From positions 79,820,142 through 79,884,141 of the forward strand of contig CM049306.1 in NCBI GenBank assembly GCA_026874595.1: a stretch of DNA of 64,000 nt. Reading direction: 5' to 3'. This stretch comes from Sipunculus nudus. Its lineage: Eukaryota; Annelida; Sipuncula; Golfingiida; Sipunculidae. Positions 1 to 64,000 of the stretch are shown here, piece after piece; within the stretch, counting starts at the first letter, position 1; each line of letters begins with the position of its first letter. A program made the translations under genes and the position numbers. Below the pieces are notes generated by a model. The model did not search any database, was not told the DNA's origin, and saw only the letters and a list, made by a program, of their open reading frames with translations.

Positions 1-249
1 ATCAAGCAGCAGCAGTAAAGGACACAAGTCACAAGCTGGGAAGCAGAGGTCAGTGCTACATGATCCTTAAAAGACACAGCATCACCGGCTCCCTTGGTAA
101 CAGAGTCGTCCACTGAAGCATCATCAATCCTAATGCTACTGGAACAAGCATTTCTGCATGACCGCTTCTCCTTCTTATGTGATACATAATCTGAGACAGC
201 TACAGCTAAGCCCCTACATGTGGAAAATGGCTCCCCACACTGACCTTAA
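1..249 (-). CDS. open frame at left edge, partial, unknown product
   Basis: A minus-strand frame is open for about 83 codons from just after a TAA near 250 and runs off the window. It reads GQCGEPFSTCRGL..., then a basic stretch SHKKEKRSCRNACSSS, then an acidic Ser/Thr-rich part and a Cys-rich end. Base composition is clearly higher in GC than the next few hundred bases. A weak acceptor (cctgtgttaag) could start it as an exon. It resembles a cytoplasmic tail in composition, but I recognise no family. It could be a downstream exon of the LRR gene or unrelated. Confidence 0.3.
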
Positions 250-454
250 CACAGGCCTGAATGCATAACATAATACCATAAGGTTTATATAAACTAAGTA
301 CTTCCCCTACATGTCCCCTTTCAAGCTGACACCCTGAATAAACATAAACTTGCTAAGGCACTCTGTAATATAATTAACATACCTATAGCAGAAGAACTGT
401 CTTGGTGTTTTCATACACAGTTAGAAATGTTTACATTGATTACCAATACCGTAT

Positions 455-826
455 TCAACCTAAGGAGTGCCTTGGGAGCTTGACTTTTTGAGAATGTACC
501 ATTTCTGGCCCATAAAGAGTGATAACTCCTCCATTTAGAGCACAGATTTGCCTGACATTGTGATACTGCTGACTAGATTGACTGACCAACCCAGTGATGT
601 TGTGCAAGGTTGGGTATGACAGAAAGACCCCTGAGAAAGACAGACTTGATTTTGAATAGGAGATAATTGTGAAAACATAAAAAACTGTTAGCAACATGAA
701 GCATGCAATTGTCAAACAAAACATCAATATGACAGTGGTGTTTTTTTCTGTTGAACAAACAGCACTGCTGGAATCATCAGAGCTGCTGGTTTCAAAAGAA
801 TGCTGCAGACAGCCAACTGCTGAAGA
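455..826 (-). CDS. candidate terminal exon with one membrane span
   Basis: A good acceptor (cttttgttacatcttcag) is followed by an open frame of about 120 codons to a stop at 455. The frame gives a Ser-rich stretch with possible glycosylation site NTT, then a hydrophobic span of about 24 residues starting VILMFCLTIACFMLL, and a tail beginning SYSKSS. The topology would suit the end of a type I membrane protein. No family is recognised. A second minus frame overlaps it (724-1086) and contains a dispersed repeat, so chance remains possible. Confidence 0.3.
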   Translation of the reverse strand, partial: SSAVGCLQHSFETSSSDDSSSAVCSTEKNTTVILMFCLTIACFMLLTVFYVFTIISYSKSSLSFSGVFLSYPTLHNITGLVSQSSQQYHNVRQICALNGGVITLYGPEMVHSQKVKLPRHSLG

Positions 827-851
827 TGTAACAAAAGAATATCAACTGGCA

Positions 852-892
852 TGATAAATCGCTCTCTTGATAAAAAGGTGTAAAAATACCCC
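852..892 (+). repeat. short dispersed repeat, copy 1
   Basis: The core ctctctt(g)ataaaaaggtg plus taaaaataccc recurs nearly unchanged at 1735-1774. No element boundaries are visible. Confidence 0.5.
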
Positions 893-1734
893 AATGAGTA
901 CCTGCCATGTAAATATGCAAATGCACTGTTGAGCCGCACCAAAGAGTAAACATTCTGGTGAAAGCTTAAACCTTGCTGCTGGGGGTTATGTAAATGACAA
1001 TCTGACATCAACGCAAGATCCAAAAGAGTATCTATTTTCCAAATAACTGTCCTCAAAAACATTTCTCTCTTTGAACTCCCATTCATGAGTCAGGCAACAT
1101 GTTTATGCAAAATAGAAAAGGATACATTAGGACAAAGAATCGCTTCTGTTCTGGGGGACCATTCTTTATAAAAAGTTTCACTAGCACAGCTAGGCTATGA
1201 AGCAGCTTATTCAAGTTTAGAGTCAAATCAGCCAAGGACTATTGTGCAATATACTGAATATAGCATGTTCAGTCAGTACAAAATATCCCATTATATTAAT
1301 ATATCATTTAAAGAAAAATGTAAAAAAAATAAAAACATTAGTTCTCTAACTTCCATATGCAATTTAACTAGAATACAGGTTTGTGGTGCCACCATTCTTA
1401 AATGCAAGATGGAGTGATCCAAGATCAATGGACAAGCAAAATTTCAGCTCAATACAATGTACCACTTCTGTGATATGGGCTGTTATCAAAAAGACACCCA
1501 GATTCATACTGCACAATAAGGTCTGCAGGTGTATGGTGAGGTGTATGGCACAACTACATAGGCGAGCAAATAACTATTTTATAGTTTTATTAAATGAATG
1601 CGGCAGTGGCAGAACCTGGTCAAAAACATAGTTATCTGCAAAACTCTGTTTTGGCGGATACAATTATCAGTGAAATACAACTATTTGTGAACTTTTGTGG
1701 TACAAAATTTATATAAAATATTACATTTGGATAA

Positions 1735-1774
1735 AAGAAATCACTCTCTTAATAAAAAAGGTGTAAAAATACCC
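1735..1774 (+). repeat. short dispersed repeat, copy 2
   Basis: Second copy of the approx. 40-bp sequence at 852-892, with a few substitutions and one extra A. Confidence 0.5.
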
Positions 1775-3350
1775 TATAACAAAACATATGAGCATGGATA
1801 CATCAGCTTTAAAAGTGTAAAATCTTATCAGCATATTACACTTTAATATTTGTAAAACAGAAAAGGACTTTTTTAATGTATTCATATTTTTGTCATTTTT
1901 GTACACTGTAATTCATTATGGAAAGTGCAGCATGTTAAATCAATCAAATAAGTATTTAAATTGTATCAACATGACTAAAACAGTAACTCCCCAAGGAAAG
2001 ACTCCTCAATTTTTTTTATTGATCATTATCAAATACCTATTTTTTTCTAATTGATAATCCTACCATCCCCAGTTATCAGTAAATGACAATATACTGTACA
2101 GGCTTGCACATTACCCAGGAGGTAATACAGATTCCTGCGTTACCCGGTATTGTTGTACTCCACCATTTATTATACACAGAGGGTGTGCTTCAATGCCAGT
2201 GGTTGGCAGCCAAGAAGAGTGGCATTTACAGAGTCCTTGGAAAGGATATTTATCATGCTATGACAAGCGAGAAAAAAGACATTCCAGCACTTTTGCGGGC
2301 AATCCATCATGCAATGACATCAAGAAACCCCTGTCTTCAGAGGCTGTAATTCAGCTGGAGCCTAGAAGAAGAATGTGGCGGCTTCAATGGGTCTGTTTTA
2401 ATGGAACAACCAGGCAATGTGTGATGTAATGAACTTTTTCCTGTGATCTTGTTTCAGCTGCTGTAACCAATTTGTTTCCAAAGATGTAAAGTAGTCAGGT
2501 TATAAATATTGAGCTCCGTGAAAAAAATCTTACAAGCAGAGAGCAGAGTCACCGCTGTCTGAAAAACTCTTGTTCTTTACAAGACAACAAACTGCCTGCT
2601 TTTGTCATAAGAATATCACAAACCTACGAGGCTTGATGGACATTAGTCTGTTCTTCTGTGACAAAGTACTTAATCATGCAAACCTGTAATAATGTCTAAA
2701 CTTTGTCAGCATAGACAAAATACCACTTTTACCAATCTAGAAATTCTATATATTTTATGTGCTACACCTGATGCTACCCCTCGAGCAAAATACTGTTCAT
2801 TCAGTCTAAAACCTTTAAGAAATACTTTGTACATGTACCATGGACACAGTATAAGATAAAAATGACAACAATTTCTTTTTTCAACCAAATAAGCTTGCAT
2901 GCTTGTAACTACAGGAATATGAATGCTTAACCATCTCACCTTGAATATATTTTTCATATATGGGATTGGTAAAGAGAAGAGCAAAACAGCTGACAAAAAA
3001 CAAGTTTTCATAAACACTTTGATTTACATTGATCAGAACTGATAAAGGCAAATGGCAGGCAACTAAGTCCTAGCTACAATTCTAAAATCAGGGACAACTC
3101 TATTGTGCAGAGACAGCCAAGATTAATACATAGTGTTACATGAATGAAACCTTTAATTTATACAAACACTATAGAAAATCTCTAAACAAAAGGACACAGC
3201 CACCACCACCAGGGCTGTCATCTTGATTTTAAACTGAAGATATGAACTGACATTTTAAGTTCATTTTCATTTTTCATGTCAATTATTTTCTGCTTGTATT
3301 TGTTGGCTGCCACTACTGTAGTTTTATTTAATCAATTTTCATTACTCAAG

Positions 3351-3433
3351 GAATCTGCATTCATTCTTACTCTGTTGGGACCAATGGAACCAGTTGAGTG
3401 CCAATCTAATAATTTATTTTTTAAGCTTTACAG
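3351..3433 (+). other. exon candidate or recursive splice site
   Basis: The acceptor ttttcattactcaag is followed 83 bp later by ctttacag directly abutting GTAAGATT. Two frames are open; one starts ESAFILTLLGPMEPVE. The last 25 bases are themselves a pyrimidine-rich acceptor, so the site also fits a zero-length recursive splice junction (CAG|GTAAG). I cannot decide between these by eye. Confidence 0.25.
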
Positions 3434-4606
3434 GTAAGATTGTTCTGTTCAGTTTTAACGTTAACATACATGAAAACCGAAGAAAGTTTTAAGGAAATAA
3501 TGATAAGTGATGAAACTCTGAACCAATTGTGCCACTTGATCACCAATCTATAATGTCTAACAGATTTAAAATAATAACACTAACAATTTGTCAATAATTT
3601 GTCAAGAAAATGGAACAAAATGGATATCCTTTTAACAATATTTATTTGAGAAATTGATACACCTACAAGTAAAAAGATTAGCTTATGCATAATAAGTCAC
3701 TATGAGGCGGGCTTTTAAATTGTATCACTTATATACAGTTGGCTGGGATTCAAAGAATATTTCATAAGTGTAGAATCTGAAGATTTTCATATACTGTTTG
3801 AAGAGAAAGGTTTATTTTCATTTTGCAATAAATAACAAGCAAAACCAGAGGTTCTTTATGTAGATCAATTCAGCCAAATTTTGTGTATTTAGATGTTAAT
3901 TTTCAAAGTGGCCATAAAAAAGTTTGAATCAATTAGGAACCTTTAATACAACAAAAGCAGGAGGTGATCTCGCACCAAATGACACCTGACACAAGTGTAT
4001 TAACAGGGAGGTGTCCTTACTAGAGAGGTGCTCATAACTAGAGGTTCCCTCAAGTGACCATTATGAGACTGAAATCCAGGACAAAGCCTGATTTACTTGA
4101 TCTCAGGGCTCATACACTGTTTGAAGCTTGGAAACTGAGACAATAACAATGGAAACAAGTTTTCTTCAGAGCCACACTTACCAGGCATATTTAGTGAACT
4201 GCTCTACATTGTCAATGTAAAAGAAAGTCAAGTAACTTTTGACTGTTTTATGAACACATTTAAAGATTTGTATTTATGTGCAGTGAAAGAAAAATAGTAT
4301 ACATAGGTAATTCAACTAAATGTTAATCAAATGGACATGTTGAAAGCACAGTGCTGAGATGCTGCTATGTCTTTCTGTACCCATTTAACCCTTTACTGTT
4401 TACAAGCCACTAAAGAGCACTCTAAATGGGCAACCAGAATGCCATGATAGGTATAGATTCTTTCAGGACAAAAATATTGCACATTATTTCTAAGTTTCAA
4501 TGATTTTCAACAATCTACAGCACACCCTCATAGTGGGAACTGTTGAAAATTGGATAAAGATACAAAAAAGCTTGAAAAGATATGACTGTTAGAGTAAATA
4601 TAAATA

Positions 4607-4900
4607 TTGGAGATTTTCTCAATTCCATTGGGTACATAAGAATTTGGTGATTTTCTTAATTCAATTGGGTACATAGGAATTTGGTGATTTTCTCAATTTG
4701 ATTGGGTACGTAGGAATTTGGAGATTTTCTCAATTCCATTGGGTACATAGGAATTGGGGATTTTCTCAATTCAATTGGGAACATAGGAATATGGTGATTT
4801 TCCCAATTCAATTAGGTTAATATAAAATTTGTGATTTTCTCAATTTCATGGAGTTCAACTGAATTCAGTGATTTTTTTCAATTCCATTGGGTAAATATGA
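4607..4900 (+). repeat. tandem repeat, 37-bp unit, 8 copies
   Basis: Units begin gattttctcaattccattg and run through ggtacataagaatttggt. The first five copies are very similar and the last three are degraded. No open frame is maintained, so this is non-coding. Confidence 0.9.
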
Positions 4901-5699
4901 TCTTATTACAATTATCCTTTCACTATTTGCCCACTGTTCAGGAGTGATCCTCTAGCTCCCTTGGGTTAAAGTTTGGCTTTTGAATATACAATAAACTGGA
5001 GAATACTCTAAACTGGGTGCCCAGCCACAGCCTTACAGTTACAGGATCAAGTCCTGAAACTGAAAAAAAAAGTGTTAATATTTCTGTAATATGCCCACTG
5101 TCACTGAAACGTTAGGTGGTATCATAAGTATGTAACATACAAGGAGAAGCACAAATAGTTTAAACTGGTGGTTTATGCTTAATTTCAACATGAAACTTGT
5201 GACATCTGCTTTTTAGTCTAGAAGCATAATGGCACCCTTAATGAGCAGTTTGGAAATTTTATGCAAGGTCAGGGGTTGATAAGGCTGAAATTTGATTGGG
5301 AAGTACTCAGAGAATAGTTTCAAGGTGGGGATCTATCTGCAGAGTAAATTTGGTGACCATTAGACCTCAATCTTTCAGATAAAAGCAAGAAAGATGCTCC
5401 AGGGATGATCGCATCATCATACCCATATACAGTATGGGCATGAGTATTTATTATTAATATTATCAATTTATAGAAAAGTTCTGACTTCAAGACCACAAAA
5501 ATAATATCCAAGAGAACATATGTAAAAGAAGTTCATAAAAATATCCTCAGCCACAGTCTTGTTTTATCAGAGTAGAGTAAATCATCCATTCTTTTTCACA
5601 GAAGTGATCAGTAATTTATCTGCTACAGCCTTGCTAATTTAATTCAGCGCAAGAACTTTTCTAAGGAAGACTGCTTTTTGACTCTAGCACAAATTGATT

Positions 5700-6000
5700 C
5701 TTATCAGTGGCATCATTAAGCTTGAAATGTCTCAGCTGGTATAGTGTGGCTATGCTTTAGCTATGGGTACATTTTTCTTGCTGTCAGAGTCTAAGCACTT
5801 GCTGTTAATTCTAGCAAATCGTGATTACACAGGCTGCCTATTTCTCAGCTGGATTAATCAGGGGTGTATTTGACCTGGAATTGATTCTCATCCACCAGCC
5901 AGCACAAATAATCCTGAATGTTTGTGCTTGGGCTGGATATCAGGTGAAATGTTTAAATTGATTATCAGCAATGGTTTGGAGATGCAATTAGTGATAACAT
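5700..6000. promoter_or_regulatory. possible enhancer, homeodomain-type sites
   Basis: Non-coding and of mixed composition, unlike the AT-rich flanks. It has several TAAT-containing motifs of the bicoid/Otx type (ggattaatcagg near 5852, aataatcctga near 5908, gtgattacac near 5822). Motif density is the only evidence. Confidence 0.15.
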
Positions 6001-6294
6001 TTTGGCTGAGTATTGGATGAAATGTAAAAAATGATTACCTTTATACAAGAGAATCAATAAAACACTGATATTTTGTATTACAAGACAAACTGAAAGACTA
6101 TTTTATGACACCTTCATGTGAAAGAGCTGTAATTGAGAATGAACAGAATACATACCACGTTCTCTTAAAAACACTTACATTAACATTATATGTTTTAACT
6201 GCACTTAATTTGCCTTAAGCTATTTTGAAATGTTCTAAAACAATTTTGTTTCATATTTTTTCTCTCTAATACAGATTAAAACAAATCTGTAAAC

Positions 6295-6858
6295 ATGTTA
6301 AAGGGATATAAACATGGGGCAATATATTATGCCTATTCTTTCACACTTTCGGTTCAGTTTTGCTTTATACAAACATTTCCCGGCAAAACCATCCCAGCAC
6401 ACAGTCTGAGTACCTCGCATATGGAGTTTAAGACCTTGTTATGGTTCTGCGTGTTTGTCAACACAATCCATACGTGTCTGTTTACCATAACAAGGCCGCA
6501 TGACCTGAGGTCCCATTGTGAGCTGCAACATGCAATGTTTCAGCCAGTGGGAACATATATTACATTTTTGGGGCCAAGTCAATCAGGACATCTCATGTTT
6601 GGCAGCTGTTGTGGCTCAGCAATAGACATAGTCCGAAAGGCAGTGTTTATGTTGACATCTGTGATCGTGCCCTGTTCACTAACTTCAACACTTGTTTACA
6701 GGAGTAAGCAAACAGCTTCAGGGCAATATTTTGGCAGGTACAAAGTAATTTTCAATGGAAGAAGCTATCTTTTGTGTGAATTCAACATGCTTTATAGGTT
6801 ATTGGGTCTCTTTAAGTGTCTGTATTGTTCTAGTCTGAGAAGATTGTATTTATTTTAG
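6295..6858 (+). CDS. longest open frame (187 codons), unknown
   Basis: Longest uninterrupted frame in the window, ATG at 6295 and TAG at 6856. Two hydrophobic stretches are visible (around residues 45-65, LLWFCVFVNTIHTCLFTI, and 117-135, FMLTSVIVPCSL). No known motif is seen and the codons look unselected. The central part coincides with a hairpin that recurs in degraded form at 15.27 kb, where the same frame carries a stop, so this may be a fragment of a repeat. By a rough base-composition argument a frame this long would be uncommon by chance. Confidence 0.2.
   Translation: MLKGYKHGAIYYAYSFTLSVQFCFIQTFPGKTIPAHSLSTSHMEFKTLLWFCVFVNTIHTCLFTITRPHDLRSHCELQHAMFQPVGTYITFLGPSQSGHLMFGSCCGSAIDIVRKAVFMLTSVIVPCSLTSTLVYRSKQTASGQYFGRYKVIFNGRSYLLCEFNMLYRLLGLFKCLYCSSLRRLYLF
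6434..6495. repeat. hairpin, 12-bp inverted repeat
   Basis: CCTTGTTATGGT at 6434-6445 is the exact complement of ACCATAACAAGG at 6484-6495, with a 38-base loop. A diverged copy lies at about 15267-15330. Confidence 0.6.
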
Positions 6859-6906
6859 AATACCAATTCTATTCAGAGAAATGTATGATGGACCATGCAA
6901 ATACCA

Positions 6907-6919
6907 CCACCAGATGGCA
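6907..6919 (+). promoter_or_regulatory. CTCF-like motif
   Basis: CCACCAGATGGCA matches the core of the CTCF consensus as I know it. One of four similar sites in the window; see the finding on orientation. Confidence 0.35.
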
Positions 6920-7284
6920 CTTCTATCATTGCTGTCCCAGTCCTGTGTCCATTGCTTTACCAGCAACTGAAGCTTTCACCATTTGCAGAACCAACAAATA
7001 AGTTACAGTGTTAGAAGTTTTTTTTTGTAAATTTTGCCAAAACATGAATCAGAATTACAATAACTGGATCCTTGCCCTAATTCAAAAAGAACTGAAGAGA
7101 ATTTTTTAATATTCTTGGATGTCCTTCCTGGACCCTGATCATGAGCTGGACCTGCACCAAAATACAATTAATTCTTCATTGGCTTATTCCCGAGAAGCCC
7201 TGAAAATTTCATGAGATTCCACTCATGATTGTGGAAGTTATATTGTGAACAAACACACACAGACAAAAGGGAATAAATGATTAC

Positions 7285-7369
7285 CTGCAGGAAGCAAAAA
7301 GCACTCGGCACTGGTGACAAGGTCTTTGTGCTCCTTGGGCTTAACTGTATCAATTTTTGTGAGGGCCAT
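7285..7369 (-). CDS. candidate first coding exon, unknown product
   Basis: The minus strand reads ATGATGGCC with a good start context, then a GC-rich open frame of 28 codons (MALTKIDTVKPKEHKDLV...FLLPA). It ends at a CAG|GTAATC donor in phase 1. Stops lie in frame upstream of the ATG, and a possible acceptor (gctctgacatttag) is about 30 bases further up. The last 20 bases are pyrimidine-rich (tgctttttgcttcctgcag), so the site could instead be an acceptor or recursive splice point. No protein family is recognised and no partner exon was found. Confidence 0.35.
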
Positions 7370-8121
7370 CATTAATTATTACACTGATTATTATTTCTAA
7401 ATGTCAGAGCAACTGATGATCATATCCATCATCTTGTAGCAGTTAACAGGCTGTTATATTATGCATGCCTTAATAGCTACCAGTAACCACTAAAACCATA
7501 GACTGGTGAGGATGGATTCTAAAGCTGTGGTTGACAGTGTATCAAGAATTAAACTGAAAAGCTTCAGAAGTAACAAATATTCTTCATTTTTGACATATAT
7601 TAAGCATTTTGATGAAATCATGTCTTACTAAAAGCTTTATTTCTGCACTGCTACATTTACTCTTAAGCCTTTCTAACCTTCCACAGTTTTATTTACAATT
7701 TGTATGAGCATGTTTGGTGACTGCACAAAGTCACAAAACTAAATTAACTAGAAACAATGCTATTGTCTTTACATGTGCATGCTACATACTGCACATGTAA
7801 AAACACAACAACTTTGGGCACAAAAAGCATACCTTATTTCTCTTGGTATGTCACAGTCAGCAAAACAAGAGTGAAATTCATGATCTTTTCTATTTACAGA
7901 AAAGTTTTCAAAAACAGCTAAAATCAAGCATAATCATGGCCTTGAAAATTTATAGAAATTTTTTTTAAGGATTTTAAAGGATTTTTAAGCATATGGGAAC
8001 TGTGATTAGTAAGTCATACAGAAGGAAATGCACATCTTGATAAAACAGCCATCTTGGCTCCAAGTAGGCTATATCAAGACTAATTCAAATGCTTACTGTG
8101 AGTCATGAGATCACAGCTCAC

Positions 8122-8191
8122 CCCAGACCAGACAGACAGTTCATGCAATGCTTAACAATAACTACACCAGAACGGATCGCAGTATCTTGAG
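8122..8191 (-). other. 70-bp exon candidate with strong splice sites
   Basis: Acceptor gctttttttacag and donor GTGAGCTG bracket 70 bp on the minus strand. One frame is open (QDTAIRSGVVIVKHCMNC...). In the phase left by the LRR exon at 15.05 kb it hits a stop after about 13 codons. It could therefore be a cassette or untranslated exon, or chance. Confidence 0.25.
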
Positions 8192-8470
8192 CTGTAAAAA
8201 AAGCAGTGCTTTGTTGAGTTGGGAGGGATGTTATTTCAGGTCTGCTGTGAGGACATGAAGATTATTCCATTCTGTATCACACTGAAATTAAATACTAGTC
8301 ATATCATTTCCACTTGGAATAATTTCAAGAATATGAAACATATGGCACAGCATCTACCTCTGCACAGACTATGCTAACAACATCTTCAACAAAGTTGTTT
8401 TAGCAAGTTCATATGAGACAGCACTGTGCTAAATCCTACTATAATTTGAGGGTTTGGGAGTGTTCCAAAA

Positions 8471-8858
8471 AACAAGGCCTACAGGCCTAATGCGAACCTG
8501 TGCATATGGATATTCAACTTCCTGTAACTCGGCCAAAATCACCAAACTTAAACCATTCGAACAAACTTGAGAGAGATTGTTCCAGGAATCATTTCTGTAA
8601 AATATTGGACAATTTGGCTGAACAGATTCGGAGAAGAAGAATTTTTAAGCTTTTTTAGCTCTTTCCCTATAAAAAATCTAAGAAAATGCAGTTAGCCAAA
8701 AAATAAGCAAAATCCGATAGAGTTTTTTAGATGACTAATTTTATGCATAAAATTTCGTGATGCTAATTCTTGCCGTTTTCAAGATAGTATGGGTTAACGT
8801 ACAGACGCTGGACGACGGACGAGGCCACACCATTGCATAAGCTCACAGGTTCGCTAAA
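8471..8858. mobile_element. inverted-repeat element, approx. 390 bp
   Basis: The left end has gcgaacctgtgcatatgg and the right end, read on the other strand, agcgaacctgtgagcttatg, giving imperfect terminal inverted repeats of about 20 bp. The right end carries gacgctggacgacggacgag, a pattern common in molluscan repeats. There is no coding capacity. Confidence 0.6.
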
Positions 8859-9214
8859 AAGTGTTTTATCCCTATCTTAACTTTGCAGGTACATGTTGCA
8901 GTCCCAACAAACACTCTACATAGACAGTTTCGCACCAACACACTGTCCTCTGGTTACTTTTGTCACATCCCTGCATCCTTATTGAACGCTGACAGGTTTA
9001 ATTCTCCCTTTTTCTTGAAACCACTCATGAGGCTGCTACTTTGAATAGACACTAATACCTGGATGTCATGGGTTACATGTCAAAATTATTGATAAAGTAA
9101 CTGCTACTATATGTGTAGCATAAAATTATGCACAATAACGACTAGGGCTGGGTATCAGGAAAAATATTGTTCGACGTTAGATTATCAATCAAATACATAT
9201 AGTTTTTGCAGGGT

Positions 9215-9283
9215 ATGTGAAGGTAGGGCACAGCTTAGTAGTCAAGGCACTGGACTTGAGCAGGTCCCTGGTTTGAACCCTGC
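9215..9283 (+). repeat. tRNA-derived SINE head
   Basis: An A-box-like segment (agcttagtagtcaaggc) is followed 35 bases later by a B box (ggtttgaaccc), and the spacer reads like an anticodon arm (ctggacttgagcaggtcc). This is the internal RNA polymerase III promoter of a tRNA-derived SINE. The tail could not be delimited. Confidence 0.6.
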
Positions 9284-10726
9284 ATCCTTTAAAGGTAAAA
9301 TAGTGACATCTTGATAGAACCTGCTCTAAACTGTTAAAGACATACAATGAGCTGGGGACCTGTTATGATCAAATGCTAAAAAGAAGCACTAGAGTACTCA
9401 AGTTTGGGCACTATTTACCAAGTACTCTAAATGTCACTGGACTTTCAGGATGTCTATACTTATTCTTACAGCAAGGCTTCAAACCTGTATCAATCAATTT
9501 AACTGTTACAACACTTAGTTTCTTTTGCTACATATAATCCATGATATATGACTCTTTATGAGCTACTAGCTCGTTTGGAGTGGATTTCCACTCTTGTTTC
9601 TATGTATTCCTTCCCTAGGAGAAAACCATCACAAAGGCAAATTTATACACATTTTGTAAGATGTCCATTTATATATTTATATATGTCAATAAGAAATCCA
9701 TTTATACCTTTACAGTGTTGCCATGGCAACAGTACACCAGTCGATGTCAGGTAATGCCTATTGAGTTCTAAAGTCTAAATCTGGTGGATGTTTAGCTTAG
9801 TAGGATCAGAAAGTATAAAAATTTTTTCCCATGTTAGGCTGGCATAACTGGAGTCTTGATATGCACATTTTTTTTTCTATTTTTGCACATCAAGCTAAAA
9901 GACTGACATATATATACTGTCAAGTCTCCCATCATCAGCTGTTTAGCATCAGTACAGAAAAGAAAATATGTGGACAACCATCTAATTCAATTGACATTAA
10001 GGACTGCTGCAGGGGTCAATTGGTGCATGAACCAGATACTGGATACATACAACTACAAAAGGGCAGCAGGGCAGGACAAGATCATAGAGGAAGGCGGCGC
10101 ATATATCACTCTTCAATTAACAACACCAGCTGATAAAAAAAGTACAAACAAAGAATTGAACAAAGTGACTTGCTTCCCTTTGATGTCTGACACTTGTGAA
10201 TGGCCAGGAGGGTTCCTATAGATATATGAGGGGGAGGGGGGCTTTTTTCTACATCCTGTACCCCCAGGAATGGTGGTCCATAGATGTGTTACATCTGGAA
10301 CTGTGGTATTCAAATTTGACAGCTGTCAATCAAACTGATGTATGCAAGAATTTTTGTATGAGACACTAAATTTCTCATGGAACACACAGCAAAAATGCTT
10401 ACTTTATTGATCAAGCTCAGAACCCTGTTGATTTATTTAAAGTCCAGTAGCATGCTTTCTTAATTGTATGAAAAGGAAGACAATTAAAGAAATGGTCTAT
10501 AAAGGCTAGAGTGTGACTGACATTAGACATAGCCCTTTTCCTAAAACTATACTGAACTTGTACACATGTTACATGATAACATAAAGGACAGTAATATCTA
10601 CACATCTGTATGTATAATGTGTCTTCATGTTCTATTCAAACAGCAGCTCTGTCCTAATTTATATGGAAGCTCCTTTCCATCTTTATACATCTTTATAAAA
10701 TAACAGTTAGTCCTGGTGTTATCGAC

Positions 10727-10744
10727 ATATATATATATATATAT
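10727..10744. repeat. (AT)n microsatellite
   Basis: Nine AT units without interruption. Confidence 0.9.
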
Positions 10745-11420
10745 GCAACTTCTATAAAGAATCTCTATTCCCATGTTATAAGCTGAAACTGTCTTCCAAT
10801 GGTGTACATAGATAGAACCTCTGTCCCTATGTTCTGAATATTTTAGCTTTAATAGATTTGAACCTAGGACCCACTGTGTTTACTGGTGAGTCTTTTTTTC
10901 ATATTAAGACAATGTAATGACATATGGATGCCGGCCACCTTTTAGACTGATGGAAATTATACACAATCTCTCTTATCTGAGTCTCATCTGAAATTATTTA
11001 TAAATTTAGTGGCTGAGTCAACGGGATTGAACCTTATTTAGTATTGACAGACTGTTGTACAGGAGACTGTCTGACGAGACTACGATCCGCGATGATCAAA
11101 AGAAAAGTCTTAATATTATCCTTCCAGCACAGACTCTCTGATGTCCTTCCCCTTGTCACTGCTGTCTACAGTAACATTTCTGTTGCCATGGTTACCTCAC
11201 TTATTTAGTGACGGCTCCATATATTCAAAAGAAATGTAGCGAGGTTACAAATTCATATTGCCTGTATCATATTGTGTCCATTTTTGTTGCTGCCTTCCTT
11301 GTCTGGATCGAGGCGCCAACTCAGGTTAATTTTTCTTTTTGACAGCACTGTCACCATGACAATAGAACAAAGATGAAAATGCAAAAAGTAATGACAAATA
11401 AATCAGATAACTAACAATGT

Positions 11421-11746
11421 TATAAGTACTGAAAGTTCATGATTTTAATCAAAATACTGAATGATATTTATACCTTTTTCAAATGAATCATGTTTTATTT
11501 GTACCTAATATTAAAACACTTCATTCTGACATTTAGTATTTCTTAAATATAACAAAACCCTTTATCCATCATATATTCTCACTTATAAGTACTGAAAGTT
11601 CATGATTTTAATCAAAATACTGAATGATATTTATACCTTTTTCAAATGAATCATGTTTTATTTGTACCTAATATTAAAACACTTCATTCTGACATTTAGT
11701 ATTTCTTATATATAACAAAACCCTTTATCCATCATATATTCTCACT
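11421..11746. repeat. 163-bp tandem duplication
   Basis: The block starting tataagtactgaaagttcat at 11421 is repeated head to tail from 11584, almost without change (one substitution seen, taaat versus tatat). Such identity in AT-rich intronic DNA indicates a recent duplication. Assembly error is the alternative. Confidence 0.9.
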
Positions 11747-12537
11747 CATAAACCCACATGATTTTATCAATTATATGTCTATAAACAAATTAAGGTAAAT
11801 TCCATGTTTTCAAACTTTACAATATCTATATAAAGATAATTCTTAGCATTTATGATAGTCAAGTTGTCAAACAGAACTCTTTGTTTAATCATTTTAAACA
11901 TGCCTACATACTAATTTAAGATAAACATCATACCTGTCTTTATTTCATATATTACACTACATAAAAGTAAACATGGATATTCCTGATAAAAGTTCCCACA
12001 TTGGGATAACTGGAGTTTGAAGCCAGGAAAACAGATTTACTGAATTCAGGATATACTATGTAGTTATATCTGGATTAACCCTAATTAAAGGGTACATTCA
12101 TGTGCATTTCTTTTTAACAGGTATTTTGCTGTCATTTTAGAATTTAAACTTCAACCAATTTCAAAAATACTTTTGAAAAAAAAATCAACCTGTACTGCTC
12201 ATAAAACGAAGATGTAATTTATTCCAACTCTCCATTATCAATGAACACTGAACTTCAGTACAGCCATATGACACGGGTGGATCAATTATTTTGTTTTAAA
12301 TAACAAAGTTTTTCAAAGTCCATATAAACTATCAAAGGAAATTTACAATATGTGACTGATATTCTGGAAAATGAAACTCTACACTGTAGTCTTTATTTTG
12401 GCTTTATTTTCATCAAATAATATTTTAATAAAAGAGATTCATGTTCTATAAGTACGTAATGCTGATAAACAAACACCCAGGTCTGTGGCCTTTTGTAAGA
12501 TTCAAATTGAAATTCAAGACTCCAATATCCCATACAG

Positions 12538-12658
12538 GTCAAAGAAAAGAGATTCTATGAAGAGTTATTCTTTCCTGAAGCCCAGGCATCTCGTGCTTGG
12601 CAGCAGTCAATGAATTCTGTTTTCAGTATGACATCCCAACAAGACAATCCATTCAACA
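12538..12658 (+). CDS. internal exon of unknown plus-strand gene
   Basis: A 121-bp segment between acceptor aatatcccatacag and donor AACA|GTAAGATT, open in one frame for 40 codons, phase 0 in and phase 1 out. The peptide begins VKEKRFYEELFFPEAQ, continues with AWQQSMNSVFSM and ends QQDNPFN. It is hydrophilic, with an NPF tripeptide near the end (an EH-domain ligand motif in other proteins, which may mean nothing here). Composition is exon-like. No flanking exon was identified, and it lies antisense to the LRR gene's transcription unit. I do not recognise the protein. A minus-strand frame is also partly open, so the strand is likely but not certain. Confidence 0.45.
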
Positions 12659-13837
12659 GTAAGATTATTCCCATTTTTCCTGACATAAAGCAAATAGAGC
12701 TTATCTTGTGCTGACATAGATTTCCTTACAATAATTGCAACAACTGCACTGTGGCAAGATCCATTATGTACAAAGTTTCCTAAAAAGTTGGAAAGTTAAA
12801 GGAAACCAGATTCAGAAGAAAAATGTCTTTTGGTATCTAGGAAAACATATGAAATATGATAAATATCCTCCCGCCCCCCGCCCCCCCCAAAAATTTATTT
12901 CAATTAAATATTCTCTTATGATATGTGATAAATGAAACATATACAGATACCAGGAAACCAGTTATAATTCATGTGACTTTTCAAATAGTTAAATTCTGAC
13001 ATTCAAATTAATAATTTTAAGGAATATTTAAGCATATGCAAACCTTGTAATATCAGTCTCATGCAAGTTTATGTATGCTGTCCTGACTCTAGCATTTAAG
13101 TACTTGCACTCTTCTTAACCCCTACTCCACCAACCCCAAAACAAAGGACACACTCATATTCCCCAAGGTCTTAATTTATGATCACTATTTCTACATGAAA
13201 CTCAAGGTTCTTATTTTTGTACAACTGAGTGGAGTGAAAGAAAGTTCAAGGGCATAAGAGAAGAGTTGTTATGGAGCCATCAAAAGGTTGACAGGAAATG
13301 TTGAGACAGAACTGCTACAATGATTAAAAGTGGGGGACACCACATGCTGAGAGCCACCAATTGGTAAAGTCCTTCATCAGCTGAACTTGTTACACACTTT
13401 CAATACAGGCCGTCTGAATGCTCACCTGTATGCACCTATACACACCTCTTACTATACATACTTACAGGTGAGGTATCAAGGATTTGTCTGGTATAATTCT
13501 GTAACATCATCAGGACTCATTATGAACAGTTAATCATTTGCCCAGGGCAAGTAAAAGTAACAGCAAACGGTGGCAGGGCAACCAAAAATTGGCTCCTATA
13601 TGCTCAACTGGCATGTGAGTCTGCATAAAACTTTAATCTCCAGTTAGCCATTTTCATTCATTGAGAAAAGAAATCATTATACTTTACCTCTATCTTGAAT
13701 AGCCTGCATGTTTATTTGTGCAAATACAACAGAGAAATATTATTAACAAACATACATCTGAACATGTTTATTATTGCCATATAATCATGTAGAACACTTT
13801 TTGTGTTTGTAGCTGAAATCACTGATTTTTGAAGGAT

Positions 13838-13918
13838 AAGTAAAAATTCATGTAGGGTAAGTCAAAGCTAAATGTTACTGGGTATGCTAGTACTTTCAAA
13901 AGGTAATGTTGAGCCCTG
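13838..13918 (+). repeat. dispersed repeat ending in gagccctga, copy 1
   Basis: Shares with 32268-32352 the segments aagtaaaa, atgtagggtaagt, gtactttcaaaagg and gccctgat in the same order. Probably the 3' part of an interspersed element. Confidence 0.6.
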
Positions 13919-14600
13919 ATCGTACCGTATTGAAGTGATACATATTATCCAGTGCTTCAGGCCACAGTATTTCACAGGACCTCATATTCCAACACACCTA
14001 TTAAATATTAATAAAGATTTATCTGATAATCTTTCTGACAGACTATGTCCTATAATACCTGGTATTTATCATATATCTTCTATAAGTGACTCCTAGATGT
14101 ATGATATAAGAAGAAACAAAACTTTAAATTCTTATGTTACCAGTTAACAGTCTTGAAGTAACAGTCTTAATGAGACCATTTTCACATTGTACATAACCTA
14201 GTTACAAAAAACATAATTCAGACCTGATTATACCCATGGAATCTGACTGTTCAATTGAATATCAAGACAATTTTAACTTGTAACAGTCTTACAAAAAAAG
14301 AGCAAAATGCACGAATGCAATACGCCAGATCTCCTTTTGAATACTAATTACAGTAGGACCACTTATTCCCCACAGTGCCATCTTTTGATAAGTAAAAACA
14401 CACATTCTTCATACAGGATAATTCATTTGTCTCTTCTTGTTTCCACTGCAATGAACTTAAGTAGGATACAATTAAACTGCCATTTTTATCAAACTGGGAG
14501 ATAAATTGTCAAAAGTTTGAAACTAGATGGTGCTGAAAAGAAAAAGTGGTATTACCATAAATAACTGCTTTCGTTTTGCAAGGTACTCCCATTTTTTTCT

Positions 14601-14660
14601 AAGCAACACACAATGCATATACAATCACATAAGCAACACACAATGCATACACAATCACAT
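14601..14660. repeat. 30-bp tandem duplication
   Basis: Two adjacent 30-bp copies beginning aagcaacacacaatgcata, differing at one base. Confidence 0.85.
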
Positions 14661-15048
14661 AAACTGTAGGACTAACTATAGAACACACAAGTTGGCATAT
14701 TGCCATAAAATTTAAAATATTAAAACACCTCTCAGTGGAACAATTTATAGCCATTTATTGTAACTGTTTGAGAAATAAGTTAAACATTCAGGCAGACTAC
14801 GGGACAAAAAAATTCCATATTTGGATTCAGACCAATTACAAAATTTAAATCAGCCCTTCCTTCCAGATGCACCACTTCTCAAAAGGTTTATTTGGAAATC
14901 CATCCAAAATTTTGTGGGTAACCATTAAAACTTCTGAGGTAAGCATCTATATACACAGACTAATGAACATGTGGACAGACAGAAGTTCAACATTTCTCAA
15001 AGTAAACTACTGTTTAATCTTAACGCATGTCGTTCTGAGGTTACTTAC

Positions 15049-15120
15049 AATTTCTGCAGCATGTGTCGTCCAGGGAAACTGTTGGCTTTCAGGTAGGTAA
15101 GAGAGTTGTACTTCAGGACT
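15049..15120 (-). CDS. LRR protein, 72-bp leucine-rich repeat exon
   Basis: Internal exon of exactly 72 bp coding one 24-residue leucine-rich repeat. Its acceptor reads ttactttcag and its donor GTAAGTAA, both strong. Read from the phase-2 end of the 39.1-kb exon it gives L-VLKYNSLTYLKANSF... ending MLQK and a split Leu/Phe codon, so it is phase 2 on both sides. Leu or hydrophobic residues fall at the LxxLxLxxNxLxxL positions, with Asn and Phe at the conserved places. This aligns position for position with the first LRR exon of glycoprotein-hormone receptors as I remember them. No other exon of this type was found by eye in 1-15 kb, so the next one is either masked or outside the window. Confidence 0.75.
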
Positions 15121-15266
15121 CTGAAAGTAAACAAAAACGTAAATTCATGTAAATTAATATTGCCACAATGTGTATATATCTTCCACTGTTATTCATTTTG
15201 CCTGAATACAAAAGTTTCAAAGTAAAACCACACAGCTTTTACAGGCTCAGTGTCTGTTAATCACTT

Positions 15267-15330
15267 GTTTTATATACTGTTTTGGTTCTGAGTGTTTATA
15301 AATACAATCCAAGAATGTTTATTTATTATA
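15267..15330. repeat. diverged copy of the 6.43-kb hairpin
   Basis: Aligns base for base with 6437-6498 with about a quarter of positions changed (ggttctgagtgtttataaat against ggttctgcgtgtttgtcaac). The stem is decayed. Confidence 0.45.
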
Positions 15331-16093
15331 ACAAGACTGTCGCTGAAGGAATGGTCTTGTGCATGCACAAAAACCTGCAATCAAGGGAGGAAGATGTATT
15401 TTTTCATGAATTTTTATATATGTTTTCTATCGCACCACTGATTGTCCCTGGAGGAAGTTTATTTCTCCTGTGTATAGGGGTTAGGAAATGGTTAAGTAAA
15501 ATCTTGGCAGATACTATTATATTTCTGTGAGAGAAGAGTGTTTTTTCACAGATACCTAATCTAACCGGTTTCTAGTTTTTTCCTCTGATGTTGGCTCATT
15601 TTTTATAAACTCCAATCTGTACCAGTTGATAAAATCATAAAGGTTCAAGTCTTGAAGGAGGAGTTACTGACTCAAGAAAGGTAATCACATAGCATTTACA
15701 AAAATTCTGTGACTATAGTCCTAAAAAAATAAAGAAATGGCTAAATTACAGACCAAAAATAACTCTTTCACACTGCTAATGCTGAAATGAAAAAAAAATT
15801 GTAACAGTTTCTACTTTAACTGAGAGATCCATTCTGACTTATTTTAAGGTAGATACACCAAACTTGTTGGAAATCTACACAAGAAGCAGTTTCCTAAAGC
15901 CATCAATTCCAAAACATTTTGGCACATAGCCAATCAAACCCCATGATAAATGTCCTACTTTGTACAAAAGTCACATAATAGACATGATGACTAGTATAGT
16001 TTATTTGTACAAAAGAACACACTGATTTCAAAGTAGACACAAGTAGCATATAACAACAGTATTGGAATGATCTGGATAATGCTTAATGTAATT

Positions 16094-16129
<36 letters not shown>

Positions 16130-16162
16130 GGTGTGTGTGAGGGTTTGTGTGTGTGTGTGTGT
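16094..16162. repeat. compound (GT)n-(GA)n-(GT)n microsatellite
   Basis: A GT run, then GA repeats, then two more GT blocks separated by aggg. Confidence 0.9.
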
Positions 16163-16599
16163 TAAAGAGGACTGGATCTAGGGGACATCAAGAACGTATA
16201 AGATGGTAATTAAGGAAAAAGTATGTTGAGAACAGCCATGTTGTTTCCACTTCACACTGATCAGTGTTTTAATTTGAAAAAAAGAACCACGATAGCACAA
16301 TAACGAAGTCATTAAGGCTTGGCAGAAACCAGGCAGTAATGATCCAATTGGCTGGCATTTCCTCCTCAAAACACACACAAGCCCAAGCAACAGACCGATA
16401 AACGGAACAAGTCCTAGGTTTGTCCGCATATTCCCCAAGATCAGCTCTAATTGGTCCACGAGATTGCCCCTAATAAAAGCAGAGATGAACTTAGCAAGGC
16501 TGGTAATGCTGGCAACAGAACAAGGATCAATAAATGCAGCACTGCAGCAGGCTCAGCAGACCCAGGACACCCAGCTCGGCCACTATCAAGCCATAAATC

Positions 16600-19500
16600 T
16601 AGTTTTTGTAGGAAATAGACAGAGGCCTTCCTACTTACAGTAGCACCCCATGTTAGTTTAATACCTTCTGCCCAATGATTTCATGAGTTATGAGGCCACC
16701 TTTGCCCAGAGAGCTGTGTTTTGTTGGCTCTATGATGGAAACTAATATGCCTCAATCTAACCGCATCCCGTGATATATGACGTTCTATTCAAATCCCTCC
16801 CTGGAATTTTTTGTCTTTTGCTTCGCCAAGAGCAGATAATGGAAATGAACAAAATTGGGAGTGAACTGCAATCCATAAAATACAAGACACTGTTAAAGTA
16901 GGAAACAGATATGAACAAAATATGACTGCCATTCCATCCATTAAATGCAGTTTAATTGTACACCAATTTACTAGGTGAATAACCATGTCTCTTGGGACCC
17001 CTTAGTTTTAGGATGTGTATTGTCCATTGAAAAGATAAAAATATTAGCTGACAATGTCTACATAAAGAATACAACAATCAAAGACTATCATAATATTTTC
17101 TAACAATAGAAGATCATACACTATAAATGGTTAATGAAATACTGGACATTCCCATATATTGAAACCCCCTAGAAAAGGTCTCTTCCCAAAGCCTAGGACC
17201 TCTTCACCCCTTCCCTTCTGGCAAGTACAGTTTTTAACACCATGTGCAACCTGATATCATGCACCCTTGTCCCTATATAATGCACCTCCCCCTATGAATG
17301 TTTTATTTTTTTTCTGTCAAATTCTCCATTGGTAGCAATCCAAAAATGTAATTAATTTCAATCATAAATCACTGTCTGTCATATAATCTTATACAAATGA
17401 AAGGCACAAATACAATATTCAAATATAACATTTTTGAGTGATTGATCTTGCACAACATCATTCTATGGTCATTTATTCAAGTAAGCAATCTGAGAAAAGT
17501 TGGGAATTAGGATCTGGGCGCTCAAGGGGGTAGCACTCTTAATGGAGTGAAAATATACTCTATAATCTTGATGAAATTATCTCTGAATAATACTGATTCT
17601 TGTGATCTTCATGTTAAACTAATAATCGAGAAATATTATATTAACCACTCTTTTCTATATGTACATTCTTCAATATCCTCATGCCACACAAGTATTCATA
17701 CATTAGTGAATCCATGACAGTGAATATGGTAATTATGACAGCATGTGAATATGAATTAGAAACAATATAAACCAAAGTGCATTTTTAATGCACTGCATAA
17801 ATAATGAGAGGAATATTTATGCACATGTCACAACTGGCATGAGAAATTTGTTGATACTGTAATAAAAACATGTTAGGTTTGTATATAAGAAGTGGACCAA
17901 GTGCCCATTCAAAAACAGATATAAGATAGTACACACTTTCTTTGGTGAGAAGTGAACCAAAATCCATACACTGAATTTAAGGAAGAAATTAATCTGTTGT
18001 TGCCATTATAATATGAGCTTTGTTTTCCAGACAAACTAAGAAACCAGCAAATTTCATTCACTCCATCCACCCATTAATTATTAAGCAACCTGTCTTTTGT
18101 TTGTTTTTTTGCCAAAATAGTTCAATCAAAGGTCAAGGTCATTGGCTGTCACAGTGAAGGTCATGGCCTATTTTGAAATATAGGCTTCTTCCTCTGACCA
18201 ATCTATAAACATACAAAATTTGAATAAAAAGAACTGGTACATAATTTTTAGTTATTTTACTTGCAAGGACTGTCTACAGTTCATCTTCAGACAGTTGTCA
18301 AGGTCAAGTCACTGATTGTAGTTTCAAAGAAATAAATGATCTAACTGTAAGAAACTTGAGAAAAACATAAGCTTAGATTGTATTAGTCTAATAATAGTAA
18401 ACAACACTACACATGTACACAACACATGATAAAAGTACAGCCTCAATCCTTTCTGAGCTTCACCCCACTCTGGCTGAACTCTGATAGCATCTAACTAAAC
18501 AACATGAAAAACATGCAAGGCTGTCGCAGATCTATCATGCTGACAGTGCCAATTAGGCATAATTTGTCACTCCCATGAGTAACTGAGAGCATGTCACTGG
18601 GGTGCATTTTAGAATTACTCACGTCCATTAACAGAAACTGCTACGCATTAACTGAAAGAAATTCTATTTTTCATCATAAGCCACGGTTTGCTTTGTAGAC
18701 TGCTCTAAAGCATAAGAATACTCAACAGAATACATGCTTGAAAGGAAATTAATTTTTTTTATATATTTATTTTTATGCTGATTCAGCAAAGCCTTATAAT
18801 CATAAGACAACTGAAGGGTAATTCTATGGAAATCTACTACAAAGCTCTCTGTTAAGGCCCATGTACTGTTACAGTAAAAGCAGCTGATCTTATTCAGACT
18901 GCCAGCTACAGTTCTTTGATATGAACTCTACACTGCTCTTGTGTAATAAACAATTCCACTAGGCCAATTTAAAAATGCTCTCAGCACAGGTATTTCATTT
19001 TTTTCCCAGCTGGATTCCATATACATAAATTAAGATTGTCTTAGTTTTTACTAACCTTACTGCATGAACTTTAAAACGTAATTCTCAAATGGATTTGTAT
19101 TGTTAACACAACCTGCCTTAATACTTAAAATCATCAAGAATTTTGATCAGAAAATGAATATGTCAATTTGAACAACTCTTTAACATCATTCATTAATGAT
19201 CATTATCAAATGATTCAGCAGAAGAGGCAAGGATTATTGTGTTCTTTTGGTTTTAAAGGACTGCACATGTAATTCCTAATACATATCCAAGGCCATAAGT
19301 TATGAAATTTGATATTTTGATATAATTAAATAGGATGGATAATTCTTCCGACTGCTGACTGAATCTTGCTTTGTCATTTTATAGTTAACTTGACCCTCAG
19401 AAATATGTGACTGACCAATTACTGATCTTCTAAGAAGATACCACTTTTGAAGAATTTGAGAACTGTTTCATGCACTGCTAAGCTAATGATCTAGAAGAAT

Positions 19501-21400
19501 GACGGACAGATACACACACAGAGGACAAAACATAGCTGCCACTTTGCAAAGCAGCCTCTGATTAAAAATATAAAAGTGATTTATTCCAAGTTTATTATTC
19601 CTTACTCTGCATCAAACAGATTATAAAGAAATATTTCAATTTTTTCTGCAAAAGCCATAAATAATGTGATACAATAACATAATTTTACAGGTCTTGTCAC
19701 AAGTGGTTAAAGTGATATTACAACATTACAGTCCTGACAGAGGCAATATTATACAATGTTAATGGATTTCTAAATAGTAGTTGTACTGAGTCAGAATGAT
19801 CATCAGCTGAGCCATAAATTGGCAAAAACTTTGGAAATCTCCTTTCTTCCTGATAAAACCTTGTTTGTTATGACATCCTGATACACTTAACATCCACTCT
19901 GACAACTACCAAATGATTTTGATGTTTTGGGTTTTTCTCCCTTGAAATCGTTTAAAACACTCACTGTCTGTTTAGAGGTAAAATGGATGTCTTTTATATT
20001 TATAAACATTATATCACAACTTGACCTGAAAGAATATAAGAAAACCTGGTTTCTCCGGACACAGATATCTGCAAAACTATCCAGATTGGGTAAAATCCTG
20101 CCATGTACGTGACTTTTCAGTGTACATTTGATACAATTCCAAGACCCCCTATCTGTTACATAAACTACTCAATCATGTTATTAAACAACAACTAACACCA
20201 ACTTACAATATACAGCTCACATAATCATCATATTTACCATTTACTGGCACCAGAACACTCATATTATCAACTATAACAAACAACAGTATTGGAGTCATAA
20301 TTTTAATGCAAACTGGCAGTGAACATGTAACGGAATCTGATTATGTTTTATTGACTCCAATGACTCATCTTCCAGCATAGCAGACATATCTAAACGTTAG
20401 TCAGATTACGGGATAGGCTGGAAGCTTGGTAGGAGTCAAAAACAATGTTGTGAAGAAATTAAACGAAGCTCGGCAAAACCTTCATGGTTACAAGCATAGG
20501 TAATGGTCGCTGAGAGATCTACCCCCACAGGCATGGTCTCCTGGACCTATGCAGACCTGGGCTCTACCTGTTGTCAGCTGTTGCTACTTGACACATAATT
20601 TGTTTGCTTGAATATAAACAAATCAATTGGCCAGGGGTCTACATAAGACTCGGCATAAATCTTGGGTAACTGAGATGAGTTAAGGTCACCTGGGGTCACG
20701 CTGGCTTGGAGAGTGATACCTGAAGGTGGTGTGGTAAAGGCATCTGTTTTCAATAGCAATGAAAACTTCTATATTTAAATCACTATATCTTATGAGAAGA
20801 GAGCATTCACACACAAATAAACTCACCTATAAATTAATTTTCACATGGGTCTTGAACATATTATAACCTGTGTCTGTCTGACTGATTTTTGCCTGTTCAT
20901 TGTTTGCTGGGGTTTACTGCAATACCATTATTAAGCCCATGAGCAGTTTTAATATCATTATTACCACTGTAATGTCATAATGTTTACCATAGAAACTAAC
21001 AAGTGCCATTGCCCTAATTACAAATTATAAAGTTATTGTCCCTTTAATGTATCAGACCTCTATATACAGAGCAGAAGTATCTAAAAAGTTATAGCTAGAT
21101 TTTGATGAGATTATTATTCTTGCATTGAAAGAGGTATATAGAGTGCCATCTGTTTCTATTTTAATTTTTACTACAGTTCTAACTGATCAAATGAATGGTA
21201 GTTCAAAAGAATATTGCTCCAAGGTAAGTGAATGGACCAGCCCTGAGTAAGGATCAAAGAGTAAAGTGTAAGGGCTGGACTTTTCCATCTGCTTCAGGTG
21301 CTGGTCAAACAGCAAGCCAGCCAGATGTGGGGCTCCTAGCTCTAACTGTAGGTCTCTGTAATCACTCCTGAATGTACTGGCTTGGACTGGCTTCTGTAGC
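16600..21400. other. intronic stretch, nothing identified
   Basis: AT-rich DNA with no convincing exon, RNA gene or repeat boundary. Short open frames here look like chance. Confidence 0.5.
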
Positions 21401-21899
21401 TGCAGGCACAGTCATGTTAACTGATTACAGCAGATCTGTGAGTGATTGTGGACAGCACTGGTATGGGGTAACCCTGTAGTTTTTGGCAGCCCAAGGTAAG
21501 GAGCTGGCCAGCACTCCAGAACAGACTCAACACTGGGAAAACTGTATATACACAACATGACAAAATGATGGCCGCAGTAGGGGTAACCAAACAGTCACCA
21601 CCTAATGAAGTGAAATCATGATACATTGTTAACACGTTCTCTCCTGAACTAGCCATGCCTCCTGCAGTGCTGGGCTGCTCTGTACTGTCCTCCTGATGTC
21701 TACATATGGTCTGGTTACACTCAAGTGAATACTGTAAGTGGGGGTTAACATGTTAATCAGCCTGAGCCAGTCCACCTGTTCCTGTCACTCAACACTGGCA
21801 CCTGCTGCTCACATCAATGATGAGTTACTGATCATTTATAAATACCGGAAACCCTCTCAGTATACGCTCCCGAGGCAGCGGAAATCTTGCGCTTCTAAA

Positions 21900-22350
21900 G
21901 AAGCAACCGATTTTCACGCTGCCAGCTTTGACCGTTTATGATATATTTAGACACCAGATGGCGGTTCGTTTTCCACTGAAATAAACGTGCTTATGATGTG
22001 ATAAGCAGCCAATCAGATGTCAATAAACAAACACTCGACAGGCATCCTAGCTCCGCCCATTGCTGCACTTCAAGCGCCGCTTATTGAGTTTCCGGTCGAA
22101 TTTAAATTGCTCCCACTGCATTCTCGCATCATCGACCGATTCGATTATGACATTATGACTGTGTTAGCGTAGCCATGTATCTGTTGTCTGCAGAACTGAA
22201 ACCAGCAAGCGAGGTGTGCACGCAGCCTTTGTTGTTACGTTTCGTTTGAATTACAGCTCACCGGCCGAGCATCCTATGTGCCCAAGGCCCTAAGCAAACC
22301 ACATCAGGGGCAATTCTCTCTGAGCCTGTGGCCTGTTCAGACGGTTATGC
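21900..22350. promoter_or_regulatory. CpG-rich island, candidate promoter
   Basis: Distinctly CpG-rich DNA inside the giant intron. It contains a CCAAT box (gccaatcaga, near 22008), a GC box (ctccgccc, near 22051), several CG dinucleotide clusters and a CTCF-like site at the left edge. In plus orientation, box spacing predicts a start near 22.1 kb. A 24-codon frame starting MYLLSAELKPASE follows at about 22174. A minus-strand donor-like sequence (GGCCG|GTGAGC) is also present. The transcript it serves is unknown; an internal promoter, enhancer or nested gene are all possible. Confidence 0.4.
21952..21964 (+). promoter_or_regulatory. CTCF-like motif
   Basis: CACCAGATGGCGG at the edge of the CpG-rich island, matching the CTCF core apart from its first base. 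Confidence 0.3.
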
Positions 22351-22598
22351 TGGGGGATGAGCTGTCACTCAAAAAGAAATTAATATGATTGGCTCTGTGT
22401 TTTCCTCGCTTGGCTTTGTCTTCCAGCACAAGGTCTCATCAGATTGGACAAAAATACAGTGCTCCCCTCTGGTATTGCAATTCAGGATACGAGGTCATAA
22501 CAAACAGCGCCTTACGATATAGGTAGTAGCCCTATAGGTAAAGCGCTGTGTAAAGAGCGTACTCTCAGTATAGCCATCTCTATATTCTGGCCAACTCC

Positions 22599-23119
22599 CC
22601 TTCTGAACACCTTTATATTATAGGCACCTTGTTCTGAAAACTTCTTTATTATAGGCACCTTCTGAACGCATCTATATTATAGGCACCCTCTTCTGAAAAC
22701 CTATTATATTGGCATCTTCTGAACACCTCTATTTTATGGTCACCTTATTCTGAACACTTCTACACTATGTGCACCTTAGCCTGAACAACTCTACATTTGG
22801 GCACCTTTTTCTGAAAACATCTATAATATATGCATCTTCTTCTGAAAACCTCAGTATTATAGGCATCTTTTTCTGAATACATCTAAATTATGGGCACCTT
22901 CTTCTGAACACCTATTAATTAAAGGCACCTTCTTCTGAACACCTTTATATTGAAGGCACCTTTTTCTGAAACCTCTATATTATAGGCATCTTCTGAAAAC
23001 CTCCATATTGTAGGCACCTTCTTCTGAAACCTCTATATTAAGGCATCTTCTGAAAACCTTTATATTGTAGGCACCTTCTTCTGAACACCCCTATATTATG
23101 GGCACCTTCTTCTGGACAC
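22599..23119. repeat. 31-bp minisatellite, about 17 copies
   Basis: Units start ctgaacacctctatattata and end ggcaccttctt. Many are full 31-mers; several are 26-mers missing the same few bases. It begins right after the CpG-rich island. Frames are not kept, so it is non-coding. Confidence 0.95.
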
Positions 23120-23309
23120 TTAGAACTCTAACATTGCCACTTCTGGCAGTCCTGTGAGAAGAAGACTTTTTTTTTTATAAAGGTAGGCCAATGTCCTCCT
23201 GGTGGCACTGTATACTGAATGAGAATGAAGGTAACCATATGGATTTCAGGTTTTGTATGCATGTAGCTAGGAAAACATGATCAGCGCGAACATGCATAAT
23301 ACACCGGTC

Positions 23310-23820
23310 ATGTATCTGGTAACCTCTGACCACATTAAATATGGGTGAATTTTGATGAGAAGGTTATTTCAGGTGAGAAATACTATTAAATTCTATTATC
23401 ATAAATATGTATAATGAGTTTCATGAAAATCCATAGGATTTTTGGTAAGTCACCAAGGTGTCTCCAAAGTGTTGTAACCTCTGACCTCATTAAATATGCA
23501 TGGATTTCGCTGGAAATAGACCTTAGGCGAGATATTTTATTGGTTAACATTTCTGATGAGTTTGATCAAAATCCTTCATAGTCTTCATATAGGTTATCGC
23601 AGCGACACCACAAAGTAGCCTAGTGACCTGTGACCTTATTAAATATGCATGGATGTTGCCCATAATCAAACTTGAGCGAGATAACCTGTTGGTAAATAGT
23701 TATGGTGAGTTTCATGAAAATCCATCAAATCCCTGGTAAGTTATCACGGAGACACTAAAATTTAACAGACAGACGTGGGTGGGTACACCACGTACTACTC
23801 CCGTCATATGAAGAGCGTAT
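23310..23820. repeat. approx. 152-bp repeat array with ACAGACAGACG end
   Basis: Three diverged units, each with gacctcattaaatatgc and gagtttcatgaaaatcc, starting near 23319, 23471 and 23622. The array ends in acagacagacgtggg. The layout matches abundant bivalve interspersed repeats known to me. Confidence 0.75.
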
Positions 23821-24879
23821 AAAAGCAGAAGTCATCAAAACATTAGAGCTAATCTCTGAGGACCAATAAAAATTTGGCATGATGCAACTCAGGCACCTAG
23901 GGTGAGGGGTCTACACTGAAGACCTTCTCTTTACCCAAAAACATTAAATATCGTAATCAGTCCAGTGTGCATGCATGTCTGTGAGGACGGGGGTGTCAGG
24001 GGTATAAATTCTAGGATGGGAGAGGAAGAAGGGGGTAATCTTGTAAAAGTTCATCCAAGTTTGCTGTAAAAAACTACTTATCTCCTCAGGTGAATCGCTT
24101 CCACTTTCTTATTTACAAGGCTGACAGTATATATAAACTTATTTATTTTTATATTTTTATAGAATAAACTATTTCCCTGATGCTGAAATCTAAAACCTAA
24201 TAAAACATATAGGAACATTCACTGAGATACAGCACAAAACAAGGCATACAAATGATAAAATCTTCTTTTTGCAAATATACTAATACATACCGGGTTTTAA
24301 CTGATATGATATTATTCCCATTTGGGATATCATGTCTGTGTGAGAAACATAATACACCTGGTACCAACACACCATCAGGGACAACAGGGAACAGTTGTAC
24401 AGTTGTATATATTCTATGACAATACAAATGAACATGACACTGCAGCTCACTTTATCCAGGGTCATAACCCCTCAGGAATATATATCACACATCAAAGCCC
24501 CAAACCAGCAGATCTTACATAACAAATCAGTATTATATCATACATCAAACAGACAGCCTATCATGTATCACAGACCCCCCAGTATCCCTACAGACCTATT
24601 CTTCATGTTTCCTATAGAATGAAAAACTTGTGTCAGCGAGAATGCTGCCAACATAGATTTTTCTCTAATTTCATCAACACTTCTTCTCTCTAATAGCAAA
24701 ACTATCTGAATATTAACATCCAGTTGTGTCACATCCAAATATTGAATATATTTTATATAAAATCTTATGAGGTTTTTTACATCAGAGCCAATCAGATGTT
24801 CCAATATTGCATGTACACAGAAAGTGACCGAATGCAACTGAGATCAGCTTAAATCAATGGCTAGACCCATCATCTGTAA

Positions 24880-25345
24880 TTGTCAACTGGTAATATCCTT
24901 ATAGCCTTACACCTTTGTTACATTCAGAATTAGCCAGTTTTGGCTAGAATGCTTATAACTCTGTCATTATTTATGCGGAAGGGTCTAGTTTTTAAACAGC
25001 TTTCAGAGAAACAATTACAAATGGTGTCAAATTTTGTTACATTTTGCGTCACACCAGATTTAGCAAGTTTTGCTATAATGTTTGAAACTCAGTCAATTTT
25101 TATGCTAGGGAGATCCAGTGTGTTTTTTTTATCTAGATTTTCTTTGTGATGTCTGCAGGCACAGACTTCAAACTTGGTCATTTTATTATGCATACAACAC
25201 ATAAGTGCACTCTATTTTCCTTATGTGTTACTGTGACCACAAAGGGGGTCCCTGGTGAGTGTATGGCATTACTACATTTTGCCTACAGACAGATGGACAC
25301 ACAGACAGACAAACAGATGGAGCTGATCACTATATCTCTCTTCTG
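24880..25345. repeat. interspersed repeat with cagacagat end
   Basis: Two loosely similar sub-units (ttagccagttttggctagaa and ttagcaagttttgctataat) are followed by acagacagatggacacacag. It resembles the same general class as the 23.3-kb array. Boundaries are approximate. Confidence 0.5.
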
Positions 25346-25548
25346 CTAAGGCAGAGGATAAACAAGACAGCTGTAGCTGCATTCTATGGTTATATAGCTA
25401 GGGATATGTCTTACTGCATAACTTACTGACCAATAAGAAATGGTACCCATCTCCTTCTACTAGAACGATAAATTTAACAGGTGTAGAAGAAACTACACCT
25501 GGCAAGATCCAACCAAGGCAGGGGATCTCGTCAACTATATGAATCATA

Positions 25549-25922
25549 CCCCTTTCACACCAGAAATGCAAACCAGTTTCAAACTGTTTTAAATGCGTTT
25601 TTTAAACCATTTTGGCCAAAAGGTTTTGGATTGAGCTCAGGAGGGGGTTTCAAACCGTTCTGAATGCGAATCATTTTATCCACTTTGCTTGAGTATCGTT
25701 TGAATGCTCAATTCGCATTCAATATGGTTTACACCTACTTTTCAAGCAGCATCAGGTCACAGTGCAAGCACGAATGCTTGTGTCAGCACACTGTGACATT
25801 GTTCCACATGTGAAATGTACACCCCATGTATTGGCGCTAGATGCAATGTGAACGCGCAACAAACCGATTTGTCAATCCGTTTTGTCTAAATTGTTTTCAA
25901 AACGTTTTGTATGTGAAAGGGG
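25549..25922. mobile_element. MITE with TA target duplication
   Basis: The terminal inverted repeats CCCCTTTCACA and TGTGAAAGGGG are flanked on both sides by TA, as expected for Tc1/mariner-type insertion. Internal parts are also self-complementary, with repeated aaacNgtttNaaa blocks. 374 bp with no coding capacity. Confidence 0.75.
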
Positions 25923-25999
25923 TATCTTTGTAGTTAATTAACATTTGTCAACTATCAAGAACTGCCACTTGCGGTGATATCTGATGGAAGAATTTAGCA

Positions 26000-28100
26000 C
26001 TACAACACAGGTAGACCTGATGTATTATTAAATAACTATATGGGAACTAAATAATTGGTAGTGTTAGCAGAGTTGTATATGTATATCACTTTTATAAATC
26101 TAACTGTTCTTAATAATGAAGTTTCCACATCTGCCTACAAAAACATTTAGACTTTGAAACATTTTAATCTTACTTATTATTTTAAGGTGTCTTGTTTGTT
26201 CTTTTTCTTTTCCAATGGTTAATTAATTCATTTTATCATTTGTTTTATTCTCAAATGGAAAGATGTAATTCATTAAAATTGGAGACAGAACTATACAGTG
26301 AGAGGAAAGGGTTTTCAGACACTAGCATTCATTTAAAGCTTTAATTCAAATATGATTTACCAGTTGTACTGCATTTAGTACTGCTGTGCAACTGATGTAA
26401 AGACACCTGGTGTAGGTTTTTGGAACTGTAAGACAGGTAGGTCTTGTGAAGGAATAGTTGATGGATTCTTATTTGAATAAAAGTCAGGTGTTGACTGTTG
26501 ACAGAGAAATGTACTTACTGAGCTCTCTCCAATTTAAACGATTAGTAAATTAATGCATGTTCATCTTGCTTGGAGCAGTGATTAATACCTCACCAAAAAA
26601 GTCCTACACAGCACACAGATAAAACCAGGTAGCAGTGTGAGTAAAGTGATATTGATGAGCCAGGAAAATGCCAACGGAGAGGTTTCATGGCATTTTAGCA
26701 AACATGGCTGTGTGGGTAGAAGGCAGACTGATAAGCGACCGGTCGCAAGCTGCTGTCAAAATGTTTTGAAACCAAATAGAAACAGAACAATTCGCTTCCT
26801 AGGATAGCAGCATGAACTACGAAAGGTGAATCTCATATTTAAAACTGTTTAAATCATCTTCGTGTGACAGGTTGGCCACTTATATATTGGTTTTCTGCTT
26901 TTTTAGGGGAGTCCATATCCCGGTGTAATCGCTGATAGTGACTTAACCTTGATCCTTTGGGGTCAAAGGTTATCACTTGTCTGCATGATGACACTTCTTT
27001 CACAATGAAATGATCATATTTCATACCACACCAGGTGTAAATAATGCATACAAATTTAGCAGCCATCTGAATCTCTCATGATTGTAGGGTGCAACAGTTG
27101 TTTTGACACACAATATTCACATGTATGATATAAAGTGTCTGGCTTCAAATTCACAAGGCTAATTTTTTGTGATTTTCAAATTTTGTTGTTTCTTGAGGGC
27201 TTGATATCACGTTATTTAATATGTACACTGAATCTTAAAAATCTGATAAGTACCCATAAGAAAGAGTAGCAAATCTTGTCCACTATAGGCACAATTGAAA
27301 AATTTGAAAAAAATCTGATTTTATTTAGAATTTAATGTCAATCTTTGTTTTCATGTAATATCATATATGTGTTATTATTTTTAATATCAAATTTTGCCTT
27401 ATGAATTTCAAATGTATATGTGTGGTTCCCTGGATAACATACATAAAATGCAACTGAGGTAAGAATATAAATGTCAGTTCATCTGTGAAGATGAGACAAG
27501 TTTCCCTTTTCGTGATTATCATGAATTTAAAACCCTTGCAAACAACAAGTCATCCACAGTTTATACTTGATGTTCAATGATTTTATATTTTTCACTGTTT
27601 AGCGAGGGTTAATTTTTTTATTAAACCATTGAGGAACCTGCAATGTATTTTAAAGGGGTGAATTCTTATGCATGATATATGTATTAAATAAAAATAATAT
27701 TTTGAACCTTTCGTAAAAATAAACCTAAAAGCATGAAACCCACATTGTGTTTATATCCTTGTTTGTAACATGAGGGGGGCCTGCTGATTGTAACCCAAAC
27801 ATATTCATCAGGGACATCTAGCAGCTATTCAGACAAACTAAGAGGTTCGAAAATGACAAAAGATATAGTGATGCTGCATAAGCTCTCATCAGTACAAATT
27901 TCTAAAAGTTAAAAGGAGAATTTCTAGTGAATCAAAAATTCACTTCTCAGAGTTGCAAAGATTTATACATACATACAGATCTTACAACTTTAATGCTTAA
28001 TAAATCTTTACATTTAACTGATAAGAAATCATTTGAAATAGGTAACAAAATTTTGTTTATATAATTTATTTTTTATGTATAAGTAAATTGGACCAAGCAT
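26000..28100. other. intronic stretch, nothing identified
   Basis: AT-rich, no convincing exon. A 70-codon minus frame at 26854-27066 was considered and not accepted. Confidence 0.4.
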
Positions 28101-28115
28101 TTGTTTGATGGACGA

Positions 28116-28837
28116 AGCTCACATTCCATACATATATGCGCATGTGTAACATGTATGCATATACAGTATGTGCACATACTGCATAGTGGTCCTACGATTC
28201 GATGAAAGTTGCCGACATAATCGCTGTTTAAGGGCAGGTGACATCAATCAATTTCAAATAATCAGAATTTTTTTTTATTTCTGAGCTTCCAATTGTAGGG
28301 GCACAATCATGCCCGCCCCTTCCCTATTCTTCATACAGAAGCTTACATGGCTAACAAAACATGTTTCACATGTAAATTTGACAAACCATTGCAATTTTTT
28401 ATGGCGAATACTGCAGTCAATGTAAATCACATGTCAACATGAATGAGTTAGAATACTCTGCATCAAGCTGAATCATTTTTGAGCAAGGAAGAAAGTGTCT
28501 TCAAAACTTTTACAGGTGTGGGGGCTGGTAAGTGTGTCAACCCCCACATTCTAATAAAAATCATGCTACTAGCTGTGTGGAGTACACAGTTGATGGAACA
28601 GCCACATGGGGACTGGCTCTCGTTGGTCGTTGTGGTTCATATGCAGCAATATCAGGAATATAGAATAGAGCTGGATGTGTATAGAAAAGTCATCTGCCAG
28701 AGGAAAACCTTATCACAGACTTCTAAGTTTGGAACTTCCCCATCTGTTACCATGTCAATTGCTACCTTGAGCAATCAAAACATCCTGCATAAACATATGT
28801 AGATACACATACATACTGCATATGCATATGTGGAATG
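28116..28837. mobile_element. possible approx. 720-bp inverted-repeat element
   Basis: The left end reads gctcacattccatacatata and the right end, on the other strand, gggctcattccacatatgca. Both ends continue into runs of atgcatatac. The interior contains a GC-richer block near 28.6 kb. Ends are imperfect and no target duplication was found. Confidence 0.4.
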
Positions 28838-29299
28838 AGCCCATGAGAATATGTGTGTGATTCTTAGCTTTATATGTAAAGCATACGTACTGCATACACA
28901 TATTATATGCAATGCTACATTTATATATTTATGGTCGCTTTGCTACCCAGAGCTGGGAGGGACTAAACTGTGAGTTAACTACTGTAACAAAACATATACG
29001 AGGATATATCCGGATAATATGACCTGAGGAACACCAGCCAGTAATTCACAGATTCTCAACAGCACAGGGCTGACTGCCAGCCCTTGCTACAAGCAAACCC
29101 TCCAGTTTCATTGAGACCATCTGGCCAGCCATGGCTGCTGGTTAGAGACTGGTGCAGGGATCAGGAAACAGGCCAGCAAGTCAGGCATTACTAATGCACA
29201 GCATAGGTTTACCTGAACCGGCCTGTGTTTCCAGATATCTTGTTTAATACACACAGCCCCAATGTGTTTGTTTACTTGCTTTATATTCTCCAGCCACAG

Positions 29300-30900
29300 T
29301 CAAACAGTGTACACATAAAATCTAGGTTTTACAACACCTGGTTCTGCATGGAGGTTTTGTTGAAAATAACATACTTGATTTCCTGATTTATTTAAAAGGG
29401 TGGAACTTCCTCTGGTAAAGCAATAAATGACATAAAGCTATGAAAACTACAGAAGACTGTCTTATATATTAAATGTATGTGGTTAACCAAAGGAAATGAT
29501 TAATCCTCAACCTCAGATTCTTCTTAAAATATTTTACCTTAGTTTTTATGTATGATGAAAAACAAAGTCCTGCTTCATTATAAAACAGCTACATGTAATG
29601 AGTCTTTTTCAAAGTATTATTATTTAATAAAGGTGTAACAATGTATTGAACTTGAAGAATAGATGCACTGTATTAATTGCAAGCCCTTGATTTAACTGTA
29701 ATAGATTATATAATCTGAATTGATTATTTTGATTATTATTTTTTGTATGTACCATCTTGAAGTCCTTTGTGAGCTCTCAAATTTGACGAAGTAGTTCATA
29801 TTGTGCCAGCTCTTTATCGTGTACGTGCCCTAAATCTACCGTAACTCCCATATAAACATTGATGACAGCAACAAATAGACGGAGAGCTACAGTTTTCTTT
29901 TGTTTGCTCATATATTTACTATAATCAATATTTCACCACCTACTGTCCACCTGTTTTTTGTAGATGATTTACTAAAAGGTTTATATTTTTCAATATTTTC
30001 CAAGTAAACAACATATGGAAGTGACAACCTAATATGGCAGTTAAGAATTTTACAATAAATCCCCCGTTTATGTTTCACAACATTTTTGTCTCTTTATCAT
30101 GATATGGCAGATATGGTGTATCCCTCCATAAGTAGCCATCTTTGTTTTAGCTGGTTATATTTTTTAGAGTGTTTACATGAGGTCATCCAATCAGCTGCTG
30201 TCAGTTGAGGCTGTTTTTGCATGTGACCAATGACCCTGACCGCCATAAGTGGGTCTGATATGTTGTAAAATGTAGACTGATTCCTCATATTTTCAGAAAA
30301 TTCTGTTACTCAAAAATGGCATAAGGTAGGAATTTAGTTAACTAGTTGAAAATTAGGTTCTGTAATCCTCTCCTCTACACTATAACTGTTTCCCTTGAAA
30401 TGTACCTAATCAAAATTTTCATAGCAAAAAACAGGTGGACATGAGGGGATGAAACGGACTATAACATCCATTTTATTTTAAATTTACTGCATAAGTAAGA
30501 ATTGAATCTAGAATTGAATCAAAGGTAAAGAATTGTTAACTAAATTGATTTTAAGGGACCTCAAAATTCACAGGCCTATAATATTTAATATAAACTAGAA
30601 AGCACTCAATTACCACAAAAAGACCTCCACCAATATGCTGGCTCAACCAACTCAAAAATATGACCATGATCAAATACTGGAATGTGGTACCTGAGCACAG
30701 GAATATAAAAATATTGGAATGGATCACTCAATATTATAATGGTTTTATCTGAAGTGTAACTGATATAATACTACAAATATTTCAACCCAGATATTTCTCT
30801 CCTGAGTAATACATTAGTGAGAATTCATATTCAAAAATGAAACCTGTGGTTAGCAGTTTTGGTGATTTTCTGTCTATCCAGTGCCAACATTGTGTTGCAC
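29300..30900. other. intronic stretch, nothing identified
   Basis: AT-rich, short chance frames only. The GC-richer block just before it (29.0-29.2 kb) is non-repetitive and could be regulatory, without further support. Confidence 0.4.
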
Positions 30901-30982
30901 TATTTGTTGTGAATTATTATCAATATTAGAGGTAAACCCATGATTTTGACATGCAACATCTGGATTTTAGTGTGTATGTAAA

Positions 30983-31249
30983 ATGGCAGCCCTGGCATTT
31001 CGAGAAACTGGGAGAAATCAACCCATCAAGATTCTGAAAGGTTGTTTGGATATGACACAAAAGTACTCTGAGGAAAGCGTCCATGTGCAAGTCTGTGGAA
31101 AGTTCAAGAAAACAGTAGTAGGACAACTAGAATTTGCCTCCTACTTGCCCGGCTGGACAAGTGGGTCCAACATATACTTTTACCCAAGGCATGAACTAGA
31201 ATATCAGCAAAAGCTGACAAAAGCCCTCAGCCAAAAGAACAGTGTTTAG
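30983..31249 (+). CDS. 88-codon open frame, hypothetical
   Basis: Complete frame with a good start context (aaaATGG), an in-frame TAG upstream and a TAG stop. Starts MAALAFRETGRNQPIKILKG and is hydrophilic with balanced composition. The segment acttgcccggctggacaagt resembles other 'aagtgcccggcaagt' repeats in the window (32.3 kb), so it may belong to an interspersed repeat. No family recognised. Confidence 0.2.
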   Translation: MAALAFRETGRNQPIKILKGCLDMTQKYSEESVHVQVCGKFKKTVVGQLEFASYLPGWTSGSNIYFYPRHELEYQQKLTKALSQKNSV

Positions 31250-31371
31250 AGGTGGTAACAGTAACAAGTACTAAATATCTGTTCTCACATGGATGTATAT
31301 CTGTACATGCCTCAGTTATAAATTTAAAATGGAGAGGTATGTACCATGATTCATAACAATCCACCAAATGC

Positions 31372-32225
31372 TTCCTGAAAAATAAGCTTCTAAGTTTTAT
31401 TCTATTATAAGCTCTGTGACCTTGAAAAGTAGGTCAAGGTCACCCATCTTCGAACATGAATGAGATTTTTGTCGATATACATCTTCACCAAAGAAATAAA
31501 ATTCCTATTGTGAATCCTTTTAGAGATATCCCGCTCACAAGGCCAAAGTTGAAAAATCCAAGAAAAAATTCAATAAAAAATCAGAAATTGCAGGTGGTGC
31601 CCCCAAACTTGTGCAGCAGTTACAGACCATCAGTCCCTATGATCATAGTAAGTATTGTGAAAATCCATCCAATTGTTCCTGAGAAATAAGCTTCTACATG
31701 TTTTTTCTATAATCAGCTCTAAAACGTAGAAAAATAGGTCAAGGTCACCCATCTTCGAACTTGACCGAGATTTTGTCAATATACATCTTCACCGAAAAAT
31801 AAAATTCTTACGGTGAATCCTTTTCGAGATATCCCGCTCACAAGCCCAAAGTTGAAAAATCCAATAAAAATTCATTAAAAATCAGAACTTGTAGGTGGCG
31901 CCACCAAACTTGTATAGCAGGTACAGACTATCAGTCCCAATAATCATAGTAAGTTTTGTGAAAATCCACCGAATGGTTCCTGAGTAATAAGCATCTAAGT
32001 GTTTTTCTATAATCAGCTGTAAAATGTAGAAAAATAGGTCAAGGTCACCCATCTTCGAACTTGACCGAGATTTTGTCGATATACATCTTTACCGAGGAAA
32101 TAAAATTCTGACGGTGAATCCTTTTCAAGATATCCCGCTCACAAGGTAAAAGTTAACGGACGCCGGACGGACGGACGGACAGCTTGGGTGACGACAATAG
32201 CCCATCAGCCTAAGGGCTGAGGGCT
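31372..32225. repeat. approx. 303-bp tandem array with ACGG terminus
   Basis: Nearly three units, each with aggtcaaggtcacccatctt and gagatatcccgctcacaagg, starting near 31372, 31677 and 31979. The array ends in ggacgccggacggacggacg then cagcttgggtgacg. The identifiable 3' signature and unit structure fit an interspersed molluscan repeat. Confidence 0.85.
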
Positions 32226-32267
32226 AAAAAGGATCTTCCTGTTCTTGTATACAACCAATAATATTTG

Positions 32268-32352
32268 TAGGGCAAGTAAAATTTTATGTAGGGCAAGTAA
32301 AAGCTAGGTTACTTGCCGGGCAAGTACTTTCAAAAGTTAATGCAAAGCCCTG
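32268..32352 (+). repeat. dispersed repeat ending in agccctga, copy 2
   Basis: Contains gggcaagtaaaa twice, then acttgccgggcaagtacttt and caaagccctgag. Diverged counterpart at 13838-13918. Confidence 0.6.
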
Positions 32353-32599
32353 AGTTTGGTTGCAAGGGGACAAGAGCCTGCAAAGTTAAGATGGCAATAA
32401 CAATTTTTTACTACACCCACATCCTAAAAAATATAGTAGGATTGCTTGTCACAAACCTAAAGAACTCTTTCTTATACAGGCAAATCAACTCCCTCAGGGT
32501 GAAGGCATTAATTAGTTTAATTAGGCAAAATAAAAATTTCACAGCTACAAATACATACTTGCACCAAAACACACCACTTGATTTACAAAAGGGCCTGTG

Positions 32600-34370
32600 A
32601 GATCAATAAACAAGAGTTCCTGTGAGACGCATAAACAAAGGCATTCTACATGTGAGATAAAAAATAAGATGTCCTGTGAGACCAATACACAAAGCTGGCA
32701 TGTGAGACCAATAAATCAGCCGGTCCTGTGAGATCAACAGAAAAACTATTCCACATGAGACTGCTCAGGAAGAATGGATCCAATGAAATAAGTAATTATT
32801 GAATAAAAGCTGAGATTAAGCTAGGGAGATTAATAAACAAAAACTGATGCACATTTAATGATTACACTGTACTTTATGAGACAATATGGACCGCTATAAA
32901 ATTATTCAACTGGGTTTCATTATTGTATTTTATATTCTTAAGGTAATTAGGTGCTGCAAACTGATTATAACTGTCTGGATGAACTGTTGGATAAACAGAC
33001 AAAAATATAAATGCTTTTAATTTGAGGTTTGTAATCATATCATGTTTTATTCAAGCACAAGTGGCAAATCTCTATGGAGCAAACTATGAACAAAACTGTG
33101 GTGGCAATTAATTAATTATATTGATGACTGGTCTTTATTTGATATTTCATTAAAATGGGCTGCATTCTCATGAAACAGATGACCACAAAGGATTATGTAT
33201 GCACTGAAAAGAACTTAAACAATCATATTCTCTGGGAAGAATTTTTTTTTATTCTGTCAGAAACACAAAAGACCACACACAAATGAGCAAAACTGTGTAA
33301 AAAAGATAATGTATGTTGGAATTAAATTGAAATATATGCGTTTTCTTTATTTGAATATGACAAAGAAGTTATAAGAATCAATAATCAATCATTTCTAACT
33401 TTTTCTTTTAATCATCAAACATGGTTGAAAATCTAATTTGCATTTCTGACTTCCTAATTAGACAGCTTTACCAAAAATATTAAATTTCTATTAATATATC
33501 AATAAAATTTGATTTAATTCATTATAAATATGCTTCAATCATAATCAAATAATCTGAATAAAAGACAAACCATTCTGAAATAAAAATAATCTTACATTTA
33601 CAACAACAAAAAGAGAGAAAAAATCTTTCATACATTAATAATGTATTCTCTGGAGTGGGGCACACTCAGCTATAGTGTGTTAAAGTGCATTTTACCAGAT
33701 CTGCAACTTAAATGCATTAGACAATCACACACAGGTGACAGAGAGATCACATATGCACTGATTTATACACTAATTTGATGTCACACCTTGGCCTTTCTAA
33801 GCCTGAACAGTGGTGGTACTGAGTTATTGCTGACAAATCAGACACTGAACGGAGCTAGAAATTCATCAAGTGCAGTAATTATGTTTACACTGTTGAAGTG
33901 TTCCCATTATTAAACCTAATGCCTGTCGTGGGCTTTGATGTTGTTTTAGAACTTGTAGGCAATAAAATCCATGTCAGACAACAGGCTGCACTCCCTTTTC
34001 AACATTCCTTACAGGGATATGTACGGTACTTAAAATAACATAAATGAGGTAACTTATGGTAGTTCAGCCATTCACTTATTTTGAACAGCCTTTAACAGAA
34101 AATAGGTTCAATTCAATTTCTAAATTTAACTTTATCCTGTAAACATCAAATACTGCCAACAAATAAATTATTTACAAATTTTCTGTTGTTCTATGACCTG
34201 ACATTAGTTGTATTTTTATTAAGGTCTAAATAGCCAGAACTTCCTGACCAATGAGCAGTCCAATCGCATATTCCACCCCACATACATGGACCTAATATCA
34301 TATAAAAGAGTATCAATATGTAACTGTTGCAAGCATCACCTTAGTGCCTGCTTATCTGAAGCACCTGCTT
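32600..34370. other. intronic stretch, nothing identified
   Basis: AT-rich. A weak repetition of 'ctgtgagacCaataaacaa' (32597-32760, about five loose copies) is the only structure seen. Confidence 0.5.
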
Positions 34371-34379
34371 AACCTTACC

Positions 34380-34545
34380 TATGCCATGGAGGTTATGTAT
34401 TCACCAATGTTTGTTTGTTAGCAGAGTTTTGCAAAAACTATGAACTGATTTTAAAGAACATTTGTAGAGGGTAGAACATTGACAAGGGAATGTTTCTCTA
34501 AATTCTCGTGCAGATCTAGTAGTTCCTGAATATTTTGCCTTTATA
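34380..34545 (+). repeat. old interspersed repeat fragment
   Basis: Contains ccatggaggttatgtattca, caatgtttgtttgttagcag and gagttttgcaaaaactatga. This string order is widespread in invertebrate genomes, from memory. A more degraded relative lies at about 40345-40465. Confidence 0.5.
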
Positions 34546-34820
34546 ACAGGGGCATATATATGCACTCTTCTGGGTTCCACTCTAGTCGCATTATGTTAGA
34601 CTAAAGACAGATAATAAATAACAATATGCACTAATTTGGTAAAGAAATGCTCAATAATCGATGCACTGAATTGCAACCCCTCAAACTGTAAATGTAATGG
34701 AATCATAATCACCGAATCAATTTGTGTCAATTATTATTTTTATGCATGCGTGCATCAGTGAGCTCTTAACTTTGATGGAGCACACTGTGATGATGAAACT
34801 ATTTATTGTGTATGTTAGGG

Positions 34821-35053
34821 ACGAGATTAAAATCCAAGCAGATTTCAAACTCGCCTAGATGAGATTGTGAATGTGATCTAGCCTAGGCGAGATTGCAATT
34901 GTTATCTTGCCTAGATGGATTTTAAACTCACCTAGACGAGATCACAATCACAATCTCACCTAGGCGAGATTAAAATCCATCATGGAACATGCCAGGATTA
35001 AATCTTGGCTAGGCAAATTTAAAACCCACCTGGATTTCAATCTCGTGTCTGAC
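34821..35053. mobile_element. palindromic repeat built on CTAGGCGAG
   Basis: The ends acgagattaaaatccaagca and, on the other strand, acgagattgaaatccaggtg form terminal inverted repeats. Inside, five variants of cgcctaggcgagat alternate in both orientations, separated by gattgtgaatgtgatc-like spacers, so the whole block can fold into a large hairpin. Non-coding. Confidence 0.7.
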
Positions 35054-37500
35054 ATATATATATGTATGTGGTCAAGGTATAGTTTCAACCCTCACCGGTA
35101 AATCAATCCTTTCACATAGAAAAAAAATGGCAGAGATATCCCCAGGGCAAGTTACATTTTTCCTTTACTTGAGGTGAAAGAAAGTCTGAATTCACTAGAT
35201 TAGTAAGACTTGACACAACCACTGAATCAAAGGTAATGACTGAATTTAATGAATCGATTCAAATCTCCCCATAATTCATGAGCCGAATAAACAGAGATAT
35301 TCAATTTTCAAATATCAAATCAAAATGAACATGCACAGCTGAGGAATCTACCATAAAATCTTGTTTAAAAAAATGTGAAATGCTTGAAAACCATCTCATT
35401 CAAGGTTCCCTAATAGTTTTCTCATCTAGAATGACTCTCTATCAATACTTGTATTCAACTGATATTCTATAAATCAGTCATTTAACAGAAAGCCTACCTA
35501 ATACAGTCTTTAACAAATAAATATTCTTTGACCTTCTCTTCACACTGAAGGACATGAAAAGACCTTTGGGTGTGTTTAAGCTGACTAAATGTGTGATTCC
35601 TCTCAATTTAAAGCCCACAATGGGGTTAATTTGTGGTGAGATATATATCTTACAGGGAAGAGCTAGTTGACAGCTAGAGTGGCTGGAAGCACTTCCTCTG
35701 GTCTTATTAATGACTTAAGTACACCCATTTCAAGCCTCCCATCCTCAAGCCAGGTTTACCAAGCCCTCCAATCAAAATAAAAGGCCTTGAAACATCTTTA
35801 AATCATCACCTGCTTACAGGGAAACCTCACCGTTTTTTATATATACCACTCAGACTCCCTCTCAGAACCAACAGCTTCGTACTCAATGTCTCTACCCATT
35901 TTGGTTTGGAACTTCACATTATGACAGATATGGAACCCCTGCTGGGAGCAGCTCGTCCTTTTAAGGAAAAGATTTCTAATTCCTAACCATGCTTTGGGGA
36001 TATTTTACATATGCAGCAAATGACACTTGGAACTGTGACAATTAACTGGAAAGAATAATCTGGTTTTTAATTATAATCACGGCTGTCATATTTTACTGTT
36101 TCTTGACAGTTACAACCCTGCTGGCATAATGCTCACAGAATAGCTTCCCCGTAAGAGTCTCCATTTTCAAGGTGACATTTAACACATCCTCTCACCATTG
36201 CAACATCATTTAATTTCATTAGATATTACAGATATCTTAAGCTTCCAGGTATATTTAATACTATGTTTAATTCTCCCATTATAACTGACCTTAATTTTGG
36301 TAAGCCTTTGTTTCCAAATTTAAATTTCAATGTTCTGATTTAATACTACTATTTTAGACAAGAGACATATGAAAAGAAGGTGGTGTCAGATAAAACTGCA
36401 AATTAGATGGCTGACTACTGCTGTATGTAAAATCAGTTGCCATCCCTAACTGAATTCTATGAACCTGTAATAAACTGTAAAAAATAAATATCAAACAAAC
36501 CAAACTGAAACTGCCAACAAAATAAGGCATAAAGCCCCCCCCCTTTCATTAATGTTTGTGTGAAAAAAAATCTAATAAATTTATATCAATTTATAAATAA
36601 AATTTCCCATTTTTTTCAAACATACATTATAAATATCATACAGAGAATATAATACAAAATATAGAAGAGAATAGTAAATGTATTGGATTTGGCAGCCATG
36701 CCATTGTGACAGCTTGTCTGAATGTCCTGTCATTACCACAAAGAGATATGGAAAACAAATATCAGGCTCCGTGCATGTGTGCCAGAGCCAGCTATAAAAG
36801 GTGTCATATAATTCCTTGATCGGAGCTTTGTTTGAATTTCCAACCACTTGGTCCCCTCTTGACACAGAGAGCTAGGTTACCTTTAAGAGCAAGTAACCCT
36901 TTATGCTCCGTCCAAGACACACATAACCTCCACTACTCCAAACATATCATACTCTCCACACAGTGTTCATGACCAGATGAAAAATGTCCCCATGAACATG
37001 CCTTCATGTATGCCTGGAGAGGGATAACAGAATTAGATCTAAGCTCTTATTTACAAACCTGATATAACTTTACAACCCTGGTAAAAAACTATTTCCTAAA
37101 TGAGGTAACAAATATATGTGTTTACATTCTGATCTGTCAAGAAGGCATACATACAATCCTGCCTTTCAGATGATGATGTAAAACAGACTGTCAAGCAAGA
37201 ATCCCTGGAGCCAACACCCAGTGTTAGTATATATCCTATTCATGTGTACATAAATATATATCTTAAATTCAATACTAAATCAACCCTAGGTTTACAGCTT
37301 TTTGACATCAGATATATGCCATAATGCTGTCTTCATATCATATATTATGTTTTTTTTCTGGCCTCAATATATTTTATAACTTGCAAGTACCTAAGTGCAG
37401 CATATTCTACATTTCACTTAAAAGTAATTATATGGTCTTTATTGTTATCTTAAGTAACAGATCACCTAAAGAACCCATTTGCCCCTAAAATGAACATGTA

Positions 37501-38513
37501 TGTCAAGGCCCAGATCCAGATCTGGACCAATCAGCAATTGGTCTAGGCCAAATACCGATCAGGTTTTAGGCCGGACCAAATCCTGCTCAGAATCTGGTCT
37601 GGACGTCCAGACCATGCAGATGTCCATCAGGATTTGGTCCAGCCTTAACCAGGGCTGAAACAGGTACAAAATTTTGGACTCGAGTACCCGACAGGCATTA
37701 CCCGACTCGGACTCGAGTACTCGTTACCATGGCAACGCTGTAAAGATAAAACGGACATTTCTTTACGGAGGCAAAATATGCATAAATTTGACTTCGTGAC
37801 GGCTTAACTTTATCCCAACGAAGGAATAGATATATGTCATTACAAGACCTCTGTTAATTTGACTAGCTTATGTTTAGAGCCCTATATATATATGCCAGGC
37901 TACGATAATGAATAAATAGGCCTACAGACTGCCCGTAAATTTGCAGATAGGCCCATATGAAGTTTTCAGTCCCCCATTTTCAAATATGGATATTCTTAAC
38001 TTGTATCAACTCATGAACAGCTTACATTCAAGTTGAAAATCCTGATTTCATGAAAACAAACAATTTATAACTTATCTTATCAACATTTTCAACTATGTAT
38101 GTGCATATATTCATATTTTTAGTAAAAATATAAATATATAAATTATAAAATAAAAATTTTTTACACAACTTCAGTTTATTATTTTTTCATGTCTTAACCT
38201 TATGGATTATAACACCAAAAGCCTGCTCTAGACTGCCATGGAATCTCAATCAGGATCTAGTCAAGACCAGATCCTGATCAGGGTTTAGGACAGACTGAAT
38301 CCCAATTTGGTCTAGACAGATCCCAGATTGGTCCACCCTGGATACCTATTGAGATTTGGTCTGGACCGATTCCTGATTGAGGATCTGGTGAGGATCTGGT
38401 CCGGACAAGGGCTTGACCAGATCCTGAAAAGGGTTTAGGCCAGACAAAATCCTGATCAGGATCTGGTCTCGACGAATCACTGGTTTGTACAGATCGGGAT
38501 CTGGGCCTTGACA
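37501..38513. mobile_element. 1-kb inverted-repeat element with TGTA duplication
   Basis: TGTCAAGGCCCAGATC at the left is matched by GATCTGGGCCTTGACA at the right, flanked by TGTA on both sides (37497-37500 and 38514-38517). Both arms (about 170 and 290 bp) are packed with variants of gatctggtctggacc in both orientations. The 560-bp centre is AT-rich and also holds actcgagtacccgac repeats. No transposase is visible; a non-autonomous DNA transposon is the simplest reading. Confidence 0.8.
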
Positions 38514-39098
38514 TGTACATACACAAAAACCAATTTTAAAAGCAGTTTTTTTGTAGAAGTCTAGATATTATGACTTTTAAATTTATTAGGTTCTCCATCT
38601 TTTTTAAATAATAACTTTTGATAATGAAACTATCTTTGAATTATTCAACCAAAAATTTGTTTATAAAATGTAATATTTTTTATTCATATCTTTTATGAGC
38701 ATCCCCTTATACATGAGGCATTAGTAGGGTTAGCACAGGTACAAAGCTGGAGCAGCAGTTTGTATATAAAATATTACTTCATTTAATTTTAGATGTATAA
38801 TAAAATATATATAATAATATGCACAGAATAATAATGTACAAGACAATGTACCTCAATGATATATCTGTATTACTTTACTAATGAAATCTGTGTGTGATTA
38901 AAAAAAGCTCATACCAAAGAAATGATTTTTCAAATGATAGATTGTAGTGTCCTTTTAAAATTAGATTATATCAGTGTTTCTATTTAAGTTTAGTCTTCTA
39001 AGCTGTTACTTTTAAAATGGAATTTAAATGTATACAAGTGTATGTATGGCCCTATATTCTTCAATATGCTAATAATTATGCAATATTATTATACTCAC

Positions 39099-39355
39099 AG
39101 CTGCAAGGTGTTCTCAGGTAGAGAGTCAACCCTTAAATCCGCGAGAGACGTCAGTTTTGGTGAACCACTGCACTCCACACGGACACCTGTAATGCCTTTT
39201 TTCCCCTTTGATCCCCCAGGTATTCCTTTTTTCCCCTCTCTTGAGGTCACAGTATCACATTTACAAATTTTTGGGCATCCGTCTTGACCTCTGACCTCAC
39301 TGGATAAACATAGCAACAGGAGAACAGAAGCAACGGTTGAATGTATCCTCATCAT
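39099..39355 (-). CDS. LRR protein, signal peptide + LRRNT exon
   Basis: First coding exon of a secreted or membrane leucine-rich-repeat protein. Residues 1-23 form a signal peptide: basic start MMRIH, then a hydrophobic core ending SSEVRG. The mature part opens with an LRRNT cap, with Cys27, Cys31, Cys33 and Cys62 in the C-x3-C-x-C...C pattern, and ends in LPENTLQL, the usual lead-in to the first LRR. A G-K-K-G-rich linker (residues 41-57) separates the third and fourth cysteines, which are normally much closer together. The exon ends after two bases of a Leu codon at a strong donor (GTGAGT), i.e. phase 2. It joins in frame to the LRR exon at 15.05 kb. Two adjacent ATGs are possible starts; the first is used here. 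In family terms the cap plus phase-2 LRR exon suggests an LGR/glycoprotein-hormone-receptor-like protein, but slit-like or other LRR proteins are not excluded. Confidence 0.8.
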
Positions 39356-39458
39356 CGTGGAATGGAGGCTGTATGGGGACTAAGTGGGTGTGAAGTCCTG
39401 CTGGGCTGATCAATTGTTCTGGCGTTCTTCACATCCTGATGGATTCAAAATACAAGAC
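39356..39458 (-). other. 5' UTR part of LRR gene exon
   Basis: Leader directly upstream of the LRR start codon. An acceptor-like sequence (gtgtttgcttgcag, minus strand) ends at 39459, so this exon is probably spliced to an upstream non-coding exon. The DNA at 39.46-39.78 kb is richer in CpG than its surroundings, so a local promoter with an unspliced leader is an alternative. Confidence 0.5.
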
Positions 39459-40999
39459 CTGCAAGCAAACACCACAGATTGTTACAACCACGACCCAAGG
39501 CCCGTCGCACACATCTAGGTGGTTCTATGGTTCAATCAATGAGCCTGTTTACAACCGTCACTTCCTCAATTTTACCAACGCAGACACTCATCCGATGTGT
39601 CTTATATTTGTCGTCCAAGTACTTTCCCGTTAGGATCAATAATGACTACAGCTTGGATTTGGAGCTTAACTAGCCATACATTTACGCTGTAGAGTGATCA
39701 TCTGTTTTCTCTGCCAAGACCAGGCATTATCAACTAATGGTTCACGGTGAACTTCACACTGAGCGGTATAACTCACAAAAATGACATGCAGAGACCACTC
39801 TGTATCAATTCAAGTGCTAGGTTCGGTTATGAGCTTTAGATTAGTGTGTACGATTCTGGAATATGGAGCTCTTCTTATGGGACATGTCTTTATGCAAAAT
39901 ATTGACATATTAAAGGAAGATGCCACTCTTTGCATACAGGTACCATGTTTGTACACTCTTTTTCAGTATGAGCTGACTGATCAACCTTGCAATTTGCTCA
40001 AATGAACCATACCGTAGCGCATGTGCTATGGTCAATATAGAAGTCCAGAGCAGCCTGACAATTTTGGTCATACCACTGGTTACTTTACAGTCTTGTGGAA
40101 ACCCTTGAAATTTTCTTTCACTTTTTAACATGTAAGACTATAAATGTGGTGAATAAATCTTACAAATTCTAAAAATAAAACTTGTGTAGAGGAGTCCTAC
40201 TGAACTGGCCAAAAACTACAAGGTACAAGTCTTTTTTTGTTTCAGAATCTTGTTATCAAAAAAGAGTTCACTACGGCTTCGGACATGTCAATTTAAACAG
40301 AATATCTAAATACTGTCATTTTCTGACTCAGTAAGTTTATTGTACCTCCACCAGGCAGTATATGTTTTTATCAATGTTTGTCACTTGGTTGACTGATCAG
40401 TTGGTTTGTTTGTATTTTAGCAGCTTTACTCTTTAAAGTTATGAATCTTCTAAAAGTTTTTCGAGGGCTAGGGCAAGAAGATTCTTTACCAATGGTATTA
40501 GGCCTGCTTTGGCCTGCAGAACTGCCTTTGATACAGCCATCAATTTGGGGAAATATTTTTCCAAATCTTGCATTCATACATTTCATGTGCTTGTGTAGCA
40601 AACTCCAAAATGTGATGAAGACCTGGCTTAGGTACATTTGTGGTTTCTGACTGCTTTCTAGTTTTTCCTTAAAATTCCTTCAATATGTTCCCATAGTGAA
40701 AATTAACTTGTATATATATGAAGCAAAATATCTCTATAATTTTCTGTCTAACATTCCCCCCCCTTATCACTAATCAGGGCAATGACTAAATAAACCAATC
40801 ACATAAAATATTCTGTTGGCCACGTCAAAATATGAAAGATACCATAATATCCTTTGATCCAGGCCTTTGCCAAGAAGCACGCTTCATGACACACATAAAT
40901 ACAGGGGTACCTAGCAACCAGTCCATGTTGCAATGACGAGGAACAGGTGCAAATCAACTGTGACCTCTGACCTCTTGAAGCCAAGCACTTTGTTGTTAT

Positions 41000-43800
41000 G
41001 CTAGCAGGCATATGCTTTGCTTTACTGCTGTTGTCAAAGGTTTTTCTGTTGACTTGACTGAAGCTTTATCACTAACATATCAAGAGATAATGATATATCA
41101 TTAAGAAATTATTTCTATTCCTTTCAAATGAAAAATACATGACTGTCACTCAAAAGTAAAGTAATTTATCTTCCAATAATAATTTCATTGCCTTTAAAAT
41201 AGCAAAGAGTCCATGACTTAACATGTTTTAGCTGGTGTACTGAGCTGGTGTTACAATGATAAAATCTTGTTTTCATTTAACAAAAAGCCCTTTTATATGT
41301 ACTAGATTTTGTAAATCTACACTGAACCAAACCAATCTGTTTTACCTGATCCCTCTAAGGCCAAAAAGCAATAAAGGTATGGTTCTCACTCTCAGGCTCC
41401 ACCCAACTTCATTCTGCCCTTGACATATATATATATATCAATTGTGAGGATGTACAGTTCTATATTTGATCATAAATGTTATGTTCCTAGAGGTCAACAA
41501 CTTACTACTGATGTTTGGTCATGACATTACAACTGATTCCCAACACTTCTCAACAGCTTCTCATTGGTTGATGGTGTGCTGTTAATGATCCATTATGACC
41601 AAGTGGGTGACTCCCAAAACTAGATAGAAACGTTTTTGAAATGTGCAATAATATGCATCAAAACACTGATTCAGCACATCCTAGGACAACAAAAATGCAA
41701 CTGGAATGTCAAAAACTGAGCATGCCTGCTAACGATAGAACATAGCCCATTAATAACAACAGCAAATTGGCCATTACAAGAACCACAAGTGCCGCTATGT
41801 CTGAAGATACCACAGGTATTTACCTGGGTCTCAAAATAAGTTAGACATTGGTAAACATTTTTCTTATCGCAAGTAGCAATTCAATAATGGATAAATCTGT
41901 TAATTGTTTAATAAAAAGCCATTTTATTGAAAGTGCATATATGCCAAAGGGATTTGCTTCTTTAATTAATTTGTGCAGCAAAATTAAATCCAACTGGTGT
42001 AAGTTTTTTTCAGACTCAACAGGCCTGCGAGGTCATAACCTTTAAAACTAATTACAAGCACCTGCTGAGTGAATGTCATATGATTTCTATCTCTGGAATC
42101 AGTGGGGCTGTAGAAACTATGTTTGATTCATCATTTCATAATGTGATACATATAAAATGTTTTATTTTACTAATTTTAAGTATAGATTCTGGACGCATTT
42201 TCTTCACTTTTTATTCAAATTTGACCTACTTCACCCATCAACTGTTTCCACACAGTAAATATATAATTATTTTCCCAAATAATTAGCCAATAAGATATTC
42301 TTCAGCCTGATTCTGACAAATTATGTTTGACCTTACATCCATTATATGATGCAGAGTGCTCATATGCTTGCTTGTTGGACGCCATTTTTCATGAGAAGTT
42401 CAACTATCATCACAATATGGAAACCCAGGCATCTGATGATATGGATGTGATATATATATCGGTTTTGTATTGCGATATGACAATGCACCAGAGTATCATA
42501 CCAGCCATAGTGACAGTACACTGAAGAGCTACCAAGCTATTTATTAGAGTTTGGAGATCACTGCGTGTTCTACATCATTTAATCTGCGGTACATCCATGC
42601 TGTCAACACCTTGATAATAAACCTTGATAAGATAGGTATTATACACACCATACAAGTGCTAATCATGAGTATTCTAAATCATAAACTAGTCAGTCTCAAA
42701 AGCTATACACAATGATTTGTGATCCTAATGCAGCTACTGACAAATTATGTCCTATGGGGAAAGCTCCTCATTATTTGAGGCTTGCAGACGAATGTCATTT
42801 GATTGACAGTATAATAATACATGTACTACATTTTTATTAAATTTAAAATAATGTAATTGAAACTAACAGAGAGTTTACATTTTAATGAGTTTCAGAACAC
42901 AACATTTCATTTTCAATGTTTGATAGCTGGTCTATCTGTGGTCAAATGCATAAAAGAAAAAAACAGATTGCATATTAATAAATGTGTAAAAAAAACTGAA
43001 GATGGTACATGGTGCTTATTATAAATCAAATTAGAGGTGGAGCTTAGAATTTAAAACCCAAATAATGAGTGAATTTTCAATTCTCATTTAATACAGAATG
43101 AATAAGCTTGATATAAGTTGTATGTTGTTTTTTTTTTTGTAATTTATAATCTACCACAAATTACGGAACCTCATGTGCAAATATAAATTTTACAATAGCC
43201 AGTTTCTTTACAGGTTAGCATTACAGATGCAATCAAAGAATCTTAGTGGATAATGCAATTGAAACATTACTGACTATTAAAGGACTGATAAGGAAATGGT
43301 GAAAAAAGTCCTGAAAGCAAGACAGGAGCAATATAAACATAATAACAGTCTCCCAGACCTTTATGAACCCAGAGATCTGCAGCATGTAATGACCACAGAC
43401 ATGAGGTGTCCATAGACATTTTCAATGGGCTACTATGAACGCTTATCTCTAAGGCTTTATTTATAGTTATGATACATTATCTCATGCTCATGACACGATA
43501 GGCATTGGAATACTTCACTCACAATAAAATACATGGTCATGTTTCATTAGGTGGTCCATTTTCACAAAATATCAGGTTTTCTGACAAAAAGCTAATACTG
43601 TTGCCCCTGTGGAATGTCAAAGTGCATGTTCTATACATCAACAGAAAGCTAAGGACATGCCCTTTCTAGTGCTGCTTTTGCAGGTAGCTGTGGGAAAATC
43701 CAGAGTCAGCAGCTTGTTTATGTATACACATAGTATCAGAATTCATATATAGGGACATCTTGCCAACAGGACCACTTGCGGAACCATTTAAAGCTGTTGT
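41000..43800. other. intronic stretch, nothing identified
   Basis: AT-rich. A short (AT)n tract lies at 41424-41440. No exon or repeat boundary is convincing. Confidence 0.5.
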
Positions 43801-43809
43801 GCAAATTGG

Positions 43810-43935
43810 GGTGGTAGTGTTCGCAAGAGGTTTTTATGATGATTTACATTTAATAGTCAAGGACAAAAAAAAGTGGTTGTGTTAGAGGGAGGTTTTCATA
43901 ATGGTTTACATTACTCCAGGACCAAAAAAAGTGGT
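43810..43935. repeat. approx. 63-bp imperfect tandem duplication
   Basis: Two copies containing gaggtttttatgatgattta versus gaggttttcataatggttta, each followed by aggacaaaaaaaagtggt-like sequence. Confidence 0.7.
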
Positions 43936-44466
43936 CTTCTTGGTCTGGTGGTCATGATAGCAGGGTGGTCATCAGGCGAGATTTTCCTGTTCATCTCTCT
44001 TCAATAATAGATACTGTAGGCTCAATTTTCTCAAAAAGTGAATTCTTAAAAGTTCCTTCAATTTGTTTATTTGTGTAGTTCATCCTGAATAACTGATTTG
44101 GGGGCAATGATGTTTTGTCTTAAACATGCTGGGTTGTTGACTATTACCAAATGGAGAAGGCCTCTAGAAAAATGTCAGACTTCCTATTGGATTGTCATAT
44201 ATATCACCAACATATTGATACACATATCTATATTTGCCAAATACCCAGGCACTGTGGAAGGGTCATTACCTTTTGTGGGACATCTAAAAAATGTTGAGGA
44301 TCTGTGAGTGACTTTTAACTTTCTAACATCCAGTGGACCCAAAAGAATTTTTTGTGCCCAAAGTTTGTTCGCCTGACTGCTGACCTACTGAAGGAGGTCT
44401 AAAATAACAGAAAATGATGAGCTCTTGGCATTACAAAACAAAATATATTCTATTAGGGAAAAAAAA

Positions 44467-44716
44467 GTATGGTTCTCAGGCACTTTTTCTCAGAAATCAT
44501 TGCAGGCGGGCGATATTTTATTTTTGACCTTTTTTGTATGTTTTGATAAAAATGACATGATCAGGGAAAGCATGAAAATGTATGGTAAAAGCACTACATT
44601 ACAAAGGAAATCTTATCAAAATTGTATTATTTTATCTCCTTGAAAGATGAAAATAAAAATAAAAATTGTTGATGTGGGGGGTTCAAATAGATGCGGGCAG
44701 TGCATGAGAACCATAT
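44467..44716. mobile_element. 250-bp MITE-like element
   Basis: GTATGGTTCTCAGGCAC at the left matches the complement of gtgcatgagaaccatat at the right (one mismatch plus variation). The inner blocks gcaggcgggcgat and gatgcgggcagtg also pair. A lone half-end (ggtatggttctcactctcag) lies near 41377. Confidence 0.6.
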
Positions 44717-45718
44717 CTTTTATTTTTTTAACCTTAAATTCTAGTTTCTTTTACAACTTTTAGTCTTTCTTAACTGGAGGGATAGTTCTGGATGGTGTAT
44801 TTCACTGTTACAGCTGACAATGTATTTCATCATGTCCTTGGAACAGCCATGATCAACTGTTAGTCAAAACTCAGTAGGTGTCCTGAATCCTGATAGTTCA
44901 TCATGTCATTACAAAAATAGACAAGTGTTCAATTTCTCAAATACTAGTACGATACAGAATAGCTGCCTAGTGTGTTTACTTCCAAGAATTATGTCAAGAA
45001 GTGCATACATTTATATGCACTGTAGGCATATATATATATATATATGACAAAATTACTTAAATTGTGACTTAAGCAGGTTAAGGGTTTACATATCAGTTTA
45101 CCACTCATTAAAACTCTATTCCCATCAAAGGATGAAAACCATTCCATTCATACATATAAATTTTCTTCAATAAATATATTTGCTCTCAGATATTAAATTA
45201 ATTCACACAAATTCTCTATATAGTTCGGTGCCCGGCTTCCACGTAAATAATAGAATGCATTAGCAAATTACTAGCCAGGATTAAAAAAAAATAAACTAAC
45301 TTTATGAATAAATTGTCTCAGTAAATAAATTATCTCCAATATTGATGGACACCCGTGTTGAGGTCAGTCCGGTGCACGGTGTACACACTTCTCTATTATC
45401 CAGTTTTGCACATTGGATTGTTGTGATTTATGAAGCACACACATAAACAGAACTTTCTTTCAGTTTAACTCATACTTTGTTGTATGTTCCCTTTGTCTGG
45501 GGCCTATACATACCATAGCTCACAACCAAGCAAGGGGGACATTTGTGAAGTCAGAAGTTTGACAGTCATTTGTGCGGGGCCCCGTGTGTCTTGTACCAGT
45601 CCATACTGAACAGAGCTCCCGTGCACTCAACCGTCAACACAAAACTATCTTGGTGTGCTCGCACAGTAATCTGCTTACGAAATCCCCCTGTAACCACATT
45701 AAACTCGACATAACTCAC

Positions 45719-45832
45719 CTCAGGATTGTAATCCGTGTGCTGGATTAATATGCACTAGTTTGCGTGGACGTAAGCTCCATAAAACGTAAGATTTCCAGCA
45801 CGGTTCCGCTCGCTACACACAATAACAGCCAT
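45719..45832 (-). other. non-coding first exon candidate
   Basis: The minus strand here is GC-richer than its neighbours and ends CCTGAG at a consensus donor (GTGAGTTATG). A YY1-like start motif (CTCAAGATGGCTG) lies at the likely transcription start. The ATG in it opens a 25-codon upstream reading frame that stops inside the exon, so the exon is probably leader. It is the best available 5' end for the LRR gene. Confidence 0.5.
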
Positions 45833-45900
45833 CTTGAGCGAGGAGATGTTTGTATGACGTCACGGGCACATGCGGTCCCTGGTCTAGTTTGATTGGTCGA
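45832..45900 (-). promoter_or_regulatory. promoter with CCAAT box and CRE
   Basis: In minus-strand order: a CCAAT box (ATTGG on the plus strand, 45892-45896), a perfect cAMP-response element TGACGTCA (45855-45862), then the YY1-like start motif. The spacing of roughly 65 and 30 bases upstream of the inferred start fits a promoter. The segment is CpG-rich within CpG-poor DNA. Confidence 0.6.
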
Positions 45901-46742
45901 GGGGTCGGCTTACTTGGTTTCATTGATGTACAGCGCACACATCTTCATTGTCGGCGAACGGTCTTTTTCCTTTGATGTCAGGGACGCTATAATCAGGCTT
46001 GTTGTATTTCAAGACTTAGAATGCTGAGAATTGAAATTGAAGCGACAGTCAAACATTAAAGCGTATGGTCTGAAAACTACATCAAAGCAGCCGACTGAGC
46101 GAAATACACTGGTTTTATTCTTCCATTTATATCGGCTTTCATTCATTTAGTTGAGAAAACAGCTGGTATAAAAGCTCCATGCAAAATATAAATTAACGTT
46201 TGTTAGCACAGGGGAGGCATAATTCACGAGGAAGTTAAATGAACTAGCTCGCAGATTCGTAGATCAACTCAATACAGAGAAACTCGCCAAATAATAATAA
46301 ATATAATAAAAATAATAATAAAATCAACGACAAAATGCACGTACAGTTGCACATGCATTAAAATTTTTTAAAATAATTTATTATTTTATTTTATAAAACT
46401 TAATTATATTATGTTAGTTGATCCCGATATTTTAGTTTTTATTTATTCCGTTTTATTAAGTAAAGTCAGCGAACACATTACATTTATGAAATTAATTTTA
46501 AAACTAGGTGAAAGTCTGTCTGTTTTGTTTCTAGATTTATGTTCAGATAGGATAATCTTTATTCAAAAGAAATCTCACACGATCGACAAATATTGATTTT
46601 TTTAAGCAGATGTATTTTTTTCTCATCTCAAATTTATTTTTAGCAAAATGACGAACTGTTTTACTTTACGACTGACAACTGATAAGATTTTGTTTTTATT
46701 GAATTGTAAAATTACAACATAGCACCATTGACGAGGTTTACC

Positions 46743-46746
46743 TATA

Positions 46747-46802
<56 letters not shown>
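46743..46802. repeat. (TA)n microsatellite
   Basis: About 30 TA units with one TG interruption. Confidence 0.95.
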
Positions 46803-46804
<2 letters not shown>

Positions 46805-47439
46805 GATCTGAATTTTATAGTCAATGTAAGCCGGTCCCTAAGAGCTTGGTTGAAAATGTATATTTAGCTGTATTCCTATATAATGTTATATGCACGCATC
46901 TGTACACCATGGAGTTTCCCCGTTTCGGAGAAAAAAATGTGCAAGATCATGTACCAGTGACCTAAACCTGATAGAAAAAGTGCAATATTCTTTCCCAATG
47001 ATCTACATCTTTAAAATGAGTTTCAATCCACAAAGATATCGTTGAATTTAAAACAATTTTTTTCAGTCGTGAACACATTTTTATTTTATATTTTACCTCT
47101 TCAGATAAGTTTAGAAAATGTATTTTAATGACGCCTGTAAAAAAATAATGGATAGGTCAGACTTATCTGAAAGCGTATATCAACTGAGAAGGCCCGATTT
47201 CAGGATCGTTCTCATGTTTTCTTTTCATTATAAGAAATGTCTTCTTTTGCATAGGTCTAAATCTCAAAATTCGGTTTATATTACGAAATCTTTACATGAA
47301 GAAATACAGTCAAACATCTAAAATGTGTTGATTGGTTATATTAATATTTATATCTATTGATTTCAGATGTGCACCCATCACGAGGAATGACCACAGTGAA
47401 ACCCCGCCGATGCCAACAGAAAGTATAATATACCAAAAA

Positions 47440-47451
47440 GCCATCTGGTGG
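47440..47451 (-). promoter_or_regulatory. CTCF-like motif
   Basis: The minus strand reads CCACCAGATGGC, an exact core match, in the opposite orientation to the sites at 6.9 and 21.95 kb. Confidence 0.35.
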
Positions 47452-48143
47452 CAATATCTTAAACGATTATATCAAGAGTCTTGTGGGATACATACAAATT
47501 AATGTCCAAACGAGGACAGAAAAATGTTAGCGATTAAAATATAACTCGAATCACCACCTTTTGTTTTAAGAACCTTAAAATGATGAAATATTAGTATTTT
47601 AAAAGTCACAACTTTTATTATTGTTTAGGGTCATCATTAAAATAAGATAAAATAAAATAAATTATGATCAAACATTACATAATAAGAAAAAAATTCCATG
47701 CCCACAAATATCCCGGTCATAGAGCAAAAAACTGAAAAAAAGCAGAACTTTTGTCCAGATACCTTTCTCACCTGTCTGTCATGTTCGTCTATGAAGAAAA
47801 CATGGTTTTTAGTTCACAACACTAACACTTTCAACCTAACTCATCCCTGTATGTACCTTGGGCTATAATGGTTTCCTATACCAAACTTAAAACCCGATCA
47901 GCATGAGCCAATCGTGTGAACTGTACATTTTGTACTGAAGCACTTATTATGTATAAGATGATTATAACTATATACATTTATCCGCAAACATACACATGCA
48001 GACTGACTGAATGAAGATGTATGAATCCCTCCGGCCGCTCAAGTTAGAAGGGTCGTCGACCGTTCCCTAGCTGGGCGCTCCCTAGGCGTAAAATTTGATT
48101 GGAGTCGAAGACGCAGATGCCAACAAGCCTAGCAGAGAGCAAT

Positions 48144-48415
48144 TTAAGGTCTGTTTCCATGTGCGCGTATATGCGGGAACTGGCAGTCTAATATATTTGT
48201 AAAGTGGATCGAGCAGGCCTTCCACAGAAAGATGCTGAAGTGACGTAATTTTACCACTATCCCCGAGTTCATGCACGCAGACCCTATGCGTGAAAATCGC
48301 TCCTGCGCACATACGCATATACGCTGACGGACACATGGAAACACCTTAGTTACAAAATCATATAAATGAGCGATTCTTCACGCATATACGCGCACATGGA
48401 AACACCCCTTAAGAG
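48144..48415. mobile_element. hairpin MITE, copy 1
   Basis: The left end tttccatgtgcgcgtatatg is matched by the complement of catatacgcgcacatggaaa at the right; with flanking ttaagg the inverted repeat is about 30 bp. A third internal end (tacgctgacggacacatgga) lies at 48319-48340. Copy 2 starts at 49298. Confidence 0.75.
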
Positions 48416-48536
48416 ATGGAGACCAGAGAGCAACAACATCCACAGGTTCAACGCAGGAGCCGGTACATCTGTTAACAGGCGCGGAAGCCGGGCCATGCCC
48501 GTCAAGAAACCCCGCTTTGAATATCCGGATACGTAA
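48396..48536 (+). CDS. 46-residue basic open frame
   Basis: Frame starting inside the right end of the hairpin element and running into a GC-rich block: METPLKRWRPESNNIHRFNA, then a GAGTS segment, and ending AMPVKKPRFEYPDT. All three plus frames are open over most of the block, which dilutes the evidence. The peptide is basic and reads like a protein C-terminus. It could be a terminal exon into which the element inserted, since ag at 48412-48413 could serve as an acceptor. Confidence 0.3.
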   Translation: METPLKRWRPESNNIHRFNAGAGTSVNRRGSRAMPVKKPRFEYPDT

Positions 48537-49066
48537 AGCCATACATACACATGCAGAATAACAAATATTTCGTAAACTGAAATTCCCTATATTTGATTCT
48601 TTCTTCACATTTTTCCTATTTAAATTGAATTTATTAATATCTAATGTCGTATACATGTATTTTTGTAGTTTCTGACATAGGTGAGCGTTTGGGTCCTTTG
48701 ACTGATGTGCATTGTTATAATGTTATTTCTTTTTTCGTAACAAAATATGTGGATGTGGATGTTACTGGACTGAAAAAAAAAACTTTTAGACGGTGCATGC
48801 TGACTGTTAAATTGTCAAAACCTAACTATGACGTATCCATGGAGACCCGTTGACTGGATGTCAGACGGAAGTTTTTTTTTAACTCTCGTAGTCGTTAACG
48901 GTTCAATGGACACATAATGGGAATGGACTATAAATTTACAGTCAAACGCAGTCGTTTGAACTCAACGTACATGTTTTTTACACGTTTTAATAACAGCAGT
49001 TACTTTTGAAGAAGAAAAAAATCTGCATTTCCCTATTTTGTTCAATCAATATACAATAATATAACA

Positions 49067-49071
<5 letters not shown>

Positions 49072-49139
<68 letters not shown>
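49072..49139. repeat. (TA)n microsatellite
   Basis: About 34 TA units. Confidence 0.95.
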
Positions 49140-49142
<3 letters not shown>

Positions 49143-49200
49143 CAAAAGCCCCACTCGGAAAACAGTTCAAGTTCACAAAACAAAACTCAAACTGAAATAA

Positions 49201-49220
49201 TTATATATATATATATATAT
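49201..49220. repeat. (TA)n microsatellite
   Basis: Short TA run. Confidence 0.9.
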
Positions 49221-49297
49221 TACACCAAAACACATGGTGTATTGGCCATACAGGAAAATGCGGAACGGTGTCAGAACACAGCATCTTTATTAAGCTG

Positions 49298-49570
49298 CTT
49301 CCATGAAGGCGTATATATATGCGTGAACTGACATGTCAGGTGTATATTATAATGGCAGACTGCATCTGTTCCAAAAAAAGACGCTAGAGTGACGTCATTA
49401 CCTGGAATCCATGAGTTCACTCAGACAGTTTGCGTGAACATTGTTATTGTGGCTATTTCATGCATATAAATGCACATATACGCTGTGGGACACATGGAAA
49501 CACTCCATGCATGCTGTTAAAAATCATATATGGGCGATTTTTGAGGCATATACATGTATACGTAATACGT
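49298..49570. mobile_element. hairpin MITE, copy 2
   Basis: Diverged copy of 48144-48415. Shared segments in the same order include gcgtatatatatgcgtgaac, gtgacgtcattacc (gtgacgtaattttacc in copy 1), cgctgtgggacacatggaaa and aaatcatatatgggcgattt. The right terminus is degraded. Confidence 0.65.
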
Positions 49571-49614
49571 ATATATACATATGCCTGAAAATTTACGCAT
49601 ACGTGATTTGGGGC

Positions 49615-49795
49615 TGAATTGTAAGATACGGTTGTGGGGCGGGTGCTGGTTGAATGCAAGATATGCGGGGCGGGTGCGGGCCAAGAGTTGTACTTTTTTG
49701 CGGGGTGGGGCGGATATTCACATCTGCGGGGCGGTTGCGGGTAGAGTTTTTTTTGTGTGGGTCGGGTGCAGGCTGGAAAATCTGGCCCGCGCAGG
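49615..49795. repeat. GC-rich block of gcggggcgggt repeats
   Basis: At least five variants of gtgcgggg-cgggtgcggg on the plus strand, abruptly GC-rich between TA-rich tracts. It looks like a decayed minisatellite or part of an element; no stable coding frame. Confidence 0.5.
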
Positions 49796-49806
49796 GCTCT
49801 ATCACG

Positions 49807-49808
49807 TA

Positions 49809-49887
<79 letters not shown>
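49807..49887. repeat. (TA)n microsatellite
   Basis: About 40 TA units. Long open frames read across it in all directions are artefacts of the repeat. Confidence 0.95.
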
Positions 49888-49890
<3 letters not shown>

Positions 49891-51408
49891 TATATACATG
49901 GAGACACAGCTTTATATTACATTAATTTATGGATATTTTTCACGTGATAAATCGTGAACTTACTAATACATTACTTCAGGTTCACACATACAATTGAGCA
50001 AACGCAATTGTCTTAGTACGTATTTGCTCAAATATATATATATATGTCGATTATCAATTAACTGTACAAACAGTGTGGCTTCGCGCGCCTCCCAGTTTAA
50101 AAATGAAGTTATTAATAAATCGATACCATGGTGTCCTTGGTGGTAATTGTTTCATTTACAAAGGGGACTAAAGGCTACAATTTTTTCATATATATCTGAG
50201 GAGTTGACGGTTGGAGATCGGGGAAAAATATTTTGAACTGTCAGACAACTCTGATATGGGTTTAACTTCAAACCAGAAAGATCAAGAGTTAAAAATACAA
50301 ATATAGATTTGTACCTTGCTAATATTTACTGCGCACAAGTAAAAAATAGCGTAAATCCTTTCTTAAATTTTAATTTTTATTTCAGTTACATGTTTTTTTA
50401 AGATCGTGGGTTCGTAAACAAAATAAATAAATATATTAATTAATTTACAGAAATCTGGCCTTTAATATTTAAATTTCTAAAAAGCAAAGGGGAGATTAAA
50501 TTTACAGGTTCAACTAGAATCTTTCGTGTATGGTTTTGGCTACTGAAGTACGGTTGTTTTTAGAAGACCTTTGCTGCACCATGCATATAAAATAAAGCCT
50601 ATATATGCTGCACATAATAGTGTACCTCCTATATTGTTAATATGAAATAAAATGAATCTTTCATCCTGATTACGAATTTGCGCCCACGTCGATTGTATAG
50701 CACTCTAACTTTACCATAACATTAAGTCTACGAGAATTATCATCAAAATTAATTTGAGGCCGTGTTGGTTGTTCAATTGGACAAATATATACAAGCGTAG
50801 CTAGAAACCCAGTAAACACAAGTAATTGATCCTTATTATCACCCGGACATAGAGGTCCCGGATCAGGACAGAGACCTCAGATTACGTGTATCCTGTGGCT
50901 CAATAGCTCTTACCACAGTGTTAATTTATTATTGATCAGGCGATAATCCTGACTCCAGATTAGAGGTACCAATATAAGAATTGAATAGTACAACGTGGAC
51001 TCGTGGAGTCCATTTCACCTGCATTGGATATAAGTAAAGCTCCATTTTAACAAGCAGCATGCGATGACCTTTTTTATTTGCACGGTCTTATATTGGTTTT
51101 TTGGATTTGAGTGGCTTTATATGACTGTTATTTTGATATACATATGTATTTGATATTTTCTTGGGCTCTTTAAGTTCAAGACAGACGGGCAGGAGAATAA
51201 GACTTCTTACCTGCAGGGCTAAGTGATATGCCATGCCGGTCCAACTCAGCCTAGTACCAGTTTTGATTTACAATCTGACTTTTTTTTCCATTTTTACATT
51301 TCTATCACGTTAACGTTTTCTTATAATGCATGCATATCATAGTTAATCAGTTCATCATTCTTGGATGAATTAAAACTTTTCTGAATGGACCGGGGTGTTT
51401 CGATGGTT

Positions 51409-51412
<4 letters not shown>

Positions 51413-51492
<80 letters not shown>
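51413..51492. repeat. (TA)n microsatellite
   Basis: About 38 TA units with one AAA interruption. Confidence 0.95.
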
Positions 51493-51496
<4 letters not shown>

Positions 51497-51774
51497 ATTT
51501 ATTATTAATATTACATGTATTATTATTATTATTATTTGTTTTTTATTTTTAAGGATAGGTCCTTGGCCTGTTGGTACCACTCTCCGTTGAATCATAATGA
51601 AGGAACTAATAAGTTAGGAAAGGTATGCTATTATTAGGCCTAAGCCTTCTGGATTTCAGGTTTTATATGGACGGAGTAACGAATAATCCAGAAGTCATAT
51701 CCTGTCGTTAAGATACATGTACTAGAGGCTGAGCGAATCTCTGAGGATCTGTCGAGATTTCACCCATGGGTAAT

Positions 51775-51840
51775 TGAGCCACCATCGCGGTTGGAACAGG
51801 GTACCGTCAGCTCTGAAGTCCAACGACTTAACCACGCACT
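51775..51840 (-). repeat. tRNA-derived SINE head
   Basis: The minus strand reads gtggttaagtcgttggactt (A box and anticodon stem like tRNA-Leu/Ser) and then gttccaacc (B box). A degraded tRNA-derived SINE is more likely than a functional tRNA because the arms do not pair cleanly. Confidence 0.55.
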
Positions 51841-51935
51841 TTTATTATAATTTCTGGGTTTCTGTACTACTGATATATATCAGTCCTATGGATTGTGCAC
51901 GTAGGTTTCATAAGGGGTATTTTTTTGTTTTCCAG

Positions 51936-52082
51936 ATTGCTGCAACATGCACCAGTAATTGTGTAATAGTACCAAATAACCTCACCAGATGCCGACACCA
52001 ACGGACAGTGTTTTTGAGAAAACCAACTCTAACAAACTTGGAACTGGGCTGCTGTTCCGCAAACATTACAAACAACAGATAG
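51936..52082 (+). CDS. candidate Cys-rich terminal exon
   Basis: A very strong acceptor (tatttttttgttttccag) precedes an open frame of 48 codons with a TAG stop. The peptide starts IAATCTSNCVIVPNNLTRCR and ends LELGCCSANITNNR, five cysteines in all, with two NxT glycosylation sites. Spacing recalls the end of small secreted or GPI-type Cys-rich domains, but lacks their last cysteine, so no family is assigned. On the other strand a hydrophobic frame (minus 51985-52120) also has plausible splice sites, so the strand is uncertain. Confidence 0.4.
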   Translation: MAATCTSNCVIVPNNLTRCRHQRTVFLRKPTLTNLELGCCSANITNNR

Positions 52083-52344
52083 CCAAGAACCAACAGAAGT
52101 AACACAGATCCACTCTCCTAAGACACAAAACGCCAACATTTCGACAGAAGATAAGCTGAAACTCATCTCCTTAAAGGGTCCTATTCCGACATCTTATTAT
52201 TTACCAAAAAATAATATCTTTTTTTCTTTATACAAATGTGACAGAAACAGTCGATCCCACTGCACTTAGGCTGTGTTTATTTTGTACATATTTCATTTTA
52301 TAACATGTAGGACCAGCCAAAATAATCCAAATACTTTCAACAGT

Positions 52345-52356
52345 GACATCTGGTGG
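52345..52356 (-). promoter_or_regulatory. CTCF-like motif, one mismatch
   Basis: The minus strand reads CCACCAGATGTC; one difference from the core. Confidence 0.25.
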
Positions 52357-53260
52357 TAGATCCGACGAATCAGAGTTTTGTAAATGACGTTTCCAACTAT
52401 AGTGACCTTTCAACTTCCACAAGTATGCAACCTACCAACCTAAGTTACATGTTTATTTTTGTTTACTGTATGTAAAAAATGATGTGTTTACAAGCAGCTT
52501 GTAGATAAACAAGCTCAAACACCGGTCAGAGGCATAATAAGAACTTTTCTTAACAGGAATAACCCAGAGTTCAATAATATATAAACAGAGTAAGCAAATA
52601 ACAACACAAATTCTATAGAAAATGTAGATGAATGGATAGCTTTAATGGAAGCCTACGCTGGAACGTTAAGAGCCGCTGTTATATCCTTAGAAACTGTGCT
52701 TATGTTTGAAGGAACAGTATACAAAAGACCAAGGGGTCTGATGTTCGCTCTGCCCCATATTGTGCATGGAAGTGTGTAGTCATGAATTAAATCAGTAAAA
52801 CTGAGCACACCATTTCATAAGTAGTTAAGATTAGTTGACGTATTATATATATCTTAAATATTTTTATTAGATCCATATTCAAAAGTTGCTGCCCCTTACT
52901 TAGATAATTCATGCTAATGTTATTCCCCATCTTCTAATTGCATGTTAACATTGATATTAAAGCTAAGGTGATAATTTTTCTGACTCATCTACAGTGAAAA
53001 GTGAAAATTACTGTAAAATTAAAAAAAAAAACTTCGACTCAACTCATACTCATTTTATTCCCTTTAATCTGATATACGAACGGTTAAATATGATATCAAG
53101 AGCCCAATGTAAATACTTTAATTGATGGAATAAATAAATGGAAACGTACATTATGGTCAGCATAGACGACAAAAAAAAGCTTTAATTTGCATATTCATTA
53201 CATGATCAATAAACCGGTAAAGTCTCGTAATGCCAGCTGCAGCACCTGTTGAAATATTTA

Positions 53261-53456
53261 TTAATGGATGGTGGACGACATACGCGGACAATGGTAGCGA
53301 CAGCTTGTCACCCCAAACGTCGATTTTAGATGAACTGAAGACGATGGGGTGACAGTACAAGCTATTGGGTTCGCATCAATTCTAGTATGTGCAGATGTGC
53401 ACGCCATTTCTGACAGTACTTTTTCATTTTCATCCACTTCTCGAACTGTCATTTTC
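53261..53456 (-). CDS. small gene candidate, coding exon
   Basis: After an acceptor (cttttgtcttaactcag), GAAA precedes an ATG at 53452 and a 63-codon frame to TAA. The N-terminus is MTVREVDENEKVLSEMACTS and the rest is Ser/Thr/Cys-containing and soluble. AATAAA overlaps the stop region. An alternative is splicing at an internal GTATGT donor near 53276. No family is recognised. It lies just downstream of a promoter-like first exon. Confidence 0.35.
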
Positions 53457-53527
53457 CTGAGTTAAGACAAAAAGTGACGTTATTCTGTTGGGGAAAATAA
53501 TAATTATTACATCCACGGTTGACTTAC

Positions 53528-53605
53528 GTGTAAACGTGCAGCAGTTTTTAATTCCGAGGCTGGTTTTACTCGAAAAACTCGTCTCCACGTCTGTCAGCGG
53601 GAGAA
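53528..53605 (-). other. first exon candidate of small gene
   Basis: CpG-rich minus-strand segment ending ACAC at a consensus donor (GTAAGTCAAC). An ATG at 53609 would open a 27-codon frame that meets a stop two codons into the next exon, so it is probably leader with a short upstream frame. Confidence 0.4.
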
Positions 53606-53645
53606 TCATAACTTCCGGTAGGGGATTTCCAAACGGCTATGTGTA
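53605..53645 (-). promoter_or_regulatory. ETS-type promoter element
   Basis: ACCGGAAGT on the minus strand (53611-53619), a full ETS-family site, at the inferred start of a CpG-rich exon. This is common for TATA-less housekeeping promoters. Confidence 0.45.
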
Positions 53646-53885
53646 AAACTCGGAAGTCCGAAGTCGGAAGCAAGGACTTTTTTTAAAGCAATGATCGAAG
53701 CATAATTAAAATGCTACTACATCAATGGAAAGTACCTTTTTATTTTTATTGATAGAATAAGGTCTTTTTTATCATCATGTAAAATAATCAAAGTTATCCA
53801 CCAGAAGTTAATGACTATTTTTTGCTCGGAAATGCCCGGTTATGGTCCAATCGGTAAAACTCGGAAGCCAGTAATGGCAAATGCA
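53638..53885. repeat. left arm of spaced inverted repeat
   Basis: Contains tgtaaaactcggaagtccga (53641) and ccaatcggtaaaactcggaa (53847). Both recur in inverted orientation in the right arm at 55437-55693. Confidence 0.5.
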
Positions 53886-53889
53886 CTGG

Positions 53890-55200
53890 TCATCATATCG
53901 TCAGCAAACGTGTGAAGCATTTTCAATTTCTTCAGTATCATGTATTTTTCATAAATTCAATCTGTTTTGTAACATTCATGATGCTGTTTTTTTAATAATA
54001 TATTATATTGATATTTTATTTCATATTGTAAAACAAGATTATTTTAACTCATCAATATTTTACGCTGTTACCGCATTTTATGTTGATGGAAACATGAAAA
54101 AAATAAAGGTTTTGATAATTTTTTTTATACATGTGCCCCTATAAAAATCACCCTGATAATATCATAGAGACTTAAACAGAAAATTTGACAGATCCAAAAA
54201 ACCGTCCAGTTAATGTTTTTACAAGTTGTTTCGAACAAAATATTTTATTTTTAATGTATAAATTGAAAAACATTTTCCTCTTCCATTGACCAAAAAAAAA
54301 AATTCATCAGTATTATGAATCTCTTAGACTCTTATCTATTATGTAATACTTTTTATGCCAAATTATATTTTACATTTCATGGTCCGGTTGCATTTATATA
54401 TATATTATATAAACAAAATTGTAATTTCTTATCGAGATCCTTGTAATCGTACAGTAATATGAAGTTGAAGGGTGCACATTCTGGTTATATGCCCTTATCA
54501 TGCAATCATTTGCAAACATACTTTAATATATTAATAAATATCCATATATTTGAAGTTGAAATGTGATGTTGAAACATCAGGAGTGAAATTAATATAATAT
54601 AAATATCGAGATTGATAAAGTTTGAAAGAAAGAGTCAAAAACTTGAAAAAGAATTAATTTTAGTTTAAAAAAAAATATTTGCTTAAATTCGTAAATCGAT
54701 CAGATTATATAATATTACATGTATTAGTATGTTATATATTATCTGGACTTTTGTATCCCTTTTCTAAGATATAAATGTAACATTTTTTTAAAAATATTGT
54801 TGAACTCTAACATATTGAAAGACATTTCGTTTTTGCATATGATACATGTATGTTTGTTCCAGCGATGACCTTCTGGGATATATTGAATTTTCATATTTGT
54901 TCAACGTATGGAAAATATATTACTATATTTTATTTTGAATGACATCGTAATTTATAACTGTATTTTTAATGCCGTACAAGGGTTAATTATACCATATTAA
55001 TTATGCAGTGGTGCATCCATAGAGGGCGCAAGCCCGTTCAGACGTAATATCTCTTAATTTTCATTTCTTTTCCAGATTACTTTTTTTATTCCCTAGCTAT
55101 TTCATTATTATATTTATTACTTTCCAATTCATAAATTGGTGATTTACTCCACTGAGAGAGCATACAAATATGTACTAGTATAATGAGATAGGAAGTATTT
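53890..55200. other. AT-rich spacer, nothing identified
   Basis: Very AT-rich, many homopolymer runs; no supported gene. Confidence 0.5.
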
Positions 55201-55233
55201 CCGTTATCACACTTTACTCGATAATAACACCGA

Positions 55234-55235
<2 letters not shown>

Positions 55236-55274
<39 letters not shown>

Positions 55275-55287
55275 TATAGATATATAT
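55236..55287. repeat. (TA)n microsatellite
   Basis: TA run with a short GATATA interruption near its right end. Confidence 0.9.
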
Positions 55288-55436
55288 TAAATTTACAAAT
55301 AAAAAAATAAGAACTTATAGTTTTCCGATTATGTGTCATGTATTGCATCATACACTCATTATAAGCAGAATCATGCATAAGCAATTTTAATATATGCATG
55401 CAACTTTAATTATAATGAAACTGCATTTTGGGCACA

Positions 55437-55693
55437 GTGCGTCTCTGTGACTTCCGAGTTATACACATTGGATAACATCCAAGCACTTCTGACTGACTTC
55501 CGAGATGGCTTCCGAGCACAAAATCTTCCAATACGTTCAGATTAAACAATTGATAACTATTATTCTTCACAGAATGACAAAAAAAGATCTTATTCTATCG
55601 GGGAAAAAACAAAACGGTATTGAAGCGTTAGCATTTTGTATATGCTTTAAACTGCTTTCGTTGGTTTCCGGCTTCCGGCTTCCGACTTCCAAG
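55437..55693. repeat. right arm of spaced inverted repeat
   Basis: Contains cttccgagttatacacattg (55452) and cttccgacttccaagtttac (55678), complementary with mismatches to the left arm. About 1.5 kb of AT-rich DNA separates the arms. Confidence 0.5.
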
Positions 55694-56199
55694 TTTACAT
55701 ACACGACCGCGCCATGACACATTTAGTTTTGAATGAGAAGTACCGCTTCACGTGAATCGGTGCCACAGTGATGAAAGGAGGTAATAATTGTAATTATTTT
55801 TGTGTAACAACATTTTTTCTTCGATATTTAGAACATATAATACGACTATATAAGCCTGTGATGCCAAATAATACCAGACAGCAAATATTTTGATCCGACC
55901 CTTAGAATGGGCGTTCTGTTGTGACTGCCATCATGACTCCAGGCCCTATCAGTTTTTTTTTTCCGAAGGCCTGAGTGTCATGTTGTCATGGCTAGGACAA
56001 TGGACGCTGCACCACTGCATAAGTTCACAGAGTGAATTAATTACGCTAAGCTGCGTGTACTGCCATATGCGAACTGGCAGCAGAACGCGGTATGCGGAAA
56101 GCGGTATAAAATCATGTGGGACCTTTAAGGTGCCCATTCACCTACCTTTTGGAAAAGAATTTTTGTAAATTCTGGCTTCCTCTGTGTATATATTAATGA

Positions 56200-57900
56200 T
56201 ATATGTGTAATTTTGGTTGTAAAAAGGTCTTATAAGGGCTTCGTGAAGGATGTATGACTTGTTTATCAACAACATGTTTATACACACAGCAATGTTGACA
56301 AACGGGAAAAATATCTAACCTAATGTGGCAGGTTGCATATTTGCGGAGGTAGAAGGGTCACTTGTTGCATAACTCCATTTGCAAAGCTCTTGCTTACCTT
56401 CCTTGTTGCCAGATGCCCTTGTTGAACTGTTTTGATTATTTTGGCGGCCCCCACATGTTATAAACATGTAGATATACACAAAACAAACTGCCTGTCTGTG
56501 GTGATATTAACGTTTTCTGAACTATTTTTGTTAAAGCTCCAAGAGATTATCTTTAGTTTATAAAGGTCAGATAGGTGATTGGGCCCCTTTAACTTGAAGG
56601 GCGGTAAAAAACTGCAGTATGGAACTGGTTATATCCAAACTGGCTAATTCGCAATTCCGATAAATGATAATTACTATGGTTGGCTTCATATTAGATGGTT
56701 AAATTTTCGCAATTTCCACTAATGCAGTATTTCGCGAGGGTTAGATTTTCACGATCTCACAAACGGTAAATTACACATATATCCTTTATTGCATGAATTA
56801 TTTGATATGTTTGTTAAATCTCCACAATTTGAGGATGACCCTAGGATCATCCAACGAGTGTAAATTCTTGTTCATAATAGACAAATAACGTTAACGGTCT
56901 GATATTATTCCTAATATCGATCTGTGTTTTACGGATAAAGTAAACATTTCCGTTTGATATTGAAAATACCAAACCATCAAACTGCAGGCAATAATGTTTA
57001 TTAGATGCCATACAGGTTATACATAGTATACACGAATGTTCACGAAGGTTTTTTTTCCCGATGATATTCCTTTCACGAATTTGAAGACCTCGTAAACAAA
57101 TGAAGGCGACCAAAAGACACGGAAACCAGGCGTGTTGACGCCTATGGACGACTACCATGTACGGAACACTTTTATACATTCATATCGACACAGGATGTTG
57201 CTTTACAAATCAATATTCGTATACAATGTCAAACTAGCAAGCAAGGCTGGCAACTTTGAGTGTATCGTTAAACCGCTACAGTATTTTTCTTTTAATGTTC
57301 AACCTTAAAGCAGTTGAAATTGCCCGGGTTTTGCTTTATCCAACCCGTTGACCTATATATCCCTGGGTGACTCATGAATCAGCTCGTGTTTGAATATAAT
57401 GCTTAATTATCTTATTCTGAGAATAAAAGTCACAGTTTTGGTCGTAGAGCCTAGTAACTGTTTTGCACTACAAGATACCACTCAGTTGACATTGTAAGTG
57501 AAAGAACATGTATCAGTCCTTACCTTGTATTCTGACCGTTCTCGGAGAGAAAATGCATAGATATGTATTGTCACCAGGGAACTGTGACTAAGTTATATTA
57601 TTACATGTTCAAGTAGGGAGTATAACCAGATGATTGTTTTTATAATTTTTTGTAAATTAATATGGAGTATCCTGTTTAGATGTTAGCGAGAGAACTTAGG
57701 TTAGAGAACACAGGTGTCTCATTCGATGTTAATATCAGTACAGTTTAATTTCGTGGAAGCTGTCTCTGTCTAGACGATCTCTATAGTAAAGTTGTTTATT
57801 GTAGACTTCAAAGGTCGAACACCTGCTTAGTTTGCTTTTCTCAGGGTTTGATCTCTGGAGGCGTGTCCATTTTAATATTCATTAAACTATTGACGGTCGG
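56200..57900. other. intergenic or intronic stretch
   Basis: No supported exon. The 110-codon minus frame at 56847-57179 is within what chance gives for a window this size and shows no domain. Confidence 0.4.
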
Positions 57901-57916
57901 CACGATAAAATGTGAT

Positions 57917-57990
57917 GATTGGCCATAAGACGGTCGGGAATTTGACGTCAGCAATCACATATAAATCCTGATTGAGAAAAAAATTCGCAA
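57917..57990 (+). promoter_or_regulatory. CCAAT / CRE / TATA core promoter
   Basis: In order on the plus strand: an inverted CCAAT box (ATTGG, 57918-57922), a perfect CRE TGACGTCA (57943-57950) and a TATA box TATAAAT (57960-57966), predicting a start at about 57990. Spacing of about 75, 45 and 30 bases matches cAMP-inducible promoters. The DNA downstream is CpG-richer than its surroundings. Confidence 0.7.
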
Positions 57991-58684
57991 CAATTGCCTG
58001 ATCAGCGCGCCAGTTTCGGTGTAGTCTGACGATTGTCTGCAGTTTAGAGGCAAGTCTGCGATCTTTAGAGTCTGGACTGCTGAGAGATAATGTATGTAAG
58101 CGTTAATAGTTAGTGTCTGAGGAAGGCAAGGTTGATACCTCTGTAACGTACATCAGAGTGGATTTTGCAAATTGCTGACTAACTGGTAATTCGGCGATTT
58201 ATATCTGTTGTGAGAGCTTCCATTAAAGGCAATGGACATTATTTTCAAGCGAAACTTTAGAGATACTGGATATCGTTATGTGGAGACATATTCAGTTACC
58301 TAGTGCTGGATGATTCAGGGTAACATCAGCTGTGAAAGACATTGATTCTGAGTTCATATAGAATAGGCTGTGAACCTATCAGTCAGTGCTGCGTGAACGG
58401 TGTCCAGAAGGGCGAACGTGTACTTCGGCGAGGAACTATTGGTGGTTGGACCCTGAGTATATACAAGTGAACTGATAGTGCTGTGTACACAGTGAGCGCA
58501 AAATTGATGTCATTACGATGTCATGTGTGCGGGATAGTCGTGTGATCAGGAGCAGTATAAACAGAGGACTCCCCTGTGTATATACAAGTGAACAAAACGC
58601 ACTTAGTGATTTTGTGTTTCTTATTGGACGCTTGTGATCATCAGTGTTTAAATGTATGGTGCGCCTTTCCAGAGAAACTTAAGG
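57990..58684 (+). other. long 5' leader exon of plus-strand gene
   Basis: Mixed-composition DNA with many stops in all frames, from the predicted start to a possible donor at 58685 (AAGG|GTATTT). Earlier donors (GTATGT at 58092, GTAAGC at 58096) would shorten it. It contains a direct repeat of gtatatacaagtgaac (near 58458 and 58578). Such long leaders are usual for regulatory genes; the gene itself is beyond what I can identify. Confidence 0.45.
58652..58684 (+). CDS. possible start of coding, 11 codons
   Basis: ATG directly after an in-frame TAA, reading MYGAPFQRNLR up to a weak GTATTT donor. If right, the protein continues in an exon not found in this window. Confidence 0.25.
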
Positions 58685-59019
58685 GTATTTTTTTAATATA
58701 TTGATATGTTTTTGTTAACTCATGTCTTATTCATCTTTTGCTGTATGCATGTATAAGTTTCAACCAGTTTGGTTTACCATTTAAAAGAACCTAGTCGTTC
58801 ATACGTTAAGGGATGTGACATGTATAAAATTTCAGTTGTAAAGGTGTCCTAAAGAGGCCTCACACATCAAACTTTTCATTTATATTATAAATAACGGTGG
58901 TGGCAATCAACCGGGGTCAAGCAACTCCTATGTTACATCGCCCGGAAAATGAACAGTTTTTGTCTTTAATTATGTGTCCTGGGGTTTATTCCCATATCTT
59001 CCCTATTTTTTTTTCGCGA

Positions 59020-59165
59020 AGGGTCTGATTCAGAGCCATCTATCAGAAACTAAGCCAGTGTATACAGCTGGGGCAATTTCAAACCCTACCATTTTCAAAC
59101 TCAGCCTGTGGAAACACTTCTCGGGTTCAGTCGCCGAACCTTTCCCAACACATGTTGGGGTGATA
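59020..59165. repeat. fragment related to 60.17 kb
   Basis: Shares cgaagggtctgattcagagc and catctatcagaaacta with aaaggtctatcgcagcgcca and tctattagaaacta at 60176-60217. Probably parts of one interspersed repeat. Confidence 0.4.
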
Positions 59166-60175
59166 TGCTAGTTAATTTAATAGCACTGTGTCATCTTTTT
59201 ATTTAAGATTACGTTGGTTAACGCTGGCTACAGGAAGATACGCGAAATCAAATTATCGATACGGAATGGGGTATCTTAGAATATGTCTTTATTATAAATT
59301 AAGGTAAAAACGCGATTGGATCTATATCTCATGCAGTGCCATCTTGTGTTCATTTAGTGTAAGGATGTATATGGATAATTCCTTTGTATATTCTTTATTC
59401 TTGTACATGTGAGCAGGTTGTACTGTGGGTCTGAGTAGGTTGAAAAGGTTTCATTGCGTTGAGCTGAAATATGATGAGAGCCAATTACCGTAAGCGAAAA
59501 GATCTTAAACTTCTAAAAAGTTAAACGTTTGAATACTTGATGGCGCTGAGAAGCAAAAAGGTAGTTATAGTAAATAACAATAATCGTGTTCAAAGGTACC
59601 CCATCTTTGATAAAACATTGACATTTTAAAGGAAAACCGGCCCTACTTCTTGACTCAACCTACCAGTGATTAATCAGTAAAAGACGTCCGGCGTTGACAT
59701 GAACTTCGTTGCAGTTTTCTTTTCGTTACACATATCAAAATAAAAAATTTGTGTAATAAGTGTAATACGTTTTGTACCGTTTCCTTGCTCTATACCGCTT
59801 CCAAAGCCGGTATTACAATTTCCCGCAGGTACAATCCGAATTGAAACCCTGGCTGGGATATTATAATGAGCAGTCACAAAATTAGGGGGAGGGGAGATTA
59901 TTAATCTACGACTTACAGTAGGTTGTTGACTACTCTTAGGATACTCCACAGCAGTCCAGCACCGTCTCAGTCCAAAGTATACCTCTAGATCACACTAAAC
60001 GGCTAGCATTTTCCTTGCCCAACATACAGCCTTCGCTTCTCAATCAACGTCATGCTGAAGTCTTTCGTTTGATGGGCACCTGCTCCCAGCAAAGTAGACT
60101 GGTAACTACTCATTATCAAACTCCTACCTGCCCCCAACTCGCTACACGTTTGCTGGAAATTCGAGATAATTTCCC

Positions 60176-60240
60176 GAAAGGTCTATCGCAGCGCCATCTA
60201 TTAGAAACTACAGTAACTGAGTGTAACCAGGAGGTTAACT
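60176..60240. repeat. fragment related to 59.03 kb
   Basis: Counterpart of the segment at 59020; includes gcgccatctattagaaac, which on the minus strand also reads as a CTCF-like TAGATGGCGC. Confidence 0.4.
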
Positions 60241-60471
60241 CGGGGCCCATGGTCAACCCGTCCCCCAACAGCTGAAGAACGGGGAATATGCTTGAGTTAT
60301 AAATACCTGGATATAAACAAAACTACATCCTATGTGCGATTGAAGAGGATTTTCTGGCCTATTTCTATACAAGATCCAAGGGAATATCTTTGGTTAATAG
60401 AAGATAGATATTGGAATATGCATTTTAAATACAATATTTTCATTTCTTATTTTTATTCTTCTTCTTTTCTG

Positions 60472-60472
60472 C

Positions 60473-60518
<46 letters not shown>

Positions 60519-60520
60519 TC
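60472..60520. repeat. (TC)n-rich microsatellite
   Basis: TC and TTTC units. Confidence 0.9.
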
Positions 60521-60689
60521 ATACACACATATTTATATTTATATAGTATAAGATCCTTGGATATCTCAAAACAAACACAAAATTTTGTTGAAGGAACGAG
60601 TTTCATGTTATATATCAGATCTAGATTCCATTGTAGTGGATATATAGACACGCATGGTAAACTTAAACCAAATTTCGGAATTCTACCTT

Positions 60690-60830
60690 TATTCAAATAG
60701 TGTCTGCCGCCATCCGTGAGTCCTGCGCTGTTTTATACGCCAGGGATTTTTTTCCCGATCGTCATGTTTGCCTGTACTGTCAATATAGCCCCAGCAGCAT
60801 CAACCAATAACGAGACGCCCGGGACTTGGT
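60690..60830 (-). promoter_or_regulatory. possible promoter with TATA box and CCAAT box
   Basis: The minus strand shows a TATA box (GCGTATAAAACAG, near 60735) and, about 30 bases on, ACGGATGGCGGCAGAC, a YY1-like start motif. An inverted CCAAT box (ATTGG on the minus strand) lies near 60808. The ATG gives only six codons. The product is unknown. Confidence 0.35.
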
Positions 60831-61188
60831 AAACAATATCAGCAGAACAATACACTACAGCGTGACCTGTATTCTCATGTTCCATGCACGCGGTGAGAAA
60901 AATTATTGATTTATATCTTGCATGAACACCGTGGTAGTGTAATGATGGCCGATTTGGAACCGCGAAATGTGCTTTGGCGTCCCGTCCAGATTATCTTTCG
61001 CTGATATCTTGGCGAAGACCTTACCCACAAAAACCGCACCCTCTCCAACCGGTTTTGAATAAAAAATAAAGTTGGTCATGGTTAGGCTAAATGAATAATC
61101 CTCTTGTTATGAATAGAAGGGTTTGGTTGCGAAGGAAAACAGTAAAGTCAGATAAGACTGACATCGTGACTGACAGTAAACCTAAGAC

Positions 61189-63826
61189 TTTTTAGCTCAG
61201 CTGACTATAAGTCATCTGAGCTATAGTCGTGGTCCATTGTCCGTCGTCCGTCCGTCTGTCCGTCCGTCCGTCCGTCCGTCCGTAGATGTGGCACGTTTTG
61301 AAACCGTAAGACCTAGGAATCCAAAATTCAGCATAATGTTAGATGTCCCCAAGATCTCCTACCAAGCCGAAAACTGGGTCTTTGCGACTTCATTCCTTTG
61401 AGAAATTAAGGAAAAACCTCAATTTTTTATTAAAAACCTATTTTCACACTTCAGGACTGCCTAATTTCAAAACCACTCATCTGTTTTTCTTCATATTTCC
61501 TATAAATTATCCTCTATATAATTCCTATGTACATGCCAGAAATTAGGTCTGTATTATATAATTTAAAAAAGTTATGGGCCCCAACATAATGCATTTTGTA
61601 AATAATCAGGAAAGAAATTTTATCACTTAACACAAAACTTGTTAAAGCTAAGCACTTTTTTTCCAGTAATATTACTTTTATTAATCAAAATTAAATTGTT
61701 TACCCAAAATTAGATCAAAATCTTTTAAATTTTTTAAAATATTAGCAAAATAAAAAATTGGTACCTTAAATTTTGCCCAACTTTGACCATGGCACGTTTT
61801 TTTGCTGTAACTGCTGTGGATTTAATTTTCACAGCATGTTTTTGTTAGCATTTCAACTGTTAACACAAAAAAATTTGAAACCAGTTGATCAAAAACTGTA
61901 GATTTTATTCAAGTTTTCAAGCACCATGTAACATACAGTTTACATAAAGCTAGTGTTATGCAGTTTGCTAGAGCTCAGCTCCCGAGCTTCAGCTCTAAGT
62001 TCCTTAAATTTGGCATACAGTTAGATTTCTCCAAAATCCCCTACCATGCCAAGAATTTGGTCACTAGGACTTAATTCCTTCGAGATATCAATGAAAAACG
62101 TCATTTTTCCATTTAAAACCCATTGTTACACTTTAAGACTGCCTAATATCAAAACCACTGATCTGACTTTGATCATATATAATATACATATTTTTCTATA
62201 CATTTGCTATGCACATGCCAGAAATGATGTCAGTATTGTGTATTTTTTTTAAGTTTTGGGCCCAAACATAATGCACTTTGTAAAAATCAAGAAATATATT
62301 TACTCCCTTAACAAGGGCATTGCTGAAGCTAGAGATTTTATTGTCAGGGATGTAACATTATTTAATCAAGATTCAATTGAATACCCAAAATTAGTTCTGA
62401 ATTTTTCAAATTTAATAAGTTATTAGTATAAATATAAAATTAGTACCTTAAATTTTGCCCAACTGTGACCATGGCACGTTTGTTTCCTGAGAGCACTGTT
62501 GATATAATTTTCATATCATGCACACATAAAGATTTCAGCTTTTTAGTTTAGAAAGCAGAAAGAAATTGGCCAAATATTGTAGCTTTTATTAATGTTTTTA
62601 TGAGACCCTGTCAGACTTTGGCTCTCTCCAGCCCCTCTTGAGTCACCTGTATGTTGACCTTGTTGACCTTTCATCAAATTATGCACGCTTGAGGTGAGAA
62701 TCCAGGCAGCTTATGGCCAGCCACAGTTGATCCAGGTGTCCAACCCAACTCATCTAGTAGTTTTAACCAACAACATAACAATAAACAATAAGTTAATAAA
62801 TTTTTCTTGTTTTTTAATAACAAATTAAAGAAAAATAGAAAAGGAATTTGTTAGTTTATAATAACAGGAAATTAACTTGCAGTTACTGATGATATAAGAA
62901 TCTTGTATCGATGGGTAGAATGTCACATATTCCAAATAACACCATGCAGTCACCTATGGCATTTTTCAGTTCATTTTTAATGATAAAGAAGTAAATCATA
63001 TTATTCATTACTAATCATTAGGGATTATATGAAGGAAATTAATGATAGACAAAGATGCAGTTGATAATATTAATCTAGATTCCTACTGTGTCTAGTGTGT
63101 ACATTGATGTGAAATTAGTCCAAAATGAATTTTTTACAGTTATTTTTTAAAATAAATAAAAGCCATAAAACCAGGTGTTATGATCATTATTTAAATGTGT
63201 GAATTTTGTATATTCTGGATTCTCAAAATCATTGTTTGGTGAAAACTGAATAAATACCAGACATGGTGCAAATACTTTGTAATTGTATTTAAATACGAAT
63301 ATGATTATGTACTCCATTATAAAATTTCTTGCATAAAGAATGGGAATTCAGGTAAAAATGAAAGTATATGAATACTCGTGCAAATACTTTCAAAATGTAT
63401 TCATGAATGCATTCATGAATATATTCTTTAATATTATTTTAATAATCATATCAGTTATATTTCATTTTAAAAAATCATATGATTCTCTTATTATTTTTAA
63501 TAAAAATTATATTTGGGACAATATTTGTAATTTTTTAAATAAATAGTTACTCTTATATTATATGTTCTGCTTATAAGTTGTATGGCCAAGTCAAAGTCTG
63601 TGTGACAATAGCACTCCATTTGTTTATAAAATAAATGAAATCAATCCTCTTCCCTGTCTCCAAAGATACTATCAAAATCATACATAAGCTAAACACCCAC
63701 AACTCATAATACAGCTTATATTTATTACCACACAAAACCAGCATGTGCCTCATTTCTAAAAAATATTTTTTTATTTTTTATCATATATAACAGCTGAGCG
63801 TCGTGACCCATAGGTCCCTTGTTTTT
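61189..63826. mobile_element. 2.6-kb repeat element, GTCC-type
   Basis: The left end is tttttagctcagctgacta followed by a hairpin (ctcagctgac...gtcatctgag) and then gtccgtcgtccgtccgtctg and more GTCC units. The right end is cagctgagcgtcgtgaccca then taggtcccttgttttt. From memory this pair of ends defines a very abundant bivalve interspersed repeat. The interior contains a tandem duplication and AT-rich filler, no transposase. The two ends share GCTCAGCTG in inverted orientation. Confidence 0.7.
61300..62670. repeat. approx. 686-bp tandem duplication inside the element
   Basis: Blocks such as gactgcctaatttcaaaacc (61454) and aattttgcccaactttgacc (61768) recur about 685 bp later as gactgcctaatatcaaaacc and aattttgcccaactgtgacc. 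The copies are roughly three-quarters identical. Confidence 0.8.
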
Positions 63827-63907
63827 CACTGTGAAGATTTGTTAGATTCCAAGAAAAGAAAATTGAGCGCTATATTACCGTCATATATAAGTTTCGAATA
63901 TGTATTT

Positions 63908-63960
63908 AGGTGGAGCGCAGGGCTCAAAGCCGGGAGGTTGTGAGTTCAAATTTCTGCCGA
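63908..63960 (+). repeat. tRNA-derived SINE head near right edge
   Basis: ggagcgcagggctcaaagcc looks like the end of a D arm plus anticodon arm, followed by gttgtgagttcaaatttc with the B box. The A box is incomplete, so a SINE remnant is preferred to a tRNA gene. Confidence 0.5.
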
Positions 63961-64000
63961 GGAGTGCATGAGATGTGCGATTTTTCACGGTCGGCCGCCA

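Follow-up and report, generated by a model that had tools for sequence, protein, structure and literature searches.

Two minus-strand exons 24 kb apart in Sipunculus nudus are very probably the first coding exons of an adhesion GPCR in the ADGRA family

The window analysed here, a stretch of 64,000 nucleotides from Sipunculus nudus, carries on its minus strand two coding exons separated by about 24 kb (Table 1), and the positions, good splice sites and phase 2 that the first-pass annotation ascribed to this pair all proved to be as claimed. The LRRNT-like module of exon 1 includes a long basic linker (CKC...VECSG), and the exon ends in phase 2 at the donor CAGCT|GTGAGTA; exon 2 lies between the acceptor GTTTACTTTCAG and the donor GTAAGTA. 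The two exons join in frame with a leucine codon formed across the junction, a proposal that held when the join was checked in the sequence. The observation of the exon pair is confirmed, with splicing itself predicted, and we regard the pair as settled because the rest of the gene was found to the left of the window.

Table 1. Features of the predicted gene in and next to the window (window positions, except for exon 3)
Feature	Position	Strand	Description
Coding exon 1	39099..39355	-	Begins at an ATG with a signal-peptide-like stretch and contains an LRRNT-like cysteine module; aligned with the N-termini of unverified ADGRA2/ADGRA3 reference sequences
Intron 1	15121..39098	-	23,978 bp
Coding exon 2	15049..15120	-	Encodes the first leucine-rich repeat; exactly 72 bp, phase 2/2
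Intron 2, part within the window	1..15048	-	29,443 bp in total
Exon 3	C1:79805746-79805675	-	72 bp, second leucine-rich repeat; 14.4 kb left of the window

Elsewhere in the window, no tRNA was found by ARAGORN with bacterial settings and no match by Rfam. A genome search with the molluscan haemocyanin family PF14830 returned no match, nor did its controls, and it is uninformative about the species. A gene nested in intron 1 was considered and rejected: 26 of the 34 stop-to-stop ORFs of at least 90 aa in the window were scanned, leaving aside seven that consist of simple repeats and the one that is exon 1, and none of the 26, those in intron 1 included, had a Pfam match above the cut-off, a scan in which shorter exons would not show. 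With introns of 24 and 29 kb flanking a 72-bp exon, automatic annotation could miss the front of the gene.

On the minus strand of the window, a single one of 145 open candidates of 69, 72 or 75 bp between AG and GT has 72 bp and strong sites, and this candidate, exon 2, also has the best leucine-rich repeat (LRR) pattern, with 6/7 positions; on the plus strand, 1/134 has the same length and strong sites, with an LRR score of 1. When the joined 110 aa were compared with the whole genome, the two matches at E<=0.001 were exons 1 and 2 themselves (four candidates scored), and a search of the PDB returned three general LRR proteins, the best at E 0.083. In the profile search suggested by the first-pass annotation for the joined frame, LRR_8 stayed under the Pfam cut-off at E 0.1.

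The gene to which these exons are assigned was modelled by hand from the 200 kb left of the window together with the window (264 kb). The predicted model comprises 17 coding exons over 90 kb and encodes 1,570 aa with no internal stops, and all 16 introns are GT-AG; the expectation of a single minus-strand LRR receptor gene with a 24-kb intron is borne out by this open model. After exon 2, three further 72-bp LRR exons in phase 2/2 were located left of the window, where the first-pass annotation had suggested looking for them, giving four LRRs in total. A scan for 72-bp LRR exons over both strands of the 264 kb, with thresholds chosen after exons 2-5 were known, returned exactly these four, in order. 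The predicted protein continues with an LRRCT-like exon, an Ig domain, a HormR-like segment, a GPS and a 7TM part, the last of these also anticipated and of the secretin/adhesion type, and ends in ETSV.

For comparison we used unverified reference sequences of human ADGRA2, ADGRA3 and LGR5. In a tblastn search of the 264 kb, the ADGRA3 and ADGRA2 references gave 15 rows at E<1. All of these lie on the minus strand, follow the order of the protein and together span 35 kb, overlapping 10 of the 17 exons of the model between E3 and E17. The exons unmatched in this search (E1, E2, E4, E5, E8, E12 and E14) were placed by splice sites, phase and alignment. By blastp, the human ADGRA3 reference matches the model at 33% identity over query residues 6-1069 (1,064 residues; 577 bits), and in the alignment with the ADGRA2/3 references the start of exon 2 coincides with the start of the first LRR, with no residues missing.

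In the full model, Pfam detects LRR_8 (E 3.1e-23), GPS (E 1.2e-11) and 7tm_2 (E 4.9e-19), together with Ig_3 (E 6.1e-7, 30.3 bits against a cut-off of 30) and I-set (24.4 against 23.7), whereas HRM, at 15.8 bits, stays under its cut-off of 26.2 in a segment that aligns well with the ADGRA2/3 references. Pfam gives 15 matches at E 1 or better, with neither an LRRCT nor a GAIN model among them; tblastn with the ADGRA3 reference matches the LRRCT-like exon (HLVCDCNLKW...) at 3.3e-10, and the GAIN body is seen only through tblastn with the same sequence (E9, E10 and E11). The GPS aligns to those of ADGRG6, G1 and L3 and is without two of the usual four cysteines, the identical pair being absent in the ADGRA3 reference. 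Among the PDB matches listed for the GPS-7TM part, 27/32 are adhesion GPCRs, the best being ADGRL3 at 64.4 bits, whereas the score for the ADGRA3 reference is 219.6 bits under the program and database size of that search; no ADGRA chain occurs among the PDB matches listed, which in one search were 60 of 300.

Taken together, these results suggest, with high confidence for a prediction from sequence, that exons 1 and 2 open the coding sequence of an adhesion GPCR of the ADGRA family. That they represent a chance open reading frame with chance splice-like sites, and no gene at all, is so improbable as to be negligible: the Pfam E of only 0.1 for the joined 110 aa would fit such an origin, but an exon combining 72 bp, strong sites and an LRR pattern of 6 occurred in 0/60 random second-order Markov windows (64 kb, both strands), and the remaining parts of a receptor gene follow exons 1 and 2 in order. 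It is also very improbable, albeit less so, that the two exons belong to another LRR protein, secreted or single-pass, and that the ADGRA exons have a different first exon. The join between exons 2 and 3 over 29.4 kb is predicted and neither exon 1 nor exon 2 is matched by the ADGRA2/3 references in tblastn at E<1, which would fit a separate protein; against it, phase and LRR register run on exactly, both exons align with ADGRA2/3 with no residues lost at the join, and no other strong-site LRR-like 72-bp exon passed in the 264 kb.

The first-pass annotation held an LGR-type (class A) leucine-rich-repeat GPCR to be plausible, pointing to exon phase and length. The signal peptide, the LRRNT-like start and the 72-bp phase-2 LRR exons are compatible with that assignment, and the LRRs of the LGR5 reference match those of the model at up to 57 bits. 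However, 72-bp phase-2 LRR exons are not specific to LGRs because they occur in several LRR families. LGR receptors, including LGR4/5/6 and the glycoprotein-hormone receptors, share with the model an LRR ectodomain, a 7TM part and such exons, but have a class A 7TM and a longer LRR array and are not known to carry a GPS/GAIN or an Ig domain, the opposite of the model on each count: here only four LRRs share one open model with an LRRCT-like exon, an Ig domain, a GPS and a 7tm_2 domain, and none of the 15 matches that Pfam gives at E 1 or better is to 7tm_1. For the LGR5 reference only the LRR matches are significant; the blastp HSPs over its 7TM region reach E 3.1 and 5.2, and it returned no rows in tblastn against the 264 kb at E<1 or in phmmer against the GPS-7TM part. 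We accordingly reject the LGR identity, which is highly improbable, on the type of the 7TM, the GPS and the Ig domain, and assign the gene to ADGRA because it combines a secretin-type rather than class A 7TM with a GPS, an Ig domain and the ADGRA3 alignment. The receptor assignment is corrected from LGR to ADGRA, and an already known family gains a member with a full predicted gene model, including the series of 72-bp LRR exons.

As a member of this family, the predicted protein would sit in the membrane as a receptor and use its LRR-Ig ectodomain to bind partners at the cell surface. Among vertebrate relatives, ADGRA2 acts with Reck in Wnt7 signalling (PMC5200908), and ADGRA3 is linked in PMC12059339 to planar cell polarity with Dishevelled and to Dlg1 binding. 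Self-cleavage of ADGRA3, suggested by one study, is described in that 2025 paper as still to be proven (PMC12059339). In the model the GPS reads HM|T. Met at -1 and the Tyr that replaces Phe as the aligned aromatic residue count against this reading of the gene; H-X-T, Gly-Cys and the aligned Tyr are all present, and the receptor may cleave itself at this site. The GAIN domain would then cut the Met/Thr bond, TNFAVLQ would act on the 7TM part as a tethered agonist, and the ETSV tail could dock on PDZ scaffolds such as Dlg.

We propose tentatively, as a possibility that falls somewhat short of probable, that the early animal ADGRA was a self-cleaving, PDZ-anchored receptor. This reading is suggested because H-X-T, Gly-Cys, the His-stacking aromatic and the PDZ tail are kept together here, whereas vertebrate ADGRA3 is without the His, and the fly protein combines a GPS regarded as inactive with the absence of a PDZ tail. 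If it is true, the disputed cleavage of vertebrate ADGRA3 would reflect a later change and tethered-agonist signalling would be the older mode. An ADGRA member with an H-X-T site offers a direct test case for the original behaviour of the family.

The model shares with vertebrate ADGRA3 and ADGRA2 the order LRR-LRRCT-Ig-HormR-GPS-7TM, with an LRRCT-like exon and a HormR-like segment at the corresponding places. Humans have three ADGRA genes, whereas one locus was found here, judged by the Ig-HormR exon alone (self-match at 2.5e-127; six other places in the genome at E 0.0125 or worse), and the GPS of ADGRA2 reads HLG in contrast to HM|T in the model. According to PMC12059339, the GPS in most vertebrate ADGRA3 orthologs is SL|S/G, likewise different from the model, and the main human ADGRA3 transcript has 19 exons compared to the 17 coding exons predicted here; the C-terminal PDZ motif of vertebrate ADGRA3 is ETTV, so that both it and the model, with ETSV, end in a PDZ ligand. 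Drosophila Remoulade (CG15744) belongs to the same family and, like the model with its HormR-like segment, has an ectodomain with LRR, Ig and hormone-binding parts, as given in PMC2571103 and PMC13197933. The fly gene is described there as having few introns, with boundaries not conserved with vertebrates (PMC2571103), a GPS of HRT judged not self-cleavable and no C-terminal PDZ motif (PMC13197933), whereas the Sipunculus model has 17 coding exons, a GPS of HM|T and a terminal ETSV.

The leucine-rich-repeat (LRR) receptor gene that the first-pass annotation had read as a plausible LGR is, on its sequence, better assigned to ADGRA, the adhesion GPCR family that includes GPR124 and GPR125. Provisional sequences of human ADGRA3 and of part of ADGRA2 were searched against 264 kb of DNA comprising the window (CM049306.1:79820142-79884141) and the adjoining 200 kb on its left. 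This yielded 15 rows at E<1. Every one lies on the minus strand, and their succession follows that of the protein; together they span 35 kb and fall on 10 of the model's 17 exons: LRR (E3), LRRCT-like (E6), Ig+HormR (E7, E 2.6e-33), GAIN pieces (E9, E10, E11), GPS (E13) and 7TM (E15, E16, E17). E1, E2, E4, E5, E8, E12 and E14 gave no match to these queries at E<1; such missing exons were located manually, guided by reading phase, splice signals and the alignment. Small boundary errors are possible, chiefly in E8-E12. The agreement of these provisional sequences with genomic exons not seen beforehand suggests that they represent real homologs.

Coding exons of the ADGRA gene model on contig CM049306.1
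Exon	Contig position	Window position	Strand	Features
E1	79859496-79859240	39355-39099	(-)	ATG, signal-peptide-like start, CxC...VECSG cysteine module, 3' GTGAGTA donor
E2	79835261-79835190	15120-15049	(-)	72 bp, LRR, phase 2/2, pyrimidine-rich acceptor, GTAAGTA donor
E3	79805746-79805675		(-)	72 bp, LRR
E4	79803230-79803159		(-)	72 bp, LRR
E5	79798504-79798433		(-)	72 bp, LRR
E6	79798075-79797915		(-)	LRRCT-like
E7	79789490-79788925		(-)	Ig+HormR
E8	79786970-79786812		(-)	
E9	79786103-79786009		(-)	GAIN piece
E10	79785248-79785011		(-)	GAIN piece
E11	79784650-79784455		(-)	GAIN piece
E12	79782795-79782691		(-)	
E13	79781796-79781693		(-)	GPS
E14	79778379-79778234		(-)	
E15	79773134-79772949		(-)	7TM
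E16	79772492-79772313		(-)	7TM
E17	79771466-79769435		(-)	7TM

The model (79859496 to 79769435; 4,713 bp, 1,570 aa) contains no internal stops, and all 16 introns are GT-AG; introns 1 and 2 measure 23,978 and 29,443 bp, and the remaining 14 range from 357 to 8,424 bp. Both window exons lie where they had been proposed, the second with the predicted length and phase, and their join restores a Leu codon as claimed. In alignment with the provisional ADGRA2/3, exon 2 begins at the start of LRR1 and no residue is lost at the join. Alone, the joined 110 aa are weak against Pfam profiles (LRR_8 E 0.1, under the cut-off) and PDB (best E 0.083); in the genome (1.43 Gb, 153 contigs; 4 candidates scored), their two matches at E<=0.001 are exons 1 and 2. 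The further 72-bp phase-2 exons anticipated left of the window are present as E3-E5, each of E2-E5 being phase 2/2 and encoding one LRR. An acceptor-like TTTGCTTGCAG lies at window 39459-39469 (-), ~100 bp ahead of the ATG, and a 5' noncoding exon still further upstream is possible.

Among 623 AG-69/72/75-GT candidates on the minus strand of the window, 145 are open, and exon 2 is the only one of these that combines 72 bp with strong splice sites; it also has the best LRR pattern (6/7 positions). The plus strand offers 520 candidates, 134 of them open, with a single 72-bp, strong-site case whose LRR score is 1. Across both strands of the 264 kb, 10 of 1,158 open phase-2 candidates of 69/72/75 bp (545 plus, 613 minus) reach LRR score 6 (3 plus, 7 minus), and the addition of strong sites leaves four, E2-E5, in order, under cut-offs chosen after these exons had been seen. 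In 60 random second-order Markov windows (64 kb, both strands), score 6 occurred at a mean of 0.65 per window, and score 6 with 72 bp and strong sites in 0/60.

Intron 1 holds a tandem array (window 31358-32145; 301-bp unit x 2.6, 88% matches, GGTCAAGGTCACC-like words), a minisatellite in its most G+C-rich stretch (22600-23119; 31-bp unit x 17.4, CTTCTGAACACCTCTATATTATAGGCACCTT) and, near its 5' end, an inverted repeat (37500-37599 and 38415-38514) whose 100-nt arms are 78% complementary and separated by 815 nt; it may be a non-autonomous DNA transposon. In intron 2, a 163-bp unit occurs twice, head to tail (11420-11751); the copies are 98% alike, and the duplication is therefore probably young. 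The longest stop-to-stop ORF in the window (6280-6855, +, 192 aa) has no Pfam match at E 0.1.

The family assignment follows from the Pfam, PDB and blastp results. The model matches LRR_8 (3.1e-23), secretin-type 7tm_2 (4.9e-19), GPS (1.2e-11), Ig_3 (6.1e-7) and I-set (3e-5), with HRM below its cut-off (E 0.019; 15.8 versus 26.2 bits); 7tm_1, LRRCT and GAIN are absent from its 15 matches up to E 1. For the GPS-7TM part, 27 of 32 PDB matches up to E 10 are adhesion GPCRs, the best being ADGRL3 at 64.4 bits, and the provisional ADGRA3 scores 219.6 bits with the same program and database size. In blastp, the provisional ADGRA3 aligns from query residue 6 to 1069 at 33% identity (577 bits) and the ADGRA2 part at 32% over residues 1-529 (305 bits). 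An LGR would share the LRRs, on which a provisional LGR5 sequence matches at up to 57 bits; its 7TM-region HSPs reach E 3.1 and 5.2, and a tblastn search of the 264 kb with it returned nothing at E<1. With 7tm_2 in place of 7tm_1, and GPS and Ig present, the LGR identity does not hold, and the predicted protein is an ADGRA adhesion GPCR as judged against provisional reference sequences. The Ig-HormR exon finds itself in the genome at 2.5e-127 (9 candidates scored); because the other six places are at E 0.0125 or worse, no near copy is seen at that search sensitivity. The 33% identity to human ADGRA3 and this one locus point to a gene from outside the vertebrates.

Domain order and motifs are seen directly; for transcription and splicing, and likewise for cleavage, ligands and signalling, we extrapolate from the family. 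Most likely, the product would be a receptor at the cell surface that binds partners through its LRR-Ig part. Its GAIN domain would cut itself at HM↓T, keeping TNFAVLQ as a tethered agonist; its tail would dock to Dlg-type PDZ proteins, with a role in polarity or Wnt-linked signalling.

GAIN domains competent for cleavage are described as combining H-X-S/T with a Gly-Cys motif, flexible flaps and an aromatic residue that stacks against the His; this residue is Phe in 21 human GAIN domains and Tyr in ADGRE3. By itself H-X-S/T does not suffice, since ADGRB2 with HLS is hardly cleaved (PMC13062082). The GPS of the model, ...GVYW...TQGC...RCNHM↓TNFAVLQ, carries H-M-T and Gly-Cys, and its Tyr aligns with a Phe of ADGRG6, G1 and L3 that, because of its spacing to Cys, would be the published His-stacking position. 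We found no paper on oyster adhesion GPCR autoproteolysis or Crassostrea GPR125 in a narrow open-access search, and prior publication is possible; the excerpts of PMC8584163 (vertebrate adhesion GPCR evolution) and PMC12716839 (choanoflagellate GPCRs) do not address the GPS in ADGRA proteins of invertebrates.

Of the four cysteines usual in a GPS, the model has two, and the pair that it lacks is also missing from the provisional ADGRA3. Vertebrate ADGRA3, however, has SL↓S/G in most orthologs in place of HM↓T, and its cleavage, suggested by one study, is called unproven; its Dlg1-binding tail, ETTV, resembles the ETSV that ends the model (PMC12059339). In Drosophila Remoulade, by contrast, the GPS HRT was judged not self-cleavable and the PDZ motif is absent (PMC13197933); an older account found no GPS domain in it, few introns and boundaries differing from those of vertebrates (PMC2571103). 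From these three lineages only, we infer that the combined GPS features and PDZ tail of the Sipunculus model may mark the ancestral state.
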